A program made the position numbers and the translations under genes. Source: Halopseudomonas pelagia (lineage in GTDB: Bacteria > Pseudomonadota > Gammaproteobacteria > Pseudomonadales > Pseudomonadaceae). Taken from it: a stretch of DNA of 64,000 nucleotides. The first letter of the stretch is position 1. Every line of letters starts with the position of its first letter. This document shows positions 1-64,000 of the stretch, one piece after another. The stretch spans positions 310,001-374,000 of the forward strand of contig NZ_CP033116.1 of assembly GCF_009497895.1 (NCBI RefSeq), given 5' to 3'. The notes below the pieces were generated by a model. It was not told where the DNA came from. It saw nothing but the letters and a program-made list of their open reading frames with translations, and made no database searches.

Positions 1-1163
1 CGCACAGTCAGCGGATCAAGCTGCAGGTGACGGGCGATGTCGTCCATGGCCTGCTCGATGATCATCATGCCCTGCGGGCCGCCAAAACCGCGGAAGGCGG
101 TATTGGACACCGTGTGGGTTTTGCAGCGGTGCCCGGTTACCCGCGCCTGATCGAGAAAATAGGCGTTGTCAGCATGGAACATCGCGCGATCGACAATCGC
201 ATCGGACAGATCCGGTGAAAAGCCGCAGCGCCCGGCGACCATCAGATCTGCGCCATGCAGCATGCCGTCCTGATCAAAGCCGACATCATAGGTATTGAAA
301 AAGTCATGGCGTTTGCCGGTCTGCACCATGTCATCGGCGCGTGACAACCGGTATTTCACCGGCTTGCCGGTAACATGAGCGAGCAAGGCTGCGACACAGG
401 CCAGTGCCGCAGCCTGGGTTTCCTTGCCGCCAAAGCCACCGCCCATGCGCCGGACTTCCGCCTGGACTTCATGAATCGGCACGCCAAGCACCTCGGCCAC
501 CAGCTTCTGCACTTCAGAGGGATGCTGACTGGAGGTGTGCACGAACATGCCGCCATCCTCTGTCGGCTCGACCAGACAGGCCTGGCCCTCCAGATAGAAA
601 TGCTCCTGCCCGCCGACATTCTGCTGGCCGCGCAAGCGATGCGGTGCATTGGCCAGCGCCTGGTCCGGCTCGCCGCGCTGCTGGGTATGACTGGGCCGTA
701 CATAAAAGGCCTTTTCCAGCGCTTCGGCGGTGGTCAACACCGGTGGCAGCGGTTGGTACTCGACCTTGGCCAGACGCGCCGCCTTGCGCGCGGCCTCGTG
801 ACTGGTGGCCGCGACGGCGAAGATCGGCTGGCCGATATGTTCAACGATTTCCCCAGCCAGCACCGGGTCACCCGGAAATACCGGGCCGATATCCGTATGC
901 CCGGGTACATCGGCCACGGTGACCACGGCTATCACACCGGGGTAGCTGCGCACCGCGCTCAGGTCCATGCTCAGCACCCGCGCATGCGCCTGCTCGCTGT
1001 GCCCAACGGCGGCATGCAGCAGGCCTTCCGGCTCGGGCAGATCATCAATATAACGCGCCTGCCCGCGTACGTGCTTCCAGGCACTGTCGTGATGGGCGTT
1101 ATGTCCGGCGAGCCCGACGGGCTGCCCGGGGTGATTGGTCAGGGCTTCGGGAAGCTTACGCAT
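1..1163 (-). CDS. xdhB: Xanthine dehydrogenase molybdopterin-binding subunit, 3' end missing (partial)
   Basis: This is the large molybdopterin subunit of xanthine dehydrogenase, which oxidises hypoxanthine and xanthine to urate. The frame is open from the ATG at 1163 to the window edge, giving about 387 residues of a family usually near 780. The N-terminal half shows the a/b hammerhead region (HVRGQARYIDDLPEPEGLLHA). Further on are the molybdopterin-binding signatures MGGGFGGKET and AFRGFGGPQGM near the edge. Its start overlaps the xdhA stop by 8 bp, so the two are translationally coupled. An xdhC maturation factor would be expected further left, outside the window. Identification is secure from the motifs and the partner gene. 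Confidence 0.93.
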   Translation of the reverse strand, partial: MRKLPEALTNHPGQPVGLAGHNAHHDSAWKHVRGQARYIDDLPEPEGLLHAAVGHSEQAHARVLSMDLSAVRSYPGVIAVVTVADVPGHTDIGPVFPGDPVLAGEIVEHIGQPIFAVAATSHEAARKAARLAKVEYQPLPPVLTTAEALEKAFYVRPSHTQQRGEPDQALANAPHRLRGQQNVGGQEHFYLEGQACLVEPTEDGGMFVHTSSQHPSEVQKLVAEVLGVPIHEVQAEVRRMGGGFGGKETQAAALACVAALLAHVTGKPVKYRLSRADDMVQTGKRHDFFNTYDVGFDQDGMLHGADLMVAGRCGFSPDLSDAIVDRAMFHADNAYFLDQARVTGHRCKTHTVSNTAFRGFGGPQGMMIIEQAMDDIARHLQLDPLTV

Positions 1164-2625
1164 AATCGGTCACCATCAGTCTGTTATCGCTGTCGGCGCC
1201 GGCACTGTATTCCAGCAGGGCGCGGCGCAGCAGATTGCCGGCTACCTGTGCGCGGTACGCGGCGGAGGCACGCACGTCCGACATCGGGGAAAAATCGCTG
1301 GCCAGGGCAGCGATGGCCTTGGCGATACTGGCATCATCAAAGGTCGCTCCGCGCAGAGTGGCTTCCGCCGCGCGGGCACGCTTGGGCGTGGCAGCCATGC
1401 CGCCATAAGCCAGACGGCAATCGAGGATCTGCTCGCCGTCAAACTGAAACCAGAAAGCGCCCAGCACCGCAGAAATATCGTCATCCAGCCGCTTGGAGAC
1501 CTTGTAGATAAACAGCCGCTCGGCTGATGTCGAGGCGTCTAACCGCGGCTCCGGCACCCGCACGGTACGAATGAATTCACCCGCGCGCAGGGCGGTCTTG
1601 CGGTAATCCAGGAAGAAGTCCTCCAGCGGCAACCAGCGCGTCCCTTCAACGCTGTCGAGCTGAATCTGCGCGCCCAGCGCAATCAGCGGCGGTGGGATGT
1701 CGGCGATCGGGGAGGCGTTGCCAATATTGCCCCCCAGGGTGCCGCGATTGCGAATCTGCAGCGAGCCCAGGCGCTCGAGCATGGGGCCGAAGGCAGGCCA
1801 TCGGTCGTTCAGCACACTACCGGCGCGGCGATAGCTGACGGCGGCGCCAATACACACCCCTTCGTCCGTGACGTCGATGCGCTGCAGTTCCGGCACCTGC
1901 TCGGTGGACACCAGATGCGGCAATGTTTTCAGTTGCTGGGTGATTTCCAGGGCCAGATCGGTACTGCCAGCCACCAGCCGTGCGTCAGGCGACCCGGCAA
2001 GCAGATCACGCAGTTGCTCCAGGGTAACCGGGGCGTCGAAGCGTTTGCCCTGGGCATCCTGCAGGCTGGCTGCGGGGGTGTCCTTGACTGAGGGAACGGC
2101 CGTCTCCAGCAAGCCGCCGCCATCCCATTCCTGCACGCCGTTGACGATGGATCGCGTCGCCGCATCCATGATCGGCCGGTAACCGGTGCAGCGGCACAGA
2201 TTGCCCGACAACGCTTCAAGCACGCGATGGCGATCACAGTCCGGTTGCTTGGCTGCCTCATGATGCAGCGCCACCAGCGACATAATGATGCCTGGCGTAC
2301 AGAAGCCGCATTGCGAGCCATGGCACTCGACCATGGCCGTCTGCACCGGATGCGCCGGCTCGTTCTGCAATGCGTCAATAGTCACCAGATGCTTGCCGTG
2401 CAGGCTGCCGATCAGGGCTATACAGCTATTAACGCTCTGATAGCTCAAGCCATCCTGTTCCGACGGCGTACCCAGCATGACGGTACAAGCGCCGCAGTCG
2501 CCAGACGCACAGCCTTCCTTGGTGCCGGTAAGCCGCATTTTGGTGCGCAGCCATTCGAGAATGCTCAGGTTTGGGTCAGCACTTTCCAGCGTCTGGGGCT
2601 GACCGTTTAGATGAAACTCAATCAC
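1156..2625 (-). CDS. xdhA: Xanthine dehydrogenase small subunit (2Fe-2S and FAD)
   Basis: This 489-residue subunit passes electrons from the molybdenum centre in XdhB through two 2Fe-2S clusters to FAD. The plant-type ferredoxin cluster ligands are visible in GCASGDCGACTV near residue 40. The second cluster ligands are CGFCTPG and CRCTGYRP in the next domain. An FAD-binding domain follows, with GGNIGNASPIADIPP, then a CO-dehydrogenase-like C-terminal domain. Length and order match the two-subunit bacterial XdhA. The gene is first in the leftward xdhAB operon and is divergent from a nucleoside ABC transporter, so purine uptake and oxidation share the 2626-2864 control region. Confidence 0.95.
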   Translation of the reverse strand: MIEFHLNGQPQTLESADPNLSILEWLRTKMRLTGTKEGCASGDCGACTVMLGTPSEQDGLSYQSVNSCIALIGSLHGKHLVTIDALQNEPAHPVQTAMVECHGSQCGFCTPGIIMSLVALHHEAAKQPDCDRHRVLEALSGNLCRCTGYRPIMDAATRSIVNGVQEWDGGGLLETAVPSVKDTPAASLQDAQGKRFDAPVTLEQLRDLLAGSPDARLVAGSTDLALEITQQLKTLPHLVSTEQVPELQRIDVTDEGVCIGAAVSYRRAGSVLNDRWPAFGPMLERLGSLQIRNRGTLGGNIGNASPIADIPPPLIALGAQIQLDSVEGTRWLPLEDFFLDYRKTALRAGEFIRTVRVPEPRLDASTSAERLFIYKVSKRLDDDISAVLGAFWFQFDGEQILDCRLAYGGMAATPKRARAAEATLRGATFDDASIAKAIAALASDFSPMSDVRASAAYRAQVAGNLLRRALLEYSAGADSDNRLMVTDYA

Positions 2626-2736
2626 AGTGTTCTCCGCGCTCTCTACTGTTAACCGTATTCCCCGGCGTTGGCCGATTCAGGCCCAGCAAGCGCTGGCGCG
2701 GGGTTCGAGGTAGTGAATGCAAACAACTGCAAAAAG

Positions 2737-2752
2737 CTGACCACTTAGTCCA
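2737..2752. promoter_or_regulatory. RutR-like operator, upstream copy
   Basis: The sequence CTGACCACTTAGTCCA fits the E. coli RutR consensus TTGACCA-N2-TGGTCAA at 11 of 14 defined positions. Its centre lies about 65 bp upstream of the predicted start of the sigma-54 promoter at 2783, and 75 bp from the second operator. Confidence 0.6.
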
Positions 2753-2782
2753 TTTAAAAAATATTTAACGTTTCAGCTTATG

Positions 2783-2798
2783 TGGCAAGCAAATTGCT
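2783..2798 (+). promoter_or_regulatory. Sigma-54 promoter for the nucleoside ABC operon
   Basis: TGGCAA-N5-TTGCT matches the RpoN -24/-12 consensus TGGCAC-N5-TTGCW with one mismatch and exact GG-to-GC spacing. The predicted transcription start, about 12 bp downstream, falls at the edge of the operator at 2812. Confidence 0.65.
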
Positions 2799-2811
2799 CA
2801 TTGGTTAAATG

Positions 2812-2827
2812 TTGATTATTTGGTCAG
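2812..2827. promoter_or_regulatory. RutR-like operator at the predicted +1
   Basis: TTGATTATTTGGTCAG is a TGA..TCA dyad sharing the TGGTCA half of the RutR consensus. It covers the predicted start of transcription from the sigma-54 element at 2783, a position suited to repression. The same variant recurs at 11980 and 29324. Confidence 0.65.
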
Positions 2828-2864
2828 TTTATTACACCTACGTTATTACACGCCGGGGATCGCA

Positions 2865-4421
2865 ATGCTAGCGGCTGAACGCCTGAAACTGCAGAACATC
2901 GTCAAGCAATACCCCGGCTGCCGGGCGAATGACGGTGTCCAACTGACGGTCAACGCCGGCGAAATACATGCGTTGCTGGGTGAAAATGGCGCTGGCAAAA
3001 GCACTCTGATGAAGATCATCTATGGCGTGATCCAGCCGGACGAGGGCTCTCTTACCTGGAACGGACAGCCACTGCTATTGCAGGGTCCGGCGCATGCGCG
3101 TGAGCTGGGTATCGGCATGGTATTCCAGCATTTTTCGCTATTTGAAACCCTGACTGTAGCCGAGAACATCGCGCTTAGCCTGCCCGCCGCCGAAGCGCGC
3201 AACCGCAGCCGTCTGGATACCCGCATTCGCGAAGTCTCGGCCCATTACGGCATGAGCCTCGACCCGCGCCGCTACGTCAATACCCTGTCCATTGGCGAGC
3301 GCCAGCGGGTCGAGATCGTGCGCTGCCTGATTCAGGAAAGCTCGCTGCTGATTCTTGATGAACCCACTTCCGTGCTTACCCCGCAGGAAGTCGAAGTGCT
3401 GTTCCGCACACTGCGGCAGCTGTCCAGCGAGGGCTGCAGCATTCTGTTTATCAGCCATAAATTGCAGGAAGTACGCGATCTGTGCCACCGCGCCACGGTC
3501 TTGCGCCAGGGCCGGGTCACCGGCGAGTGCCGGCCCGCCGAGGTCTCTACCGACGATATCGCGCGCATGATGGTGGGCAATGATACGCCACTGTCCACTC
3601 AGGTTGCTCCGGCAGAACCGGGTGAGACTCTGCTGACGCTGAAAGATCTCAGCTACGCCAGCCGCGACCCCTTTGGCACCAGCCTGGGCAACATCAACCT
3701 GCAGCTGCGCGCCGGCGAAATTGTCGGCATTGCCGGGGTGGCGGGGAACGGTCAGGACGAACTGCTGCGCGCGCTCTCCGGTGAAGTGCTGGTCGCCGCC
3801 GACAGCTTGCAACTCGACGGCATGTCGATAGGCCGCCGGGGTGCGGCCCAGCGCCGCCGCCTGGGCGTCGCCGTGGTGCCCGAGGAGCGCCTGGGGCGTG
3901 GCGCGGTGCCGGCGATGTCGCTGACCGAAAATACTCTGCTGACCGCCTATGACCGCGGGTTGGTCAAGGGCGGCTTGCTCAAGGGCGGCAAGATCCGCGA
4001 GTACGCCACCCGCATACGCGAGCAGTTCGGAGTGCGCTGCAGCAGCATCGACAGCCCGGCGTCCAGCCTCTCCGGGGGTAACCTGCAGAAATTCATCATC
4101 GGCCGCGAAGCCTTGCAGCAACCACGCCTGCTGGTCGCCTCGCATCCGACCTGGGGTGTGGATGTGGGCTCGGCCGTGGCGATTCACGAGGCGCTGGTGG
4201 CCCTGCGTGACCAGGGCGCCGCCATCTTGTTGATCTCCGAAGACCTCGATGAGCTCTACCAACTATGCAGCCGCATGGGTGCGATCTGCAGCGGCCGCCT
4301 GTCGCCTTTGGTGCCGACCGCAGAACTGAGTATCGAAAAACTCGGCCAGTGGATGGCCGGTGACTTTCCAGCGGGCGCAGCCCAGTTTGATGACAAAGGG
4401 CCAACCCATGCTGTCGCTTGA
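2865..4421 (+). CDS. Nucleoside ABC transporter, duplicated ATPase (NupA/YufO/RbsA type)
   Basis: This cytoplasmic ATPase of 518 residues powers a BMP-type nucleoside importer. The first nucleotide-binding domain has Walker A GENGAGKST (residues 39-47), signature LSIGERQRVEI and Walker B LLILDEPTS. The second domain has the degenerate P-loop GVAGNGQDEL typical of this family and the signature SLSGGNLQKFIIGRE. I chose the ATG at 2865 because the family homology begins there; an upstream in-frame start at 2820 would lie inside the operator. It overlaps the first permease gene by 14 bp. No BMP-type binding protein belongs to this copy of the operon. Confidence 0.9.
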   Translation: MLAAERLKLQNIVKQYPGCRANDGVQLTVNAGEIHALLGENGAGKSTLMKIIYGVIQPDEGSLTWNGQPLLLQGPAHARELGIGMVFQHFSLFETLTVAENIALSLPAAEARNRSRLDTRIREVSAHYGMSLDPRRYVNTLSIGERQRVEIVRCLIQESSLLILDEPTSVLTPQEVEVLFRTLRQLSSEGCSILFISHKLQEVRDLCHRATVLRQGRVTGECRPAEVSTDDIARMMVGNDTPLSTQVAPAEPGETLLTLKDLSYASRDPFGTSLGNINLQLRAGEIVGIAGVAGNGQDELLRALSGEVLVAADSLQLDGMSIGRRGAAQRRRLGVAVVPEERLGRGAVPAMSLTENTLLTAYDRGLVKGGLLKGGKIREYATRIREQFGVRCSSIDSPASSLSGGNLQKFIIGREALQQPRLLVASHPTWGVDVGSAVAIHEALVALRDQGAAILLISEDLDELYQLCSRMGAICSGRLSPLVPTAELSIEKLGQWMAGDFPAGAAQFDDKGPTHAVA

Positions 4422-5496
4422 ACGCCGAGCTACCGACTCGCGGCTGATGCAGTGGACTTCACCACTGCTGGCCCTGGTGCTGACCGTGATTACCGCGCTG
4501 GGTCTGTTTATCGCGCTGGGCAAAGACCCCATTGAAGGCCTGACGTTTTTCTTTCTGATCCCCCTGAGCGATGCCCATGGCTGGGCCGAGCTGGGCCTGA
4601 AAATGGCGCCGCTGCTGCTCTGCGCCGCAGGCCTGACCATCTGCTATCGCGCAAAGCTGTGGAATATCGGTGCTGAAGGCCACTTTCTCATGGGCGCGCT
4701 CTGGGCCTCGGTAGTGGCGCTGCAACTGACCGAACACAGCGGCTTCTGGGTATTGCCTGCGGTGCTGCTGGCCGGGGCACTGGCCGGAGCACTATGGGCG
4801 TGGATTGCGGCGGTGCTGAAAACGCATTTTCACTGCAATGAAATTCTCACCACCATCATGCTCAACTACATCGCGCTGAATCTGCTGCTCTACACCGTGC
4901 ATGGCCCCCTAAAGGATCCGATGGGCTTCGGCTTTCCGCAGTCGGAAATGTTCGCCGCCGCAGCCCTGCTGCCCAAACTGATTCCCGACACGCGCTTGCA
5001 TATCGGTCTGCTGTTCGCGCTGCTGGCGGCCGTAGCCGTCGGCGTGCTCTTCACCCGCACCTTCGTCGGCTTTCAACTCAAGGTGTTGGGCCAGGATAAC
5101 CGCGCGGCCGCCTTTGCCGGCTTCGGTGCGCGGCGCCTGACCTGGCTGGCCTTTTTGCTGGCCGGGGCGATGGCCGGCCTGGCCGGCGCCTCGGAAGTCA
5201 GCGGGCCAATCGGCCAGTTGGTACCCCAGGTCTCTCCCGGCTATGGCTACACCGCAATCATCGTCGTGTTCCTCGGGCGCATGCAGGCGCTGGGTATTGT
5301 GCTGGCCAGTGCGCTGCTGGCGCTGACCTTCATGGGCGGCGAGATGCTGCAGATTGCGATGAACCTGCCCAGGGCCATCACCGGTTTGTTCCAGGGCCTG
5401 CTGCTGTTCTACCTGCTCACCTGTGACGCCTTTATCCATTACCGCCTGCGGCTGCGTCGGCCGCTGACTGCTGTTACGACCGGGCAGGAGGCCTGA
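4408..5496 (+). CDS. Nucleoside ABC transporter permease 1 (NupB/YufP type)
   Basis: This membrane permease of about 362 residues belongs to the BPD_transp_2 family that partners RbsA/NupA-like ATPases. Hydrophobic segments run through the whole chain. Family signatures include GLTICYRAKLWNIGAEGHF, NEILTTIMLNYIALNLLLY and the glycine-rich AGAMAGLAGASEVSGPIGQL. The start at 4408 follows AAAGGG and overlaps the ATPase gene; an earlier ATG at 4390 lacks a ribosome site. It should form a heteromeric channel with the next gene. Confidence 0.88.
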   Translation: MLSLERRATDSRLMQWTSPLLALVLTVITALGLFIALGKDPIEGLTFFFLIPLSDAHGWAELGLKMAPLLLCAAGLTICYRAKLWNIGAEGHFLMGALWASVVALQLTEHSGFWVLPAVLLAGALAGALWAWIAAVLKTHFHCNEILTTIMLNYIALNLLLYTVHGPLKDPMGFGFPQSEMFAAAALLPKLIPDTRLHIGLLFALLAAVAVGVLFTRTFVGFQLKVLGQDNRAAAFAGFGARRLTWLAFLLAGAMAGLAGASEVSGPIGQLVPQVSPGYGYTAIIVVFLGRMQALGIVLASALLALTFMGGEMLQIAMNLPRAITGLFQGLLLFYLLTCDAFIHYRLRLRRPLTAVTTGQEA

Positions 5497-5497
5497 T

Positions 5498-6424
5498 ATG
5501 GATACGTTGCTGATCACCAACATACTCGCCGCCACCGTTATCGCCGGCACACCGCTACTGCTGGTGGCGCTGGGTGAACTGGTCTGCGAGCGCTCCGGCG
5601 TGCTCAACCTGGGTCAGGAAGGCATGATGCTGATGGGCGCGGTCATGGGCTTTATCGCCGCGGTGACCAGCGGCAGCCTCGCCGTCGGAGTACTCGCGGC
5701 CATTACTGCCGGCATCCTGATGTCGATGCTGTTCGCACTGATGGCCGTCACCCTGGCGGCCAATCAATACGCGGCCGGTCTGGCACTGACCATCTTCGGT
5801 ACCGGTTTGAGCGCCTTTATCGGTAGCGGTCATGTCGGCAGCTCAATCTCCGGCTTCCCCAAAATTGCCATTCCCTACCTGTCCGACATTCCGGTGATCG
5901 GCACCGTGCTGTTCCGCCAGGACTTGCTGGTCTACCTGTCGCTGCTGCTGTTCGTCCTGGTGTTCGTCTTCCTGCGCTACAGCCGGGGAGGGCTGATCGT
6001 ACGGGCCGTAGGCGAATCGCCAGAGGCAGCCAATGCCAATGGCATGCGGGTGCTGGCAGTGCGCTACATGGCGGTGGCCTTCGGCGGCGGCATGGCCGGC
6101 CTTGCCGGTGCCTACCTGTCACTGGTGTATACGCCCATGTGGACCGAAAACATGACCTCCGGGCGCGGCTGGATTGCCCTGGCGCTGGTGGTCTTTGCTA
6201 CCTGGAAACCCGAGCGCGTGCTGCTCGGCGCCTATCTGTTCGGTGCCGCGAGCATCCTGCATCTGGTTCTCCAGGGTCTTGGCTGGCGCAGCTCGACCGA
6301 GTTGCTGGCGATGCTGCCTTACCTGGTGACCATCGTCGTGCTGGTGTTGCTGTCCTGGAATCCCACCCGGACGCAACTGAATACCCCTTTATCAATCGGC
6401 CAACCTTATAGGCCGAGCAAGTGA
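5498..6424 (+). CDS. Nucleoside ABC transporter permease 2 (NupC/YufQ type)
   Basis: This second BPD_transp_2 permease has 308 residues and follows the previous stop by 1 bp, with a strong GCAGGAGG ribosome site. The signature LVALGELVCERSGVLNLGQE near the N-terminus and the conserved block GGGMAGLAGAYLSLVYTPMW mark it as the smaller permease of BMP/Nup transporters. Together with the preceding ATPase and permease it forms the membrane part of a purine or pyrimidine nucleoside importer. The binding protein may be the BMP protein at 23717. Confidence 0.88.
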   Translation: MDTLLITNILAATVIAGTPLLLVALGELVCERSGVLNLGQEGMMLMGAVMGFIAAVTSGSLAVGVLAAITAGILMSMLFALMAVTLAANQYAAGLALTIFGTGLSAFIGSGHVGSSISGFPKIAIPYLSDIPVIGTVLFRQDLLVYLSLLLFVLVFVFLRYSRGGLIVRAVGESPEAANANGMRVLAVRYMAVAFGGGMAGLAGAYLSLVYTPMWTENMTSGRGWIALALVVFATWKPERVLLGAYLFGAASILHLVLQGLGWRSSTELLAMLPYLVTIVVLVLLSWNPTRTQLNTPLSIGQPYRPSK

Positions 6425-6470
6425 CTTGAACACCCATATGCCAACCGAAAACTAAATCACATCTAGGAAA

Positions 6471-7229
6471 ATGACCATGACAACTATGCGCAAAACCCTT
6501 ATGGCAGTCTGCATTGCAGCCTCCTTCGCTCCTGCAGCCCATGCCGAGAAGTTCTTCTCTGATTCAAGCATCTCTGTGCTCTACAGCGATGATTACCAGG
6601 CTTTCGGCCCACAGAAGCGCACTGATACATTCTTTACCTTCGAGAACGCCACTGGACACAACTGGGGCAGCACCTTCTTCTTCTTCGACCGTAACCAGGG
6701 CCACGGTAAAGATGCTGACTCCGACGACCTGTACGGTGAGTTTGCGCCGAATGTCAGCCTCGGCTGGCTGACCGGCAATGACCTGAGCTACGGCCTGATC
6801 AAGGACGTCACCCTGTCCGGCCAGTACGAAATGGGCGGCGGCACTAACGTCAACAACCTGATGCTGGGTATGGGTCTGGATTGGAATATCCCCGGCCTGC
6901 AATACTTTGGCACCCGCGTTTACCACGTCAACAACAGCGAAACCGACAACGACTACCAGCTGACTGTGGTCTGGGGCGCGCCTATGGAATTCGGTCCTAA
7001 CCGTGTTCTGTTCGACGGTTACATCGACTGGTCTTCCGCCGCTGACGACCACAAGTCCGACTTCCACTTCAACCCACAGTTGAAACTGGATATCGGTAAC
7101 TACTTCGGCAGCCCGAGCGTGTTGTATGCCGGTATCGAGTACTCCTACTGGAACAACAAGTACGGCCTGAACGATACCGTCATGGACACCGAGAGCGCTG
7201 TAAGCGCCCTGGTTAAATTTCACTTTTGA
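6471..7229 (+). CDS. Tsx-like nucleoside-specific outer-membrane channel
   Basis: This 252-residue outer-membrane beta barrel of the Tsx/OmpK family passes nucleosides into the periplasm. It has a signal peptide ending near AHA-EKFF, alternating aromatic beta strands, and the terminal phenylalanine of FHF expected of a barrel protein. The ribosome site AGGA at 6465 fits the ATG at 6477 better than that at 6471, so the mature start may be two residues later. It closes the importer operon, linking outer-membrane entry to the inner-membrane ABC system upstream. Confidence 0.85.
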   Translation: MTMTTMRKTLMAVCIAASFAPAAHAEKFFSDSSISVLYSDDYQAFGPQKRTDTFFTFENATGHNWGSTFFFFDRNQGHGKDADSDDLYGEFAPNVSLGWLTGNDLSYGLIKDVTLSGQYEMGGGTNVNNLMLGMGLDWNIPGLQYFGTRVYHVNNSETDNDYQLTVVWGAPMEFGPNRVLFDGYIDWSSAADDHKSDFHFNPQLKLDIGNYFGSPSVLYAGIEYSYWNNKYGLNDTVMDTESAVSALVKFHF

Positions 7230-7237
7230 TCAAGTCA

Positions 7238-7263
7238 GGGAGTTCGGCTAATGTCGAACTCCC
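7238..7263 (+). promoter_or_regulatory. Perfect 9-bp hairpin spanning the TetR start codon
   Basis: GGGAGTTCG (7238-7246) and CGAACTCCC (7255-7263) form a perfect stem with an 8-nt loop containing the ATG at 7251. The ribosome site GGGAG is inside the stem. It lies 8 bp after the tsx stop without a T-run. It could attenuate tsx read-through or hide the regulator's start. Confidence 0.5.
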
Positions 7264-7937
7264 TACCGCGTAGAAGTGACGACAACCGCATGACCACCAA
7301 CACCCGAGCAAAGACCTACCGTCCCGGTCGCATTCGCGAGCGCAACCGGGAAATCATTCTGGCTGCGGCGGAGCAGGAATTCGCTCAGCACGGTTTTCGC
7401 GGCGCCACGATCCAGGATATTGCCGAACGCGCAGAGCTGCCGAAATCCAATGTGCTGTATTACTTCAGCAACAAGAAGGAAATCTACGGTGCGATGTTTG
7501 ACGACATTCTGTCGCGCTGGAATGCGGTGTTTACCACCGTCTCGCCGGAGGATGATCCGGCCACGGCACTGACGGCATTCATTCGCACCAAGGTCGAGCT
7601 GTCCCGGACTCACCCGCTGGCTTCACGGCTGTTCGCCATGGAGATCATCCAGGGCGCGCCCTTTCTGATGGACCATTTGCGCGGCACCATGCGTGACTGG
7701 GTCAGGGGCCGAGCGATGGTCATCCAGCAATGGATAGACGAGGGGCGCATGGCCAAGGTGGATCCGGTGCAGTTGATCTTTCTGATCTGGTCATCAACCC
7801 AGCATTACGCCGACTTCCAGGTGCAGATTCTGATGGTGGAAAACAAGGCCGAATATGAAAAGCAGGACTTCGATCATGCGGCCGAGTTTCTTACCGGGGT
7901 GATTCTGCGTGGTTGCGGTCTGGACGTTCCCACATGA
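7251..7937 (+). CDS. TetR-family regulator, RutR-like paralogue 1
   Basis: This 228-residue repressor is of the RutR/YcdC type. An N-terminal helix-turn-helix is visible (GATIQDIAERAELPKSNVLYYFSNK, here split as GATIQDIAERAEL and PKSNVLYYF). The C-terminal ligand-binding domain carries the RutR-type blocks HPLASRLFAMEIIQGAP and WSSTQHYADFQVQI. It is clearly paralogous to the regulator at 21294, with parallel C-terminal motifs. The first start at 7251 has a GGGAG ribosome site within a hairpin; the ATG at 7290 is an alternative. It probably binds one of the palindrome classes in this region, with a nucleobase as ligand (inference). Confidence 0.85.
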   Translation: MSNSLPRRSDDNRMTTNTRAKTYRPGRIRERNREIILAAAEQEFAQHGFRGATIQDIAERAELPKSNVLYYFSNKKEIYGAMFDDILSRWNAVFTTVSPEDDPATALTAFIRTKVELSRTHPLASRLFAMEIIQGAPFLMDHLRGTMRDWVRGRAMVIQQWIDEGRMAKVDPVQLIFLIWSSTQHYADFQVQILMVENKAEYEKQDFDHAAEFLTGVILRGCGLDVPT

Positions 7938-8018
7938 CAACACACGCCTGATCATCGAACCGCTGAGCCGCGAAAGACTTGCACTCATCGGCGCGGTCAT
8001 GGCCCAGAGGTAAGCCTG

Positions 8019-9365
8019 TTGAACAGCTTCGCCATTCGCAATGCCGCACTCTTTACCGTGGACCCGCATAACCGGGTCATCGCCAATGGCACCCTTATCG
8101 TCGAAGACGGGCGCATCAGTGCATTGGGCGAGGCCGGTGAAATAACCATACCGGACGGTTACCCGATTATCGATGCCGAGGGGCACGCTTTGCTGCCCGG
8201 CCTGATTGACTGCCACTCGCACTCCAGCCTGATGCGTGGCGTCACCGAAAATATGCAGCTGATGGACTGGCTGCCGTACTACCAGCTTGAGCACCGCGCA
8301 CTCACCGAAGAATATGCTTACCACTCCGCACGGCTGTGTTACCTGGAAGCACTGAAAAGCGGCACCACCTGCGTCATGGACATGTATCGCTTCATGCATC
8401 GTTGCGCCGACGCCGCCGGCGAGATCGGCCTGCGCGTGAATCTCGCGCCTTATGTGGCCGATGCGCCGGGCAAGGACTTCTTCGCCACCCGTGCCGAGAA
8501 TCGCGCGCTGATTCATAGCCATCACGGCAGCCAGAACGGACGCATTCAGGTCTGGATGGGCCTGGAGCACCTGTTTTACTGCACCGCCGATGCCTACGCC
8601 GAAGCCTTGCAGTGCCAGCGCGATTACGGCGTGGGCATCCATACCCACGCCTGCGAGCAGCGCGAGGAAGACCAGGCCGTCGAACAGCATTTTGGCCGAC
8701 GCTCGATCGCCCAACTGGACCACTACGGCATTCTCGGTGAGCGCACCCTGCTGGCGCATTGCGTCTGGTTGAATGACGATGAAATCAAACGCCTGGCCGA
8801 CGCTGGCACTGCCATTGCCCACTGTCCGATCAGCAACGCCAAACTGGCCAGCGGCGTAGCACGGGTACCGGAGATGCTCGCGGCCGGCCTGACTGTCGGG
8901 CTGGGCACCGATGGCCCGGTGTGCAACAACAGCCTGAGCCTGTTCGAGGAGATGAAATTCTCCTCGTTGATTCAGAAAGCCACCCGCCTGGACGCCACCG
9001 TGCTGCCGGCCGAGCAGATGCTGCGCATGGCAACCATCAACGGCGCCCGCGCATTGGGTCTGGACCGCGACATCGGCTCGCTGGAAGTGGGCAAGCGCGC
9101 CGACCTGTTGTTACTGGATCTGAAGATGCCGAACATGACCCCGGCCGAGATCAATCCCCAGGGCGGCAACGTGTTATGGAACCTGGTGTTCGCTGCCGGT
9201 AGCCAGAATGTCGCCAGTGTCTGGGTCGATGGCCGGCAACTGATCGCCAATGGCCGTGCTACCCAGGTCAGTGAAGCCGAGGTGCTGAGCCAGGCACAGG
9301 CGCAAGGTCTGCAGTTGTTTCAGCAATGCCGCGATATCGCCCACTTACGTACCCGCATGCTCTAG
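8019..9365 (+). CDS. Amidohydrolase, cytosine/MTA/SAH deaminase-like (TRZ/ATZ family)
   Basis: This 448-residue metal-dependent hydrolase should deaminate a nucleobase or nucleoside-like ring. Metal ligands are visible as HSH (66-68), H210 in IHTHACEQ, H247 in LLAHCVW and D298 in GLGTDGP. Within the family E213 is the usual catalytic acid. The start is a TTG preceded by AGAGG with 8-bp spacing; the nearby ATG at 7999 opens only a four-codon frame that stops at 8011. It lies directly upstream of an Fe(II) oxygenase (15-bp gap), so the two probably act on the same compound. Exact substrate is unknown. Confidence 0.82.
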   Translation: MNSFAIRNAALFTVDPHNRVIANGTLIVEDGRISALGEAGEITIPDGYPIIDAEGHALLPGLIDCHSHSSLMRGVTENMQLMDWLPYYQLEHRALTEEYAYHSARLCYLEALKSGTTCVMDMYRFMHRCADAAGEIGLRVNLAPYVADAPGKDFFATRAENRALIHSHHGSQNGRIQVWMGLEHLFYCTADAYAEALQCQRDYGVGIHTHACEQREEDQAVEQHFGRRSIAQLDHYGILGERTLLAHCVWLNDDEIKRLADAGTAIAHCPISNAKLASGVARVPEMLAAGLTVGLGTDGPVCNNSLSLFEEMKFSSLIQKATRLDATVLPAEQMLRMATINGARALGLDRDIGSLEVGKRADLLLLDLKMPNMTPAEINPQGGNVLWNLVFAAGSQNVASVWVDGRQLIANGRATQVSEAEVLSQAQAQGLQLFQQCRDIAHLRTRML

Positions 9366-9380
9366 GCAGAGGAGTTCAGC

Positions 9381-10331
9381 ATGAAGACCCTACCCATCAT
9401 TTCCGTCGCCGGCCTGCGCAGCCAGAATCCCGAGGAGCGTGCCCAGGTGGCACGCCAACTGGGTATTGCCTGCCGCGAAGTGGGCTTTTTCTATGTAATC
9501 GATCACGGCATTGACGCCGAAAGTATCCGGGCGGCGTTTGACAATGCCCAACGCTTTTTCGCGCTGCCATTGGCTGACAAGCAGCCGCTTTCGATTAAGC
9601 TGTCACCGCATAACCGTGGCTACGTCGCCATGGCCGATGAAAAGCTCAACCCCGCTTCCGGCGCCGATATGAAAGAAGCCTTCAATATTGGCACTGATTT
9701 TCCGGCGGACCACCCCGACGTGGTCGCCGGCAAGCCGTTCCGGGGCGTGAATTTCTGGCCTGAGGTGCCTGGCTGGCGTGAAGATATGCTTGGTTATTTT
9801 GACGCCTGCCTGAACCTGGGCCGGCTGATTCACCGCGGGTTCAGCATTGACCTGGGGCTGGCGGAAGACTTCTTCGACCCGCATCTGACAGCGCCCATCG
9901 CAACGCTGCGCATGCTGCGCTATCCGGCCAGCGCCGGCCAATCAGACCGCGAGGATGGCGCCGCCGGGGCACACACTGATTACGGCAATCTGACCCTGCT
10001 GGCGACCGACAAGGTGGCGGGGCTGCAAGTTGCCAACCGCCAGGGAGAATGGATCGAAGCGCCACACGTACCCGGTGCATTTGTCTGCAATATCGGCGAC
10101 TGCCTGATGCGTTGGAGTAACGATACCTATGTCTCGACACCGCACCGCGTGCGTCCGCCGGAACAGGAGCGTTATTCCATTGCGTTCTTTCTCGAAGTGA
10201 ACCCGGATTCGATAGTCGACCCGCGCGATATTCTGCCTGCCGAGCAACCCAAGTACCCACCCATCATCTGTTCGGACTACCTGGCTTACCGGCTTAACGC
10301 CACTTACGAGTACCGAACGCAAAAGCAATAA
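9381..10331 (+). CDS. Fe(II)/2-oxoglutarate oxygenase, isopenicillin N synthase type (copy 1)
   Basis: This 316-residue double-stranded beta-helix oxygenase has the facial triad H198-x-D200 (AHTDYGN) and H255 (STPHRV). R264-Y-S266 is the usual 2-oxoglutarate carboxylate clamp. The N-terminal IPNS-type domain (LPIISVAGL, REVGFFYVIDHGI) is intact. Fungal thymine-7-hydroxylase belongs to this superfamily, so hydroxylation or demethylation of a nucleobase is plausible. That is inference from neighbours, not from active-site residues. It follows a deaminase-like gene with GAGGAG ahead of the ATG. Confidence 0.88.
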   Translation: MKTLPIISVAGLRSQNPEERAQVARQLGIACREVGFFYVIDHGIDAESIRAAFDNAQRFFALPLADKQPLSIKLSPHNRGYVAMADEKLNPASGADMKEAFNIGTDFPADHPDVVAGKPFRGVNFWPEVPGWREDMLGYFDACLNLGRLIHRGFSIDLGLAEDFFDPHLTAPIATLRMLRYPASAGQSDREDGAAGAHTDYGNLTLLATDKVAGLQVANRQGEWIEAPHVPGAFVCNIGDCLMRWSNDTYVSTPHRVRPPEQERYSIAFFLEVNPDSIVDPRDILPAEQPKYPPIICSDYLAYRLNATYEYRTQKQ

Positions 10332-10355
10332 ACGGTTCGACCTTTCACGCATTCA

Positions 10356-10378
10356 ACGGTGCGCTAACCGCGCACCGT
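10356..10378. terminator. Bidirectional terminator-like hairpin
   Basis: ACGGTGCGC-TAACC-GCGCACCGT is a perfect 9-bp stem with a 5-nt loop between the convergent genes ending at 10331 and 10386. The following T-tract is weak. Confidence 0.6.
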
Positions 10379-10385
10379 CGTTGCT

Positions 10386-11753
10386 TCAGCGCCCTTGCAA
10401 CAGCTCCATCGCCAGGCGGTTATGCTCTTCGATAATCAAGGGCACTTCACGGGTCAGCAGTTGACCGTCTTCAATCACCTGCCGGCCGTTGATAAAGCTG
10501 TGCGCTACCCGTGGCGGCGTGCAGAACACCAGTGCCGCCAGCGGATCACTCTGGGCACCGGCCATGCTGATGTCATCGGTACGAAAGGCGATGATGTCGG
10601 CGCAATAGCCCGGTGCAATGCGGCCAATCACATCATCCCGCCCGAGCACCTCGGCACCGCCACGGGTCGCGATGTACAGCGCTTCGCGCGCGGTCATGGC
10701 ACCAGGATTCTGATCTCTTACCCGCGCCGAGAGCATCGCCAGGCGCGCTTCATCCAGCAGGTGATTACTGTCATTCGACGCGCTGCCGTCCACACCCAGT
10801 CCAACCTTGACCCCGGCGTCACGCATCTTGCGGATCGGCGCTATGCCCGAGGCCAGGCGCATATTCGAGCATGGGCAGTGGGCGACCCCGGTACCGGTTC
10901 GCGCGAACAGCGCTATACCCGGTTCATCCAGATGCACGCAGTGGGCATGCCAGACATCCGGGCCGACCCAGCCCACCGACTCGGTGTACTCGGTTGGTGT
11001 CATGCCGTAGCGCTCCTTGCTGAACGCCAGGTCCTTGCTGTTCTCGGCGGTGTGCGTATGCAGACCCACGCCATAAGAGCGCGCCAGGCTCGCCGCTTCG
11101 CGCATCAGATCGGTGGTCACGGTAAAGGGCGAGCAGGGCGCCAGCGCGACGCGGATCATCGCATCCGGGCTGGCGTCATGCAGCTCTTCGATCACCCGCT
11201 GCATCTCGCGCAGGATCGCCTGCTCATCCTGCTCTACCAGTGCGTCCGGCGGCAATCCGCCTTGGCTCTGACCCAGGCTCATCGCTCCGCGGGCTGCATG
11301 AAAGCGCATGCCCATTTCCTGCGCCGCCTGAACACTGTCATCCAGCCGCGTGCCATTGACGTAAAGGTAGGCATGGTCGGCCGCCGTGGTGCAGCCAGAC
11401 AGCATCAGTTCGGCCATGGCAGTGCGCGTGGCGGCGCGCTGCATCGCCGGGGTGATGTTTTGCCAGACCGGAAACAGCGCTGTCAGCCAGTCAAACAGCT
11501 CGGCATCCTGTGCGGCCGGCAGGGCGCGGGTCAGTGACTGGAACATGTGATGATGGGTGTTGATCAGGCCAGGCAACAGAATATGCCCACGCATATCGAT
11601 CACCTGATCAGCCGTGTCGGGCAGTTCCGCGGCCGGGCCCACCGCCTTGATACGATTGCCGCGGATCAGTATGGAGCCTTCGGCAATCTCGCGCTGTTGA
11701 TCATCCATGGTGGCGATCAGGCGGGCATTCTTGAGTAACAGGGTCTTGCTCAT
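10386..11753 (-). CDS. 8-oxoguanine deaminase-type amidohydrolase
   Basis: This 455-residue enzyme is the closest in style to Pseudomonas 8-oxoguanine deaminase (the PA0142 family), which converts 8-oxoguanine to urate. Zinc-binding motifs are NTHHHMFQS (residues 65-73), GLHTHTAENS, WHAHCVHL and GVDGSASND. The start at 11753 follows AAGGAAAT; a longer frame begins at 11786 but lacks support. It is transcribed leftward from the shared 11754-12104 region. Its product, urate, is the same as that of XdhAB, placing it in purine catabolism. Family assignment is firm and substrate is likely. Confidence 0.87.
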   Translation of the reverse strand: MSKTLLLKNARLIATMDDQQREIAEGSILIRGNRIKAVGPAAELPDTADQVIDMRGHILLPGLINTHHHMFQSLTRALPAAQDAELFDWLTALFPVWQNITPAMQRAATRTAMAELMLSGCTTAADHAYLYVNGTRLDDSVQAAQEMGMRFHAARGAMSLGQSQGGLPPDALVEQDEQAILREMQRVIEELHDASPDAMIRVALAPCSPFTVTTDLMREAASLARSYGVGLHTHTAENSKDLAFSKERYGMTPTEYTESVGWVGPDVWHAHCVHLDEPGIALFARTGTGVAHCPCSNMRLASGIAPIRKMRDAGVKVGLGVDGSASNDSNHLLDEARLAMLSARVRDQNPGAMTAREALYIATRGGAEVLGRDDVIGRIAPGYCADIIAFRTDDISMAGAQSDPLAALVFCTPPRVAHSFINGRQVIEDGQLLTREVPLIIEEHNRLAMELLQGR

Positions 11754-11820
11754 TGTGTATTTCCTTGGCCAATTCAACGTATTCAATCACTTTGCAGAAT
11801 TCGTTCTGCGCCACTCCGAA

Positions 11821-11836
11821 TGCAAGACCGGGGCCG
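11821..11836 (-). promoter_or_regulatory. Candidate sigma-54 promoter for the 8-oxoguanine deaminase
   Basis: On the minus strand CGGCCC-N5-TTGCA keeps the GG and GC dinucleotides at exact -24/-12 spacing. The first base and the -21 position deviate from consensus. Confidence 0.4.
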
Positions 11837-11954
11837 CCCTCCGGCCAGCAGAAACAGCCATTATTTGGTGCCGTTGATGGATTAGCGGTCCAGGTCGGTG
11901 CAGATGCGCCTGTGCATGACGCAAAAATGCCCATAAACAGCCTGCTTTCGGGCA

Positions 11955-11970
11955 TGGCACACCCCTTGCT
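11955..11970 (+). promoter_or_regulatory. Sigma-54 promoter for oxygenase 2 and NMT1-type binding protein
   Basis: TGGCAC-ACCCC-TTGCT matches the RpoN consensus at every conserved position. The operator at 11980 begins 10 bp after the -12 GC. Confidence 0.75.
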
Positions 11971-11979
11971 TTTAAATTC

Positions 11980-11995
11980 CTGATTATCTGGTCAG
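11980..11995. promoter_or_regulatory. RutR-like operator at the predicted +1
   Basis: CTGATTATCTGGTCAG is a near-symmetric dyad sharing the TGGTCA half-site of RutR operators. It covers the start expected from the sigma-54 element at 11955. Confidence 0.68.
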
Positions 11996-12104
11996 GTTAT
12001 GAGCCACCCGCTTTTGTAGCACAACCGGGGCTAAACCAGGGACCGTTTTCGCAGCAATATTCGCGAGGGCACATGACCCATCACAGCATCCCGGAGATAC
12101 ACCC

Positions 12105-13046
12105 ATGAGCGAGCAAGCACTATCCATTCCGATTATCGACTTTGGCCCCTTTATCCAGGGCGACCCGACTGCCAGGCAACAGGTCGCTGCGCAGATGCGC
12201 GAAGCCAGCAGCCAGTGGGGGTTTTTCTATCTGGCCAACTGCGGTATGCCGCAAGGCAGTGTCAGTGAGGCTTTTCAGGCATCAAAGGACTTCTTTGCCC
12301 TGCCGGATGAGATCAAACAATCGGTTGCTTGGCAAAACGCCCAGAGCAACAGAGGCTATGTAGGTGTGCGCCGCGAGCGCCTGGACCCGAGCAAGCCGGG
12401 TGATCTGAAAGAGGCCTTCAACGCCGCCCCGGAAGATCGCGACGCCAGCGCGGCGAGGAATCTCTGGCCTGCGGATCAGCCCGAATTCCGCGAGCACGTC
12501 GAGACGTTTCTGACAGATTGCATTACCACGGCAGACCGCATTCTGGAGACCTTTGCCGTTGCGCTTGACCAACCGGACAATTTTTTCGTCAACGCACATG
12601 ATCTGCACCATCACACTCTGCGGCTTCTGCACTACCCACCATTGCCAGAAGGCTTTGTCGCCGAGCAGGGGGAAAGTCGCGCCGGTGCGCATACCGATTA
12701 CGGCAGCATCACCTTGCTGTTCCAGGACGACGCCGGCGGCCTCGAGGTCTGCACCCGGCAGGGTGAATGGGTTCAGGCCACGCCGATTCCGGGCACTGTG
12801 GTGATCAACACCGGTGACCTGATGCACCGCTGGACCAACCACGTGTTCTGTTCAACACCGCATCGGGTCAACGTCCCCAAGGCCGCGATGCACCGCCACC
12901 GCTACTCGATCGCGTTTTTCTGCCACCCGAACAAGAACGCCAATATCGAATGTATCGACAGCTGCACCGACGCCAGCAACCCGGTGCGCTACCCACCGAT
13001 TTCCGCAGGCGAACACCTGCTGCAACGCCTGAATGCCACCTACTGA
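12105..13046 (+). CDS. Fe(II)/2-oxoglutarate oxygenase, isopenicillin N synthase type (copy 2)
   Basis: This 313-residue oxygenase has the metal triad H196-x-D198 (AHTDYGS) and H253 (STPHRV). R266-Y-S268 follows as the co-substrate clamp. The N-terminal domain (IPIIDFGPF, WGFFYLANCG) is complete. It opens an operon with an NMT1/THI5-like binding protein (26-bp gap), so the substrate may be the ligand that protein captures. The operon has its own sigma-54 promoter and RutR-like operator. A role on a pyrimidine-like compound is inferred from context only. Confidence 0.88.
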   Translation: MSEQALSIPIIDFGPFIQGDPTARQQVAAQMREASSQWGFFYLANCGMPQGSVSEAFQASKDFFALPDEIKQSVAWQNAQSNRGYVGVRRERLDPSKPGDLKEAFNAAPEDRDASAARNLWPADQPEFREHVETFLTDCITTADRILETFAVALDQPDNFFVNAHDLHHHTLRLLHYPPLPEGFVAEQGESRAGAHTDYGSITLLFQDDAGGLEVCTRQGEWVQATPIPGTVVINTGDLMHRWTNHVFCSTPHRVNVPKAAMHRHRYSIAFFCHPNKNANIECIDSCTDASNPVRYPPISAGEHLLQRLNATY

Positions 13047-13071
13047 AAACATCAACCCAGGAGTTTCAACC

Positions 13072-14061
13072 ATGCACAACAAGAGCCGACTCGCCCTTGC
13101 CCTGGCACTCGGATTGGGCCTTACCAGCCTGACCGCCAGTGCCGACGAACTGACCCCCGTGACCGTTATCACCACCTGGTACGCCCAGGCTGAACACGGC
13201 GGACTCTATGCCGCCAAGGCCATGGGCATCTACGAAGAACACGGCCTGGACGTAACCATTCGCATGGGCGGCCCGCAGGTCAATAACGTGCAGTTGCTGA
13301 TGGGCGGCAAGAGTGATTTCAGCATGGGTTACGCGCTGCAATCGCTGAATGCGGTCCAGCAGAATATTCCGTTGGTCACCGTTGCCGCGTTCTTCCAGAA
13401 GGATCCACAATCCTTGGTCGCGCATAGCGGCGTCGGCAACGATTCGCTGGAAGATCTGAAGGGCAAGGGCCTGCGTATTCCAACTGCTGGCCGCGTCGCC
13501 TATTGGCCGTGGCTGAAAGCCGAGTACGGCTTTACCGACGATCAACTGCGCCCCTACGACTACAGCTTTGGCCCCTTCATCGCCGACGAACAAGCCGTGC
13601 AACAGGGCTATGTCACCAATGATGGCTACTTCCTCGCCAAGGAAGGTGTTGAAGCCCAAAGCCTGCTGCTGGCCGACTATGGCTGGAATGCCTATTCAGC
13701 TACGCTGGACACCACGCAAAAGCTGATTGACGAGGATCCCGAACTGGTACAAAACATGGTCGCCGCCACGGCCAAGGGTTGGGCCGCCTACTTTGAGGAT
13801 CCGGCACCGGCCAACGCGCTGATCAAGGAGGACAACCCGGAGATGGCAGATGATCTGCTGGCCTACAGCAAGGACAAGATGCAGGAAGAAGGCATGCTGC
13901 TCTCGGGTGACGCCGCCGATGGTCAGTACGGCATCATGACCGCTGAGCGCTGGGAGCAGTTCTTCAAGGACATGGTAAAGGCTGGCACCTTGCCGGAAGA
14001 TCTGGACTGGGAAAAAGCCTTTGATCTGCGCTTTGTTGACGCGCTGTACACAGAGGAATAA
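13072..14061 (+). CDS. NMT1/THI5-like ABC substrate-binding protein (orphan copy)
   Basis: This 329-residue periplasmic binding protein has a signal peptide ending near SASA-DELT. The family block TTWYAQAEHGGLYAAKAMG begins the mature protein, and MGGPQVNNVQLLMGGKSDFS follows. The family includes binding proteins for pyrimidine precursors. It is a close paralogue of the protein at 29368 but has no ATPase or permease beside it, so it probably feeds the ABC pair at 30480-32161. The start at 13072 follows CCAGGAG; an upstream in-frame ATG at 13033 overlaps oxygenase 2 and precedes the signal peptide. Confidence 0.88.
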   Translation: MHNKSRLALALALGLGLTSLTASADELTPVTVITTWYAQAEHGGLYAAKAMGIYEEHGLDVTIRMGGPQVNNVQLLMGGKSDFSMGYALQSLNAVQQNIPLVTVAAFFQKDPQSLVAHSGVGNDSLEDLKGKGLRIPTAGRVAYWPWLKAEYGFTDDQLRPYDYSFGPFIADEQAVQQGYVTNDGYFLAKEGVEAQSLLLADYGWNAYSATLDTTQKLIDEDPELVQNMVAATAKGWAAYFEDPAPANALIKEDNPEMADDLLAYSKDKMQEEGMLLSGDAADGQYGIMTAERWEQFFKDMVKAGTLPEDLDWEKAFDLRFVDALYTEE

Positions 14062-14080
14062 CGGCTGTCAGATGGGCAAC

Positions 14081-14104
14081 CCACCGCGCCGCCAGGCGCG
14101 GTGG
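14081..14104. terminator. Bidirectional terminator
   Basis: CCACCGCGCC-GCCA-GGCGCGGTGG is a perfect 10-bp stem with a 4-nt loop followed by TTGTTGTT, between convergent genes ending at 14061 and 14112. Confidence 0.75.
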
Positions 14105-14111
14105 TTGTTGT

Positions 14112-14876
14112 TCAATCTACCAGGGCATGCCGCGAGGCGAACGCCGCTATCACCTCGGCCAGCACATCGGGCGCTGACGCCTGAGGTACGTGGCCGGTAT
14201 CCAGACTCACCACTTCGGCACCCGGCACCAACGCCTGCATGCGGCGCTGCGCCGCCAGGACCACCGAGCGATCCTGCAAGGCTTCAACATACAAGCGCGG
14301 CAAGCGCCCGAAACGCTCCAGCGTCCACACCGGCACCAGCGTGCGCGTTCCTTCGGGCTGCAAGGAAAAGCGCTCGGCCGCCGCCAGGGCCGGATCATCC
14401 GGCAAATCCTGCAGAAATATCTCGCGTATCGCCTCAACCGGCACCCAGGAGTAGCTGCGGTCAGCGGACCATTGCAGATAAGGCCCTATGCCGGAAGCGG
14501 CCGGTTCAATCTTGACCAGATCAGTGATCAGTTCGGCAAAGCCGCTGCCGGAGGGCAGCATCATGCCGGCAATATAGATCACCCCAGCCAGCCGCTCCGC
14601 CATCAGTTCCGCCGCCTGGGTAACGATGGCGCCACCACCGGAATGCCCGACCAGCATGATTGGCCCGTCGATCCCGGCGCAGCAGTCCGCCACATGCTCA
14701 ACGCAACCCTGAAGCGACACCTTTTCTGGTTCCGTTGGGTGCTGAGGCGAGCCCGGCATATCTGGCGTCAGCACCGCATACCCTTGTGCCTGCAGCAACG
14801 GCGTCAGTTGCGCCCACACCCAGCTGCCTGCCCAGGCCCCGTGGATCAATACCAGCGTCAGTCTGCCTTCAGACAT
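14112..14876 (-). CDS. Alpha/beta hydrolase, salicylate-esterase/hydroxynitrile-lyase-like
   Basis: This 254-residue hydrolase starts with the oxyanion block LVLIHGAWAGSWVW and has the nucleophile elbow VGHSGGG. The conserved late histidine lies in DTGHVPQ. It is not RutD, which lacks the elbow serine. It overlaps the stop of the oxygenase at 14869 by 8 bp, so the pair is co-translated and may form consecutive steps. Possible roles are ester, lactone or amide cleavage of an oxygenated product. Substrate is unknown. Confidence 0.8.
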   Translation of the reverse strand: MSEGRLTLVLIHGAWAGSWVWAQLTPLLQAQGYAVLTPDMPGSPQHPTEPEKVSLQGCVEHVADCCAGIDGPIMLVGHSGGGAIVTQAAELMAERLAGVIYIAGMMLPSGSGFAELITDLVKIEPAASGIGPYLQWSADRSYSWVPVEAIREIFLQDLPDDPALAAAERFSLQPEGTRTLVPVWTLERFGRLPRLYVEALQDRSVVLAAQRRMQALVPGAEVVSLDTGHVPQASAPDVLAEVIAAFASRHALVD

Positions 14877-15834
14877 AGGTCCTCCGGTACATCTCTTTCA
14901 GATGCTCGCCCACTGTGGTCGGCGGATATTTTGCCCATTCGCCAGGGGCCAGACAGACCGGGAGGCAGCGCACCTCATGATTCAGCGCGCCACTGTAGAA
15001 GAACGGCACCGAATAGCGCTCGGTACCCGACGTATTGACCACCCGATGCAGGGTGGAGCGGTAGCGGTCATTGGTCCAGCGCGCGATCATGTCGCCCAGA
15101 TTGACCACGAAGGTGCCGGGAATCGGCGCGGCGTCCAGCCAGCGATCACCTGCCGCGTCCCAGACCTGCAGCCCGGGCTTGTCATCCAGCAGCAGGATGG
15201 TGATGCCGCCAAAATCGGTATGCGCGCCACAGCCCTTTTCACCGGGCAGCGGTTTGGCCGGCTGCGGCGGATAGTGCAGTAGCCGCAGGGTGGCCAGCGG
15301 CTGTTCGCAGAAATCGGCGAAAAAGTCCTCCGACAGATCCAGTGACAGGGCAAGACCCGCCATGATCCGCTCGCTCAGCGCCAGCATGGCCTCGAAGTAG
15401 CTATCCATCACCGGGCGAAAGCCGGGCAACGCGGGTGGCCACTGATTGGGCCCCAGATTGAAGCCGCCGGCCAGCACCCGAGGATCGTCTTCCGGCAACT
15501 CTTCGCCAATATAGAAACCTTCCTTCAGGTCCGGCGGCGCGCCAGGTTCCAGGGTTTGCCCACCCAGCATTTCATAGCCGCGGTTAGCCACCGAGGTGGC
15601 CTTGTCGATCTTCTGCTTTTCCGCCACGGGCTTATCAAAAAACGCCCGCGACTCAGCAAACACCTGGTCGACAAGCGCCTCAGGAATGCCGTGCCCGGCA
15701 ATATAGAAAAACCCGGTGTGCAGACAAGCCTCGCGCAGTTGCCGCCCGGTCTCCAGCTTGTCTGCCTGCACGTCGCCGCGCAGCGCTGACAGATCAATCA
15801 CCGGCAGCGCCGAGGGCGCATCAGTTACCAGCAT
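14869..15834 (-). CDS. Fe(II)/2-oxoglutarate oxygenase, isopenicillin N synthase type (copy 3)
   Basis: This 321-residue oxygenase shows the triad H205-x-D207 (AHTDFGG) and H263 (STLHRV), with R273-Y-S275 as co-substrate clamp. The N-terminal block LPVIDLSAL and GFFYIAGHGI is intact. ATTGGAGGC precedes the ATG at suitable distance. It is followed by an overlapping alpha/beta hydrolase gene and is divergent from a flavodoxin-like gene. The shared 121-bp gap contains a sigma-54 element for the flavodoxin and a weak RutR-like dyad. Substrate unknown; a nucleobase is inferred from surroundings. Confidence 0.88.
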   Translation of the reverse strand: MLVTDAPSALPVIDLSALRGDVQADKLETGRQLREACLHTGFFYIAGHGIPEALVDQVFAESRAFFDKPVAEKQKIDKATSVANRGYEMLGGQTLEPGAPPDLKEGFYIGEELPEDDPRVLAGGFNLGPNQWPPALPGFRPVMDSYFEAMLALSERIMAGLALSLDLSEDFFADFCEQPLATLRLLHYPPQPAKPLPGEKGCGAHTDFGGITILLLDDKPGLQVWDAAGDRWLDAAPIPGTFVVNLGDMIARWTNDRYRSTLHRVVNTSGTERYSVPFFYSGALNHEVRCLPVCLAPGEWAKYPPTTVGEHLKEMYRRTYV

Positions 15835-15857
15835 GATTTCGTGCCTCCAATAAATTC

Positions 15858-15873
15858 ATGTCCGAACGGTCAG
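15858..15873. promoter_or_regulatory. Weak RutR-like operator
   Basis: ATGTCCGAACGGTCAG keeps the GGTCA half-site but only 9 of 14 consensus positions. It lies about 60 bp upstream of the start expected from the sigma-54 element at 15898. Confidence 0.35.
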
Positions 15874-15897
15874 CTATTCACGATGTATGCCAGTTCA

Positions 15898-15913
15898 TGG
15901 CATGCGGGTTGCA
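15898..15913 (+). promoter_or_regulatory. Sigma-54 promoter for the flavodoxin-like gene
   Basis: TGGCAT-GCGGG-TTGCA matches the -24/-12 consensus with one change and correct spacing, 42 bp before the start codon at 15956. Confidence 0.6.
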
Positions 15914-15955
15914 AAACCTTGTCGAACACATTGACCTGATCAATTGGAGCAGCTG

Positions 15956-16609
15956 ATGACCTCACGCATAACAGTGATAGTCGATTCACGCTACGGCAGC
16001 ACGCTGAGCCTGGCAAAAACCATTGCCGAAGGCGCTATGGGTGAAGGCGCCGAAGTACGCCTGTGCCGCGTGGCGTTGAGCGAGCCGGAGTTCAGCGTGG
16101 ACCCGTCACGCGTCGACTTTATAGCTGCCCAGGCAGAATTCCGGGCCCTGCCGCAAGCCAGCATGGAAGATCTGGAATGGGCTACCGGCATCATCTGGGG
16201 CTCGCCAACCCGCTATGGCTTGATGAGCACGCCATTGCGCGCCTTTATCGACGAGATAGCGCCACTCTGGCGCCAGGGCGCGCTGATCAGCAAGGTCGGC
16301 GCCGCTTTCACCTCCACCGGCGGCATGCACTCAGGCAATGAAATGACCCTGATGTCGCTGCTGATGCCGTTCATGCAGCACGGCATGATCCTAGTTGGAG
16401 TGCCGCACAGCGTGCCGGAACTGGTGCACACCCGCAGCGGCGGTTCGCCCTATGGCGCTTCAGTGGTCACCGGCTTTGATGGGCGTCTGGGGGTGGATGC
16501 AGGAGAACTGGCGATAGGTTATGCCCTGGGTGCTCGGGTCGCACGCATAGCTGCCCAGGTAATTCCCGAGCCGGCGTCGGTAGAGTTGGCAGCAGCGCAG
16601 GTTCGCTAG
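15956..16609 (+). CDS. Flavodoxin-fold NAD(P)H:quinone oxidoreductase, WrbA-like
   Basis: This 217-residue flavodoxin-fold protein has the FMN-phosphate loop DSRYGSTLSLAKTIA at its start. GIIWGSPTRYGLMSTPLRAF and STGGMHSGNEMTLMSL are WrbA-family flavin-contact blocks. The ATG at 15956 follows TTGGAGC; an in-frame TTG at 15944 is less likely. It may regenerate a reduced flavin or quinone for neighbouring redox enzymes, but no partner is certain. It ends before an apparently gene-free region with two RutR-like dyads. Confidence 0.83.
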   Translation: MTSRITVIVDSRYGSTLSLAKTIAEGAMGEGAEVRLCRVALSEPEFSVDPSRVDFIAAQAEFRALPQASMEDLEWATGIIWGSPTRYGLMSTPLRAFIDEIAPLWRQGALISKVGAAFTSTGGMHSGNEMTLMSLLMPFMQHGMILVGVPHSVPELVHTRSGGSPYGASVVTGFDGRLGVDAGELAIGYALGARVARIAAQVIPEPASVELAAAQVR

Positions 16610-16708
16610 ACCGATGCTCCCTAGCAAGCCGCCAGTTCGAAATGCTCCGCGTCTGTGCCTTTGCAGTGCACCAGTTGCAAAAACGCTGCAAGGCAGTGCA
16701 TAAATTTA

Positions 16709-16724
16709 CTGACTATTTGTTCAG
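16709..16724. promoter_or_regulatory. RutR-like operator between convergent genes
   Basis: CTGACTATTTGTTCAG is a CTGA..TCAG dyad of the same 16-bp geometry as the other operators. No gene starts close to it. Confidence 0.5.
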
Positions 16725-16795
16725 GAAAAATGTTTGTGCCTTCATTATCCTGTCAAATGGTGCCAAATTTATGCGCATAAGCAGCATCTAAAATG

Positions 16796-16811
16796 CTGAT
16801 CATTGAGTCAG
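16796..16811. promoter_or_regulatory. RutR-like operator between convergent genes, second copy
   Basis: CTGATCATTGAGTCAG keeps the outer CTGA..TCAG dyad at the same spacing; its centre is 87 bp from the one at 16709. Confidence 0.42.
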
Positions 16812-16885
16812 CATTTTCTGAATCCAATATTCTGTCCGCACTACAATTGCATCTGACTCAGGTGATCTTTAACCATCCTCAGCAA

Positions 16886-17407
16886 TCACATGAGCTGTTG
16901 AGCGTTGCAATAATTGCGTTGGAAATAGATCAGGCTATCACCGCTTTCACGCTGACGAATGCCGACAATCTCGCAAATAAGGATGTCGTGACTGCCAACC
17001 GATACCCGGTTGCCAATCCGGCAGTCGAAGTTGATCAGAGCATCATTCAGCAAGGGCGCTCCAGTAAACTCGGTACTCCAGTCGGCGGTGGCAAAGCGCT
17101 CCGCCATCGAGGTCTTGCCGCCAAACAGATTCGATAGCGCGTGCTGGTCGGAGGTCAGGGTATTCACGCAGAGGTGCCCGTTGGTGCAGAAGGTATCGTA
17201 TACCGATGCACTGCGGTTAAGGCACACCAGCAGACTTGGCGGCTCGTCCGAGACACTGCATACGGCAGTCGCAGTGAAGCCTGCGCGGCCAGCAGGCCCA
17301 TCGGTAGTGACCACGTTGACTGCCGCAGCGAGGACCGACATGGCATTGCGAAAAGCCTCGCGGCTTACTTCAACCGGGATTGAATCAAGGGTTTTGACGG
17401 CCAACAT
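16886..17407 (-). CDS. rutF: Flavin reductase of the Rut pathway
   Basis: RutF is an NADH:FMN reductase that supplies reduced flavin to the RutA monooxygenase. This 173-residue protein has the flavin_reduct domain, with [39 protein letters not shown] and HLCVNTL. I placed the start at 17407 because the ATG there follows GGAGCC and matches where the family begins; a longer frame reaches 17521 inside rutE. It is the last gene of the leftward rutABCDEF operon, 11 bp after rutE. Confidence 0.92.
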
Positions 17408-17418
17408 GGCTGGCTCCT

Positions 17419-18009
17419 TCAGGTAAGAATGCAAGTTTTGGAATAACTCAAACGAGGCAATCGGTCGAACAGCTTGCTGCTGTCGCCATAGCCCAGATTG
17501 ATCAGCATGTTCGAGCGCCAATGGGTGTCACTGAAAAAAGCCAGATCCACTGCCTTGGCGTCAAATCCCGACATCGGGCCGGTATCCAGACCCAGACTGC
17601 GCGCCGCCATGAGCATGTAAGCCGCCTGCATGGAACTGTTGCGAAAAGCGGTTTCATGGCTGATCTCCGGGCTGCCGGTAAACCAGCTGCGGGCATCGGC
17701 ATGCGGGAAGAGTTCAGGCAAGCGGTCATAGAAGCGGCTGTCGTAAGCGACAATGACCGTAACCGGCGCACTCATGGTTTTCTCCAGATTGCCGGAGGAG
17801 AGGCAAGGCTTGAGCAATTCCTTACCCTGCCGCGTGCGCACAAATACGAAACGCGCAGGACTGCAATTCGCAGAAGTTGGACCCATTTTGGTGAGATCGT
17901 ACAGCTGTTCCAGCAAGCGATCCGGCACAGGTAAATCCTGCCAGCCATTGTGGCTGCGGGCGTCGAGAAACAATTGCGCCATGGCGCCTTGGTCGAGTGG
18001 TTGATGCAT
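17419..18009 (-). CDS. rutE: Malonic semialdehyde reductase of the Rut pathway (nitroreductase family)
   Basis: RutE reduces malonic semialdehyde to 3-hydroxypropionate at the end of uracil degradation. The 196-residue protein has the nitroreductase-fold blocks [28 protein letters not shown] and [11 protein letters not shown] near the C-terminus. The start at 18009 follows GAGGGGGCC and is 11 bp past the rutD stop; an upstream in-frame ATG at 18069 would overlap rutD heavily. A YdfG-like enzyme at 28386 could do the same step. Confidence 0.92.
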
Positions 18010-18020
18010 AGGGCCCCCTC

Positions 18021-18848
18021 TCAGGCTTTCGCCTGAGCAGTTTGCGTAACGTCGGCGATAAAATCGCACACCGTCTGGTTAATGATCTCGGCACAGGTCA
18101 CGCTAGAGGCGTGCCCCCCATAATCGAAGGTTTTCAGTCGGGCATCTGGCAGCAGTTGCTTCAGCTCCTCGGAACACGTCCAGGGCACCAGCATGTCATC
18201 GCGGTTGGCAATCAGCAGGGTCGGTTGTGCTATACCGCGTAGCGCCTCGCCAGGGTCGAACGTCAGTAGCGCATTGATGCGCCGCAGCAGGTTTTCGACT
18301 GGCGGAAAACCTGCCACATGCTTGAGGTCTTCTGCCTGCAGTTGCTGTATGTGGTCGGCAATCCAGGTCGGCGGATAGAGAAACAGCGCCTGGGCCTCCA
18401 CATAGGCGGCTGGACCGGCACCGGCCAGCAGTTGCTTGCGCACCGAAAAGCAACGAGCGGTGTGCGGGCTGGCACTGGCCCAGGCATTCATCAGCGTCAG
18501 GCTGCGCAGCCCCGGAGCGCGGCGCATGGCCATAGCCAGACCCACCAGCCCACCCAGGGCATGGCCGACAAAGTGATAATCATCGACGCCATGCTCCGCC
18601 AGTAGCTCACAGAGTTCGTCGGCCATGCAATCGATGCCATAGCCTTCAGGCAATGTCGCTGGACTTCTGCCGGTACCCGACTGGTCATACAGCACCAGCC
18701 GATAGTGGTCGCCCAGCGTCGCCAACTGCGGGCTCCAGAAATGCGCGGCACCACCCAACCCCGAGCTGAAAACCAGCGTTGGCGCAGTCGCATCCTGCCT
18801 GCCATGAAATTCAATGTGAATGGGCGTGCTCACCCCATCAACCAACAT
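18021..18848 (-). CDS. rutD: Aminoacrylate hydrolase of the Rut pathway
   Basis: RutD speeds hydrolysis of aminoacrylate or its carbamate to malonic semialdehyde and ammonia. The 275-residue alpha/beta hydrolase fold is complete ([25 protein letters not shown]). The elbow is [10 protein letters not shown], with alanine where most family members have the nucleophilic serine; this is as I recall normal for RutD. The late histidine is in YGGHASSVT. The start at 18848 or 18854 overlaps the rutC end. Confidence 0.92.
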
Positions 18849-19221
18849 GCGCAATGCTGGCGATTTCGATCAGCGCGTCCGGCTTTACCAGACCGCACTG
18901 AATGCAGTAGCGGGCAGGCTTCTCACCCGGAAAATACTCGGCATACACGGTGTTGATGGCGGCGTAATCGCTCCAATCGCGCAGCATGATCATGTTGAAA
19001 GTGACGTCGTCCATACTGCCGCCTGCCTCTTCAACCACACCCTTGATCGTCTCCAGTACGTGGCGAGTTTGGGCGCTAGCATCACCGACATGAACGACGT
19101 TGTTGTCCTTGTCGAATGGCAAAGTACCGGATACGTAAACAATCCCGTCAGCCATGGAGCCAGGAACGTAGGGGGCAAGGGGCTTGCCGGTGCCGGCGGG
19201 AAGAATGGTCTTTTTGCTCAT
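18838..19221 (-). CDS. rutC: Aminoacrylate deaminase/peracid reductase of the Rut pathway (Rid family)
   Basis: RutC is a small trimeric Rid (YjgF) protein acting on 3-aminoacrylate from uracil ring opening. At 127 residues it has the Rid signatures [30 protein letters not shown] and [20 protein letters not shown] (split across the C-terminal third). The start overlaps the rutB stop by 4 bp (ATGA), and its own end overlaps rutD, a tightly coupled arrangement. Confidence 0.94.
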
Positions 19222-19976
19222 GAGTTTGCTCCTTGGGTCTTGGTCGCGGCGGCCAGGGTGGTGCAGAAGTCATCTACGCTACTGACCCAGCCGAAAAAGG
19301 TTTCAATGTTGTAAAGCGAGGCTTGCTGCACATACTCCGGCCCGGCTTGGTGGGTCGCATCAGCCAGCACCACGCCAAAGTATTCGAGGAAAAATCCGTC
19401 GCGCAGGGTGGATTCAACACAGACGTTGGTGGCAATGCCGGTAAACACCAGATTACGGATGCCGCGGCTGCGCAACAGGCTGTCAAAGGCGGTGTTGAAG
19501 AACCCGCTGTAACGCGGTTTAGGCACTACCAGGTCGCCGGCCTGCGGCTTGAGCTCATCGACCAGAGCGTAATCCCAGGTGCCCTTGGCCAGCAGTGTGC
19601 CCATTAACTCGGGGTTCTTGCGCATGGTCTTGAGCGCATTGGACTTGTGCCAATTGGGTGAACCGGGGCCGCCCGCTTCGGCGTACTCCGGATCCCAGCC
19701 GTTCTGGAAAAAGATCACTTGCACACCCGCCGCGCGAGCCGCCTTGATGGCTTTGGCGATGGATTCGATCACCGGGCCGGTACTGGAAATATCGAAGCCC
19801 GCCAGGTCGAGATACCCGCCCTTGGTCGAATAGGCGTTCTGCATGTCGACCACGATCAGCGCAGTATCCTTGACGTTGATCGCTAGCGACTCCGGGCGCG
19901 CCGGCAGAACCAAACCGTAATCATCCTGCCGGTCGGGTGCGTAGCCTACAACTGCGGTAGCGAGGCTGTTCATCAC
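19218..19976 (-). CDS. rutB: Ureidoacrylate amidohydrolase of the Rut pathway (isochorismatase fold)
   Basis: RutB hydrolyses ureidoacrylate released by RutA to aminoacrylate, carbon dioxide and ammonia. The 252-residue cysteine hydrolase has the catalytic aspartate in [20 protein letters not shown], a lysine-containing PKPRYSGFF block and the nucleophilic cysteine in [17 protein letters not shown]. The start overlaps the rutA stop by 4 bp. Family and context agree fully. Confidence 0.95.
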
Positions 19977-21061
19977 GCACTCTCCAGCATGTCTACCACG
20001 TGTTTGCGGCTCTTCATCAAGGGTTGGATTTTCTGACCAAAGTCTTCGATCCCTTGCACAAAGTCGTCAAACGTCAGCATCACACCACTGGTGGCCGGCA
20101 CTTCAGCGATTTCGTCGAGCATGCTGGCGACCGACTCGTAGGAGCCGACCAGAGTGCCCATATTGATATTGACCGCAGACGTAGGATCAGCCATCTGACG
20201 AATGTTGGTGTCGCCCTTGGACTTGGTATCGGCTGCGCCTTGCTGGCCCAGCCAGGCAACGGCCTCTTCGTCCACGCCGTCTTTATAGGATTCCCAACGG
20301 GCCCGCGCAGCCTCATCGGTGTCATCGGCAATGATCATGAAAAGCGCCACCGAGGACACATCACGGCCGCTATCGGCGGTGGCTTTTTCCAGACGCTCCA
20401 CGGTTGGCGCGAAGGCTTTCGGGGTATTCACACCCTTGCCGAAGCAGAAGTTGTAATCGGCAAATTTAGCGGTAAAGGCCATGCCCGCTTCACTCTGCCC
20501 GGCGCAGATGATCTTCATGTCTGCCTGCGGTTTGGGGCTTACGCGGCAATCCTCCATCTGGAAGTGCTCGCCCTTGAAATCACTGGTGCCGGTGTTCCAC
20601 AGGTCGCGCAACACGGTGGCGTATTCGCTGAGGTAGTCGTAACGGTTGGCGAAGAATTCGTCGCCCGGCCAGAGTCCCATCTGCGAGTACTCCGGCTTCT
20701 GCCAGCCGGTGACCAGGTTGACGCCAAAGCGACCATGGGAAATGGAGTCTATGGTCGACGCCATGCGCGCGACGATGGCCGGCGGGATGGTCAACGTGGC
20801 GGCAGTAGCGAACAACTGAATACGCTCGGTAACGGCAGCCAGGCCAGCCATGAGCGTGAAGGACTCAAGATTGTGCTCCCAGAATTCCGTCTCACCGCCG
20901 AAGCCTCGCAACTTGATCATCGACAGGGCGAATTCGAAACCATAATGCTCGGCCCGCTGGACGATGGTCTTGTTCAGATCGAAAGTCGGCATGTACTGCG
21001 GCGCGTTCTTGGAGATCAGCCAGCCGTTGTTGCCTATGGGAATAAAGATACCTACGTTCAT
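19973..21061 (-). CDS. rutA: Pyrimidine monooxygenase (uracil ring-opening, flavin-dependent)
   Basis: RutA is the luciferase-like FMN monooxygenase that opens the uracil (and thymine) ring between N3 and C4. The 362-residue protein starts [17 protein letters not shown] and has the family blocks [19 protein letters not shown] and [26 protein letters not shown] ribosome site precedes the ATG at 21061. It opens the rutABCDEF operon. Upstream is a sigma-54 element at 21126 with a RutR-like operator and NtrC-like site beyond it, implying nitrogen control. Confidence 0.95.
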
Positions 21062-21125
21062 TGCCTTGCCCTCATAGTCGGAAAAGATCGGCGGCGTCGA
21101 CCTGGCCGCCCGCTACAGGAGCAAA

Positions 21126-21141
21126 AGCACAAAGCAGGCCA
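21126..21141 (-). promoter_or_regulatory. Candidate sigma-54 promoter of the rut operon
   Basis: On the minus strand TGGCCT-GCTTT-GTGCT has the GG and GC pairs at exact -24/-12 spacing, about 65 bp before the rutA start. The operator at 21195 is centred about 87 bp upstream of the predicted start. Confidence 0.55.
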
Positions 21142-21194
21142 TGTTTTCTTTATTGTTTTTAATCAATGACTTGCTATATTTTTATGCTTTAGAT

Positions 21195-21210
21195 CAGACC
21201 AAATAGTCCG
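21195..21210. promoter_or_regulatory. RutR-like operator between rutA and rutR
   Basis: CAGACCAAATAGTCCG keeps GACCA-N2-TAGTC of the RutR dyad. It lies between the divergent rutA and rutR genes, 7 bp from an NtrC-like site. Confidence 0.6.
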
Positions 21211-21217
21211 AATTAGA

Positions 21218-21232
21218 GCACTTGGTTTGTGC
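21218..21232. promoter_or_regulatory. NtrC-like binding site
   Basis: GCAC-TTGGTTT-GTGC matches the GCAC-N7-GTGC NtrC enhancer dyad exactly. It is upstream of both rutA and rutR and sits 7 bp from the RutR-like operator. Confidence 0.6.
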
Positions 21233-21293
21233 ACGCTGGTCCGAATCAGGGCATATTTCAATTATTGAGTTGCAGGGCAGGTCAGGGGGTAGA

Positions 21294-22022
21294 ATGCGCA
21301 CACCAAGGAATGAGGCCGACAACCCAGTGAGCAAACAGATACAGCGTCCCGGCGTACCCGCCAAGAAGCCCAAGGCCCTCAGCCGGGTGCCCAGCGAAGC
21401 GACGTTGAAACGGCGCCAGCGGCAGATGGAAACCAAACGCAGCGCGATCATGGAAGCCGCCCTGGATATTTTCTCGCGTTATGGTTTGCATGGCACAAGC
21501 CTGGATCAGGTCGCCAGCCAGGCGGATGTATCCAAAACCAACCTGCTCTATTACTTCACCTCCAAAGAGGAGCTGTACATCAATGTACTGCGACAGTTAA
21601 TGGAGGTGTGGCTGCGACCTCTCCAGGCGTTCAGCGTCGAGCAGGATCCGGTCGAAGCCATCGGCGACTATCTCCAGGTCAAACTGGAGTTATCGCGCGA
21701 CCACCCAGCCGAGTCGCGGCTGTTCTGTCTCGAAGTCATCCAGGGCGCCCCATTGCTGCTCAATGAGTTGCGCTCATCGCTGCGCGACATCGTTGAGTCC
21801 AAGGTATCGGTGATCAATGCCTGGGTCGCGGAAGGCAAGCTGGCTCCCATTGAGCCGCACCACCTGATCTTTTCGCTCTGGGCTACCACCCAGCATTATG
21901 CTGATTTCCGTGTGCAGGTAGAGGCGGTATCCGGGCGCACGCTGGATGATCCGGAATTCTTCGCCGAAACCCTGGCCAATCTCAAGCTATTGGTATTGCA
22001 GGGTATCTGTCCGCGCTCCTGA
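21294..22022 (+). CDS. rutR: TetR-family regulator RutR (paralogue 2)
   Basis: This 242-residue TetR protein is divergent from rutA, the usual rutR position. The helix-turn-helix is in GLHGTSLDQVASQADVSKT and NLLYYFTSKEELY. The C-terminal ligand domain has HPAESRLFCLEVIQGAPLLL and WATTQHYADFRVQVEA, as in RutR, whose ligands are uracil and thymine. The start at 21294 follows AGGGGG; an earlier in-frame ATG lies at 21222. Compared with the paralogue at 7251 it has a longer basic N-terminal tail. Confidence 0.88.
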   Translation: MRTPRNEADNPVSKQIQRPGVPAKKPKALSRVPSEATLKRRQRQMETKRSAIMEAALDIFSRYGLHGTSLDQVASQADVSKTNLLYYFTSKEELYINVLRQLMEVWLRPLQAFSVEQDPVEAIGDYLQVKLELSRDHPAESRLFCLEVIQGAPLLLNELRSSLRDIVESKVSVINAWVAEGKLAPIEPHHLIFSLWATTQHYADFRVQVEAVSGRTLDDPEFFAETLANLKLLVLQGICPRS

Positions 22023-22058
22023 CAGCGGCTCCGAGTACGCCCTGTTTTTGGGCCGCAC

Positions 22059-22073
22059 GCACAAACCAGGTGC
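22059..22073. promoter_or_regulatory. NtrC-like binding site
   Basis: GCAC-AAACCAG-GTGC is an exact GCAC-N7-GTGC dyad about 110 bp upstream of the predicted sigma-54 start and 7 bp from the adjacent operator. Confidence 0.6.
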
Positions 22074-22080
22074 TCTGAAT

Positions 22081-22096
22081 CAGACCATTTGATCAA
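22081..22096. promoter_or_regulatory. RutR-like operator
   Basis: CAGACCATTTGATCAA matches the RutR dyad at 11 of 14 positions, including GACCA and the closing TCAA. Confidence 0.65.
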
Positions 22097-22149
22097 ATTT
22101 AAGCGATCGCAAATCCTCAACCCGCTGTAATTCAATAAAAAAGTGTTAT

Positions 22150-22165
22150 TGGCATAGTTGCTGCA
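22150..22165 (+). promoter_or_regulatory. Sigma-54 promoter of oxygenase 4 operon
   Basis: TGGCAT-AGTTG-CTGCA keeps GG and GC at exact spacing; the -12 box is CTGC rather than TTGC. Confidence 0.5.
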
Positions 22166-22276
22166 ATTGTTTTCTCCGTTCGAGAAGGCGTGGGCGATCA
22201 CAAGTCGCCCACTCATTCTTCAATCAAGGTGAGCCGCTGAGTCGACTCCCAGGATTCAGTCGGAGGATACAATCGT

Positions 22277-23284
22277 ATGACGCTTCAATATGTTCCCATC
22301 ATCGATCTTGGTCCCTATTTCGGCGGCACCGCCGAGGGCAAGGCCGCTGTGGCCAAGGCAGTCAACCAGGCATGCCGCGATATCGGCTTCCTGGTCATCA
22401 CTCAACATCAGATCCCGGCCGAGCTGGTCGAGCGCGTCAGCCAGCTGACCAGCCAGTTTTTTGATCTGCCGATGGAAGAAAAGCGCAAGGCCAACAGGCC
22501 GCGCCCGGACATGGTGCGCGGTTACAGCGCCGTCGCGGAGGAAAGCCTTTCCTATTCCATGGAAGAGGCCGCGCCGGGTGATCTGAAGGAATCCTTTTCC
22601 ATCGGCCCGCATGACGTGCCTGATGAAGACTACTATAGCGAAGCCATGGCCGGGCCGCATTTCGCCCCCAATGTATGGCCCACGGCACTGCCCGGCTTCG
22701 AGGCGGCCTACGCCGAGTATTTCGACGCCATGGGCGATCTGTCACGCAGCCTGATGCGCATCTTTGCGCTGGCGCTGGATCTGCCCGAGCAGTTCTTTGA
22801 CGACAAGATCGACAAGCACATCAGCATGTTCCGCAGCCTGCGTTACCCACACCTCAAGGACGGCATTGAAGACGGCCAGCTGCGCGCTGGCGCGCACACC
22901 GATTACGGCAGTCTGACCATCGTCAAACCCGACGGAGCGCTGGGCGGCTTGCAGGTACGCAACCGTAGCGGAGAGTGGGTCGACGTGCCCTACGTCGAAG
23001 ACGGTTTCGTGGTCAACATCGGCGATCTAATGATGCAGTGGACCAACGACCAGTGGATCTCGACACTGCACCGCGTGATCAATCCACCGGAAGATATTGC
23101 CGGCGACCATCAGCGCCAATCACTGGTGTTCTTTCACCAGCCCAATTACGACGTCATGGTCGAGTGCTTGCCAAGTTGCCTGGGAGACGACCAGACACCA
23201 CGTTATGCACCAGTCACGTCGGGCGATCATCTGAAATCGAAGTTCGTCCGCCAGACCACCTTCGGCGGCAGCAAGGTGGCATGA
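22277..23284 (+). CDS. Fe(II)/2-oxoglutarate oxygenase, isopenicillin N synthase type (copy 4)
   Basis: This 335-residue oxygenase has the triad H207-x-D209 (AHTDYGS) and H265 (STLHRV). R280-Q-S282 stands where the other three copies have R-Y-S. The N-terminal domain (VPIIDLGPY, DIGFLVITQHQI) is intact. It starts an operon with a VOC-family gene (1-bp gap) and a full BMP-type nucleoside importer, so a nucleoside or nucleobase substrate is the best guess. A GGAGGA ribosome site precedes the ATG. Confidence 0.88.
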   Translation: MTLQYVPIIDLGPYFGGTAEGKAAVAKAVNQACRDIGFLVITQHQIPAELVERVSQLTSQFFDLPMEEKRKANRPRPDMVRGYSAVAEESLSYSMEEAAPGDLKESFSIGPHDVPDEDYYSEAMAGPHFAPNVWPTALPGFEAAYAEYFDAMGDLSRSLMRIFALALDLPEQFFDDKIDKHISMFRSLRYPHLKDGIEDGQLRAGAHTDYGSLTIVKPDGALGGLQVRNRSGEWVDVPYVEDGFVVNIGDLMMQWTNDQWISTLHRVINPPEDIAGDHQRQSLVFFHQPNYDVMVECLPSCLGDDQTPRYAPVTSGDHLKSKFVRQTTFGGSKVA

Positions 23285-23285
23285 G

Positions 23286-23672
23286 ATGAGCAAACTTTCC
23301 TACGTAAACATTTTCGCCGCGGACATCGAAGCCTTGAGCGGATTCTACCAGCGGGTATTCGGCTTCCCGGAAGTGGAAGCCATTCGCTCGCCAATTTTTC
23401 GCGGTCTGGATGCGGGTACCTGTTGCATCGGCTTTAACGCGCCGGATGCCTATGAACTGCTGTATCTTTCAGAGCATGCAGAGACCAGCGGCTGCAAGTT
23501 TCTACTGAATATTGATGTAGACAGCCCGCAGGAGGTCGACCGCATGGTGCCAATTGCCTGTGAGGCTGGCGCGAGCCTGATCAAGGCGCCCTATACCACT
23601 TACTACAACTGGTATCAGGCGGTTCTGCTGGATCCGGAAGGCAACGTGTTTCGGATCAATCACATGCTTTAA
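23286..23672 (+). CDS. VOC-superfamily (glyoxalase/dioxygenase-like) protein
   Basis: This 128-residue single-module VOC protein has the fold's paired halves, seen in YVNIFAADIEALSGFYQRVF and the C-terminal YQAVLLDPEGNVFRINHML. A histidine or glutamate metal site is possible (H and E in the C-terminal strand), but a function cannot be assigned. Its gene begins 1 bp after the oxygenase stop and precedes a BMP binding protein, so it is probably an accessory or downstream enzyme for the oxygenase product. Confidence 0.75.
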   Translation: MSKLSYVNIFAADIEALSGFYQRVFGFPEVEAIRSPIFRGLDAGTCCIGFNAPDAYELLYLSEHAETSGCKFLLNIDVDSPQEVDRMVPIACEAGASLIKAPYTTYYNWYQAVLLDPEGNVFRINHML

Positions 23673-23716
23673 CCATCGCTATTCCCCTACGACCTACCGC
23701 AAGAAGGATTTTGGCA

Positions 23717-24811
23717 ATGAAGAAACTGCTCACCGGCACCTTGTGTGCCATGGCCGCGTGCGGCCTGATGGCCTCAGCATCTGCGCAAGAAGACGCGGGT
23801 TTCACGCTCAAGGACCCGGCAAAAATCGCCATGCTCTACATCAGTCCGCGCAATGATGGCGGCTGGACTCAGGCTTTTGATGAAGCGCGTATTCGTCTGG
23901 AATCCGAACTGGACCAGAAAATCCAGTATGTGGAGAGCGTACCGGAAACCGCTTCGGCTATTCGTCCCACGGTCGAGCGGCTGATTCAGCGCGGAGCCAA
24001 CATCATTATCGGCACCGCCTTTGGCTATTCCGACACCTTCAAGGAACTGGCCGACAAGTACCCCGACGTCGCGTTCATGAACGGATCGGGCACCACCAAT
24101 TCCGACAATCTTCAGTCCTTCTACGGTCGCACCTACGAAAGCCAGTATCTGTGCGGCATGGCAGCCGGTGCGGCCTCCAAAACCGGCAAGTTGGGTTTTG
24201 TCGCGGCCAACCCCTTCGGCCAGGTCAACTGGACCGTCAACGCCTTCGCCATGGGCGCCCAGGAAATCAATCCGGACGCCACCGTCACCGTGATCTACAC
24301 CGGCGCCTGGAATGATCCGATGAAAGAGCGCGCCGCCGCTACTGCATTGATTGACCAGGGCGCTGACGTCATCGGCCAGCACGTTGACAGCCCCACACCG
24401 CAGATTGTTGCGCAGGAGCGCGGCGTGTATGGCACAGGGCACCACCGCGACATGAGCGAGTTCGCCTCCGAAGCCAGCGTGTGTTCCTCGGTCTGGGTCT
24501 GGGATCGCTTTCTCGCCGACGAACTGAAGCGCGTAATGGCTGGCAACTGGAAGCCCGCTGAGAACGGCGCGCTGCTGTCCATGGAGCAGGGCGGCACTGA
24601 TGTAGCCTGCTGTGGCGACGCCGTAAGCGAAGAGGATGAAAGCAAGATCATGGCCGCCCGCGAGGAATTGCTCAAAGGAGAGAAGCTGATATACGCCGGC
24701 CCGCTCTCTGACCGCAACGGCGAAGAAAAAGCCGCGGCCGGAGAGACTCTCTCTGACGCCGATCTGTGGTCAATGGACTGGTTCATCAAGGGAGTGATTA
24801 CCCAGCAATGA
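23717..24811 (+). CDS. BMP-family nucleoside-binding protein (ABC importer)
   Basis: This 364-residue periplasmic binding protein (Bmp/PnrA/Med family) captures nucleosides or purines for the ABC system that follows. It has a 24-residue signal peptide ending ASA-QEDAG. Conserved blocks are MLYISPRNDGGWTQAFDEA, GTAFGYSDTFKELADKYPDV and VGHVDSP-like QHVDSPTPQIVAQE. The ATG at 23717 follows AAGAAGGA; a TTG lies two codons upstream. The stop overlaps the ATPase start by 4 bp. It may also serve the membrane components at 2865-6424, which lack a binding protein. Confidence 0.88.
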   Translation: MKKLLTGTLCAMAACGLMASASAQEDAGFTLKDPAKIAMLYISPRNDGGWTQAFDEARIRLESELDQKIQYVESVPETASAIRPTVERLIQRGANIIIGTAFGYSDTFKELADKYPDVAFMNGSGTTNSDNLQSFYGRTYESQYLCGMAAGAASKTGKLGFVAANPFGQVNWTVNAFAMGAQEINPDATVTVIYTGAWNDPMKERAAATALIDQGADVIGQHVDSPTPQIVAQERGVYGTGHHRDMSEFASEASVCSSVWVWDRFLADELKRVMAGNWKPAENGALLSMEQGGTDVACCGDAVSEEDESKIMAAREELLKGEKLIYAGPLSDRNGEEKAAAGETLSDADLWSMDWFIKGVITQQ

Positions 24812-26328
24812 GCCATACCAATGCGATCCAACTTGACGCCGTCAGCAAGTCGTTTGACGGCTTCAAAGCGCTTTCCGAGGCATCCTTTGTTGCCTGCTGG
24901 GGTGAGGTGCATGCCCTGCTGGGTGAGAATGGCGCTGGCAAGTCATCATTGATGAACATTGCCGCAGGGCTGTATGCACCGGAGACCGGATCGCTGCTCA
25001 TCAATGACAATCTGGTACGTTTGAAGGGGCCACTGGACGCATCGAGCCAAGGGATTGGCATGGTGCATCAGCACTTCAAACTGGTTAAACCCTTCAGGGT
25101 TGCGGAAAACATACTGCTGGGCCTGCGCACCGACCAGGCCCTCAGTTACCGCAAACGTCTGCAGCAAACCGCCGAGCAGATCAAGGCCACCGCGGCCAAG
25201 CTGGGCTTCAGTATCGATCCATTTGCGCGGGTCGATCAGTTGTCGGTAGCCGAACAGCAACGCGTCGAGATTCTCAAGGTCCTGCTCGCCGGCGCACGCA
25301 TTCTTATTCTGGACGAACCAACAGCAGTACTCACCGATGCGGAAGCGGAAAAGCTGCTGACCACGGTAAAGAATTTCGCTCATCAGGAAGGCGCAGCCGT
25401 CATCCTGGTGACGCACAAGATGAATGATGTAATGCGCTACGCCGACCAGGTAACGGTCATGCGCGGTGGGCGCACAGTAGCCAGCCTCAAGCCTCAATCG
25501 GTCACGGTTGGCGAGCTGGTCAAACTCACGGTGGGTGATGCGCCAACACCACCGCAAGTTCCCGCCAGCCGCGCCGCTGGCGAGGTCAAGCTGCAGGTCC
25601 AGGACCTGCACTCCAGCGGCTCGAGCTCAACGGCTTTGCGGGGCGTGAACCTGAGTCTGCGGGCGGGAGAAATCTATGGTATCGCCGGGGTTGGCGGCAA
25701 CGGTCAAAGTGAGCTGGCCAACGCGCTCATGAGTCTGCCAGAGCCGGTCACCGGCGAAATACGGCTGACCGGCGAAGGCGATATTCGCATGCTGTCACCC
25801 GCCCGCCGCCGCCAGCTGGGAATTGCCTGCATTCCGGCAGATCGCTACTCCGCAGCCCTGGCTGCACCCCTGTCGATCAGTGACAACTTTGCCCTCGGCG
25901 AAATTCACAGTGGCCGCTACGGGCCTTTCTGGTTTTTGCGCCGCGGCCGTATCGACGCCGACACCGCTGCTGCGGTTCGCGAATTTGACGTGCAGGGCGT
26001 GCGCTCGTTGCAGCAGAAGGCGGCGCTGCTGTCCGGCGGCAACGCACAGAAGCTGGTCATCGCGCGCGAATTCAATCGCCAGCCACAACTGGTCATCGTC
26101 CATAGCCCCAGCCGCGGCCTGGACGTGCGTGCCACTTTGGCGGTGCACGAACGGCTGCGCAGTGCTCGCGATGCTGGTGCAGCAGTGCTGCTGATCAGTG
26201 AAGATCTGGATGAAGTGATGGCGCTGGCAGATCGCATAGGCGTGATGTCAGCGGGACGTATTATCGGTGAGTTTGCCCAACCGGCAGACCGCCAGGCAAT
26301 AGGCCAGGCCATGGTGAACCATGTTTGA
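24808..26328 (+). CDS. Nucleoside ABC transporter, duplicated ATPase (second system)
   Basis: This 506-residue duplicated ATPase is of the same NupA/YufO type as that at 2865. The first domain has Walker A GENGAGKSS, signature LSVAEQQRVEILK and Walker B ILILDEPTA. The second domain has GVGGNGQSEL and SGGNAQKLVIAREF. The start at 24808 overlaps the BMP stop as ATGA, and its end overlaps permease 1 by 8 bp, a compact operon. It is divergent enough from the first copy to be a separate system. Confidence 0.9.
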   Translation: MSHTNAIQLDAVSKSFDGFKALSEASFVACWGEVHALLGENGAGKSSLMNIAAGLYAPETGSLLINDNLVRLKGPLDASSQGIGMVHQHFKLVKPFRVAENILLGLRTDQALSYRKRLQQTAEQIKATAAKLGFSIDPFARVDQLSVAEQQRVEILKVLLAGARILILDEPTAVLTDAEAEKLLTTVKNFAHQEGAAVILVTHKMNDVMRYADQVTVMRGGRTVASLKPQSVTVGELVKLTVGDAPTPPQVPASRAAGEVKLQVQDLHSSGSSSTALRGVNLSLRAGEIYGIAGVGGNGQSELANALMSLPEPVTGEIRLTGEGDIRMLSPARRRQLGIACIPADRYSAALAAPLSISDNFALGEIHSGRYGPFWFLRRGRIDADTAAAVREFDVQGVRSLQQKAALLSGGNAQKLVIAREFNRQPQLVIVHSPSRGLDVRATLAVHERLRSARDAGAAVLLISEDLDEVMALADRIGVMSAGRIIGEFAQPADRQAIGQAMVNHV

Positions 26329-27414
26329 CGCGACGAATTTTCAACCCCTGCTGGCACGCAGGTACACCCTCGAAGTACGTCAGCAGATGGCCTGGTACTG
26401 GCAGGCGCTGACCATCGCCCTGGCGCTGCTGGTCGGTCTGCTGATTTCCGCAGCCATTCTGGTCGCCGCCGGCGTGCCGGCGGGCGAGCTGCTCAACGAG
26501 TTTGTCATTCTGACCCTGTTTGACAGTCAGAGTCTGCGTGCCGTGCTGTTTCAGGCGGCGCCGCTGATCATGGTCGGGCTCGCGGGTTGCCTGGCTTTCC
26601 GCGCCCGTTTCTGGAATCTGGGACTGGAAGGACAGATGATCTGGGGCGCCATCGGTGCCACCGCTATCTCGCTGTTCGAGGTCGGGCCGCCGTCGCTGCG
26701 CCTGCCGCTGATGATGCTCTGCGCCGTACTTTGCGGTCTGCTCTGGGCGCTGGCACCGGCGTTGCTGAAATTGCATCTGAAGGTCAACGAAATCATCTCG
26801 ACTTTGATGCTCAACTACATCGCCCTCAACTTTCTGCTGCATCTGGTCTATGGCAGTTGGAAAGACCCCCGCGACTCCTTTCCCTACTCGCCGCAATACC
26901 GAGCATTCGAGCGTCTGCCAGAGCTGTTTGACGGCTTCAGCGTGGCAGTATTGCTGGCCATGCTGGTGGCGCTGTTTGTGCTCTGGTTCACCGGTGTTTC
27001 CCGTGCCGGGCTGTACCTGCGCTTCGTGGACAACAGTCCCGGCGTGGCACGGGCGGTGGGGGTGCCGGTGAAACGGGTGATCCTCGGGACCGTGCTCTTG
27101 TCTGGAGCGCTGGCGGGCCTGGCCGGTTTCATGGTTACGGCAGGCCAGGAGGGTCGATTGACCAACTCCTTTTACGTCGGCTACGGCTTCTCCGGCATTC
27201 TGATCGCCTTTCTGGCGCGCAATCAGCCGATTGCGGCCAGCGTGGTGGCGTTGCTGGTAGCCACGCTGTTTGTCGCCGGCCGCAGTCTGCAAGTGTTCTA
27301 CCAGATCCCCTTTTCCATGGTGCAACTGATCCAGGCGATTCTGGTGATCTGCGTGGCATCCTCGGAATTTTTCATTCGACACCGTATTCGCCGCATTCAG
27401 GGAGGGCTGGGCTG

Positions 27415-27415
<1 letters not shown>
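26321..27415 (+). CDS. Nucleoside ABC transporter permease 1 (second system)
   Basis: This 364-residue integral membrane permease belongs to BPD_transp_2. The first membrane span is in LTIALALLVGLLISAAILVA. The family blocks CLAFRARFWNLGLEGQMIWG and VNEIISTLMLNYIALNFLLH match those of the equivalent gene at 4408. It shares a 1-bp overlap with permease 2 at its stop. Confidence 0.88.
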
Positions 27416-29153
<1,738 letters not shown>

Positions 29154-29250
29154 AGTGAATGTCGCTCAGGCCCCGACTCAAGATGGGCTTCCCATGTTCA
29201 ATCAAAGTGCATGACGGCAACAAACCGCTGCAATCCGGTGCAGGAATTTA

Positions 29251-29266
29251 CTGACCAAATGATCAG
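29251..29266. promoter_or_regulatory. RutR-like operator, upstream copy
   Basis: CTGACCAAATGATCAG fits the RutR dyad at 11 of 14 positions. It is centred 73 bp from the second operator at 29324 and about 65 bp upstream of the predicted start. A degenerate NtrC dyad GCTG-N7-GTGC lies at 29227-29241. Confidence 0.68.
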
Positions 29267-29295
29267 GAAATAGAAAACAGGCGCTCTTGGCCATA

Positions 29296-29311
29296 TGGCA
29301 CGGTGCTTGCT
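29296..29311 (+). promoter_or_regulatory. Sigma-54 promoter of the NMT1-type transporter operon
   Basis: TGGCAC-GGTGC-TTGCT is a full consensus RpoN element, 57 bp before the start codon. It lies between two RutR-like operators. Confidence 0.78.
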
Positions 29312-29323
29312 CTATACGAAATA

Positions 29324-29339
29324 TTGATTAACTGGTCAG
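29324..29339. promoter_or_regulatory. RutR-like operator at the predicted +1
   Basis: TTGATTAACTGGTCAG begins 13 bp after the -12 GC of the sigma-54 element at 29296 and covers the expected start of transcription, as at 2812 and 11980. Confidence 0.7.
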
Positions 29340-29367
29340 AAAATTACAACCATCTGGAGTAAGCCTC

Positions 29368-30390
29368 ATGCGTTATAGAAAAAAGCCGGCGGCTGCCGCC
29401 AACAAGAGTACCCTCTCGGCCGTCGCTGGCCTGCTGCTGGCCGGCATCGCTGCCGCCCCTTCGGCAAGTGCCCAGGAACTTGATCGCGTCACCTTTGGCA
29501 CCAACTGGTATGCCCAGGCCGAACATGGCGGTTTTTACCAGGCTCAGGCCACCGGGATTTATGAAAAGTACGGTCTGAACGTATCCATCCAGATGGGCGG
29601 CCCGCAGGTTAACGGCATGCAGTTGCTGGTGGCCGGGCGTCGTGATTTCTCCATGGGCTACCCCATCGGCAACATCAAGGCGCGCGAAGAAGGCCTGCCG
29701 GTCAAGACCGTCGCTGCTTCGTTTCAGGGCGACCCGCAAGCGCTGATCGCTCACCCGAACGTCACCTCCATCGAGCAGATCAAGGAAGAGAACCTGCCGG
29801 TTTATATTGCGTCCTTTGCCCATACCACTTTCTGGCCCTGGCTGAAGGCCGAATACGGCTTTACTGACGATATGACCCGCCCGTACACCTTCAGTGTTGC
29901 GCCGTTCATGGCCGACCCCAAGATCGTCCAGCAGGGTTACCTGTCATCCGAGCCCTACGCCATCAAGCAGGGCGGTATCGAGCCCTCGGTGTTCCTGCTG
30001 GCTGATTACGGCTATCCGGCCTACGCCACCACGATCGAAACCACTGACAAGATGATCGAGGAAAACCCCGATCTGGTGCGCCGCTTTGTGCAGGCGAGCA
30101 TGGAAGGCTGGGCCAGCTACCTTGCTGATCCGGCACCGGGTAATGAACTGATCAAGAAAGAAAATCCGCAGATGACCGATGAGCAGATCGCCTACGGCAT
30201 CGAGAAGATGAAGGAGCACGGCCTGGTCACCGGTGGTGATGCCGAGACCGGCGGTATTGGCGTGATGACTGATGAACGCTGGAAGGCTCTGCACGATTTC
30301 ATGCTCAAAGCTGAGCTGATCTCTTCCGACCTGGATATCCATGATGCTTACACCCTGGAATTCCTGCCTGAAGAGCCGGTGCTCCAGTAA
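29368..30390 (+). CDS. NMT1/THI5-like ABC substrate-binding protein
   Basis: This 340-residue periplasmic protein has a signal peptide ending ASA-QELDR. The block TNWYAQAEHGGFYQAQATG and MGGPQVNGMQLL match the orphan copy at 13072 closely. It leads an operon with an SsuB-like ATPase and SsuC-like permease. Family members bind pyrimidine precursors and other small heterocycles; the neighbourhood suggests a nucleobase, but the ligand is not established. Confidence 0.88.
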   Translation: MRYRKKPAAAANKSTLSAVAGLLLAGIAAAPSASAQELDRVTFGTNWYAQAEHGGFYQAQATGIYEKYGLNVSIQMGGPQVNGMQLLVAGRRDFSMGYPIGNIKAREEGLPVKTVAASFQGDPQALIAHPNVTSIEQIKEENLPVYIASFAHTTFWPWLKAEYGFTDDMTRPYTFSVAPFMADPKIVQQGYLSSEPYAIKQGGIEPSVFLLADYGYPAYATTIETTDKMIEENPDLVRRFVQASMEGWASYLADPAPGNELIKKENPQMTDEQIAYGIEKMKEHGLVTGGDAETGGIGVMTDERWKALHDFMLKAELISSDLDIHDAYTLEFLPEEPVLQ

Positions 30391-30479
30391 CGGCCACGCT
30401 CAATCCTTCCTGTCTTCAGCCTGAGTCTATCTATCGAGTGGGTGAGCCTGCGCCAGCAGGTCACCCCAGGAGCCACAGC

Positions 30480-31358
30480 ATGAATGTTTCACCCATCACA
30501 CCGGGTAACTCCGCTACGACGCCGGACCCGGCCTCCAGCACGCCAGCCGATGCTACCCAGACGAGCCGCCCGGTACTGCAGGTCAGCGACGTCAACAAGA
30601 TTTACGCCAACGGCACCGTGGCGCTCAAGGGCGCTGACCTGACCGTGCGGCAGGGCGAGTTTGTCAGCCTGCTTGGGCCTTCTGGCTGCGGCAAAAGCAC
30701 TTTGCTGCGGATCATGGCCGGGCTCGGCGATGTAACCAGCGGCACGGTGAACTGGTGGGAGCATGACTACAACGTGATCGGCGACAAGGGTCGCAAGCTG
30801 GCATTCGTGTTCCAGAACGCCACGCTGATGCCCTGGGCACGGGTGCGCAAGAATGTGCGCCTGCCACTGGACCTGGAGGGTGACGCCAGTACCGACATTG
30901 AAGGCCGCATCGACCGCGCTCTCGAAATGGTCGGCCTCACCGGTTTTGACAATGCCTTCCCGCGCGAGCTGTCTGGCGGCATGCAGATGCGTGCCTCCAT
31001 CGCCCGCGCGATGATCACCGAGCCCAACCTGCTGCTGATGGACGAGCCCTTCGGCGCACTCGACGAGATGACCCGCAACAAGCTCAACGACGACGTTCTC
31101 AAGCTCTGGCAAAAGAACGGCTGGACCATCGTCTTTGTCACCCACAGCGTGTACGAGGCCGTGTACCTGTCCAGCCGCGTAGTAGTGATGGCAGCTCGAC
31201 CCGGGCGCATTGTCGAGGATATCCGTATCGACGAACCCTATCCGCGCAGTGCTGATTTTCGCGTGTCGTCCGAATTCGCCGGCTATTGCCGCCAGGTTTC
31301 CAAGGCACTCGAGCGTGCTAGCGCCATGGGCGCTTCAGCGTCACAGGAGGCTCACTGA
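30480..31358 (+). CDS. ABC transporter ATPase, SsuB/TauB type
   Basis: This 292-residue single-domain ATPase has Walker A GPSGCGKST, signature LSGGMQMRASIARA and Walker B LLLMDEPFGALDE. About 35 residues of low-complexity N-terminal sequence precede the domain. The ATG at 30480 follows AGGAGCC; an earlier frame from 30438 has no support. Its stop overlaps the permease start by 1 bp. It powers uptake with the 29368 binding protein. Confidence 0.9.
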   Translation: MNVSPITPGNSATTPDPASSTPADATQTSRPVLQVSDVNKIYANGTVALKGADLTVRQGEFVSLLGPSGCGKSTLLRIMAGLGDVTSGTVNWWEHDYNVIGDKGRKLAFVFQNATLMPWARVRKNVRLPLDLEGDASTDIEGRIDRALEMVGLTGFDNAFPRELSGGMQMRASIARAMITEPNLLLMDEPFGALDEMTRNKLNDDVLKLWQKNGWTIVFVTHSVYEAVYLSSRVVVMAARPGRIVEDIRIDEPYPRSADFRVSSEFAGYCRQVSKALERASAMGASASQEAH

Positions 31359-32161
31359 TGAGCACGCCACTGATTCAGAACGAGAACTTCGTCAAGATCG
31401 CCGCGCCTCTGGCCGTGGGCCTGCTCTTTCTGCTGCTCTGGGAAGCGGCCGTGGTCGCCATGGAAGTGCCGCGCTATATTCTCCCAGGCCCTTCGGCCAT
31501 CTTCGATTCGCTGGTTACCGATTGGCGTGTACTGCTGGCGGCACTGATGATCACGCTGAAAGTCACCTTCATGGCCTTTGCCATCTCCGTGATACTCGGC
31601 GTGGCCGCATCGCTGCTGTTCGTGCAGAGCAAATGGATCGAGTTGAGCCTGTTCCCGTACGCAGTACTGATGCAGGTAACACCGGTGGTGGCCATCGCGC
31701 CGCTGATCATTATCTGGATTGACGACACCACCTGGGCGCTGACCGTGTGCGCGGTGATCATCGCCATCTTCCCGATCATCTCCAACACCACTCTGGGCCT
31801 GCGCAGCGTGGATCCGAATCTGCTGAGCATGTTTCGCATGTACCGCAGCAGCCGCTGGCAGGAGCTGATTCGCCTGCGCATCCCCGGCGCACTGCCGTAT
31901 TTCTTCGGCGGGCTGCGCATCAGCAGCGGCCTGGCGCTGATTGGCGCGGTGGTCGCGGAGTTTGTCGCCGGTACCGGCGGGGCCAAGGCCGGGCTGGCCT
32001 ACATGATCCTGCAGTCGGGCTATAACCTGCAGATTCCACGCATGTTTGCCGCACTGGCACTGATCACCCTGACCGGCATCGCGCTGTTCGCGCTGATGGT
32101 CTGGCTATCAGACCGGGCCCTACGCAACTGGCACGAAAGCGCACTGAAAGTGGAGCATTGA
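31358..32161 (+). CDS. ABC transporter permease, SsuC/TauC type
   Basis: This 267-residue BPD_transp_1 permease has six predicted membrane segments. The EAA-loop region is seen in FRMYRSSRWQELIRLRIPGA. VVAEFVAGTGGAKAGLAYMI follows. It shares the operon with a 30480 ATPase and a 29368 binding protein and completes a three-part importer. Confidence 0.9.
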   Translation: MSTPLIQNENFVKIAAPLAVGLLFLLLWEAAVVAMEVPRYILPGPSAIFDSLVTDWRVLLAALMITLKVTFMAFAISVILGVAASLLFVQSKWIELSLFPYAVLMQVTPVVAIAPLIIIWIDDTTWALTVCAVIIAIFPIISNTTLGLRSVDPNLLSMFRMYRSSRWQELIRLRIPGALPYFFGGLRISSGLALIGAVVAEFVAGTGGAKAGLAYMILQSGYNLQIPRMFAALALITLTGIALFALMVWLSDRALRNWHESALKVEH

Positions 32162-32163
32162 GC

Positions 32164-33126
32164 ATGCGCAAGGCCGGTCCTGGGCCAGCTAACTCGCAGT
32201 ACGCCTGGGGTCTTGGCTATCTGCTGCTGGCAGCTACTGCGCTGGGCTGGGGGCTGAACTTTCCGATCCTCAAGCTGGGTCTGGAAAACAGCCCGCCGCT
32301 GCTGTTCACCAGTCTGCGCATGGCACTGGGCACGCTGACGATGTTTATTGTCGCCGCGGCCATGGGCATATTGCGCTGGCCAGCGCGGGGCGATTGGCCG
32401 GTGCTGTTCTCGGTCGGCGTGCTGCAGAACATGGCATTTATCTCGCTGGTGACCATGGGATTGCAGTATCTGCCGGCAGGCCGCGCTGCGATTCTGGCTT
32501 ACACAACACCCATCTGGGTAGTACCGGCAGCGGCGCTGTTTCTGGGCGAGCGCTTTACCTTGCCCCGAGCCATCGGCGTGGGCCTGGGTATGGCCGGGCT
32601 GATGGTCATACTCAACCCGCTATCCCTGACCTGGGATAACCCTGATGTGCTGCTCGGCGCCGGATTGATCATGCTCGGTACGCTGGTCTGGACCGCCGGA
32701 CTGATTCACGTTCGCCGTCACCATTGGCACGGCGAAGTGCTCTCGCTGATTCCCTGGCAACTGCTGATGTCGGTACTGGTACTCACGCCCATCGCGCTGC
32801 TGGTAGAAGACCCGAGTGAGATTATCTGGGACACCACTTTTCTCTGGCCACTGTTGTTCAGCGGCACCGTCGCCTCCGGGCTTTGTGTGGCCGCTCAGGT
32901 GGCTGCGATCAGATCCCTGCCGGCCGTCAGCCTGTCGCTCAGCTCCGCTTCGGTGCCCGCGGTGGGCCTGCTGTCCGCCGCCTGGTTTCTGGGAGAACGG
33001 CCCAGCCAGACCGATCTCATCGGCTTTGTACTGATCGCAGCGGGCATCCTCGTCGTCGGGCTGGCGGATCGTCGTCAAGCCGCTCGCACCCGGGCAGCAA
33101 CTGCTGGCGAATCGGCCTCGTCCTGA
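32164..33126 (+). CDS. EamA/DMT-family transporter
   Basis: This 320-residue membrane protein has about ten hydrophobic segments in two EamA repeats. The first includes ALGWGLNFPILKLGLENSP and YTTPIWVVPAAALFLGER. The second ends with LSSASVPAVGLLSAAWFLGE. The ATG at 32164 is 2 bp after the permease stop, with GTGGAG upstream. It may export a metabolite of the pathway; no substrate can be named. Confidence 0.83.
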   Translation: MRKAGPGPANSQYAWGLGYLLLAATALGWGLNFPILKLGLENSPPLLFTSLRMALGTLTMFIVAAAMGILRWPARGDWPVLFSVGVLQNMAFISLVTMGLQYLPAGRAAILAYTTPIWVVPAAALFLGERFTLPRAIGVGLGMAGLMVILNPLSLTWDNPDVLLGAGLIMLGTLVWTAGLIHVRRHHWHGEVLSLIPWQLLMSVLVLTPIALLVEDPSEIIWDTTFLWPLLFSGTVASGLCVAAQVAAIRSLPAVSLSLSSASVPAVGLLSAAWFLGERPSQTDLIGFVLIAAGILVVGLADRRQAARTRAATAGESASS

Positions 33127-33167
33127 GGCTGGTCGTCAGCCACCTGCGCGGCCTAGCGTCCCTCTCT

Positions 33168-33182
33168 GCACTTCACCCGTGC
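33168..33182. promoter_or_regulatory. NtrC-like binding site
   Basis: GCAC-TTCACCC-GTGC is an exact GCAC-N7-GTGC dyad. Confidence 0.6.
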
Positions 33183-33197
33183 GTCAACCACCAGCCT

Positions 33198-33212
33198 GCA
33201 CCATTTTTGCGC
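33198..33212. promoter_or_regulatory. NtrC-like binding site, second of a pair
   Basis: GCAC-N7-GCGC deviates at one base from the dyad. Its centre is 30 bp from the site at 33168, about three helical turns, as in classical NtrC enhancers. Confidence 0.45.
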
Positions 33213-33254
33213 ACGACCTTGCCTTCCGGGCCCCAGCAAAACGGCGCCTGGGCA

Positions 33255-33270
33255 TGGCAACGTGCTTGCG
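33255..33270 (+). promoter_or_regulatory. Sigma-54 promoter, upstream candidate
   Basis: TGGCAA-CGTGC-TTGCG has the -24 and -12 boxes at exact spacing. Confidence 0.5.
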
Positions 33271-33319
33271 GCCCCTGACTTGCAGGCTTTTTGCCCAGAG
33301 CGACGCCGGTTGCGAAAGA

Positions 33320-33335
33320 TGGCCCACATTTTGCT
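33320..33335 (+). promoter_or_regulatory. Sigma-54 promoter, downstream candidate
   Basis: TGGCCC-ACATT-TTGCT has exact spacing, and the operator at 33351 begins 16 bp after its -12 GC, the same layout as at 2783, 11955 and 29296. Confidence 0.58.
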
Positions 33336-33350
33336 CCTTCAAGTAAAAAC

Positions 33351-33366
33351 CTGCCTAACTGGTCAG
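33351..33366. promoter_or_regulatory. RutR-like operator at the predicted +1
   Basis: CTGCCTAACTGGTCAG has one good TGGTCAG half. GGTCA at 33361 also pairs with TGACC at 33373-33377 as an overlapping dyad. Confidence 0.55.
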
Positions 33367-33407
33367 GATATTTGACCGACAGAATTACCTACCCCGGAGA
33401 GAGACAC

Positions 33408-34403
33408 ATGTTGAAGAACACGTTCAAGGTTCTGGCGATCACCCTCGCCATCGCAGGCAGCGGTCTGGCCACTGCAGCAGACAAGGTAACCTATCAGCTC
33501 GACTGGCTGCCCGGCGGTGACAAGGCGCCGGTTTACGTCGGTATCCAGCAGGGCTTTTTTGCCGATGAGGATCTGGAGGTCAGCATCGCCAGCGGTCGCG
33601 GTTCCACCGATGCCATCACCAAGATTGCCACCGGCCAGGCCGATCTGGGCAGTGCCGACATCGGCGCATTGATGGCCGCTCGCGCACAGGAAGAAGTTCC
33701 GGTCAGCGCCATCTACATGATCTTCAACCAGGCGCCGCACGCCTTCTTCATGCTCTCAAGCAGCGATATCGAAAGCATTTCCGATATCCAGGGCAAGAAG
33801 GTAGCGACGTCACCCTTCACCTCATCCAACGCATTCTTGCCGCTGGTACTTGAGGAAAACGGCATGCCAGCGGATGCGGTCACCCTGACCAAATCCGACC
33901 CCGGCGCACTGGGCCCGATGCTGATCACCGGCAATACCGATGCAATCATCGCTTGGGTTACCAACGTGGCGCTGTTCAAGGACCAGGCCGCCAGCGCTGG
34001 CAAGGATATTCGCGTACTGCCCTGGTCGGAAGCTGGCCTGTCGCTGTACAGCTCGGCAGTCGTCGCCAGCGACAAGTTTCTTGAGGAGCGCCCCGATGTA
34101 GCCAAGCGCTTTATGAAGGCTTACGCCAAGTCGCTGGAATTCACCATGAACGACCCTGAAGCCGCTGCCCAGGACCTGCATACCATGGTGCCTGAAGTGG
34201 ACCCAGCCGTAGCCGTGGGCCAGATCAACGACACCAAGGTACTGGTCGACAACGAGATCAGCGAAGCCGACGGCCTGGGCACCATGACCCCAGAACGCGT
34301 CGCCAGCACATGGGAGTGGGTAGCCCGCGCCAATGAACTGAGCACCGACTCGCTGGACCCTGAAACCATCATCAACCGCGGCTTCATGCCGGAGTCGAAG
34401 TAA
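33408..34403 (+). CDS. NMT1/THI5-like ABC substrate-binding protein (third, divergent)
   Basis: This 331-residue periplasmic protein has a signal peptide ending ATAA-DKVTY. The block YQLDWLPGGDKAPVYVGIQQ is of the broader NMT1/SsuA type and differs from the WYAQAEHGG pair at 13072 and 29368, implying a different ligand. The ATG at 33408 follows CGGAGAGA. It heads an operon of ATPase, permease and a cytidine-deaminase-fold enzyme, suggesting a deaminable base as cargo. Confidence 0.88.
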   Translation: MLKNTFKVLAITLAIAGSGLATAADKVTYQLDWLPGGDKAPVYVGIQQGFFADEDLEVSIASGRGSTDAITKIATGQADLGSADIGALMAARAQEEVPVSAIYMIFNQAPHAFFMLSSSDIESISDIQGKKVATSPFTSSNAFLPLVLEENGMPADAVTLTKSDPGALGPMLITGNTDAIIAWVTNVALFKDQAASAGKDIRVLPWSEAGLSLYSSAVVASDKFLEERPDVAKRFMKAYAKSLEFTMNDPEAAAQDLHTMVPEVDPAVAVGQINDTKVLVDNEISEADGLGTMTPERVASTWEWVARANELSTDSLDPETIINRGFMPESK

Positions 34404-34404
34404 T

Positions 34405-35208
34405 ATGAGCCAACCCACCGAGCGCGCTTTCGTTCGGATGGATGGCGTCGGACACCGCTATGATCCGGCGCCAGACAGCCCGATGGCCGTGCGTAATATC
34501 GATCTGGAAATCCACCGTCACGAATTCGTGGCGGTGGTGGGGCCGTCCGGCTGCGGCAAGTCGACCTTGCTGCGCATGGTATCCGGCCTGCTGCTACCAA
34601 GCGAAGGTCAGGTCAGCGTCTTTGGCAAGCCGGTCAGCGGGCCGCGCGATGACGTCGGCATCGTGTTCCAGAAGCCGACCCTGCTGCCCTGGCTGAACGT
34701 GCGCAAGAATGTGCTGTTCCCGCTCAAACACAAATACGGTCGTTATGGCCGGGCAGACGAGCAGCGCGCCAACGAGCTATTGGCGATGGCCGGTCTGGAC
34801 GCCTTTGCCGAGAAAATGCCCGACGAATTGTCCGGCGGCATGCAACAGCGCGTCGGCATCGTCCGCGCACTGCTGCTCAATCCGGACATCCTGTTGATGG
34901 ACGAACCCTTCTCCGCACTGGATGCCATGACCCGTGAACAGATCGGCTTCGATCTGCTGAAGATCTGGGATGAGCAGCCCAAAACAGTACTCTTCATTAC
35001 CCACTCGATTTCCGAGGCCGTGCTGCTCTCCGACCGGGTGCTGGTCATGAGCAAGCGCCCTGGCAGCGTGCTCGATCTGATCGACATCGACCTGCCACGG
35101 CCGCGCTCACCCGATACCATCAAACTACCCGAGTTCAGCGCGCTGACGGACCGGATCAGAAAACATATTTACGAACCGGCGGCGGCAGCCCAACCGAGTG
35201 CGGCCTGA
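34405..35208 (+). CDS. ABC transporter ATPase, SsuB/TauB type (second)
   Basis: This 267-residue ATPase has Walker A GPSGCGKST, signature LSGGMQQRVGIVRA and Walker B ILLMDEPFSALDA. It starts 1 bp after the binding-protein stop, and the permease start lies 7 bp beyond its own. It is the energising unit for the 33408 system. Confidence 0.9.
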   Translation: MSQPTERAFVRMDGVGHRYDPAPDSPMAVRNIDLEIHRHEFVAVVGPSGCGKSTLLRMVSGLLLPSEGQVSVFGKPVSGPRDDVGIVFQKPTLLPWLNVRKNVLFPLKHKYGRYGRADEQRANELLAMAGLDAFAEKMPDELSGGMQQRVGIVRALLLNPDILLMDEPFSALDAMTREQIGFDLLKIWDEQPKTVLFITHSISEAVLLSDRVLVMSKRPGSVLDLIDIDLPRPRSPDTIKLPEFSALTDRIRKHIYEPAAAAQPSAA

Positions 35209-35215
35209 GGTGGCT

Positions 35216-35977
35216 ATGCGCAAGATGATGATGAATGCCTCACCCTGGCTGTTCTTTGCCGGATTGATTGTGCTCTGGGAAGTGGTTTGCCGGGTATTCG
35301 AATTGCCAGCCTACGTGCTGCCCGCGCCCAGCGCGATTGGCGCAGCCTTCTTTGAAGTGGAGATGGTCCGCTGGCTGGATCACCTTTGGGCGACCTTGCG
35401 TGTGGCGCTGATGGGCTTCGCGCTGTCCATCGTGATCAGCATTCCGCTGGCCATTATCATGATGCGCTCGGAGCTGCTGTCACGCACCCTGTATCCGCTG
35501 CTGGTGGTAGTTCAGGCAACGCCGGTAGTTGCCGTGGCGCCGTTGATCATCGTGATGATGGGCTCGGACGATCCCTCACGCGTGCTGATCACCTGCCTGC
35601 TGACGTTCTTCCCGCTGGTGGTCTCCACCGCTACCGGCATCAACGAAACGCCGCCGGAACTGATTGAGCTGAGTCGCTCACTGGACGCCCCGCTGCGCCG
35701 GGAAACCTGGCAGATCCGCATCCCCTACGCCATTCCGCATATTTTCAGCGGGCTGAAAGTCGCGATCACCCTGGCGATCATCGGTGCCGTGGTCGCGGAG
35801 TTCGTCGCGGCAGAGAAGGGCCTTGGCTACTTCATCCAGTTCTCCACCTCGTTCTTCAAGATTCCCCAGGCCTTTGCCGGGTTGTTCTTCCTCGCCGCCG
35901 TCAGCCTGTTGCTGTTCAAGTCGGTGCAGTGGACCCAGCAAATCTTCTTCGCCTGGAGCCTGCCGAAGAAAAAATAA
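35216..35977 (+). CDS. ABC transporter permease, SsuC/TauC type (second)
   Basis: This 253-residue six-span permease has the EAA-loop block SRSLDAPLRRETWQIRIPYA and AVVAEFVAAEKGLGYFIQF. The ATG at 35216 follows GAGGTGG; an in-frame start at 35198 would overlap the ATPase. It completes the importer of the 33408 operon. Confidence 0.9.
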   Translation: MRKMMMNASPWLFFAGLIVLWEVVCRVFELPAYVLPAPSAIGAAFFEVEMVRWLDHLWATLRVALMGFALSIVISIPLAIIMMRSELLSRTLYPLLVVVQATPVVAVAPLIIVMMGSDDPSRVLITCLLTFFPLVVSTATGINETPPELIELSRSLDAPLRRETWQIRIPYAIPHIFSGLKVAITLAIIGAVVAEFVAAEKGLGYFIQFSTSFFKIPQAFAGLFFLAAVSLLLFKSVQWTQQIFFAWSLPKKK

Positions 35978-36006
35978 ACACCACCCATGAATAACAGGAC
36001 CACGTT

Positions 36007-36483
36007 GTGAACCCAACCGAGACTGACATTGCCTTCCTGCGCCAGAGTTTTCGCCTCGCCGAAGAAGCTGGCCGCCAGGGAATCCACCCCTTCGCTGCAA
36101 TCCTGGTCGATGATCAGGGCCAGGTGCTGATGGAGCAGATCAACGCCTTTCTGCCCGACAAAGACATGACCGGCCACGCCGAACGCGTACTGATGACCCG
36201 CGCCAGCACCACCTACCCGGCCGAGCTGCTGGCCCGCTGCACCATGTATACCTCCGCCGAACCCTGCGCCATGTGCGCCGGCGCCGCCTACTGGGCGGGT
36301 ATCGGTCGTGTGGTTTATGGCGCCAGCGAAAAGCGCTTGAAGGAGCTGACCGGCAACCACCCAGAAAACCCCACGCTCGACCTGCCATGCCGCGTCATCT
36401 TTGCCGCCGGCCAGCGCAAGGTGGAAGTGATCGGACCCTTGCTGGAAGAAGAGTCCGCGCAAATGCACGTCGGCTTCTGGTAA
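36007..36483 (+). CDS. Nucleobase/nucleoside deaminase, cytidine-deaminase fold
   Basis: This 158-residue zinc enzyme is of the guanine-deaminase/tRNA-adenosine-deaminase branch. The catalytic motif is H57-A-E59 (GHAERVL), with the zinc ligands in EPCAMC (C87 and C90). It has a GTG start preceded by AGGA at 7 bp. It ends the operon of the third NMT1-type importer, so the transported ligand is probably its substrate. Guanine, cytosine or an analogue is possible; it is too distant for a firm choice. Confidence 0.85.
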   Translation: MNPTETDIAFLRQSFRLAEEAGRQGIHPFAAILVDDQGQVLMEQINAFLPDKDMTGHAERVLMTRASTTYPAELLARCTMYTSAEPCAMCAGAAYWAGIGRVVYGASEKRLKELTGNHPENPTLDLPCRVIFAAGQRKVEVIGPLLEEESAQMHVGFW

Positions 36484-36491
36484 GGCTGGCA

Positions 36492-36516
36492 GGCGGACGG
36501 CTCAATCCCGTCCGCC
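36492..36516. terminator. Convergent terminator-like hairpin
   Basis: GGCGGACGG-CTCAATC-CCGTCCGCC is a perfect 9-bp stem with a 7-nt loop. It overlaps the 3' end of the AraC gene that ends at 36502. Confidence 0.6.
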
Positions 36517-37485
36517 ACCCTGCGCCTTGAAGCGCGCTGGCGTTACCCCCTGCCAGCGGCGGAAGGCGCGCACAAAAGCATTCTCATCGGAAAACCCCAA
36601 CTGCTCGGCAATCTCCGCCACGCGTTTGTCCGCCTGCAAGGCATCGCAGGCTATCTGCTGTTGCACGCTTTCGCGCAGACTCTTGAAAGACAACCCCTCT
36701 TCAGCCAGCTTGCGATTCAGATGCCGGCCGCTCAATTCCAGTTGTTCAGCGATGCGCTCCTTACCCCAACGCGGATACGTCCGCACCAGTTGCTGCACGC
36801 GCGCGCTCAAGCTGTGCTGGCCCAGCTCGGTCAGCGTCTGATCCGCCAACCGGCGCAGGTGATCGCGCAGGGCACTGTTAGCCTGGATCTGCGGCAGCTC
36901 CAGTTGCGCGGCGGCAAAACCCAGATGGTTGCAGGGCGCATTGAAATGGACAGGGCAGCCGAGTAGCTGTTCATAATGATCCAGCGGCGCCAAAGGCGCA
37001 TGCGCAAACCAGATACCGCTGGGTTGAAAGCGCTCACCAGTGGCCCAGCGCGTCAGTTTCAACATGCTCGCCATCACCGCCTCGACCCGCTCAGGCTGAC
37101 GAATCGACAGGTGTGGTTGATAGTCGATATACACTTGTCCGCTATGCCGATGCAGCTGAAATTCGCCGCCGTCACCAATCACCGGCGCGTACTCGATCAA
37201 CTCTTCCAGCGCTTCGCCCAGCGTGTCGCAGGTGACCAGCAGCATGCCGACGCTATCCAGATGCCCCACCTGAATCTCCAGCCCCAGACGCAGCCCAGCC
37301 AGCGGATCGCCACTGGCAGTGCAAAACGCCTCCCACAATTCATCCTGCCAGCTCAACGGTACCCGCTCGGCGTGGCGAATGCGTTCCGTCAGGTGCACGG
37401 GCAGGGTCAAGCCCAGGCGCTCTGCGGCTTGCACGATGGCTTGACCGTAGCGTGGGGTGACACTGTGTTCGGCAGAATCCGTCAT
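36502..37485 (-). CDS. AraC-family regulator (Arabinose_bd plus HTH_18)
   Basis: This 327-residue regulator has an N-terminal ligand domain of the OruR/ArgR-like kind, seen in DPLAGLRLGLEIQVGHLDSV. The C-terminal double helix-turn-helix includes RIAEQLELSGRHLNRKLAEE and VAEIAEQLGFSDENAFVRAF, with RRWQGVTPARF at the end. It faces away from the flavin monooxygenase gene at 37927 across a repeat-bearing gap and probably controls that cluster. Confidence 0.85.
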   Translation of the reverse strand: MTDSAEHSVTPRYGQAIVQAAERLGLTLPVHLTERIRHAERVPLSWQDELWEAFCTASGDPLAGLRLGLEIQVGHLDSVGMLLVTCDTLGEALEELIEYAPVIGDGGEFQLHRHSGQVYIDYQPHLSIRQPERVEAVMASMLKLTRWATGERFQPSGIWFAHAPLAPLDHYEQLLGCPVHFNAPCNHLGFAAAQLELPQIQANSALRDHLRRLADQTLTELGQHSLSARVQQLVRTYPRWGKERIAEQLELSGRHLNRKLAEEGLSFKSLRESVQQQIACDALQADKRVAEIAEQLGFSDENAFVRAFRRWQGVTPARFKAQGGGRD

Positions 37486-37926
37486 GGCCTGAATTGCTGG
37501 TCCCTTGTCCCGTTTGGTGCGATACCGCCCGCAGGCGTTCGACTAGACTCGGATCATAACCTTGCACAAAGATGCAGGGAACGTTGATTGACTGCACCAG
37601 GCCCATGAAGAGGGAAATGCTGATTCGCACGGAGCTAGACAAGCGCTGTTGCCCACCCGCTGTTTCAGACCGTCGATGACCAGGGATGGTCATCGCCGAG
37701 CGAACAGGGATGTACTTGTAGCGCGTCTGGAACAGCGGGTGGGCAATAGCGCCACCACGCAAACCTGGCAATCAGCATTTCCCGAGAGCCCCATGGATGG
37801 CTCGTAGCATGTCCGCCCCAGGCTATCCGCAATGACGCGGAAACCTCGGAGCCACCTCAATCAACGTTCCTTAACGCAGAACGCAGACTAGAACCAGAAC
37901 AAAAAAACAACAAGAGGAAAACACCC
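37486..37926. other. Gene-free gap with a nested palindromic repeat
   Basis: This 441-bp region holds the repeat at 37612-37783 and otherwise the promoters of the AraC and monooxygenase genes. I see no gene; frames here lie across the palindromes and have no family features. Confidence 0.6.
37612..37783. repeat. Nested inverted-repeat element (REP/MITE-like)
   Basis: There are three nested dyads. The outermost is a 14-bp arm pair (37612-37625 with 37770-37783, perfect). Inside are 27-bp arms (37643-37669 with 37726-37752, two mismatches) containing the motif CCCACCCGCTGTT and its complement. Within the loop CGATGACC-AGGGAT-GGTCATCG (37674-37695) is a perfect 8-bp hairpin. The element could fold as one long cruciform of 172 bp. 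No transposase is present, so it would be non-autonomous if mobile. Confidence 0.7.
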
Positions 37927-39255
37927 ATGTACGCCGTCATTGGAGCTGGCCCGATGGGCCTGGCCGCAGCCCGCAACCTGCAGAAGCAGGGCATCGGCTT
38001 TACCGGATTGGAACTGCACAACGACGTGGGCGGGCTGTGGGATATCGATAACCCGCACAGCACCATGTACGACACCGCGCACCTGATCTCCTCCAAACGC
38101 ATGACCGAATTCAGCGAGTTCCCCATGCGCGATTCGGTGGCCTTCTATCCGCACCATAGCGAACTGCGCCAATACTTTCGCGACTTCGCCGAGCACTTCA
38201 ATCTCAAGGCGCAATACGAATTTGCCACCCGCGTCATCAGCATGGAGCCCGAAGGCGACAGCTGGCGGCTGGTCACCGAGTGCAACGGCGAGCAGCAATC
38301 ACGCCTGTTCGATGGCGTGCTGATCGCCAACGGCACCCTGCACACGCCGAATATCCCCAAGCTGCCCGGTGAGTTCGCCGGCAAGCTGATGCACTCGTCC
38401 GAGTATCGCAGCCCGGCCGTATTCCAGGGTAAGCGCGTGCTGATCGTCGGCTGCGGCAATTCCGGCGCGGACATCGCCGTGGACGCCGTGCACCACGCCA
38501 CCTCAGTAGATATCAGCCTGCGCCGCGGTTATTACTTCCTGCCCAAATTTCTCAAGGGCCGGCCCATCGACACCCTCGGCGGCAAGTTGAAACTGCCGCG
38601 CCCGCTCAAGCAACGCATGGACGCCGCGATGATCCGCATGGTCATCGGCAAGCCGTCCGACTATGGCCTGCCCGATCCCGATTACCGCATGTACGAATCG
38701 CACCCGGTGGTCAATTCACTGGTACTGCATCACCTGGGACATGGCGATATCAAACCGCGCCGCGACATCCGCCAGATCGACGGCCACACCGTGACCTTCA
38801 CCGACGGTGAAAGCGCCGACTATGACCTGATCCTGATGGCCACCGGGTACCTGCTCGATTATCCCTTTATCGACCGCAAGCACCTGAACTGGCCCGCCGG
38901 CCACGACGCCCCGCAGCTGTATATGAACGTATTCCATCCCCAGCACGACAACCTGTTCATGATGGGCATGATCGAAGCCGCCGGCCTGGGTTGGGAAGGG
39001 CGCAACCAGCAGGCCAAACTGGTCGCGCTGTATATCCGCGAACAACAGCAGGGCAGCGCCGCAGCGAAGGCCTTCAAGCAGATCAAGCAGGAGCGGGCAG
39101 GGGTCAATCTGGACGGCGGCTACGAGTACATCAAGCTCGCGCGCATGGCCTATTACGTCAACAAGCACGCCTACCTGCAGGCGCTGAAGACGCATATCGA
39201 TGAACTCGAGGCGCCACCCGCCGAGCCTGCAGCAGCCAAAGCGGCCCACGCATGA
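37927..39255 (+). CDS. Flavin-containing monooxygenase
   Basis: This 442-residue FAD/NADPH monooxygenase has the FAD motif AVIGAGPMGLAAARNL at residue 3. The FMO fingerprint FAGKLMHSSEY lies in the middle, next to the NADPH site VLIVGCGNSGAD. The later ATGYLLDYPF block is also typical. It could oxygenate sulfur, nitrogen or a ketone. The stop overlaps the next gene by 4 bp, so it is coupled to a BASS-family transporter. Confidence 0.86.
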   Translation: MYAVIGAGPMGLAAARNLQKQGIGFTGLELHNDVGGLWDIDNPHSTMYDTAHLISSKRMTEFSEFPMRDSVAFYPHHSELRQYFRDFAEHFNLKAQYEFATRVISMEPEGDSWRLVTECNGEQQSRLFDGVLIANGTLHTPNIPKLPGEFAGKLMHSSEYRSPAVFQGKRVLIVGCGNSGADIAVDAVHHATSVDISLRRGYYFLPKFLKGRPIDTLGGKLKLPRPLKQRMDAAMIRMVIGKPSDYGLPDPDYRMYESHPVVNSLVLHHLGHGDIKPRRDIRQIDGHTVTFTDGESADYDLILMATGYLLDYPFIDRKHLNWPAGHDAPQLYMNVFHPQHDNLFMMGMIEAAGLGWEGRNQQAKLVALYIREQQQGSAAAKAFKQIKQERAGVNLDGGYEYIKLARMAYYVNKHAYLQALKTHIDELEAPPAEPAAAKAAHA

Positions 39256-40145
39256 GTGGCGCGTTGCCAATCCAGTTCGACCCGGCGAGTCTGATCCTGC
39301 TGAACATCATCATGGCCTGCATGATGTTCGGCGTGTCACTCAGCCTGCGGCTGGAGGATTTCAAACGTATCGCTCTGGCGCCGGTGGCACCCCTGGCGGG
39401 CCTGTTCGCCCAGTTTCTGCTGTTGCCGCTGGCCACCTGCCTGTTTACCTGGGCGCTGAGGATTGATGCCGAACTGGCACTGGGGATGATTCTGGTCGCC
39501 TCCTGCCCGGGCGGTAGTTTCTCCAACATCATGACCTGGCTGGGCCGGGGCAATGTCGCCGTCTCGGTCAGCATGACCGCCGTCTCCAGCCTGGCGGCCA
39601 CGGTGCTCACACCGCTAAATTTTGCCTTTTACGGCTGGCTGAACCCGCATACCCGCGAATACCTCACGCAAATCACCCTGGAGCCGGGCGGCATTCTGCT
39701 GCTGGTGCTACTGGTACTGGCGCTGCCGCTGGTGTTGGGAATGATCACCGGGCGCAAGCTGCCGGAGCTGGTCGCGCGCAGTGAAAAGCCGCTGCGCATC
39801 GCCTCGCTGCTGGTGTTTCTGGGGTTTGTCGGCATCGCTTTTTTTAACAACTTCGGCCTGTTTATCGAGCGCTTTCACAGCTTCTTCTGGCTGGTGGTAT
39901 TTCACAACCTGCTGGCATTGTCCCTAGGTTACGGCATGGGGTGGCTACTGAAACTGCCGGTGCCCGACCGCCGCGCCGTGACCATGGAAGTCGGCATCCA
40001 GAACTCCGGCCTGGGTCTGGTGATCCTCTTCACCTTCTTCCCCGAAGCCGGCGGCATGATGCTGATCACTGCTTTCTGGGGCGTCTGGCATCTGGTTTCC
40101 GGTCTCACTCTTTCACAAATCTGGGCGCGTACCGCACATGACTAA
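39252..40145 (+). CDS. Bile acid:sodium symporter (BASS) family transporter
   Basis: This 297-residue membrane protein has about nine to ten hydrophobic segments. The BASS signatures LILVASCPGGSFSNIMTWLG and VTMEVGIQNSGLGLVILFTF are visible. It probably moves an organic acid or steroid-like compound handled by the adjacent monooxygenase. The end overlaps the following gene by 8 bp. Confidence 0.85.
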   Translation: MSGALPIQFDPASLILLNIIMACMMFGVSLSLRLEDFKRIALAPVAPLAGLFAQFLLLPLATCLFTWALRIDAELALGMILVASCPGGSFSNIMTWLGRGNVAVSVSMTAVSSLAATVLTPLNFAFYGWLNPHTREYLTQITLEPGGILLLVLLVLALPLVLGMITGRKLPELVARSEKPLRIASLLVFLGFVGIAFFNNFGLFIERFHSFFWLVVFHNLLALSLGYGMGWLLKLPVPDRRAVTMEVGIQNSGLGLVILFTFFPEAGGMMLITAFWGVWHLVSGLTLSQIWARTAHD

Positions 40146-41067
40146 ACGTATTCTGATCACCGGCGCCGCCGGCTATATCGGCCATCAACTGGGCAACCGG
40201 CTGGCCGCCCATTATCACGTGATCGGCACCGACATTCGCGCCCGCGATGATCTGACCTTCCCCGTCCAGGTACTGGATGTACGCTCTGCCAGCCTGGCCG
40301 AGCTGCTGAAAGAACAGGGCATCACCCACGTGGTGCACCTGGCCTCGATTCTCCAGGCCTCGAAGGATCGCGCGCGGGATTTCGACATCGACGTCAACGG
40401 CACGCGCAATGTGCTGGAATGCTGTATTCAGGCCGGCGTAAAACACCTGACCGTGACCAGCTCCGGTGCCGCATACGGCTACTATGCAGACAACCCCGAA
40501 TGGATCGACGAACAGGACGCGATTCGCGGCAATCCCGAATTCGCCTACTCCGATCACAAACGGCAGATCGAAGAACTGCTGGCCAGCTATCGCCAGCAGC
40601 ATCCCGAATTGCAGCAATTGATTTTCCGCCCCGGCACCGTGCTGGGCAAAGACACGCGCAACCAGATTACCGACCTGTTTATGGCGCCGCGCATTCTCGC
40701 GCTCAAGGGCAGCGACTCGCCCTTCGTGTTTATCTGGGATGAAGACGTGATCGGCGCTATGGAAATGGGCCTGCGTGAAGACAAGAGCGGCATCTACAAT
40801 ATGGCCGGCGACGGTGCCCTGACCATGGCCGAGATCGCCAAACGCCTGAACAAACCGCTGCTGACCCTGCCCGTATGGCTGGTCAAAGCCGGCCTGCAAA
40901 TCGCCCAATGGCGCGGCAAACCCACCAGCCCCGCGCAGGTCAACTTTCTGCGCTACCGGCCAGTACTGAGCAATCGACGTTTGAAGGAAGAATTCGGCTA
41001 CCCGCTCAGCAAAACCTCCGCCGAAACCTTCGAGTATTTTGTTGAGTGCAATCGACTCCGGAGCTAA
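40138..41067 (+). CDS. NAD-dependent epimerase/dehydratase family protein
   Basis: This 309-residue extended SDR has the cofactor motif ITGAAGYIGHQL at the start. The active-site region is TSSGAAYGYYADNPEWIDEQ, with a Y-x3-K-like YSDHK near residue 140. It is the third gene of the monooxygenase operon. Substrate is unknown. Confidence 0.82.
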   Translation: MTKRILITGAAGYIGHQLGNRLAAHYHVIGTDIRARDDLTFPVQVLDVRSASLAELLKEQGITHVVHLASILQASKDRARDFDIDVNGTRNVLECCIQAGVKHLTVTSSGAAYGYYADNPEWIDEQDAIRGNPEFAYSDHKRQIEELLASYRQQHPELQQLIFRPGTVLGKDTRNQITDLFMAPRILALKGSDSPFVFIWDEDVIGAMEMGLREDKSGIYNMAGDGALTMAEIAKRLNKPLLTLPVWLVKAGLQIAQWRGKPTSPAQVNFLRYRPVLSNRRLKEEFGYPLSKTSAETFEYFVECNRLRS

Positions 41068-41218
41068 ACGAAGCTGCAAGCATCAGGATGGGATACTCAA
41101 TCAGGCAGTCAACTGGATGCCTGAAGTTTCCCAATTAACTTACCAGCAGCTCGGTCTGCACTAATCTTGCCGCTTGCAGCTTAAAGCTTGCAACTGGCGA
41201 CCAAAGGGAGCCCGCCCC
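41068..41218. repeat. Short gap with imperfect GCTTGCAGCTT dyad
   Basis: An imperfect hairpin TTGCAGCTT-A-AAGCTTGCAA lies near 41174-41192, and a related piece AAGCTGCAAGC lies near 41072. Such repeats are common between Pseudomonas genes. The gap also provides the leader of the SDR at 41219. Confidence 0.4.
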
Positions 41219-42004
41219 ATGCGCGTAATTTTGATCACCGGCGCCGCCTCTGGCCTGGGTTGGGCAATGGCCCAACATTGGTTTGCTGCAGGGCACAGCC
41301 TGGTGCTGGCCGACATCGATGAAAGCGGCCTGAAGAATCGAGCGGCAGAACTGAATAATCCGGGAAGGGTGCTGACGGTCACCTGCGATATCACCCGTGC
41401 CGCGGATATTCATTTTCTGATCGACGAGACCCACGCGCGTTTCGGTCAGCTTGATCTGCTGGTTAACAACGCCGGCATTACTCATCGCTCACCAGCGCAC
41501 CAGACGGATCCTGCGGTGTTTCGCAAGGTCATGGCGGTGGACTGGCAGGGCCCGGTGGAATTGACCCTGGCCGCATTGCCAATGCTGCGCGAGTCCACCG
41601 GACAGATCATTTGCATTGGCTCCATGGCCGGCTGGATGCCAGTCCCCGGCCGTGCTGCATACTGCGCAGCCAAGGCCGCACTCACGCAATTCTTCGAAGT
41701 GCTGCGCCTGGAGCTGGAAGCCGACGATATTCATATCCTGATGGCCTACCCCAGCTTTCTCGATACACCCATCGAAAACCACGCCCTGGGCAAGGATGGC
41801 AACATCGCCAAACATCCCCGTTCCATGGTCGGCGGCATGCGCAGCGCTCAGTGGATGGCCGAGCTGATCGACACCAGCCTGCAACAGCGCAAACGCTGGA
41901 TACTGCCCGAGCCGGTATCTCGCTTCGGCGCTCTGCTCTGGCGCATCGCCCCGGCGCTGTATCTGCGACAGGTACGTAAACGCTTTGCCGGTGAGCTGCG
42001 CTAA
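41219..42004 (+). CDS. Short-chain dehydrogenase/reductase
   Basis: This 261-residue classical SDR has the motif ILITGAASGLGWAM, LLVNNAGITHRSP and the catalytic Y-x3-K as YCAAK. The start at 41219 follows AGGGAGCC; an earlier frame start at 41174 lies in the repeat-rich gap. It may belong functionally with the monooxygenase operon upstream, but a separate promoter is possible. Confidence 0.84.
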   Translation: MRVILITGAASGLGWAMAQHWFAAGHSLVLADIDESGLKNRAAELNNPGRVLTVTCDITRAADIHFLIDETHARFGQLDLLVNNAGITHRSPAHQTDPAVFRKVMAVDWQGPVELTLAALPMLRESTGQIICIGSMAGWMPVPGRAAYCAAKAALTQFFEVLRLELEADDIHILMAYPSFLDTPIENHALGKDGNIAKHPRSMVGGMRSAQWMAELIDTSLQQRKRWILPEPVSRFGALLWRIAPALYLRQVRKRFAGELR

Positions 42005-42019
42005 AGCGGACACCGAAGC

Positions 42020-42060
42020 TGGTAGGAGCCGCGCCTTCGCGCCGAGGCCGGCGCTCCCAC
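42020..42060. repeat. REP-like palindromic sequence
   Basis: GGTAGGAGCCGCGCC followed by TTCGCGCC and a return arm GGCGCTCCCAC forms the stem-loop pattern of Pseudomonas REP elements. It may also serve as terminator of the SDR at 41219. Confidence 0.55.
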
Positions 42061-42181
42061 AAAACAGCCCGCAGAGGCGACCCAAGGTTGAAATCAGGTT
42101 ACCCTATCCCGCCCATTCAGCGACCCTACAAACCGAACTCTATGCCATCCATCATGACCTCACCCTGTAAACGGTTTCACC

Positions 42182-42928
42182 ATGCTGCATGATCCCTGGA
42201 TCTGGGTCGGCGCCTTTATATTATTGGCCTACACGGTTGAAGCCATCACCGGCTTCGGCAGCCTGATCATCGCCCTGTCCCTGGGTGCGCTGCTGTTGCC
42301 GCTGTCGCAGCTGATACCGGTAATGATCGCGCTGAATGTGCTGATGAGCGGCTATATGGCCTGGCGCAACCGCCGGCATATTCATTGGCCAACCTTGCTC
42401 AAGCTGATACTGCCACTGATGCTAGCCGGCACCCTGGCCGGTTACCTGATGCGCCCCTGGCTCGGCGACCAATTGCTCAAAGCCGCCTTCGGCCTGCTGG
42501 TGCTGTGGTTCTCCACCCGCGAACTCTGGCGCATGTACCACAAGCATACGGTGCACCCGCATCCGCCCGTGCTCAGCCGCGTGCTCACCTTCGGCGCCGG
42601 CATTACCCACGGCCTGTTCGCCTCCGGCGGCGCCCTGCTGGTCTACGCCATGGCCGGCACCCCACTAAACAAAAGCCACCTGCGCGCCACCCTGCTAAGC
42701 ACCTGGTTCAGCCTCAATACCTGCCTGTGCGTTATCTTCCTGCTGGACGGCACCCTGGTGCCCGCCCTACCCAGAGTGGTCACCTTTATCCCGCTGCTGG
42801 TGATCGGCGCACTGCTCGGGGAGTTCCTGCACCACCGTCTGAATGAACACCGCTTTCGCGTGTTCCTCTACAGCTTGCTGGTGATTTCTGGGACGTTGTT
42901 GTTGGGTAAAGCTTTGGTGGATATGTAA
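42182..42928 (+). CDS. TauE/SafE family membrane protein
   Basis: This 248-residue membrane protein has seven to eight hydrophobic segments. The opening block YTVEAITGFGSLIIALSLGA and the second repeat LTFGAGITHGLFASGGALLV are TauE/SafE features, a family of sulfite or sulfoacetate exporters. The exact anion cannot be told. No clear ribosome site precedes the ATG. Confidence 0.8.
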   Translation: MLHDPWIWVGAFILLAYTVEAITGFGSLIIALSLGALLLPLSQLIPVMIALNVLMSGYMAWRNRRHIHWPTLLKLILPLMLAGTLAGYLMRPWLGDQLLKAAFGLLVLWFSTRELWRMYHKHTVHPHPPVLSRVLTFGAGITHGLFASGGALLVYAMAGTPLNKSHLRATLLSTWFSLNTCLCVIFLLDGTLVPALPRVVTFIPLLVIGALLGEFLHHRLNEHRFRVFLYSLLVISGTLLLGKALVDM

Positions 42929-43244
42929 GTCAGAGCATTTCCTCGGCCAACTCCATCCAGCACCAGCAGCCTAGGCGCCCAGCTGTAAAAGAAGGTTGGC
43001 ACCTCGGCAAAAAAAGTATCACTATGCCAGTAACTGCCAAATTGCAGCCCTCTTCGGTGGCAAGGATGCCCGATCTAATTTCTTAAGACATCCAAACCCA
43101 CCTGCCATTGCTGGCTGGCGTGAGGTGCTGTGTATTCGGCTATAACGTGTTAAATGGCGTGCGGCTGAACGTGCAATCGGTTGTAGGGAGGGAAAATAAG
43201 CATATGGCTTTATTCATGAAAGATCGCTGGAGCAGAGGAGTGCT
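42929..43244. other. Gap marking the start of an AT-richer island
   Basis: I see no recognised gene or strong repeat in these 316 bp. Base composition shifts here from GC-rich to AT-richer, as in the following genes. Confidence 0.5.
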
Positions 43245-43325
43245 ATGTCGCGTATTAACGACGAGTACGATTTAATCACTGTTAGGTGCCAACTTGAGCA
43301 AACCACCCCCCGAGCACATGAATAA
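43245..43325 (+). CDS. Small 26-residue leader-type frame
   Basis: A 26-codon frame with ribosome site AGAGGAG runs directly into the next start codon (TAA then ATG, no gap). The peptide begins MSRINDEYDLITVRCQ and has no family I recognise. Its role may be translational coupling of the membrane protein that follows. It could be chance. Confidence 0.4.
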   Translation: MSRINDEYDLITVRCQLEQTTPRAHE

Positions 43326-43988
43326 ATGAGACTGATTGATAGCGCTTCAGCTGAGTTTCAACGCTCACCAATTACTGTAGTCACAGGCGCAATCGGCGTG
43401 CTAGTAGCCGCTCTGAGCTTAATTCTTGCAGCAGCCCAGTACAAAGTCACACCTGAAGCAATCGGACAAACACGTAGCGACTTAACAACCCAAGCTCTGG
43501 AAATCAACCTTGGAAACATTTTTGTAATTGCATCGTACTTTCTATCCTCAACCATTGTCTCGGCAATAATCATTCGAAAAATTGCAAGAAAACACGATGT
43601 AGCAGCGCTATTCGCATCAGTCCCGCTAGCAGCACTAGTGAATTTCACGGCTATCCTTCTTATATATCTAGCCCCACCAAGAACACTAAGCCAACAACTT
43701 TTCACATCAGCCCACGACTTAATACTTTATGCATCAGGAGCGATATATATAAGCGCCTGCGGAGTAGCAGTACTCAGAGATATGGCAAGCTCCACAGCCA
43801 GTAAAAAAAGTGATGAGGAAAGCAAAGGCGGTGAAAGTAGTGAAGGTCTGGGACTATTAATAGTTCCTCTGATTTTACTATTCATTTGGTGTTGGCTGGT
43901 TTTTGCTGGGCAAACTAGAATTACGCAAACACTACTCCCCGAAATCACCCATTACATAGAGCGAGAAAAACCCAGTGATGGCAGCTAA
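43326..43988 (+). CDS. Hypothetical membrane protein
   Basis: This 220-residue protein is not recognised. Hydrophobic segments lie at about residues 17-37, 66-84, 93-115, 130-148 and 175-193. Between the last two is a polar serine/glutamate stretch (STASKKSDEESKGGESSEG). The gene is AT-richer than its surroundings and seems to be part of an acquired segment. No ribosome site of its own is needed if it is coupled to the 26-codon frame before it. Confidence 0.65.
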   Translation: MRLIDSASAEFQRSPITVVTGAIGVLVAALSLILAAAQYKVTPEAIGQTRSDLTTQALEINLGNIFVIASYFLSSTIVSAIIIRKIARKHDVAALFASVPLAALVNFTAILLIYLAPPRTLSQQLFTSAHDLILYASGAIYISACGVAVLRDMASSTASKKSDEESKGGESSEGLGLLIVPLILLFIWCWLVFAGQTRITQTLLPEITHYIEREKPSDGS

Positions 43989-44034
43989 CAAAGCGCTTAT
44001 GGTGTGCCCCGGAATCTAAAGCAAGAGGTGCTTC

Positions 44035-45036
44035 GTGACACAAAACTCAATGTTTATCCATATCGTGCGTCCAGAGCACCCTGACCGGGAGTACGAAGTC
44101 CCTGTTTATAGTATTGCTCTAGGGCCTGGAGTAGTGCGATACCTGAAATTTTACGACCTTTTGCACAGTGATTTCGAACTAATAACGAAGGAGATAAATT
44201 CTTACGAGGCACCGCCAAAATTTGATATTCCAGACAAGTTTTTTCAAATTGAAATTGAGCAATTAAAGTTCCCAGATGGCGGTGATCCAGATAATGTGGA
44301 CGGATTGCTTCCGAGCGGATTAAGCTCTTTTACCAACTGTTTAAGGTCATTCCTGATTTCGGAAAATTGGGTTGATGCCTTGGAACAACAAAAGCGTTTA
44401 TTGTTTTTGTTTTCAAACAACATACCACTTGAAGCCTATTCTGATTTTCATGACAAGCTAGCGCTCAAGCAGTTGAGAGCTGAAGCGTGTATGCAAGCAT
44501 ATGTTGAAACATGTAATGACGACGAGACGCTGGCGATCTCGTATAGCGATGACGCGTCATACTTGATTTTGGGATGTGACAGGCACGTATTTAAAATGAA
44601 TAACTTTATTAAATCTAGAATGCTTGACATCGAAGCCAAGAAACAGAATTTGAATGCTAAAGAAATAGCAAAGAACGATGCTGAAGAACATGAAAATCTG
44701 AAGAGATCAAAATACATAACATATTTGTATTTAATGCAAGATCTAAGAAATGAACTGTATAAGATCGGAAAGAGCAAGCACCCTCAGGTAAGAGAGAGGA
44801 CGCTACAATCAGAGCAACCTTCGACTGTCTTAAGAATAGCCATCCCTGCCCCTGATTTTGCTGAAAAGCACCTTCATTCCAAGTTCTCTTCCAAGCGTGT
44901 AAGGGGTGAATGGTTCGATATTGACGAAGTGGATTTGATTGGAATTGTAGATTATTTAGCTAGGAGTGGTGACATTAAACGAGCCAATGTAGACAATGAA
45001 TGGCTGGGCAAGGTATATCTTAATTCAAAGCCTTAA
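44035..45036 (+). CDS. Protein with C-terminal T5orf172/GIY-YIG-like domain
   Basis: This 333-residue protein begins with GTG after GCAAGAGGTG. The first 200 residues are unrecognised. From about residue 225 the chain has YLYLMQDLRNELYKIGKSKH, then AEKHLHSKFSSKRVRGEWFD. This pattern belongs to the T5orf172/MUG113 branch of GIY-YIG nucleases, found in phage and mobile defence loci. The N-terminal part may choose the target. A defence or mobile role is inference. Confidence 0.68.
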   Translation: MTQNSMFIHIVRPEHPDREYEVPVYSIALGPGVVRYLKFYDLLHSDFELITKEINSYEAPPKFDIPDKFFQIEIEQLKFPDGGDPDNVDGLLPSGLSSFTNCLRSFLISENWVDALEQQKRLLFLFSNNIPLEAYSDFHDKLALKQLRAEACMQAYVETCNDDETLAISYSDDASYLILGCDRHVFKMNNFIKSRMLDIEAKKQNLNAKEIAKNDAEEHENLKRSKYITYLYLMQDLRNELYKIGKSKHPQVRERTLQSEQPSTVLRIAIPAPDFAEKHLHSKFSSKRVRGEWFDIDEVDLIGIVDYLARSGDIKRANVDNEWLGKVYLNSKP

Positions 45037-45367
45037 CGAGTTAGAAAACCGGGGTCAGTTCAGATAAACATTAAAGTGAGAAACCTTTATTGGACCCCAC
45101 TTTCTTCCATGGCAGAAGATAGCATATGTCGTCGATGGTGAGGTTCAAACAATAAATCGCGCGCCAAAATTTACGCTATCTTTCGCTATCATGAAGCGCA
45201 TACATCTGATTCAGAGTAACGCTACATCTACATCCAGGAATTCGGGGCCAGAGTAACGTTAAACTTATATCGATTTAAAAACTTCACTCTGACCCCAATT
45301 ACGTACATGACCCCAATTACCTGCAAGCTAGTATAGTGCAGCTTTATTCCTTTGGATGGACAAGTTA
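45037..45367. repeat. Gap with GGGGTCAGAGT-type repeats
   Basis: The 331-bp gap contains GGGGTCAG at 45051, GGACCCC at 45092, a dyad of GGGGCCAGAGT (45244-45254) with ACTCTGACCCC (45286-45296), and TGACCCC at 45308. A further GGGGTCAGAGT lies at 46080. Such repeats are typical of dispersed palindromes linked to IS200/RAYT-like elements. No transposase is present. Confidence 0.6.
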
Positions 45368-45514
45368 ATGAATATCGTCAGCAACACCAAGTGCCGAAAG
45401 TGTGGAATAGTCGCTCACATTTCAACCGTTAAACGCACGAATACTGTTGGGCACGAATGTTTGAATGAGCTTGAATGCAAAAACCGAACTGAACAGTCTA
45501 AGAAAAAAGACTAA
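45368..45514 (+). CDS. Small four-cysteine protein (48 residues)
   Basis: The frame encodes 48 residues with CRKC at 9-12 and further cysteines at 31 and 37, a pattern suited to one zinc ribbon. The tail is lysine-rich (EQSKKKD). A GGATGG stretch precedes the ATG, and the stop is 14 bp before the next gene's ATG, with AAGAAGGA between. Compact spacing supports a real two-gene unit. Function unknown. Confidence 0.55.
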   Translation: MNIVSNTKCRKCGIVAHISTVKRTNTVGHECLNELECKNRTEQSKKKD

Positions 45515-45528
45515 AGAAGGAATATTAA

Positions 45529-46068
45529 ATGCCGCTTTTTCTCAACAAGCAAAAATTAGATATTTCTACACCATCTAATTTTAGCCTAAGCCTTAAAAAT
45601 AATTCAGACCTGTTAGATAAAATATTTAAACCCGAAATATGGGAAGAGATATCTAAGAAGCCTGATGCAAGAGCGTATATGGAGGAAATTGAAGCTTTCG
45701 CAAAATCTGGAAATTCACAGTGTCAAGAGCTTGTGGCACAGTGGAATATAATACTGTGTCAGGGAAAAGATGATCCTAGCGTTCTAAAATTCGGCCTTAG
45801 GAAAGCCATTGAGTATGGGGCAATGGCCGCCAAGTCAGGTGTAGCAAGCGAAGCTCTTAACCTCCCTATATCGCTGGGTCAACTCGGTCAAATATTAATT
45901 GAGGAAAGTGGGGGGAAGTTTACTGGCGAGATTGAGCATATATTTAAAGAAATGTATCGCTGGTCACTGAGGAATTCAGAAAACGCAGCGCTTCCTGAAT
46001 GGAAGAGGGCGCAGGCACGTGAAACCGCACGAGAACTGTATGAAGGTATGCCAGAGCTCTATGAGTAA
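45529..46068 (+). CDS. Hypothetical protein of the accessory island
   Basis: This 179-residue, mostly helical, soluble protein is not recognised. There is no signal peptide or membrane segment. Helix-pair sequences such as SVLKFGLRKAIEYGAMAAKSG and GEIEHIFKEMYRWSLRN resemble tetratricopeptide-like scaffolds, but no repeat is clear. The gene is AT-rich and flanked by repeats, so horizontal origin is likely. It may work with the preceding four-cysteine protein. Confidence 0.62.
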   Translation: MPLFLNKQKLDISTPSNFSLSLKNNSDLLDKIFKPEIWEEISKKPDARAYMEEIEAFAKSGNSQCQELVAQWNIILCQGKDDPSVLKFGLRKAIEYGAMAAKSGVASEALNLPISLGQLGQILIEESGGKFTGEIEHIFKEMYRWSLRNSENAALPEWKRAQARETARELYEGMPELYE

Positions 46069-46212
46069 AATTAATCGATGGGGTCAGAGTCATTGATTGA
46101 CGAGGGAATGCCCTGCATTGCCGAACGGGTTGTGTGCAAGGATAAGCCAGGACGTCAGCCCGAATATCACGCTGCTTTCCGACGTGGCCTATCATAAGCG
46201 TCGAAGACCTCC

Positions 46213-46959
46213 ATGCCGGATCAACACCAGAGTACGGGCCACACCATGAACGATAAAACCGCCATCATCCTCGGCGCCTCCGGCTCCGTCGGGCAGGCTC
46301 TACTCGACGAGCTAGTACGCTGCAGCGCTTTTAGCCACATCATCGCCTTGACCCGGCAGCCTCTCAATCTGCCAACCGAGGCGAAAGTGGAGCAACGGCT
46401 AGTATCCGATATGACGCCAACCCACCTTGAGCAAGCCGTTATTGAAGTACTCACCGAGTGCAACAACGAAGCGGTGGGCTTCAGCGTGCTGGGCGTAGGC
46501 GCGGGTACGGCGAAGCTTTCACTTGAGCAGCACCGCGCCGTGGACGTTGAGCTTAACGTTGCTTTTGCGCGTGGCTTGAAGGCCTCTGGCAAGGTGCAGC
46601 ACTTTGCGTTTATGTCGGCCATCGGCGCTAATATCAAAGCTAGAACCACTGGCTCTGGTGCTCCGGGTTTGCCGCGTTATGCGCGCGTCAAGGGCGAGGC
46701 GGAAGCGGCGGTGTTGGATCAAGGCCCGGCGGTGGTGAGTATTTTTCGGCCAGCGATGATTATAGGCTCGCGGCATACACCGCCCTTGCTGTCTTCGGCT
46801 CTGTCCCTTTTCACCCCATTGATGCCGGCCAAGTATCGCTCCATCCGCACTACCGAGATCGCCCAGGCGATGGTTGCAGCTGCGCTGCAGGCGCCGGAGA
46901 AAAGTGCGATATATAGCTACCCGGAAATGATGGAGCTGATTGAGACAATCTCTCCGTAG
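46213..46959 (+). CDS. NAD(P)-binding Rossmann protein, atypical SDR (YwnB/HTATIP2-like)
   Basis: This 248-residue protein has the cofactor loop IILGASGSVGQALLDEL and the family block HFAFMSAIGANIKARTTGSG with a following LPRYARVKGEAEAAV. The order matches NAD(P)H-binding atypical SDRs. The ATG at 46213 is used here; the ATG at 46246 is also close to where homology begins. It marks the return to GC-rich sequence. Confidence 0.75.
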   Translation: MPDQHQSTGHTMNDKTAIILGASGSVGQALLDELVRCSAFSHIIALTRQPLNLPTEAKVEQRLVSDMTPTHLEQAVIEVLTECNNEAVGFSVLGVGAGTAKLSLEQHRAVDVELNVAFARGLKASGKVQHFAFMSAIGANIKARTTGSGAPGLPRYARVKGEAEAAVLDQGPAVVSIFRPAMIIGSRHTPPLLSSALSLFTPLMPAKYRSIRTTEIAQAMVAAALQAPEKSAIYSYPEMMELIETISP

Positions 46960-46976
46960 AACAGAGCTCTTGCTTC

Positions 46977-47573
46977 ATGGATAACACCACCGACGTCTGG
47001 CAGCAGTATTACCAGAAGGCCTTGAGCCGCCCTCACTCCTCCCGCACCGAACTGGCCGTAAGCTTGAATACTTCGGGCTTGCAAGTGGCTGTTGATTGCG
47101 GCTGTGGCACTGGAAGCGATATCGCCTTTCTCTCGGCGCGGGGTCACCAGGTGCATGGCTTTGATGTGAACTCCGATTCAGTCTCGCTGTGCCGGGATCG
47201 TTTTGCCGGTGACGCGCAGGTGAGCATTTCCCAGGCGGCGTTTGAAGACTATGCCTACCCACGATGCGGCGTGATGATCGCCCACTCCAGTCTGTTCTTT
47301 GCTGATCCGGCGCGCTTTGCAGCTACCTGGCAGGCGATGGCGTCGAGCCTTGCCGTTGGCGGTGTGTTTTCCGGTGATTTTATGGGTATGGATGATAGCT
47401 GGGCGACAGGTTATCGGACCGTGACGACGCCACTGACCCGGCAGCAGGTTACCGATCTGTTTGCGGGCTTTGACATCATTGAGCTGCATGAGCGTAACGA
47501 GCAGGGTATAACTGCGCTGGGCAGAACCAAGCACTGGCATATTTTATCGGTGGTCGCGGTGAAGCGCGGTTGA
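46977..47573 (+). CDS. Class I SAM-dependent methyltransferase
   Basis: This 198-residue methyltransferase has motif I in AVDCGCGTGSDIAFLSARG, followed by HGFDVNSDSVSLCRDRF. It has no N-terminal extra domain. It starts 17 bp after the Rossmann-protein stop. The substrate cannot be predicted from the visible residues. Confidence 0.8.
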   Translation: MDNTTDVWQQYYQKALSRPHSSRTELAVSLNTSGLQVAVDCGCGTGSDIAFLSARGHQVHGFDVNSDSVSLCRDRFAGDAQVSISQAAFEDYAYPRCGVMIAHSSLFFADPARFAATWQAMASSLAVGGVFSGDFMGMDDSWATGYRTVTTPLTRQQVTDLFAGFDIIELHERNEQGITALGRTKHWHILSVVAVKRG

Positions 47574-47659
47574 GCTGGCCTTCGCCAACCTTGGATATCT
47601 GCAACGGAATCTCCAGCGCCTTGCCGGGTCATCACTAGTTCAAAGCATATCGAGCGTAT

Positions 47660-48433
47660 GTGGAAATCTCTTTCGAGCTGATCGGGTTGTTGTTTGCTGT
47701 GGCGGTCTTGGCGGGAACCATTGATACCCTGGCGGGGGGAGGCGGGTTAATTACCATTCCGGCGTTGATGCTCTCGGGCATGTCGCCGATCAATGCACTG
47801 GGTACCAACAAGTTGCAGGGTTGCCTGGGCACCGGCACGGCTACTGCGCTGCTATTGAGAAAATCCAAGATCCGCCTGCGACATATTCGCCCGCTGGTGA
47901 TCGGAGCCTTTCTGGGCTCGGCACTGGGTACGGTAGCGGTGCATTTTGTGAATCAGCAGTACCTGACCCTGGCCGTTCCGCTGGTGCTGACCTTTATTGC
48001 GGTCTACTTCATCCTCTACAAACCCGGCAAAGCCGCGAACCTGGGCACCAAGGTCAGTGGCAAAACCTTCACCTACGCGGTGATTCCCGGCATCGGTTTT
48101 TATGACGGCATGTTCGGGCCGGGCACGGGGTCTTTTTTCACCCTGGCCAATGTAATGCTGCGCAGGGCCAAGCTGATTGCCGCCACGGCCACGGCAAAGC
48201 CGCTGAATTTCGCCACCAACTTTTCATCGCTGATCGTCTTTACCCTCTACGGCAATGTGGTGTGGCAGGTGGGGTTGGTAATGATGGTCGGGCAATTTAT
48301 CGGCGCCTGGACCGGTGTGCACTTTCTCTACAAGATCGACCCCAACAAGCTACGCTTGCTAGTGGTCACCGTGTGCCTGGTTATGCTGGGCAAATATCTG
48401 CACTCCACCGGCTGGATCACATTTGCCCTCTGA
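47660..48433 (+). CDS. TauE/SafE family membrane protein (second)
   Basis: This 257-residue membrane protein starts with GTG. The first repeat VLAGTIDTLAGGGGLITIPA and the second repeat IPGIGFYDGMFGPGTGSFFT are classic TauE/SafE blocks of the YfcA branch. The family exports sulfite and related anions. It follows the methyltransferase by 86 bp and may have its own promoter. Confidence 0.85.
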   Translation: MEISFELIGLLFAVAVLAGTIDTLAGGGGLITIPALMLSGMSPINALGTNKLQGCLGTGTATALLLRKSKIRLRHIRPLVIGAFLGSALGTVAVHFVNQQYLTLAVPLVLTFIAVYFILYKPGKAANLGTKVSGKTFTYAVIPGIGFYDGMFGPGTGSFFTLANVMLRRAKLIAATATAKPLNFATNFSSLIVFTLYGNVVWQVGLVMMVGQFIGAWTGVHFLYKIDPNKLRLLVVTVCLVMLGKYLHSTGWITFAL

Positions 48434-48440
48434 CCGGCGG

Positions 48441-48509
48441 GGCTGGGCATTCAGACAGGCGACACCCTCTGAGTAGGTGATGCGCAACTTCAAGTCTGAC
48501 TGCCCAGCC
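48441..48509. repeat. Long imperfect inverted repeat
   Basis: GGCTGGGCATTCAGAC (48441-48456) pairs with GTCTGACTGCCCAGCC (48494-48509) at 15 of 16 positions, with a 37-nt loop. It may act as terminator for the TauE/SafE gene or be an intergenic repeat. Confidence 0.55.
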
Positions 48510-48588
48510 ATAGGAAAGCATGTGCAATAAATGCGCTGGATATAAGCCCAATCCGGCAGCCACATCCGCCGCGCCAACGGGACCAACC

Positions 48589-49656
48589 TTAGCGCCGCGC
48601 CTCCAGAATCAGATTGAAGGGCGTTTCCGCCGCACGCCGGAAATGCTTGAAGCCGGCCTTGCGGAACACCTCGGCCAAGCGCGCCTCTCCGGCCTGGGCA
48701 CCGAGCACTTCGGTACCGCCTTCCGAGATCGCATGAGCACAGCAGATGCAGGTGGAGGCTGAGTAATAAAGCTGGCCAACGGTCGACATGTTCTGCTCCA
48801 GCCGATCATTGGCAAAGGGCTCGACCAGCAACACCGCGCCATCCGGAGCCAGCACCTTGGCCGCATGTTGCGCCGCTGCCAGCGGGTCGCCGAGGTCGTG
48901 CAGGCAGTCAAAAAAGCAGATGAGGCCATACTGCTTGTCCGGATAGTCCACCGCTTTGGCTACCTGAAACTCGACATGATCGGTTACCCCGGCTTTTATC
49001 GCATTCTGCGTGGACTCCTCGAGTGAAGGCGCGTGTACGTCATAGCCGTAAAAGTGCGAATTCGGAAAGGCTTTGGCCATCAACACTGTGGAATGGCCGT
49101 GACCGCAACCCACATCCGCGACGTTAATGCCTGCTTCAAGCTTCTCCACCACGCCTTCGAGCGCCGGCAACCACTCCGGCACCAGGCTGCTGCGATAACC
49201 GTTGCGGTAGAACGCTGCTACGCCGCATTGCAGGCGATGATCATGCTCGCCCCAGTTCACGCCCTTGCCAGTGCGAAAGGCCTCCAGCGACAACTCTTCA
49301 TCGAACCACATGGATGCGGGCACCTGCCAGGCAGGCGGCAAGAACACCGGGCTTTCGTCATCCGCCAGCACCATGGCCTGCTCCGGTGCCAGTTCATAAG
49401 TGTCGCTGGCAGGGTGATAATCCACATAGCCCGAGGCGGCCTGGGAGTTCAGCCATTCGCGCACGTAGCGTTCAGCGCAGGTACTGCGCTTGGCCACCTC
49501 CGCTGCGCTGAGCGGGCCGGCACCGGCCAGGGTCTTGTACAGGCCCAGTTTGTTGCCCAGGGTGATCATGATGCCGCCATAGCCGGCAGCCAGATCACCC
49601 ATCGCTCGCATCACAAAGGCCTCCAGTTTACTTTCATCGATAACAGGCATATTCAT
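48589..49656 (-). CDS. Methyltransferase with N-terminal winged helix
   Basis: This 355-residue protein has an N-terminal winged-helix dimerisation domain of the O-methyltransferase kind, then a Rossmann methyltransferase domain with NVADVGCGHGHSTVLMAKAF and LICFFDCLHDLGDPLAAAQH. It resembles the widespread transcription-regulator-like methyltransferases. It is divergent from a GlxA-type regulator at 49806, a likely controller. The start at 49656 has AAGGAGCCC upstream. Confidence 0.82.
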   Translation of the reverse strand: MNMPVIDESKLEAFVMRAMGDLAAGYGGIMITLGNKLGLYKTLAGAGPLSAAEVAKRSTCAERYVREWLNSQAASGYVDYHPASDTYELAPEQAMVLADDESPVFLPPAWQVPASMWFDEELSLEAFRTGKGVNWGEHDHRLQCGVAAFYRNGYRSSLVPEWLPALEGVVEKLEAGINVADVGCGHGHSTVLMAKAFPNSHFYGYDVHAPSLEESTQNAIKAGVTDHVEFQVAKAVDYPDKQYGLICFFDCLHDLGDPLAAAQHAAKVLAPDGAVLLVEPFANDRLEQNMSTVGQLYYSASTCICCAHAISEGGTEVLGAQAGEARLAEVFRKAGFKHFRRAAETPFNLILEARR

Positions 49657-49805
49657 GGTAGGGCTCCTTCAGAGTTTTGTTCACAGGGAGATTGGATTGC
49701 CCGCACATGATCGCTGCCGCTAGCGAGGTAACTGAAGAGCCGGAACGACCTGAAAACGGTCCATTTATGCCACGCTGCTTGTGTGTAACGGCGAGGATCA
49801 CCGCC

Positions 49806-50855
49806 ATGAACGACACAACTCCCATTGATGAACGAAGCGACCAGGTTGCAGGCGCCCCACAACATGTGAGCCTTGTAGCTTTTCCTGATGCGGTGATGTC
49901 GACCATCGCCGGTATATACGATGTGTTGAACGCGATAACGCTAATGGGGATGGGTGACCCGGACACGCCGCCACCCTTTCATATCGAGTTAGTGGGAGAA
50001 GCAGCAGGTACGATGACGCTGGCCAGCGGCGTGCCGATCACAGTGCAGCGGGCAGTAGACGCAATACAGTCCACAGACATTGTCATTGTTCCCGCCGTGC
50101 TGCTACGGGCAGAAGGATGGCGGCAAAAGCGCTACCCAAAATTGGTTACCTGGCTGCAGTTGATGCACAGCCGCGGAGCGCTAATGTGTTCAGCTTGCTC
50201 CGGTATGTTTTTGCTGGCCGAAACCGGTCTGTTCGACGGCAAGGACGCGACCGTGCATTTTGGCTACGCCCAGACATTTGCCGCCAGCTATCCCGGCATC
50301 CCGATTCATCCCGAACGGGTGCTGGTGGTATCAGGCACGCATGAGGAACTGGTCAGCTCTGGCGCTTCCATGAGCTGGCACGATCTGGTGCTGTATCTGA
50401 TTGTGCGCTTCGCCGGCGCCGCCACGGCGCAGGACGTGGCGCGCCTGTTCGCATTGCAGTGGCACCAGGATGGCCTGACACCCTACATCATGTTCGAGGG
50501 CAATCAGGAGCACGGTGATGGTGAAATTCTGGACGCGCAGCAGTGGTTGGCCGAGCATTTTTCCGTCGCCCATCCGGTAGAAGAAATGATCCGCCGTTCA
50601 CGGCTGGCTGAGCGCACCTTCAAGCGACATTTCGCCAGCGCTACCGGCCTGACGCCGATTGCCTATGTGCAACGCCTGCGCATCGAGGACGCCAAACGGC
50701 GCCTTGAACGCACAAGCTGTTCAGTTGACGAGATCAGTTGGCGCATTGGCTATGAAGATGCGGCGTTCTTCCGCCGCCTGTTCAAACGCATCACCGGCCT
50801 GACCCCCAGCGCCTACCGCAAACGCTTTCGCATTCCGGGTTTTGCCCAGCGTTGA
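49806..50855 (+). CDS. GlxA-family AraC regulator with DJ-1-like domain
   Basis: This 349-residue regulator has an N-terminal DJ-1/PfpI fold. The nucleophile-elbow-like block MCSACSGMFLLAETGLF lies about one third along. The C-terminal AraC helix-turn-helix has RRSRLAERTFKRHFASATGL and DEISWRIGYEDAAFFRRLFK. The start at 49806 follows GAGGATC; longer frames from 49677 or 49767 are possible. It ends 1 bp before the convergent Fic gene. Confidence 0.82.
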   Translation: MNDTTPIDERSDQVAGAPQHVSLVAFPDAVMSTIAGIYDVLNAITLMGMGDPDTPPPFHIELVGEAAGTMTLASGVPITVQRAVDAIQSTDIVIVPAVLLRAEGWRQKRYPKLVTWLQLMHSRGALMCSACSGMFLLAETGLFDGKDATVHFGYAQTFAASYPGIPIHPERVLVVSGTHEELVSSGASMSWHDLVLYLIVRFAGAATAQDVARLFALQWHQDGLTPYIMFEGNQEHGDGEILDAQQWLAEHFSVAHPVEEMIRRSRLAERTFKRHFASATGLTPIAYVQRLRIEDAKRRLERTSCSVDEISWRIGYEDAAFFRRLFKRITGLTPSAYRKRFRIPGFAQR

Positions 50856-50856
50856 T

Positions 50857-51975
50857 TCAGGCTATCTGATAGCGCGTACTGCGGCCGCCGCCTGGCAGGC
50901 GCGTCAAACAGCCCTTGCTCAGCAGGTCTGCCAGGTGGCGTGTCGCCGTCGCTTTGGATACCTTCGCCACCGTTTGATACTGCGCCGCGCTGATCCCGTC
51001 CTCGGAACCTTTCTCGCCGCCATCCAGCAGTCGGTTAAGCACCTTGACCTGTTCCGGCAGCAGGCCATCGGCGCGATGCGACTGCCAGAAGCGTGTTTTG
51101 GCCAGGACGCGATCTATACGCACCAGCGCCTGCTCCAGACTGTTGAGCAGGGTAGTGAGAAACCACTCCAGCCAGGCGGTGATATCCAGCCCACCTTTCT
51201 GGCTGGTTTCGAGAATGCGGTAGTAGCCGGAACGGTCTTCCAGAATGCTCGCCGACATGGCATAGAACCGAATGGCCTGGCCATCGCCCTGCGCCAATGC
51301 CATATCGGTGATAGCCCGCGTCAGACGGCCATTGCCGTCATCAAAGGGATGCAGGGTCACAAACCAGAAATGCGCGATGCCGGCACGCAACCAGGGGTCC
51401 AGCCCCGTATCACTGCGGCTGCGTTCAAACCACTGAAGAAAATCCTCCAGCGCCGGTTCCAGAACCGCACGCGGCGGCGCCTGGAAATGCACTTTTGGCC
51501 GGTCCAGCCGGCCAGAGACCACCTGCATGGGCTCCTCGCCGCGCAACTGGCCGACGCGGACGCGCTCAAGCAATGGAAAGTCATCGTCGGGGAACAACCT
51601 TTCGTGCCAGGCGCAGAGCCGCTCCAGCGTCAGTGACTGACCAGCGTTACCGGTCGCATCCAATAGCAGTTCCGCATAACCCTCGCTGCGAGGATTAGGT
51701 CTGCCGTCAGCGCTCAACCCTAACCGCCGGGCGAGAGAGGAACGTACCGACCCTACGTTCAGGGTTTCTCCCTCGATAGCCGACGAGGCGAGTATATTTT
51801 GCAGAAGGGCGTCGAGGCTGCTGCGCGCCTCGGTATCCGCATCCACTACGCCGGCCATCCCCAATAGCCGCCCCTGCGACTGAGTACAGGCGCGCACCAG
51901 CGGCGCCAGGCGCTCTGCCTGCCAGGTAAAATGCGGCCACTTGGGCTGCTGCCAGATCCAGAGCGAGTTATGCAT
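50857..51975 (-). CDS. Fic-family AMPylase-type protein with C-terminal winged helix
   Basis: This 372-residue protein has the Fic core HPFDDGNGRLTR (209-220). The inhibitory helix motif SAIEGE is N-terminal (65-70), a class II arrangement that self-inhibits. The first 30 residues match the N-terminal domain of Fic proteins of the DUF4172 group. The C-terminal 70 residues look like a winged helix (ISAAQYQTVAKVSKATATRH). Such a DNA-binding domain fits the adjacent palindromic operator. Targets of AMP transfer are unknown. Confidence 0.9.
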   Translation of the reverse strand: MHNSLWIWQQPKWPHFTWQAERLAPLVRACTQSQGRLLGMAGVVDADTEARSSLDALLQNILASSAIEGETLNVGSVRSSLARRLGLSADGRPNPRSEGYAELLLDATGNAGQSLTLERLCAWHERLFPDDDFPLLERVRVGQLRGEEPMQVVSGRLDRPKVHFQAPPRAVLEPALEDFLQWFERSRSDTGLDPWLRAGIAHFWFVTLHPFDDGNGRLTRAITDMALAQGDGQAIRFYAMSASILEDRSGYYRILETSQKGGLDITAWLEWFLTTLLNSLEQALVRIDRVLAKTRFWQSHRADGLLPEQVKVLNRLLDGGEKGSEDGISAAQYQTVAKVSKATATRHLADLLSKGCLTRLPGGGRSTRYQIA

Positions 51976-51997
51976 GGAAGGTTATTCCTGTAGAGCC

Positions 51998-52060
51998 TGA
52001 GCCGAATATAACACTTATTCGGCTCATATTGTGAGCCGAATAGCGGGTCTAATTGGCTCA
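51998..52060. promoter_or_regulatory. Palindromic operator array upstream of the Fic gene
   Basis: TGAGCCGAATA occurs at 51998-52008, in reverse at 52016-52026 and forward again at 52032-52042. The second and third copies form a perfect 11-bp dyad with a 5-bp spacer. A shorter TTGGCTCA ends at 52060. The array lies 23-85 bp upstream of the Fic start codon. Confidence 0.75.
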
Positions 52061-52216
52061 TGCTCTGTTTCAGATAACCTTCGCCCTTTGGTTTGGACTT
52101 TCGGGTGATGCATGGCTGCGTGATATTCTTCAAGCCCGAGCCCGGAACAAGTCAGTGCTGACTTGATCTGGTCTCGCAACCCAATACCGTTTGTTCACCT
52201 GGAGCATGGCAGCCCG

Positions 52217-52540
52217 ATGACAGAAGCCCCCTTGAAAACCCTTTCCGACCTGGTTAGCGATGCCCATGCCCGCATTCAGGCGGCGCACGAGCATATCAAC
52301 CCGGTAGTGGAAGTACGGCAGGGGATGCGTGATAGCGGCATACCCGCCGACGTCATATCCATCGATTGCCTGCGCACGCAGCGGCGCATCACCCTGGTTC
52401 TGCATGATCAGCAGCCGGGCACTGTGCTCTACCAGTTCGTTACCCGTGAAGAAGAAGTGAGCGGTGACTTCAAGCAGATCGATGTCACCGCGCTGAGCAG
52501 CGATACCTTGTTTGACTGGATGCAGGATTACTTTGCGTGA
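52217..52540 (+). CDS. Hypothetical protein
   Basis: This soluble protein of 107 residues is not recognised. It begins MTEAPLKTLSDLVSDAHARI, continues with a helical region and has a beta-rich middle (RRITLVLHDQQPGTVLYQFV). An in-frame start exists at 52163. No operon partner is evident, as the neighbours on both sides face the other way. Confidence 0.6.
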   Translation: MTEAPLKTLSDLVSDAHARIQAAHEHINPVVEVRQGMRDSGIPADVISIDCLRTQRRITLVLHDQQPGTVLYQFVTREEEVSGDFKQIDVTALSSDTLFDWMQDYFA

Positions 52541-52555
52541 AGGCCTAAACGCCCG

Positions 52556-53083
52556 CTAGGGCAAGATCATATGTAGATACCGGTCTCGCTCAAAATCATC
52601 CAATAGATAATGGTGTACTTCGGATTCGGCATCAGATGCGGGCAAGCTCAGAAAATGCTCTTTCCGCTTCAATGAATGGTCACCCTCCGCCATCAAGTCG
52701 GCTACTACACAATTGAGATTGGCCTCACACGGGCTGTCGCTGTTCTGGGATAGCTCTTCCACCACCTTTGCATAACAAGCCTTTCCGCCTGGCATCGAGT
52801 CATTCACCCGTTCTTGAAGCATGCAGTATAAAAAGCGATTTTCGGCTTGTTCTGGCACTATCTCCAAAGCAGCTTCAGCGTCAGTAAGAGCCTGTTGATA
52901 TTGTCGGCTCTGAATATGTCCGTTTGCTTGAGACATGAGCTCTGAAGCCTGCCGAGCCTTATCGGAAGGAACTTCATTCCGCTCAGAAGGAGCCCTTTGA
53001 TTATTTCCCTGCTCGTTGTCGGATTCAAACGTACACGCCGTAGCAACCAGGCTGAACAAAAAAAGAATAATGAGATTTTTCAT
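52556..53083 (-). CDS. Lipoprotein, possible immunity partner of the PAAR protein
   Basis: This 175-residue protein has a lipoprotein signal with lipobox LVATAC, so it is anchored in a membrane facing the periplasm. The middle (residues 45-80) resembles a single tetratricopeptide-like unit (YQQALTDAEAALEIVPEQAE). Five further cysteines could form disulfides. Its start overlaps the PAAR gene stop by 4 bp. Such an order is common for secretion effectors followed by immunity genes, so an immunity role is proposed, not shown. Confidence 0.7.
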   Translation of the reverse strand: MKNLIILFLFSLVATACTFESDNEQGNNQRAPSERNEVPSDKARQASELMSQANGHIQSRQYQQALTDAEAALEIVPEQAENRFLYCMLQERVNDSMPGGKACYAKVVEELSQNSDSPCEANLNCVVADLMAEGDHSLKRKEHFLSLPASDAESEVHHYLLDDFERDRYLHMILP

Positions 53084-53997
53084 TTCGCTTTCACTATGGG
53101 CAGGGGAATCGTCACGGCACCAGTAGGCGGTATAGGGACGGCGCTTCCCTCTGGCGCACTGTAGATGTAGCCACCGCTTATAACGACTTGAACCACATTA
53201 CCAAGCTCAGGAGCCGGTAAGGTTAAAACTGCAGATCCTATAGGAACGTATTGGTCATTCGGCCAGAGCCCAGCTTCATTTCGATCTACCACTAGTGGGG
53301 TCGACAAAATCTGCCGCCCATCTATAAGAACCTTTGCTGCAGCTTGAAAATGTACAGTGCCCATGTGATCTGCTGCTGTGAACCCCATAGCCGAGATAAA
53401 TAGCTCTCGCCCACTCAAGCTCAATGATCCTTTGATGAAAAATGTGCCGTTAACGCCAACGCCCTCAGCAGGTAGGAAGGCAACCTGCCGCAGATTGAAC
53501 TCTTGAGCGTCCAATTGATAATTAAGAAGTACATCTCGACTATCAGGGTTTTCGGAGCTATCCCCGACGGCAAAAAAAACGTCGCTGGCCTCCACGTGCA
53601 TAATATTGGTGTCTTGACCTTTGGCAATAGGCTGGTTAGCGTCAAATGAGCCCGTCAAGAGCGACCGCTTAGCGGCTGCCGCCAAGCTTGAATCAACTCT
53701 GGCAACACCATTTCCCGCTTCGGCGCCTACATTGACTGTGCCCTTCGCGATTAGCTTATTAGCTCCAGGCGGGCAACCACATGCAACATAGTCACCAGCT
53801 CTCGCCGCAGGACCTGCCGGTAAAATTGTGGTTCTTGCACCTACCGCAACAATTTCACCTACACCTTTTTTGCAGGCAGGGCAGGTTGCTTTGTGACCGA
53901 CTGAGCTGGCGACAAGACCATCAAATAATATGCCGCTGTTACCCTCAATGACGGAGCCGCCGGTCGACGTTTTAGAGCCTATTCCTATGCTGAGCAT
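53080..53997 (-). CDS. PAAR-domain protein, candidate type VI secretion effector or spike
   Basis: This 305-residue protein has an N-terminal PAAR-like region: TSTGGSVIEGNSGILFDGLV, VGHKATCPACKKGVGEIVAV and GDYVACGCPPGANKLIAKG. PAAR proteins sharpen the VgrG spike of type VI secretion. The C-terminal 180 residues are beta-rich and match no toxin I know (GTFFIKGSLSLSGRELFISA). No VgrG or other secretion gene is nearby, so this is an orphan copy. It is coupled to a lipoprotein gene. Confidence 0.75.
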   Translation of the reverse strand: MLSIGIGSKTSTGGSVIEGNSGILFDGLVASSVGHKATCPACKKGVGEIVAVGARTTILPAGPAARAGDYVACGCPPGANKLIAKGTVNVGAEAGNGVARVDSSLAAAAKRSLLTGSFDANQPIAKGQDTNIMHVEASDVFFAVGDSSENPDSRDVLLNYQLDAQEFNLRQVAFLPAEGVGVNGTFFIKGSLSLSGRELFISAMGFTAADHMGTVHFQAAAKVLIDGRQILSTPLVVDRNEAGLWPNDQYVPIGSAVLTLPAPELGNVVQVVISGGYIYSAPEGSAVPIPPTGAVTIPLPIVKAK

Positions 53998-54160
53998 CGT
54001 GTGAAACCTCCCTGTACTAATGCCAGTTCACCGCAACACCGGCGGTGACAAGAGGCATGATCATACATAGGGCAAGAGGAGGTGCAATCGCAATGGACCG
54101 AATTGATACTCAGGGCACACTTTCCAAGCTGCCCTAAAGCCAGAGTGCTCAGGAAATCAG

Positions 54161-55777
54161 TTAAACCGCACCCGCCGACCGAAACCGCTCGGTCAATTGC
54201 CGCATCGACAGCGACTCCTGGCGCAGCGATTCGCTGATTTCCCGGGACTGATTCACGCTGCCCATCAGCAGCACCGAGCTTTCTCTGAGCATGGCCGAGC
54301 GTTGTTTGATCAGGTTGAGTTCATCGCGCTGCAATGAGACCGAGCGTGAGACCTGGTGGCTGCTGGTTTCCATTTCTACAAACTGACCCGCCAGACGCGT
54401 GAGGTGGGTTTTCAGTTGATCGAGATTGGTTCGGTTGTCGGCACCGGCGGCGTGCATTTCGCCCAGCAGCGCATCCACGCCGCTGACCCCTTCGACCAGA
54501 TCCATGACCCACTGGCGAATATTGCGGGTGGAATCGGCGGTACGTTGGGACAAGGTTCTTACCTCATCGGCGACCACCGCAAAGCCGCGCCCATGTTCGC
54601 CGGCACGTGCAGCTTCAATCGCCGCATTCAGCGCCAGCAGGTTGGTCTGGTCGGCGATGGCGGCAATCACGCCGATTACCTGCTCGATCTTGCTGGTGGA
54701 TTCGCCCAGCGCCTGGATCGAGGTGGAGACGCGCACGATCACATCGACGGCGTTATTGGCGGCTGCCTCGCTGCTTTGCAGGCCCTGTTGAACCTGCGCG
54801 TTGGCCAGCACCGCTTCGCGTATTTTGGCGGCCGACAGCTCGGTGACCGACTCGATTTCCGAAGCCTGACCGGCGATAGCGCCCATCGAGTTATTCACCT
54901 CTTCAATCTGCTCACGGGTGGTTTCAGAGGCGGCCTGGACTGCCTCCGCTTCGGCGTCCAGGGTCGCGGAGCGCTGATTCAGGCTGGCGGCGGAATGGCG
55001 GATATCGCCGACAAACTGATCGAAGCGCCCGACCAGACCATTGAGAGCACGGGCCACGCCGGCGACTTCATCCTTGCCGGTGACCACCGGCGTGCGGCTG
55101 AGATCCGAAGTGGCGTCCATCTGCTTGATATCACTTTCAATATTCTGCAACCGGACGATCACCGTGCGCCTGAGCCACAGCGTCATCAGAATAATGGCGA
55201 TCAGGAACACCGCAGAACCGACAATCAGGAACGCCTGTTGCTCGTTCAGATAGGCCAGCAACTGCGATGAGTCCTGCTGAATCATGCTACGGCTTGCGCG
55301 CTTTCTCTCTTCGATTGAGGCGAGCATCGGTTCCAGGGCTGGAAACAGCGAGAAGTCGACCACCTGGCCGACGCTGTAATAGCTCTGTTCGCGAATGCCG
55401 GGCTCAAGCTTGGCCAACAGCGCCAGCACCCCCTGAAAGTGCTCATCATGGGTCGCCGCCCACTCGCCCAACTGCTGGCTCTGTTCGATCACTTGCCAAT
55501 GCTCGGGCAGCGATACCGCCAGCGCTTCAAACGCCGGGGTAATCTCATTCCAGAGCAGCAGCTGCGCCTTGACCTTATAGGCCAGATCCTGCAATTGCCG
55601 ATGATCCTGTTCCAGGTCCTCAAGCATCCAGGACTCCTGCAGGCCGGCGGTGATCAGCCGCTTGGAGGCCGTTTCCGCCTCGTTAATAATCAGCAGTGAC
55701 AACACTGCCAACGCAGCCAGAGCGCTCACGGAGATAAAGGCAAAGCAGAGGATGCGCGTACGAACGGTGGAAAACAT
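54161..55777 (-). CDS. Methyl-accepting chemotaxis protein
   Basis: This 538-residue chemoreceptor starts with a membrane segment ([20 protein letters not shown]), then a periplasmic helical domain of about 150 residues and a second membrane segment ([20 protein letters not shown]). A HAMP domain and a long signalling coiled coil follow, with the conserved tip [20 protein letters not shown] and [20 protein letters not shown]. The start at 55777 follows GAGGTG; a longer frame from 55891 lacks support. The ligand is unknown. Confidence 0.9.
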
Positions 55778-55985
55778 GGTCACCTCACAACAGGATAGGC
55801 TCACGCAGGCTAGTCCCGTGATGTGACATTGCCATGACAGGCCGTCTGGAATCGCCCTTTGCTGCTCATAATCAGAATGATTGCCACCCAATCAGCTTAA
55901 CTAGCGCTTGGCTCCCAGGCGCCGCAGACAGTGCTAACGTGCTGGCAGTCGCCACTCTCACCGTTCAGATAAAAGGAAATCTCGC

Positions 55986-56762
55986 ATGTCACTAGCCGCA
56001 GGTCGTCAGTCGATTTTCATTACCGGTGCTGCTTCCGGTATGGGCCGGGAAACCGCGCGTCTGTTTCAGCAGCAGGGTTGGTTTGTCGGCGCCTTTGACT
56101 TGAATCAGAGCGGGCTGGAAGCGTTACAGGCTGAGTTGGGCGCCGAGAACTGCATGGTCGGCCAGCTGGACGTGAGCGACAAAGCGGCCTTCGAACGGGC
56201 GGTCAACGCTTTCAGCGAAGCGACCGGCGAGCGCATGGATATTCTCTTCAACAATGCCGGGATCGCGATGCGCGGTTTCTTTGACGAGATGCCCTTCGAC
56301 GAGCAGATGCGCATCGTGCAGGTGAACTTCATCGGCGTGTTGAACGGCATCTACACCGCGCTGCCACTGCTCAAGGCCACGCCGAATGCGCTGTGCTTCA
56401 CTACCTCTTCCTCCTCGGCGACCATGGGCATGCCGCTGATCGCGGTGTATTCCGCCACCAAGCATGCGGTCAAGGGCCTGACCGAGGCGTTGTCCAACGA
56501 ATTCCGTCGCCATGACATTCGTGTTGCCGATGTGCTGCCAGGGCTGATCCGCACCGGCATGCCGGATGAAGAGTTATTGGCAGCCGCTGCCGAGACCGGT
56601 GCCTTCCGCGTGATCGAGGCGGTGGAAGTGGCGAAGGTGGTGTGGCAGGCCTACCAGTCCGACACTCTGCACTGGTATGTGCCGGAAGAACTGGCCGAGC
56701 TGGACAAGGCCGCCGGCAATCATCCAGAGAAGCTCCGCGACAAGTTGGCGCGCCAGCTCTAG
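55986..56762 (+). CDS. Short-chain dehydrogenase/reductase
   Basis: This 258-residue classical SDR has TGAASGMGRETARLF, LFNNAGIAMRG and catalytic S/Y-x3-K in TTSSSSATMG and YSATK. The block AVYSATKHAVKGLTEALSNE matches common bacterial SDRs of unknown substrate. AAAGGAAA precedes the ATG at fair distance. It seems to stand alone. Confidence 0.85.
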   Translation: MSLAAGRQSIFITGAASGMGRETARLFQQQGWFVGAFDLNQSGLEALQAELGAENCMVGQLDVSDKAAFERAVNAFSEATGERMDILFNNAGIAMRGFFDEMPFDEQMRIVQVNFIGVLNGIYTALPLLKATPNALCFTTSSSSATMGMPLIAVYSATKHAVKGLTEALSNEFRRHDIRVADVLPGLIRTGMPDEELLAAAAETGAFRVIEAVEVAKVVWQAYQSDTLHWYVPEELAELDKAAGNHPEKLRDKLARQL

Positions 56763-56822
56763 AGTCCTTGCCGCAACGTACTGCCAGCGTTAGCCTGCGC
56801 ACTCATTCTGCGGAGGTGCGCT

Positions 56823-57473
56823 GTGCGGGTTACTGTCTGGGATCTGCCAACAAGGCTGTTTCACTGGCTGCTGGTGCTGGCGATCAGCGGCTCATTGATT
56901 AGTGCACAACTAGGCGGGGACTGGATGCTTTGGCATGGCCGCTTCGGCCTGAGCGTGTTCGGCCTGCTGGTGTTCCGCCTGCTGTGGGGCGTGCTGGGGA
57001 ACCATTATGCGCGCTTCGCCAGCTTCTTCCCCACACCGAGCCGGATCAGCGCTTACCTGAAGGGCAGTTGGTCGGGGCTGGGCCACAACCCCCTCGGCGC
57101 GCTTTCGGTATTCGCGCTGCTGGGGCTGCTCGGCTTCCAAGCCCTGAGCGGTTTGGTCAGCAGCGATGATGTCGCCTTCAGCGGCCCCTTGGCCTGGCAA
57201 GTGCCGTCCTGGTTAGTCGGGTTAGCGAGCGACTGGCACCGCAGCACCGAGCTGTTTATCTATCTGCTGTTAGGGCTGCATGCGCTCGCGGTGCTGGTGT
57301 ATCAGTGCCGGGGTCGGCCGCTGATGGGCAGCATGATCCACGGCCAGCGCGACGTATCCGTCGCAGTTGAGCCAGCGCGGCCTGCTGGAGCCCATGCTCT
57401 GATTCTGGCGCTGCTGCTGACAGCGCTGGCCGTGTGGGGCGCCAGCGGCATGTGGATAGCGCCTGTGGTTTAG
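56823..57473 (+). CDS. Cytochrome b561 family membrane protein
   Basis: This 216-residue protein starts with GTG after CGGAGGTG. Four membrane segments carry the histidines of a di-haem b561 (RLFHWLLVLA, WHGRFGLSVFG, ELFIYLLLGLHALAVLVYQ). It probably passes electrons from a partner cytochrome c or reductase. It is convergent with the SulP gene, with 2 bp between the stops. Confidence 0.83.
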   Translation: MRVTVWDLPTRLFHWLLVLAISGSLISAQLGGDWMLWHGRFGLSVFGLLVFRLLWGVLGNHYARFASFFPTPSRISAYLKGSWSGLGHNPLGALSVFALLGLLGFQALSGLVSSDDVAFSGPLAWQVPSWLVGLASDWHRSTELFIYLLLGLHALAVLVYQCRGRPLMGSMIHGQRDVSVAVEPARPAGAHALILALLLTALAVWGASGMWIAPVV

Positions 57474-57475
57474 CC

Positions 57476-59236
57476 TCAAGCCTGCTCGGGCAGGGCGCCA
57501 GGGCGTTTGAGGCTGCCTAAGGTATTAAAGGCGATATGCGTGCTGGGGAAGACTTCGCGCACCTGTTGTTTGAGCCAGTCCGTACTGTCCAGCCGATCCA
57601 TCAATGGGCCTTTTACTTCGGCCAGATGCACGTGGACATCGCGCTCCAGCAAGCCTTCGGTCAACTCGCTCAACATGTCCAGCCCGGTTCCGTCGATATG
57701 GTTGACCGCCGAGAGAATCAGCAGCACCTCGCGGGTATCCGGGTAGTCACGCAGGGCCTTTTGAATGGAAAACTCAATGGCCTTGGTATTGGCGAAGAAA
57801 ATGTTCTCATCGATGCGCAGTGCCAGCGTGTGCGGCGCCGTTTCCACCAGGTGGCGCTTGGTGTTGCGGAAATACTGCGTGCCCGGCACTCGGCCGACCA
57901 CGGCCACATGCGGGCGACTACCGCGCCATAACTGCGCGGCAATCGACAGACAGATACCCAGAACGATACCGCCCTCAATACCCAGCAACAGCACGCCCGC
58001 AGCGGTGCTGAACAGCGTCAGCCCTTCGGCGCGGTCATAGCGCCATGCGCGTCTCAAGCTGGCCACGTCGATCAGCGGAGTGACCGCTACCAGGATGATA
58101 ACGGCCAACACCACCAGCGGAAGATGAGCGAAAATCGGCGCAATAGTGACCAGGATCAGCCCGATAATCACCGCTGCCACAATGCCCGCCAGCGGCGTAT
58201 TCGCACCTGCTTCGACATTCACCACCGAACGGGAAAAGCCGCCGCATACGGCAAAACCGCCGGTCAGGCCTGAGCCCAGGTTCGCAGCGCCCAGCCCAAG
58301 CAGTTCCTGATTCGCATCGATACTCTGGCGCTTGTGCCGGGCCAGGGATTGGGCAATAGAGACGCTCTCGACAAAGCTGACCAGACTGATCAGCGCCGCG
58401 GGCAGCAACAGCGAGCGCAGATTACCCAGATCCGGCGTGACCCAATACAGCGACGGCAGGCCCAGCGGCAGACTGCCCACCACTGGCACCCCGCGCTCGG
58501 CCAACTGGCCCAGCACCGTGACCGTCATGGCCAACCCGACCACCACAATCGGCGCCAGCCGTGCCAACAGCGTCGCCAGCTCCTGTTTGAAACCCAGCTT
58601 TTTCAAGTGGCCGGAGAGCAGACTGCGCGCATACAGCAGCAGCAGTAGACAGATCAGCCCGAAGCCCAGCACCACGCTGTTGATTATCTGCCAGTCATTG
58701 AGCAACTGCAGCGGATTAGCCGGCAGACGCGGCACGCCGAGCAGATGCGGCAATTGGCTGAGCACAATCAGAATCGCCGCCCCGCTGATAAAACCGCTGA
58801 TCACCGGATGACTGAGGAAGTTGGCGAGAAAACCCAGTCGTAAAAGTCCGAAGACAAACAACATGACACCCGAGAGCAGCGCCAGCCAGATCGCCAACTG
58901 CAGATATTGATCACTGCCAATAGTCGCCATCGGCGCCAGCAGCGTTGCGGTCATCAGACCGGTGACCGCGACAGGACCCACCGACAGGTTCATGCTGCTG
59001 CCGAAAATCGCGTAGGCAATCAAGGGTAGCAGACTGGCATACAAGCCGATCTGTACCGGCAGGCCGGCGAGCATCGCGTAAGCCATGCTCTGCGGAATGA
59101 TCATCACGCTGACCACTAAACCGGCGGTCAAATCACCACTCAACCACGCACGACGATAATGCCGGGCCCACGCAAGAATGCCAGTACCACCGGGGGGCTG
59201 CAGGCGACGATTTTCCAGCATCAGGCAGTGGTCCAT
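57476..59236 (-). CDS. SulP-family anion transporter with STAS domain
   Basis: This 586-residue transporter has ten or more membrane segments. The SulP signature GLVVSVMIIPQSMAYAMLAG is N-terminal. The C-terminal STAS domain has VLLILSAVNHIDGTGLDMLS. It is the last gene of the BigR-like sulfur operon and its start overlaps the YeeE/YedE stop by 16 bp (or 1 bp if the ATG at 59221 is used). Sulfate or another anion is likely. Confidence 0.87.
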   Translation of the reverse strand: MDHCLMLENRRLQPPGGTGILAWARHYRRAWLSGDLTAGLVVSVMIIPQSMAYAMLAGLPVQIGLYASLLPLIAYAIFGSSMNLSVGPVAVTGLMTATLLAPMATIGSDQYLQLAIWLALLSGVMLFVFGLLRLGFLANFLSHPVISGFISGAAILIVLSQLPHLLGVPRLPANPLQLLNDWQIINSVVLGFGLICLLLLLYARSLLSGHLKKLGFKQELATLLARLAPIVVVGLAMTVTVLGQLAERGVPVVGSLPLGLPSLYWVTPDLGNLRSLLLPAALISLVSFVESVSIAQSLARHKRQSIDANQELLGLGAANLGSGLTGGFAVCGGFSRSVVNVEAGANTPLAGIVAAVIIGLILVTIAPIFAHLPLVVLAVIILVAVTPLIDVASLRRAWRYDRAEGLTLFSTAAGVLLLGIEGGIVLGICLSIAAQLWRGSRPHVAVVGRVPGTQYFRNTKRHLVETAPHTLALRIDENIFFANTKAIEFSIQKALRDYPDTREVLLILSAVNHIDGTGLDMLSELTEGLLERDVHVHLAEVKGPLMDRLDSTDWLKQQVREVFPSTHIAFNTLGSLKRPGALPEQA

Positions 59237-59640
59237 CTGTCAAAGAATTTGAATAACAGCATACCTGCAAGCATCGCCACAACGAAGAGCAACGCTTGCG
59301 GAACGCCGGCGCCCAGGGCAACTACTGCTGGCCCCGGGCAGAACCCGGCGACGCCCCAGCCCGCACCAAAAATCAGCGCGCCGAGCACCAGACGTCGATC
59401 AAGCCTATGGGTATCGGGCAGTTGCATGGGTTCGCCGCTGAGTGAGCGAGACGCACGCTGGGCCCACTGCATCGGCAGAAAAGCCGCAGCGATTGCGCCG
59501 GCCATCACCAGTGCCAGCGACGGATCCCAGGCTCCAAATAAATCGAGAAACCCGAGCACCTTGGCCGGATTAGCCATACCCGCAATAATCAGCCCGAGCC
59601 CGAACAGCAGGCCGCTAGCGAACGCTATGAGTTTACGCAT
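59221..59640 (-). CDS. YeeE/YedE family sulfur transporter subunit (PmpB-like half)
   Basis: This 139-residue membrane protein has the half-length YeeE/YedE fold. It begins with LIAFASGLLFGLGLIIAGMA and contains GAGWGVAGFCPGPAVVALGA, with the conserved cysteine in the GFCPGPA loop. Together with the gene before it, it probably forms a two-subunit thiosulfate or sulfide-related channel. Confidence 0.85.
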   Translation of the reverse strand: MRKLIAFASGLLFGLGLIIAGMANPAKVLGFLDLFGAWDPSLALVMAGAIAAAFLPMQWAQRASRSLSGEPMQLPDTHRLDRRLVLGALIFGAGWGVAGFCPGPAVVALGAGVPQALLFVVAMLAGMLLFKFFDRWTTA

Positions 59641-59643
59641 TAC

Positions 59644-60078
59644 TTAGGCTCCCCAGACATGGCGCAGTAAGAACACGCTGATAAAGCCCGCACCCATAAA
59701 GGCCAGTGTTGCCACAAACCCACGCAGAGAAAGCCGCGCCAGGCCACAAACCCCGTGACCACTGGTACAACCCGACCCCATCCTAGAGCCGAAACCCACC
59801 AGCAAACCGGCTACCACCAGCGCCACAGGGCCGGCCTCAATCACCATCGTCGGGCGACTATGCACAACCCAGTAAATCAGTGGCGCCAGCAGCAGGCCGA
59901 GAACAAATAACAGCCGCTCCCCATTGCCTGCCTGGCGCGGTGTCAGAAGGCCGCCGAGCATCCCGCTGATACCAGCGATACGCCCATTGAATACCACCAG
60001 CAGGGCAGCAGCCAGACCAATCATGACCCCGCCGATCAACGCTGACCAGGGGGTAAAACTCACCCAATCGACTGTCAT
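59644..60078 (-). CDS. YeeE/YedE family sulfur transporter subunit (PmpA-like half)
   Basis: This 144-residue protein is the partner half, with VGFGSRMGSGCTSGHGVCGL as the conserved cysteine-bearing loop. The ATG at 60078 follows AGGAGAG, and the ArsR stop is 2 bp upstream of it. The two halves plus the ArsR regulator match the BigR-type layout known in several proteobacteria. Confidence 0.86.
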   Translation of the reverse strand: MTVDWVSFTPWSALIGGVMIGLAAALLVVFNGRIAGISGMLGGLLTPRQAGNGERLLFVLGLLLAPLIYWVVHSRPTMVIEAGPVALVVAGLLVGFGSRMGSGCTSGHGVCGLARLSLRGFVATLAFMGAGFISVFLLRHVWGA

Positions 60079-60080
60079 TT

Positions 60081-60404
60081 CTAGCTCTCCTCGGCGCAAA
60101 ATAATTGATACAGCGTCTCGATAACCGCCAGGGCTTCCGCGCTGGCGATACGGTAAAAAATCTGTTTGCCCTCACGCCGGGTTGTCACCATACCTTCGCG
60201 CCGCAGCACACCCAGCTGCTGGGACAGGGTTGGCTGCACAATGCCAAGGGTGGCTTCCAGTTCGCCGACATTGCGTTCGCCTTCGGCCAGATGACAAAGC
60301 AGCATCAGACGGTCGCGATTGCCCAGCGCCTTGAGCAAAGTCAAAGCCTTGTCGGCGGCTTGCTGCAGGCGCAGCAGATCAACAGCGTCGGTGGTAGATG
60401 GCAT
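60081..60404 (-). CDS. ArsR-family regulator, BigR/SqrR-like sulfide sensor
   Basis: This 107-residue winged-helix repressor has a recognition region VQPTLSQQLGVLRREGMVTT. Two cysteines, C37 (LMLLCHLAEGE) and C103 (LFCAEES), lie at the positions used for persulfide sensing in BigR/SqrR. An upstream in-frame ATG exists at 60422. It leads the sulfur operon and is divergent from an OsmC gene, with one palindromic operator between. Confidence 0.85.
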   Translation of the reverse strand: MPSTTDAVDLLRLQQAADKALTLLKALGNRDRLMLLCHLAEGERNVGELEATLGIVQPTLSQQLGVLRREGMVTTRREGKQIFYRIASAEALAVIETLYQLFCAEES

Positions 60405-60418
60405 GGGGTCCCTCGATA

Positions 60419-60457
60419 ACAATCTATTGACTTACAATATATATAAAAATAGATTGT
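60419..60457. promoter_or_regulatory. BigR-type operator between arsR and osmC-like gene
   Basis: ACAATCTATT (60419-60428) and AATAGATTGT (60448-60457) form a perfect 10-bp dyad with a 19-bp AT-rich spacer containing promoter-like TTGACTTACAATATATA. The site is placed to shut both divergent genes. Confidence 0.7.
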
Positions 60458-60498
60458 ATTCAAGCCGCAATTTTTCAAGTCCCAGTGAGGAGCCATTT

Positions 60499-60963
60499 AT
60501 GAGTGACAACATTGTTAGCGTTAATCTGGAGCAGGAAGAGGCTTATCGTTTCAAGGTTGAATTCGGCAGTGAAACACCAGCGATCCTGACCGACGAGCCC
60601 GCGCCACTTGGCGCCGCAGCAGGGCCCAGCCCGGTCGAGCTGCTTATCAGCGCAGTGGCAAGCTGCCTGACCGACAGCCTGATATTCGCCCTGAATAAAT
60701 TCAAGCAACCCAGCGACGGTATGCGCACAGAGGCGAGCGGCGAGCTTGGCCGCAATGCGGACAATCGCCTGCGGGTAGCCAAGGTCAACGTCACCCTGCA
60801 TCTGGGCCATGCTCAGGGAGAAATTGAACGGCTGGAGCGGATCCTCGACCAGTTTGAACAGTTCTGCACCGTCTCCCAGAGCGTCGCCCAGTGCCTGCCC
60901 GTGCACCTGACGGTCATGGACAGCGAGGGCGTGCAGCTCAAGCAGAGCGTGCTGGGTGGCTGA
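60499..60963 (+). CDS. OsmC-family protein
   Basis: This 154-residue OsmC/Ohr-like protein reduces organic or sulfur peroxides or binds persulfides. The two expected cysteines are in AVASCLTDSLIF and VAQCLPVHLTV. The start at 60499 follows GTGAGGAG; a longer in-frame reading from 60319 has no support because it would run through the operator. Shared control with the BigR-like operon suggests a sulfide-linked role. Confidence 0.83.
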   Translation: MSDNIVSVNLEQEEAYRFKVEFGSETPAILTDEPAPLGAAAGPSPVELLISAVASCLTDSLIFALNKFKQPSDGMRTEASGELGRNADNRLRVAKVNVTLHLGHAQGEIERLERILDQFEQFCTVSQSVAQCLPVHLTVMDSEGVQLKQSVLGG

Positions 60964-61081
60964 GGCCGTTCCGATTGGAGGTGATAACAGTGCGTTGATG
61001 GGCGCATCAACAAGTCTTCAGCGCTTAAGCGAATCTTAAGTTTCACCTAGCAAGCTTCTCTGCATCACTGGAGAGAAGCTC

Positions 61082-61768
61082 ATGACAGACTCACTTATTA
61101 CACCACTATCACCGCTGGCCACCTTCAGTCAGGGATACCAACTGGAGCTGAACAGCGGTCAGGCGAGTACCGACCCGCTACGCGCGCAGTTCGAAGCCTT
61201 CATACACCAGCGGTTTGCCGAGACCTACGGCGCCACCGTGAAGCACTACATGCCACAACTACTTGGCCTGCGCCACAAGGGCGCTCTGCAGGCCGTCGTC
61301 GGTCTACGTCCTGCCAGCGCAAGCCCGCTTTTCCTTGAACAGTATCTCGATATTCCCGCCTGCACCCAGATCCGCCAACGCAGTGGCATTGCCATGCAGC
61401 GCGAACAGATGATCGAGGTGGGCAACCTGGCGGCTCTGGCACCCGGCGCGGCACGCATGCTGATTATTGCCCTGACTCACTACCTGGCTGCACAAGGCTT
61501 TAGCTGGGTGGTATTTACCGGCACAGCGATGCTGCTCAACAGCTTCCAGCGCCTGGCCCTGAGCCCCATCGACCTGGGGATGGCCGACCCTGCACGGCTG
61601 GGCCGACAGCAGGCGGAGTGGGGTAGTTATTACGCGACACGCCCCCGGGTGATGGCCGGCTATATCCCCGAAGGTCTCGCCCAGCTCAATCAACGGGACG
61701 CCTTTCAACGCCTGGGTTATCAGGCGCGGTACGCACAGCCACAGGAGGCAAACCATGCCAGCGCCTGA
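61082..61768 (+). CDS. Thermostable-hemolysin family protein
   Basis: This 228-residue protein belongs to the family named for Vibrio thermostable hemolysin, whose fold is acetyltransferase-like. Family blocks visible are FIHQRFAETYGATVKHYMPQ, LEQYLDIPACTQI and MIEVGNLAALAPGAARMLI. It has no signal peptide. It starts a tight four-gene operon with an AMP ligase, so acyl transfer in a biosynthetic path is more likely than toxicity (inference). Confidence 0.78.
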   Translation: MTDSLITPLSPLATFSQGYQLELNSGQASTDPLRAQFEAFIHQRFAETYGATVKHYMPQLLGLRHKGALQAVVGLRPASASPLFLEQYLDIPACTQIRQRSGIAMQREQMIEVGNLAALAPGAARMLIIALTHYLAAQGFSWVVFTGTAMLLNSFQRLALSPIDLGMADPARLGRQQAEWGSYYATRPRVMAGYIPEGLAQLNQRDAFQRLGYQARYAQPQEANHASA

Positions 61769-63242
61769 TCATTTCTGGATGGCGCTGAACCAGCACGCCG
61801 AAAGCAGACCTACAAGGACGGCCTTGCAGGATGACAATGGCAGCCTGACCTACGGGGAGCTCCCTGGCCAGATCGTCGACCGCAGCAAACGGCTGAGCGA
61901 GGCTGGCTGTCGCCGCGTGGCACTTGCGCTGGAGAACGGCTGCGAATGGATCCTCTGGGATCTCGCGCTACTTCACACTGATCTTGTATGCATACCCATG
62001 CCCACTTTTTTCAGCGCCGGCCAGGTCACGCATCTGCTCGCCAGTGCTGATGTCGACACCGTGATCGGCGATTTGCCTGGCGGAGTCGACCCTGCGCAAT
62101 TGGGCTTCAGGCGCACGAGCCTGGGCTGGCAGCGGCCGACATCATCAATGCCGTCGACAGCCGCAGCGATACCTGAGGGCACCTGCAAAATCACCTTTAC
62201 CTCGGGCACTACCGGCCATCCAAAGGGCGTCTGTCTGGGCGCAAACGCATTGATGGCGGTCGCGCTGAGTCTGCAGGCAGCCTGCGCCGAAGTGACCCCC
62301 GAGCGTCACCTGGTGCTACTACCGCTTGGGGTGCTGTTGGACAACATCGGCGTCTACGCCGCGCTGTTGGCCGGCGCCAGCATTCAGCTACCCGAACATA
62401 GCGGCGTGCGTAACAACACCCTGGATATTCAACGCCTGTCACAGGTGCTGCAGCAGGCTCAGCCGCATAGCCTGGTACTGGTGCCGCAACTGCTGCATGG
62501 CCTGTTACGGGCGGCCGAAGCCGGAATACAGCTACCGACCAGCTTGCGCTTTATCGCCGTCGGCGGCGGGCGCATTGCACCTGCATTGCTCGACCAGGCA
62601 GCACGATTGCACTGGCCGGTTTACGAGGGCTATGGCCTGTCGGAGTGCGCTTCGGTGGTGTGCCTGAATCGTCCGGCGCAACACCGCCCTGGTAGCGTGG
62701 GCAAGGCACTGCCGCACGTGAGTATCAGCATCGCAGCTGACGGCGAGGTGCTGGTGCATGGCAGCGGCCCACTGGGATACCTGGGCAGCGTTGACCCGGT
62801 GCCTTCACCCTGGCCCACCGGCGACATTGGCCGTCTTGACGATGGATATCTGACGATTCTTGGGCGCAAGAAAAACCAGTTCATCACTGCGTTTGGCCGC
62901 AACGTCAATCCGGAATGGGTGGAGGCGGAGCTGACCAGTGATCCGGCCATTGCCCAGGCTTTCGTCCACGGCGAGGCCCTGCCCAGCAATCTGGCGCTCC
63001 TGGTGGTGGCGGACCCGGCCCACGTCAGCCACGCGCAGATCAAAGCTGTTATCGCCCGTGCCAATACTGACTTACCCGCTTATGCGCGAGTGCACCACTG
63101 GCTGGTGATCTCTCAACCCTTTACCGCTGCCAACGGCCTGCTGACCAGCAATGGACGGCTGCGCCGGGAAGCGATTTTCCAGCAATACCAGCAGGCTCTG
63201 CTGGATCTGTTACCCGAGGAATCAACGCATGAAATTTTTTGA
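61755..63242 (+). CDS. AMP-binding ligase (acyl-CoA synthetase-like)
   Basis: This 495-residue ANL-superfamily enzyme activates a carboxylic acid as acyl-AMP. The P-loop-like motif TSGTTGHPKG is at 149-158. GYGLSECASVVCLNRP and TGDIGRLDDGYLTILGRKKN follow. Length is short for acyl-CoA synthetases but complete. The start overlaps the previous gene by 14 bp and the end overlaps the next by 14 bp, typical of co-translated pathway genes. Confidence 0.87.
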   Translation: MPAPDHFWMALNQHAESRPTRTALQDDNGSLTYGELPGQIVDRSKRLSEAGCRRVALALENGCEWILWDLALLHTDLVCIPMPTFFSAGQVTHLLASADVDTVIGDLPGGVDPAQLGFRRTSLGWQRPTSSMPSTAAAIPEGTCKITFTSGTTGHPKGVCLGANALMAVALSLQAACAEVTPERHLVLLPLGVLLDNIGVYAALLAGASIQLPEHSGVRNNTLDIQRLSQVLQQAQPHSLVLVPQLLHGLLRAAEAGIQLPTSLRFIAVGGGRIAPALLDQAARLHWPVYEGYGLSECASVVCLNRPAQHRPGSVGKALPHVSISIAADGEVLVHGSGPLGYLGSVDPVPSPWPTGDIGRLDDGYLTILGRKKNQFITAFGRNVNPEWVEAELTSDPAIAQAFVHGEALPSNLALLVVADPAHVSHAQIKAVIARANTDLPAYARVHHWLVISQPFTAANGLLTSNGRLRREAIFQQYQQALLDLLPEESTHEIF

Positions 63243-63906
63243 CCGCTTGCACAAGAGCACTGAAACCGAACGCCAATACCTGTTTGCCTCGCCGCTGATC
63301 CAGGCGGCATTGGCAGGCCAGGTCCAACGTCACAGTTATATCGCCTTTCTGACCCAGGCATTTCACCACGTCAGCCACACCGTGCCGCTGCTGATGGCGT
63401 GCGGGGCAAGGTTGAGCGCCAGGCAGGAGTGGATTCGCAATGCGATGGCCGAATATATCGAAGAGGAACTTGGCCATCAGGAATGGATCCTCAACGATCT
63501 GCGCGCCTGCGGCGCAGACGCCGAGGCGGTACGCAACGGGGAGCCGGCACTGGCCACGGAGCTGATGGTCAGCACCATGTATGACCGCATCAACCGTCTC
63601 AACCCGGTCTCCATGCTGGGCATGGTATTCGTGCTTGAAGGCACCAGTATCGCACTCGCCAGCCAGGCTGCGGGCAGCCTGCAAAAAGGCCTGGGGCTGC
63701 CGGACAAGGCGTTCAGCTATCTGACCTCGCATGGCGCGCTGGATCAGGAGCACATGAAGTTTTTCGAGCAACTGGTCAACCGCCTGGAGGATCCGGCAGA
63801 TCAGCAGGCGATCATTCACACAGCACGGGTTATCTACCGGTTGTACGCCGACATGTTCCGCAGCCTGCCTGGCTCCATGGAGGTGCCCCATGCGCTTGCA
63901 GGATAG
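63229..63906 (+). CDS. Haem-oxygenase-like/TenA-type iron-containing redox protein
   Basis: This 225-residue helical protein has the haem-oxygenase-like dimetal oxidase look: EEELGHQEWILNDL, VLEGTSIALASQ and ALDQEHMKFFEQL supply Glu and His ligand candidates. UndA-type members of this fold make alkenes from fatty acids; TenA members are thiaminases. The start at 63229 is preferred over an in-frame upstream start at 63151. It is the third gene of the operon. Confidence 0.8.
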   Translation: MKFFDRLHKSTETERQYLFASPLIQAALAGQVQRHSYIAFLTQAFHHVSHTVPLLMACGARLSARQEWIRNAMAEYIEEELGHQEWILNDLRACGADAEAVRNGEPALATELMVSTMYDRINRLNPVSMLGMVFVLEGTSIALASQAAGSLQKGLGLPDKAFSYLTSHGALDQEHMKFFEQLVNRLEDPADQQAIIHTARVIYRLYADMFRSLPGSMEVPHALAG

Positions 63907-64000
63907 TGTTGTGGTACTGACCGGCGCGACCGGCGGCATGGGCTACGCCATGGTCGCGGCACTCTGCCAGGCCGGAGCTCGCGTGCTGTTGGTAGGCCGT
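63890..64000 (+). CDS. Short-chain dehydrogenase, 3' end missing (partial)
   Basis: The first 37 residues are visible before the window ends. They show the SDR cofactor motif VVLTGATGGMGYAM and the end of the second strand, VLLVGR. The start overlaps the previous gene by 17 bp, so it is the fourth gene of the same operon. Nothing can be said of the catalytic half. Confidence 0.75.
   Translation, partial: MRLQDSVVVLTGATGGMGYAMVAALCQAGARVLLVGR

Follow-up and report, generated by a model that had tools for sequence, protein, structure and literature searches.

Background

Sigma-54 promoters are usually described through their activators. In E. coli, according to passages of three papers (PMC8743547, PMC4591121, PMC10891134), the rut operon is transcribed from a sigma-54 promoter in an NtrC-dependent manner and is repressed by RutR, which is released by uracil. 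RutR and NtrC at this promoter are the known precedent for AND-type logic, which is not new in itself. The hutU system of Pseudomonas also combines a substrate-specific repressor with enhancer-driven transcription, and HutC, CbrB and NtrC have common binding sequences in the hutCD-hutU region, although HutC belongs to the GntR family and the substrate is different (portions of PMC8871633). RutR regulons were reconstructed in the RegPrecise work in 68 genomes from 13 groups, with taxon-specific motif changes; in the main text of that paper the term sigma54 does not appear (PMC5343134). Some of the sites reported here may already have been predicted in the RegPrecise RutR regulons. P. aeruginosa PA1504 is also named among the nearest systems, on the basis of its published description.

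The window, meaning the whole 64-kb stretch of DNA analysed, resembles E. coli rutABCDEFG in having sigma-54 promoters (TGGCATCCGCTTTGCA in E. coli), a RutR-family repressor and 16-bp operators of the same class. At E. coli rutA the single operator begins 80 bp upstream of the -24 element, and the 270 bp examined contained no further match at 4 or fewer mismatches. In the window the operators instead coincide with the predicted +1 or with a -24 element, and the purine-type genes are probably regulated by a RutR paralogue.

Promoter-operator composites and their genes

The preliminary description had reported four sigma-54 elements with adjacent dyads, and all were found where it had placed them: TGGC-N7-TTGCT was read at 2783, 11955, 29296 and 33320, with a 16-bp operator 13, 9, 12 and 15 bp further on. 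All are on the forward strand. Promoter P1 (2783..2798, TGGCAAGCAAATTGCT) is followed by operator O2 (2812..2827, TTGATTATTTGGTCAG), whose left half is degenerate, P2 (11955..11970, TGGCACACCCCTTGCT) by an operator at 11980..11995 (CTGATTATCTGGTCAG), P3 (29296..29311, TGGCACGGTGCTTGCT) by one at 29324..29339 (TTGATTAACTGGTCAG) and P4 (33320..33335, TGGCCCACATTTTGCT) by one at 33351..33366 (CTGCCTAACTGGTCAG), with one mismatch to the searched consensus. P3 has an additional upstream operator (29251..29266, forward strand, CTGACCAAATGATCAG), at a distance of 73 bp from the operator that follows the promoter; for P2 and P4 no upstream operator was listed at 3 or fewer mismatches to the symmetric consensus. 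At each of the four promoters GG and GC lie 10 bp apart in the TGGC-N7-TTGCW context. The predicted operators fit the 16-bp class TTGACCA-N2-TGGTCAA, the RutR operator consensus that had also been named in the preliminary description.

By convention a sigma-54 transcript starts 12 nt past the C of the -12 GC, which sets the predicted starts at 2809, 11981, 29322 and 33346. The operators would then occupy about +4 to +19 at P1, -1 to +15 at P2, +3 to +18 at P3 and +6 to +21 at P4, so the earlier placement on the predicted +1 is more exactly at or just after it.

The genes of the P1 region comprise a divergent xanthine dehydrogenase small subunit type gene (xdhA-like, 1156..2625, reverse strand; Pfam Fer2, Fer2_2, FAD_binding_5 and CO_deh_flav_C) and, on the forward strand, an ABC ATPase with two BPD_transp_2 permeases (2820..6424 by Pfam, likely first ATG 2865), a Tsx-type nucleoside channel (6471..7229, Pfam PF03502), the TetR protein RutR2 (7251..7937), a deaminase-type amidohydrolase (8019..9365, no NCBIfam match over cut-off) and an IPNS-type 2OG/Fe(II) oxygenase (9381..10331). 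The order xdhA, ABC, permeases, Tsx, RutR2 is conserved from Halopseudomonas through Thalassolituus, and in two of the seven Marinobacter loci holding the amidohydrolase gene it has its own composite promoter. Also on the forward strand, P2 precedes an IPNS-type oxygenase and an NMT1/THI5 binding protein (12105..14061), P3 a binding protein, ABC ATPase, permease and EamA transporter (29368..33126; the first three with weak NCBIfam relatives only) and P4 an NMT1/THI5 binding protein, ABC ATPase, permease and cytidine-deaminase-superfamily protein (33408..36483). On the substrates the preliminary description needs amending: the gene content (xdhA, 8-oxoguanine deaminase, nucleoside-type transporter) suggests purines no less than pyrimidines.

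Proposed regulation and the nature of the enhancer signal

The reading that we favour, with a probability of about 0.7, is that RutR2 represses five sigma-54 promoters which respond to an enhancer signal and a base together. The product of the P1 operon would bind the 16-bp operators YTGNYYA-N2-TGGTCAR on P1-P4 and on the divergent xdhA promoter. At P1-P4, where the operator is predicted to cover roughly the first 20 transcribed bases, it would prevent RNA polymerase-sigma-54 parked at -24/-12 from forming an open complex or from escaping the promoter, and at xdhA, where an operator half is the -24 element, repressor and sigma-54 would compete for the same bases. A nucleobase-type ligand would release RutR2 from the DNA, the enhancer-binding ATPase would still be required, and the output would be on only if both inputs were present. 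The sequence itself shows that the composite sites exist and are conserved in make-up and spacing, that RutR2 lies in the same gene run and that uracil-contact residues are conserved; from these we infer that RutR2 binds and represses, that a ligand releases it, where transcription starts, which enhancer acts and how the steric mechanism works.

The AND logic put forward earlier fits the genome, which encodes RpoN (535.6 bits, cut-off 277.35) and an NtrC over the NCBIfam cut-off, and appears to be the best reading. The signal behind the enhancer is less uniform. Searching with the consensus of NtrC sites gave, upstream of each of P2, P3 and P4, a pair of NtrC-like sites spaced 30-31 bp, found post hoc with the spacing picked afterwards; a pair score sum of at least 17 occurs in 1.9 % of background stretches. 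The pair at P4, also a post hoc finding, lies at 33167..33213 on the forward strand (TGCACTTCACCCGTGCG and TGCACCATTTTTGCGCA, 30 bp apart). NtrC would most likely be the enhancer at P2-P4, judging from these pairs. The proposed nitrogen signal may apply at P2-P4; at P1 no such pair was found, either in the window or in six distinct P1 promoters of the genus.

It is conceivable, though we consider it rather unlikely, that the sites are operators of a gate other than nitrogen limitation, served by a different enhancer protein such as the carbon-responsive CbrB. Besides the lack of a pair at P1, this could draw on several further NtrC-type enhancer proteins that score under the NtrC cut-off, and on pseudomonad hutU, which is driven by CbrB or NtrC according to a part of PMC8871633. 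The pairs at P2-P4 stand against it, as do the operons themselves, which appear to handle nitrogen-rich substrates.

RutR2 and its relative RutR1

The preliminary description had postulated a TetR regulator, and a RutR-family TetR gene was indeed present in the first operon; in place of the single regulator implied there are two RutR-family proteins. RutR2 (forward strand) carries TetR_N and the YcdC/RutR-like C-terminal domain PF08362. RutR1 (21222..22022, forward strand, PF08362) is of the canonical type, lies beside rutA and rutB and is 55 % identical to E. coli RutR; it passed PRK15008 (281.4 bits, cut-off 230) and missed TIGR03613 (333.2 bits, cut-off 368). RutR2 reached 172.7 and 195.4 bits, respectively, and because it scores under both cut-offs it is, by these models, a RutR paralogue and not RutR proper. 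In a tree that carries a long-branch warning RutR2 falls in a clade separate from RutR1. The uracil contacts of E. coli RutR include W77, Y97, W167, Q171 and Q179, as given in part of PMC10891134. RutR2 retains W77, W167, Q171 and Q179, and has F in place of Y97.

RutR2 probably regulates the operator sites, as suggested by its distribution. Composites were present in 15 of the 16 genus genomes with a RutR2 orthologue (at least 79 % identity) and in 2 of the 21 without (Fisher p 2e-7, with relatedness ignored). The one RutR2 genome that misses the composite, G032, does have P1, its operator changed by one base (locus L092, same contig). The two converse genomes, G018 and G035, kept composite sites with RutR2 and the P1 permease absent, and the relevant contigs of both end nearby; G035, which is 92 % complete, gave no PF08362 match. 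Because the individually named loci were retrieved for their resemblance to RutR2, a nearby RutR2 in them is not independent evidence.

An improbable alternative is that RutR1, or RutR1 and RutR2 jointly, binds the operators, RutR2 being auxiliary or regulating something else. G018 retained composites of the P2 and P4 types and has a RutR1-type protein for its sole PF08362 match, RutR1 has the same recognition-helix K52 and N54 as RutR2 and could bind the same sites, and the operator class agrees with the E. coli site TTGACCGTTTAGTCCA. Against this, composites track RutR2 in the genus, the RutR2 gene sits inside the P1 gene run, and the operator-like site of rutA (21195) is upstream of the rutA promoter-like site and not at +1.

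The divergent xdhA promoter

P1 is one half of a back-to-back promoter pair. The predicted sigma-54 promoter of xdhA points the other way (2728..2743, reverse strand, TGGTCAG-CTTT-TTGCA), with its transcript predicted to begin near 2717, and its -24 element, with TGGT where P1-P4 have TGGC, is one half of operator O1 (2737..2752, forward strand, CTGACCACTTAGTCCA), 75 bp from O2. The text of the preliminary description omits this promoter and the upstream operators at 2737 (its start coordinate) and 29251.

The fused operator/-24 element was found upstream of xdhA at 47 of 61 loci picked for having a RutR2 relative, and was absent from the other 14, as against 1.4 % of random stretches. A shuffle test of the -12 half gave 22 of 23 flanks; these were hand-picked from 36 P1-type rows, identical or nearly identical ones being dropped and relatedness ignored, while the 47/61 count is free of such choice. 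Across 20 loci the mean pairwise identity in the P1 footprint was 0.95 for the sigma-54 16-mer, 0.89 for O2, 0.84 for O1 and 1.00 for the reverse TTGCA, in comparison to 0.51 for the O1-promoter spacer and 0.42 downstream. In Thalassolituus (L123) the left half of O1 is near-perfect.

On balance we lean towards a dual-code element at xdhA, in which the same seven bases (TGGYCAR) would serve as a TetR-family operator half-site and a sigma-54 -24 box, kept in at least five mostly marine gammaproteobacterial families. With the +1 operator, some 75 bp distant, this element would make up two sigma-54 promoters back to back under one repressor acting at two steps, polymerase exclusion on one side and a post-loading block on the other. 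Searches of the open-access literature listed no title or abstract opening that dealt with the fusion of an operator to a -24 element, and a targeted search returned no paper.

The existence of operator pairs, with spacings of 73-83 bp, could also mean that RutR2 is an activator or loop-former and not a simple steric block, which seems quite improbable. Such pairs exist at P1, with near-constant spacing (34 of 36 P1-type regions have 74-78 bp, the other two 82-83 bp), and at P3. The spacing is clade-dependent, however (75, 78 or 82-83 bp), the P1 upstream operator is accounted for by the xdhA promoter, and P2 and P4 have no listed upstream partner; looping as the main mechanism was rejected on the first two points.

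Genome-wide and taxonomic distribution

The exact operator YTGAYYANNTGGTCAR gave 5 matches in 4,550,643 bases and 1 in the reversed control; four of the five were in the window, at 2812, 11980, 29324 and the extra site 29251. With one mismatch there were 64 strand matches against 31 in the control, so that most weak matches to the operator must be noise. Among 20 out-of-window loci retained from this search, 18 lie inside open frames of at least 164 codons, a rule that also catches the reported sites 2812 and 33351 (frames starting at an upstream TTG). TGGC-N7-TTGCW alone gave 234 matches (control 58).

The association proposed earlier stood up to the genome scan: the composite TGGC-N7-TTGC-N(7-21)-TGNYYANNTGGTCA has four occurrences in the whole genome (4.55 Mb), each of them at one of the four positions given above. 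Across the genus there were 34 matches, in 17 of 37 genomes, with 0 in the reversed control; one match (G010, contig 56) was not placed in any P1-P4 type. The link of RutR-class dyads to sigma-54 promoters is conserved beyond the genus. A looser composite gave 24 matches in 20 of 390 genomes of the order (control 4), and the system looks patchy rather than order-wide, since 5 of the 20 matches beyond the source genome were identified on visual inspection as promoters of P1 or of the amidohydrolase. That the dyads beside sigma-54 promoters are chance or leftovers of promoter duplication without repressor function is very hard to sustain: P3 and P4 do precede transporter operons that resemble each other, and the two could be paralogues, and weak matches are mostly noise, but chance co-occurrence is rejected by the empty reversed control in the 37 genomes, the elements form conserved islands between variable spacers, and sites recur at P1-P4, at xdhA and at the separate amidohydrolase promoter of two Marinobacter.

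Implications

One repressor is apparently wired into five sigma-54 promoters, and its sites occupy two distinct, conserved locations, the +1 region and the -24 element. Whether it acts on a different step from each, on polymerase already loaded in the first case and by excluding polymerase in the second, is now open to direct test. For nucleobase scavenging by marine bacteria the analysis predicts a regulon, its regulator and the class of ligand.

Sigma-54 promoters with operators downstream

All four sigma-54 promoters with RutR-like operators that the preliminary description reported are present in the window sequence. P1 (2783, element TGGCAAGCAAATTGCT), P2 (11955, TGGCACACCCCTTGCT), P3 (29296, TGGCACGGTGCTTGCT) and P4 (33320, TGGCCCACATTTTGCT), all on the plus strand, are followed 13, 9, 12 and 15 bp further on, respectively, by an operator 16-mer whose 3' end is TGGTCAG. 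A further plus-strand operator (29251-29266) lies upstream of P3. Consensus scoring of the 64-kb window placed P1, P2, P3 and P4 at ranks 4, 2, 1 and 6 among the sigma-54-like sites listed. With the predicted +1 set 12 nt past the C of the -12 GC, which we take to be the convention, the operators start at +4, -1, +3 and +6; the claim that they sit on the predicted +1 holds to within a few bases and is better worded as a position in approximately the first 20 transcribed bases.

The operator consensus YTGAYYANNTGGTCAR has five exact matches in the 4,550,643-base genome. Three are among the four reported operators, a fourth is the 29251 operator, and the fifth lies beyond the window, inside an open frame of 264 codons. 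The P4 operator (33351) has one mismatch. The sequence TGGC-N7-TTGCW was found 234 times genome-wide versus 58 times in the control. The composite pattern, a sigma-54 element with an operator 7-21 bp downstream, occurred four times in H. pelagia, always at the reported sites, and 34 times in 17 of 37 genus genomes (including one on contig 56 of G010 assigned to none of the P1-P4 types), and the reversed pattern did not occur; the proposed co-occurrence is therefore above chance.

The third-best sigma-54-like site listed in the window (15898-15913) precedes an FMN reductase gene; the dyad after it, TTGACCTGATCAA, is 13 bp long and departs from the 16-bp operator. An operator-like CTGACTATTTGTTCAG (16709-16724) lies between convergent genes, with no adjacent sigma-54 site noticed.

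Gene content of the operons

Operon limits were inferred from strand and spacing. The P1 operon encodes an ABC ATPase, two permeases, a Tsx channel, the TetR protein RutR2, an amidohydrolase and an IPNS-type oxygenase, and xdhA is divergent from it. P2 precedes genes for an IPNS-type oxygenase and an NMT1/THI5 binding protein, P3 those for a binding protein, an ABC ATPase, a permease and an EamA transporter, and P4 those for an NMT1/THI5 binding protein, an ABC ATPase, a permease and a deaminase-superfamily protein. An 8-oxoguanine deaminase is encoded nearby (689 bits, cut-off 532), and xdhA and the transporter adjoin RutR2 as far out as Thalassolituus. This gene content suggests that purines are scavenged as well as pyrimidines.

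The nucleobase cluster contains three IPNS-type 2OG/Fe(II) oxygenases (9381-10331, 12105-13046 and 14869-15834), the first two without an NCBIfam match at 1e-30. Locus L116 carries the 9381-10331 type twice, the additional copy having its own composite promoter (16863). In Marinobacter L103 (14165) and L114 (15166), two of the seven Marinobacter loci with the gene, the P1 amidohydrolase stands apart as a unit that has a composite promoter to itself, the operator lying 7 bp downstream of the sigma-54 site.

An operator fused to a predicted divergent xdhA promoter

P1 is flanked by two operators, O1 (2737-2752) upstream and O2 (2812-2827) downstream. On the minus strand O1 runs on as TGGTCAG-CTTT-TTGCA (2743 to 2728), which from its sequence would be a sigma-54-like promoter facing xdhA, with an operator half-site as its -24 element. 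Two operators flanking a sigma-54 promoter were found in 36 regions among the window and 80 named loci, spaced by 75 (21 regions), 78 (6), 76 (5), 74 (2), 82 (1) and 83 bp (1), and the reverse element was present in 35 of them.

Since these regions had been picked for having both operators, the xdhA element was recounted without that choice. TGG[TC]CA[AG]-N4-[TC]TGC occurred within 350 bp upstream of xdhA in 47 of the 61 loci where an xdhA N-terminus and sufficient upstream sequence were available, a count limited to xdhA near RutR2 relatives because the loci were fetched by RutR2 similarity. The left operator half had at most two mismatches of seven in 46 of the 47 and three in the other. Of 360-bp stretches drawn at random from these loci, the right-half element was found in 1.4 %, which is no p-value because the loci are related, and in 0.9 % with the left half added at up to three mismatches, so the left-half criterion alone adds little. 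TTGC is near-invariant and the four bases preceding it are variable. The fused element extends to Pseudomonadaceae, Marinobacteraceae, Oceanospirillaceae, Cellvibrionaceae and Microbulbiferaceae; the 14 loci without it include four of Vibrio, Pseudomonas schmalbachii and Endozoicomonas.

In an ungapped alignment of 20 P1 loci (from the 21 with 75-bp spacing, L095 being omitted for a 12-bp gap), pairwise identity was 0.48 ahead of the reverse element, 1.00 in its TTGCA, 0.84 in O1, 0.51 in the spacer, 0.95 in the sigma-54 16-mer, 0.59 in the 13-bp gap, 0.89 in O2 and 0.42 in the 45 bp past O2.

RutR2, RutR1 and the candidate ligand

RutR2 (7251-7937), within the P1 gene run, has a RutR-type C-terminal domain and 38 % identity to E. 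coli RutR, and scores below both cut-offs (195 bits on TIGR03613, cut-off 368; 173 on PRK15008, cut-off 230). RutR1 (21222-22022), 55 % identical to E. coli RutR, passes PRK15008 (281 bits), misses TIGR03613 (333 bits) and adjoins rutA and rutB, both above their cut-offs. In a tree of 28 proteins, flagged by the program for long branches, RutR1 clusters with E. coli RutR (support 100/98) and RutR2 with 12 proteins (97/94) from Halopseudomonas, Marinobacter, Thalassolituus, Cellvibrionaceae, Microbulbifer and others. Two RutR2 copies, each beside an xdhA/P1 divergent region, occur in Marinobacter salarius (L100, L112).

RutR2 orthologues (at least 79 % identity) are present in 16 of 37 genus genomes, and the composite in 15 of these 16 versus 2 of the remaining 21 genomes (Fisher p 2e-7, kinship ignored). 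The exception, G032, has P1 with one operator base altered (L092, same contig). The two of the 21, G018 and G035, have composite sites yet lack RutR2 and the P1 permease; their P2-type operons (L221-L223), and a P4-type one in G018, retain operators. In both genomes the contig ends near the position where the block lies in G010, and the RutR2/P1 block was either lost or unassembled. RutR1 could serve the sites in G018.

In E. coli RutR, uracil is sandwiched by W77 and W167 and contacted by Q171, Q179' and a Y97-bound water (PMC10891134). RutR2 retains W77, W167, Q171 and Q179 and has F at residue 97, where RutR1 retains Y. We infer a uracil-like ring as the RutR2 ligand, possibly within a purine such as xanthine.

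NtrC as the candidate enhancer protein

The genome encodes RpoN and one NtrC above cut-off. A scan with TGCACY-N5-RGTGCA, which we take to be the NtrC consensus, gave pairs of sites 30, 31 and 30 bp apart at P2, P3 and P4 (summed scores 17, 18 and 20 of 24; 17 is attained by 1.9 % of random window stretches) and no pair at P1. Among 25 distinct genus promoters, pairs occurred at 5 of 10 P4-type, 5 of 7 P2-type, 2 of 2 P3-type and 0 of 6 P1-type promoters. The pairs at P2-P4 point to NtrC, suggestively only, the spacing having been noticed ahead of the test.

Comparison with known systems

The sigma-54 promoter of E. coli rutA is already known (PMC4591121 and PMC8743547). Its operator TTGACCGTTTAGTCCA, in contrast to those of P1-P4, begins 80 bp ahead of the -24 element, and the 270 bp examined held no second operator match. 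The rut cluster of the window (16886-22022, including RutR1; rutA and rutB above NCBIfam cut-offs, rutF assigned from Pfam and the remaining genes from position alone) resembles E. coli at rutA, with an operator-like sequence (21195, three mismatches) upstream of a minus-strand promoter-like one (21141). An E. coli-like layout is also seen at 22081-22165, where operator-like CAGACCATTTGATCAA lies upstream of sigma-54-like TGGCATAGTTGCTGCA, ahead of the gene at 22277.

The AND logic of nitrogen limitation and base put forward in the preliminary description is already known, since rut is RutR-repressed with NtrC-dependent expression under nitrogen limitation (PMC10891134). HutC with NtrC/CbrB at hutU (PMC8871633) is a second precedent. 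RutR regulons were predicted in 68 genomes (PMC5343134), and some window sites may already be among them. The reading in the preliminary description was right in outline, the enhancer, ligand and regulator being assigned provisionally. As far as our searches show, the +1 position at several promoters, the RutR paralogue and the fusion of operator and -24 element are new, and the arrangement is a conserved regulatory architecture.
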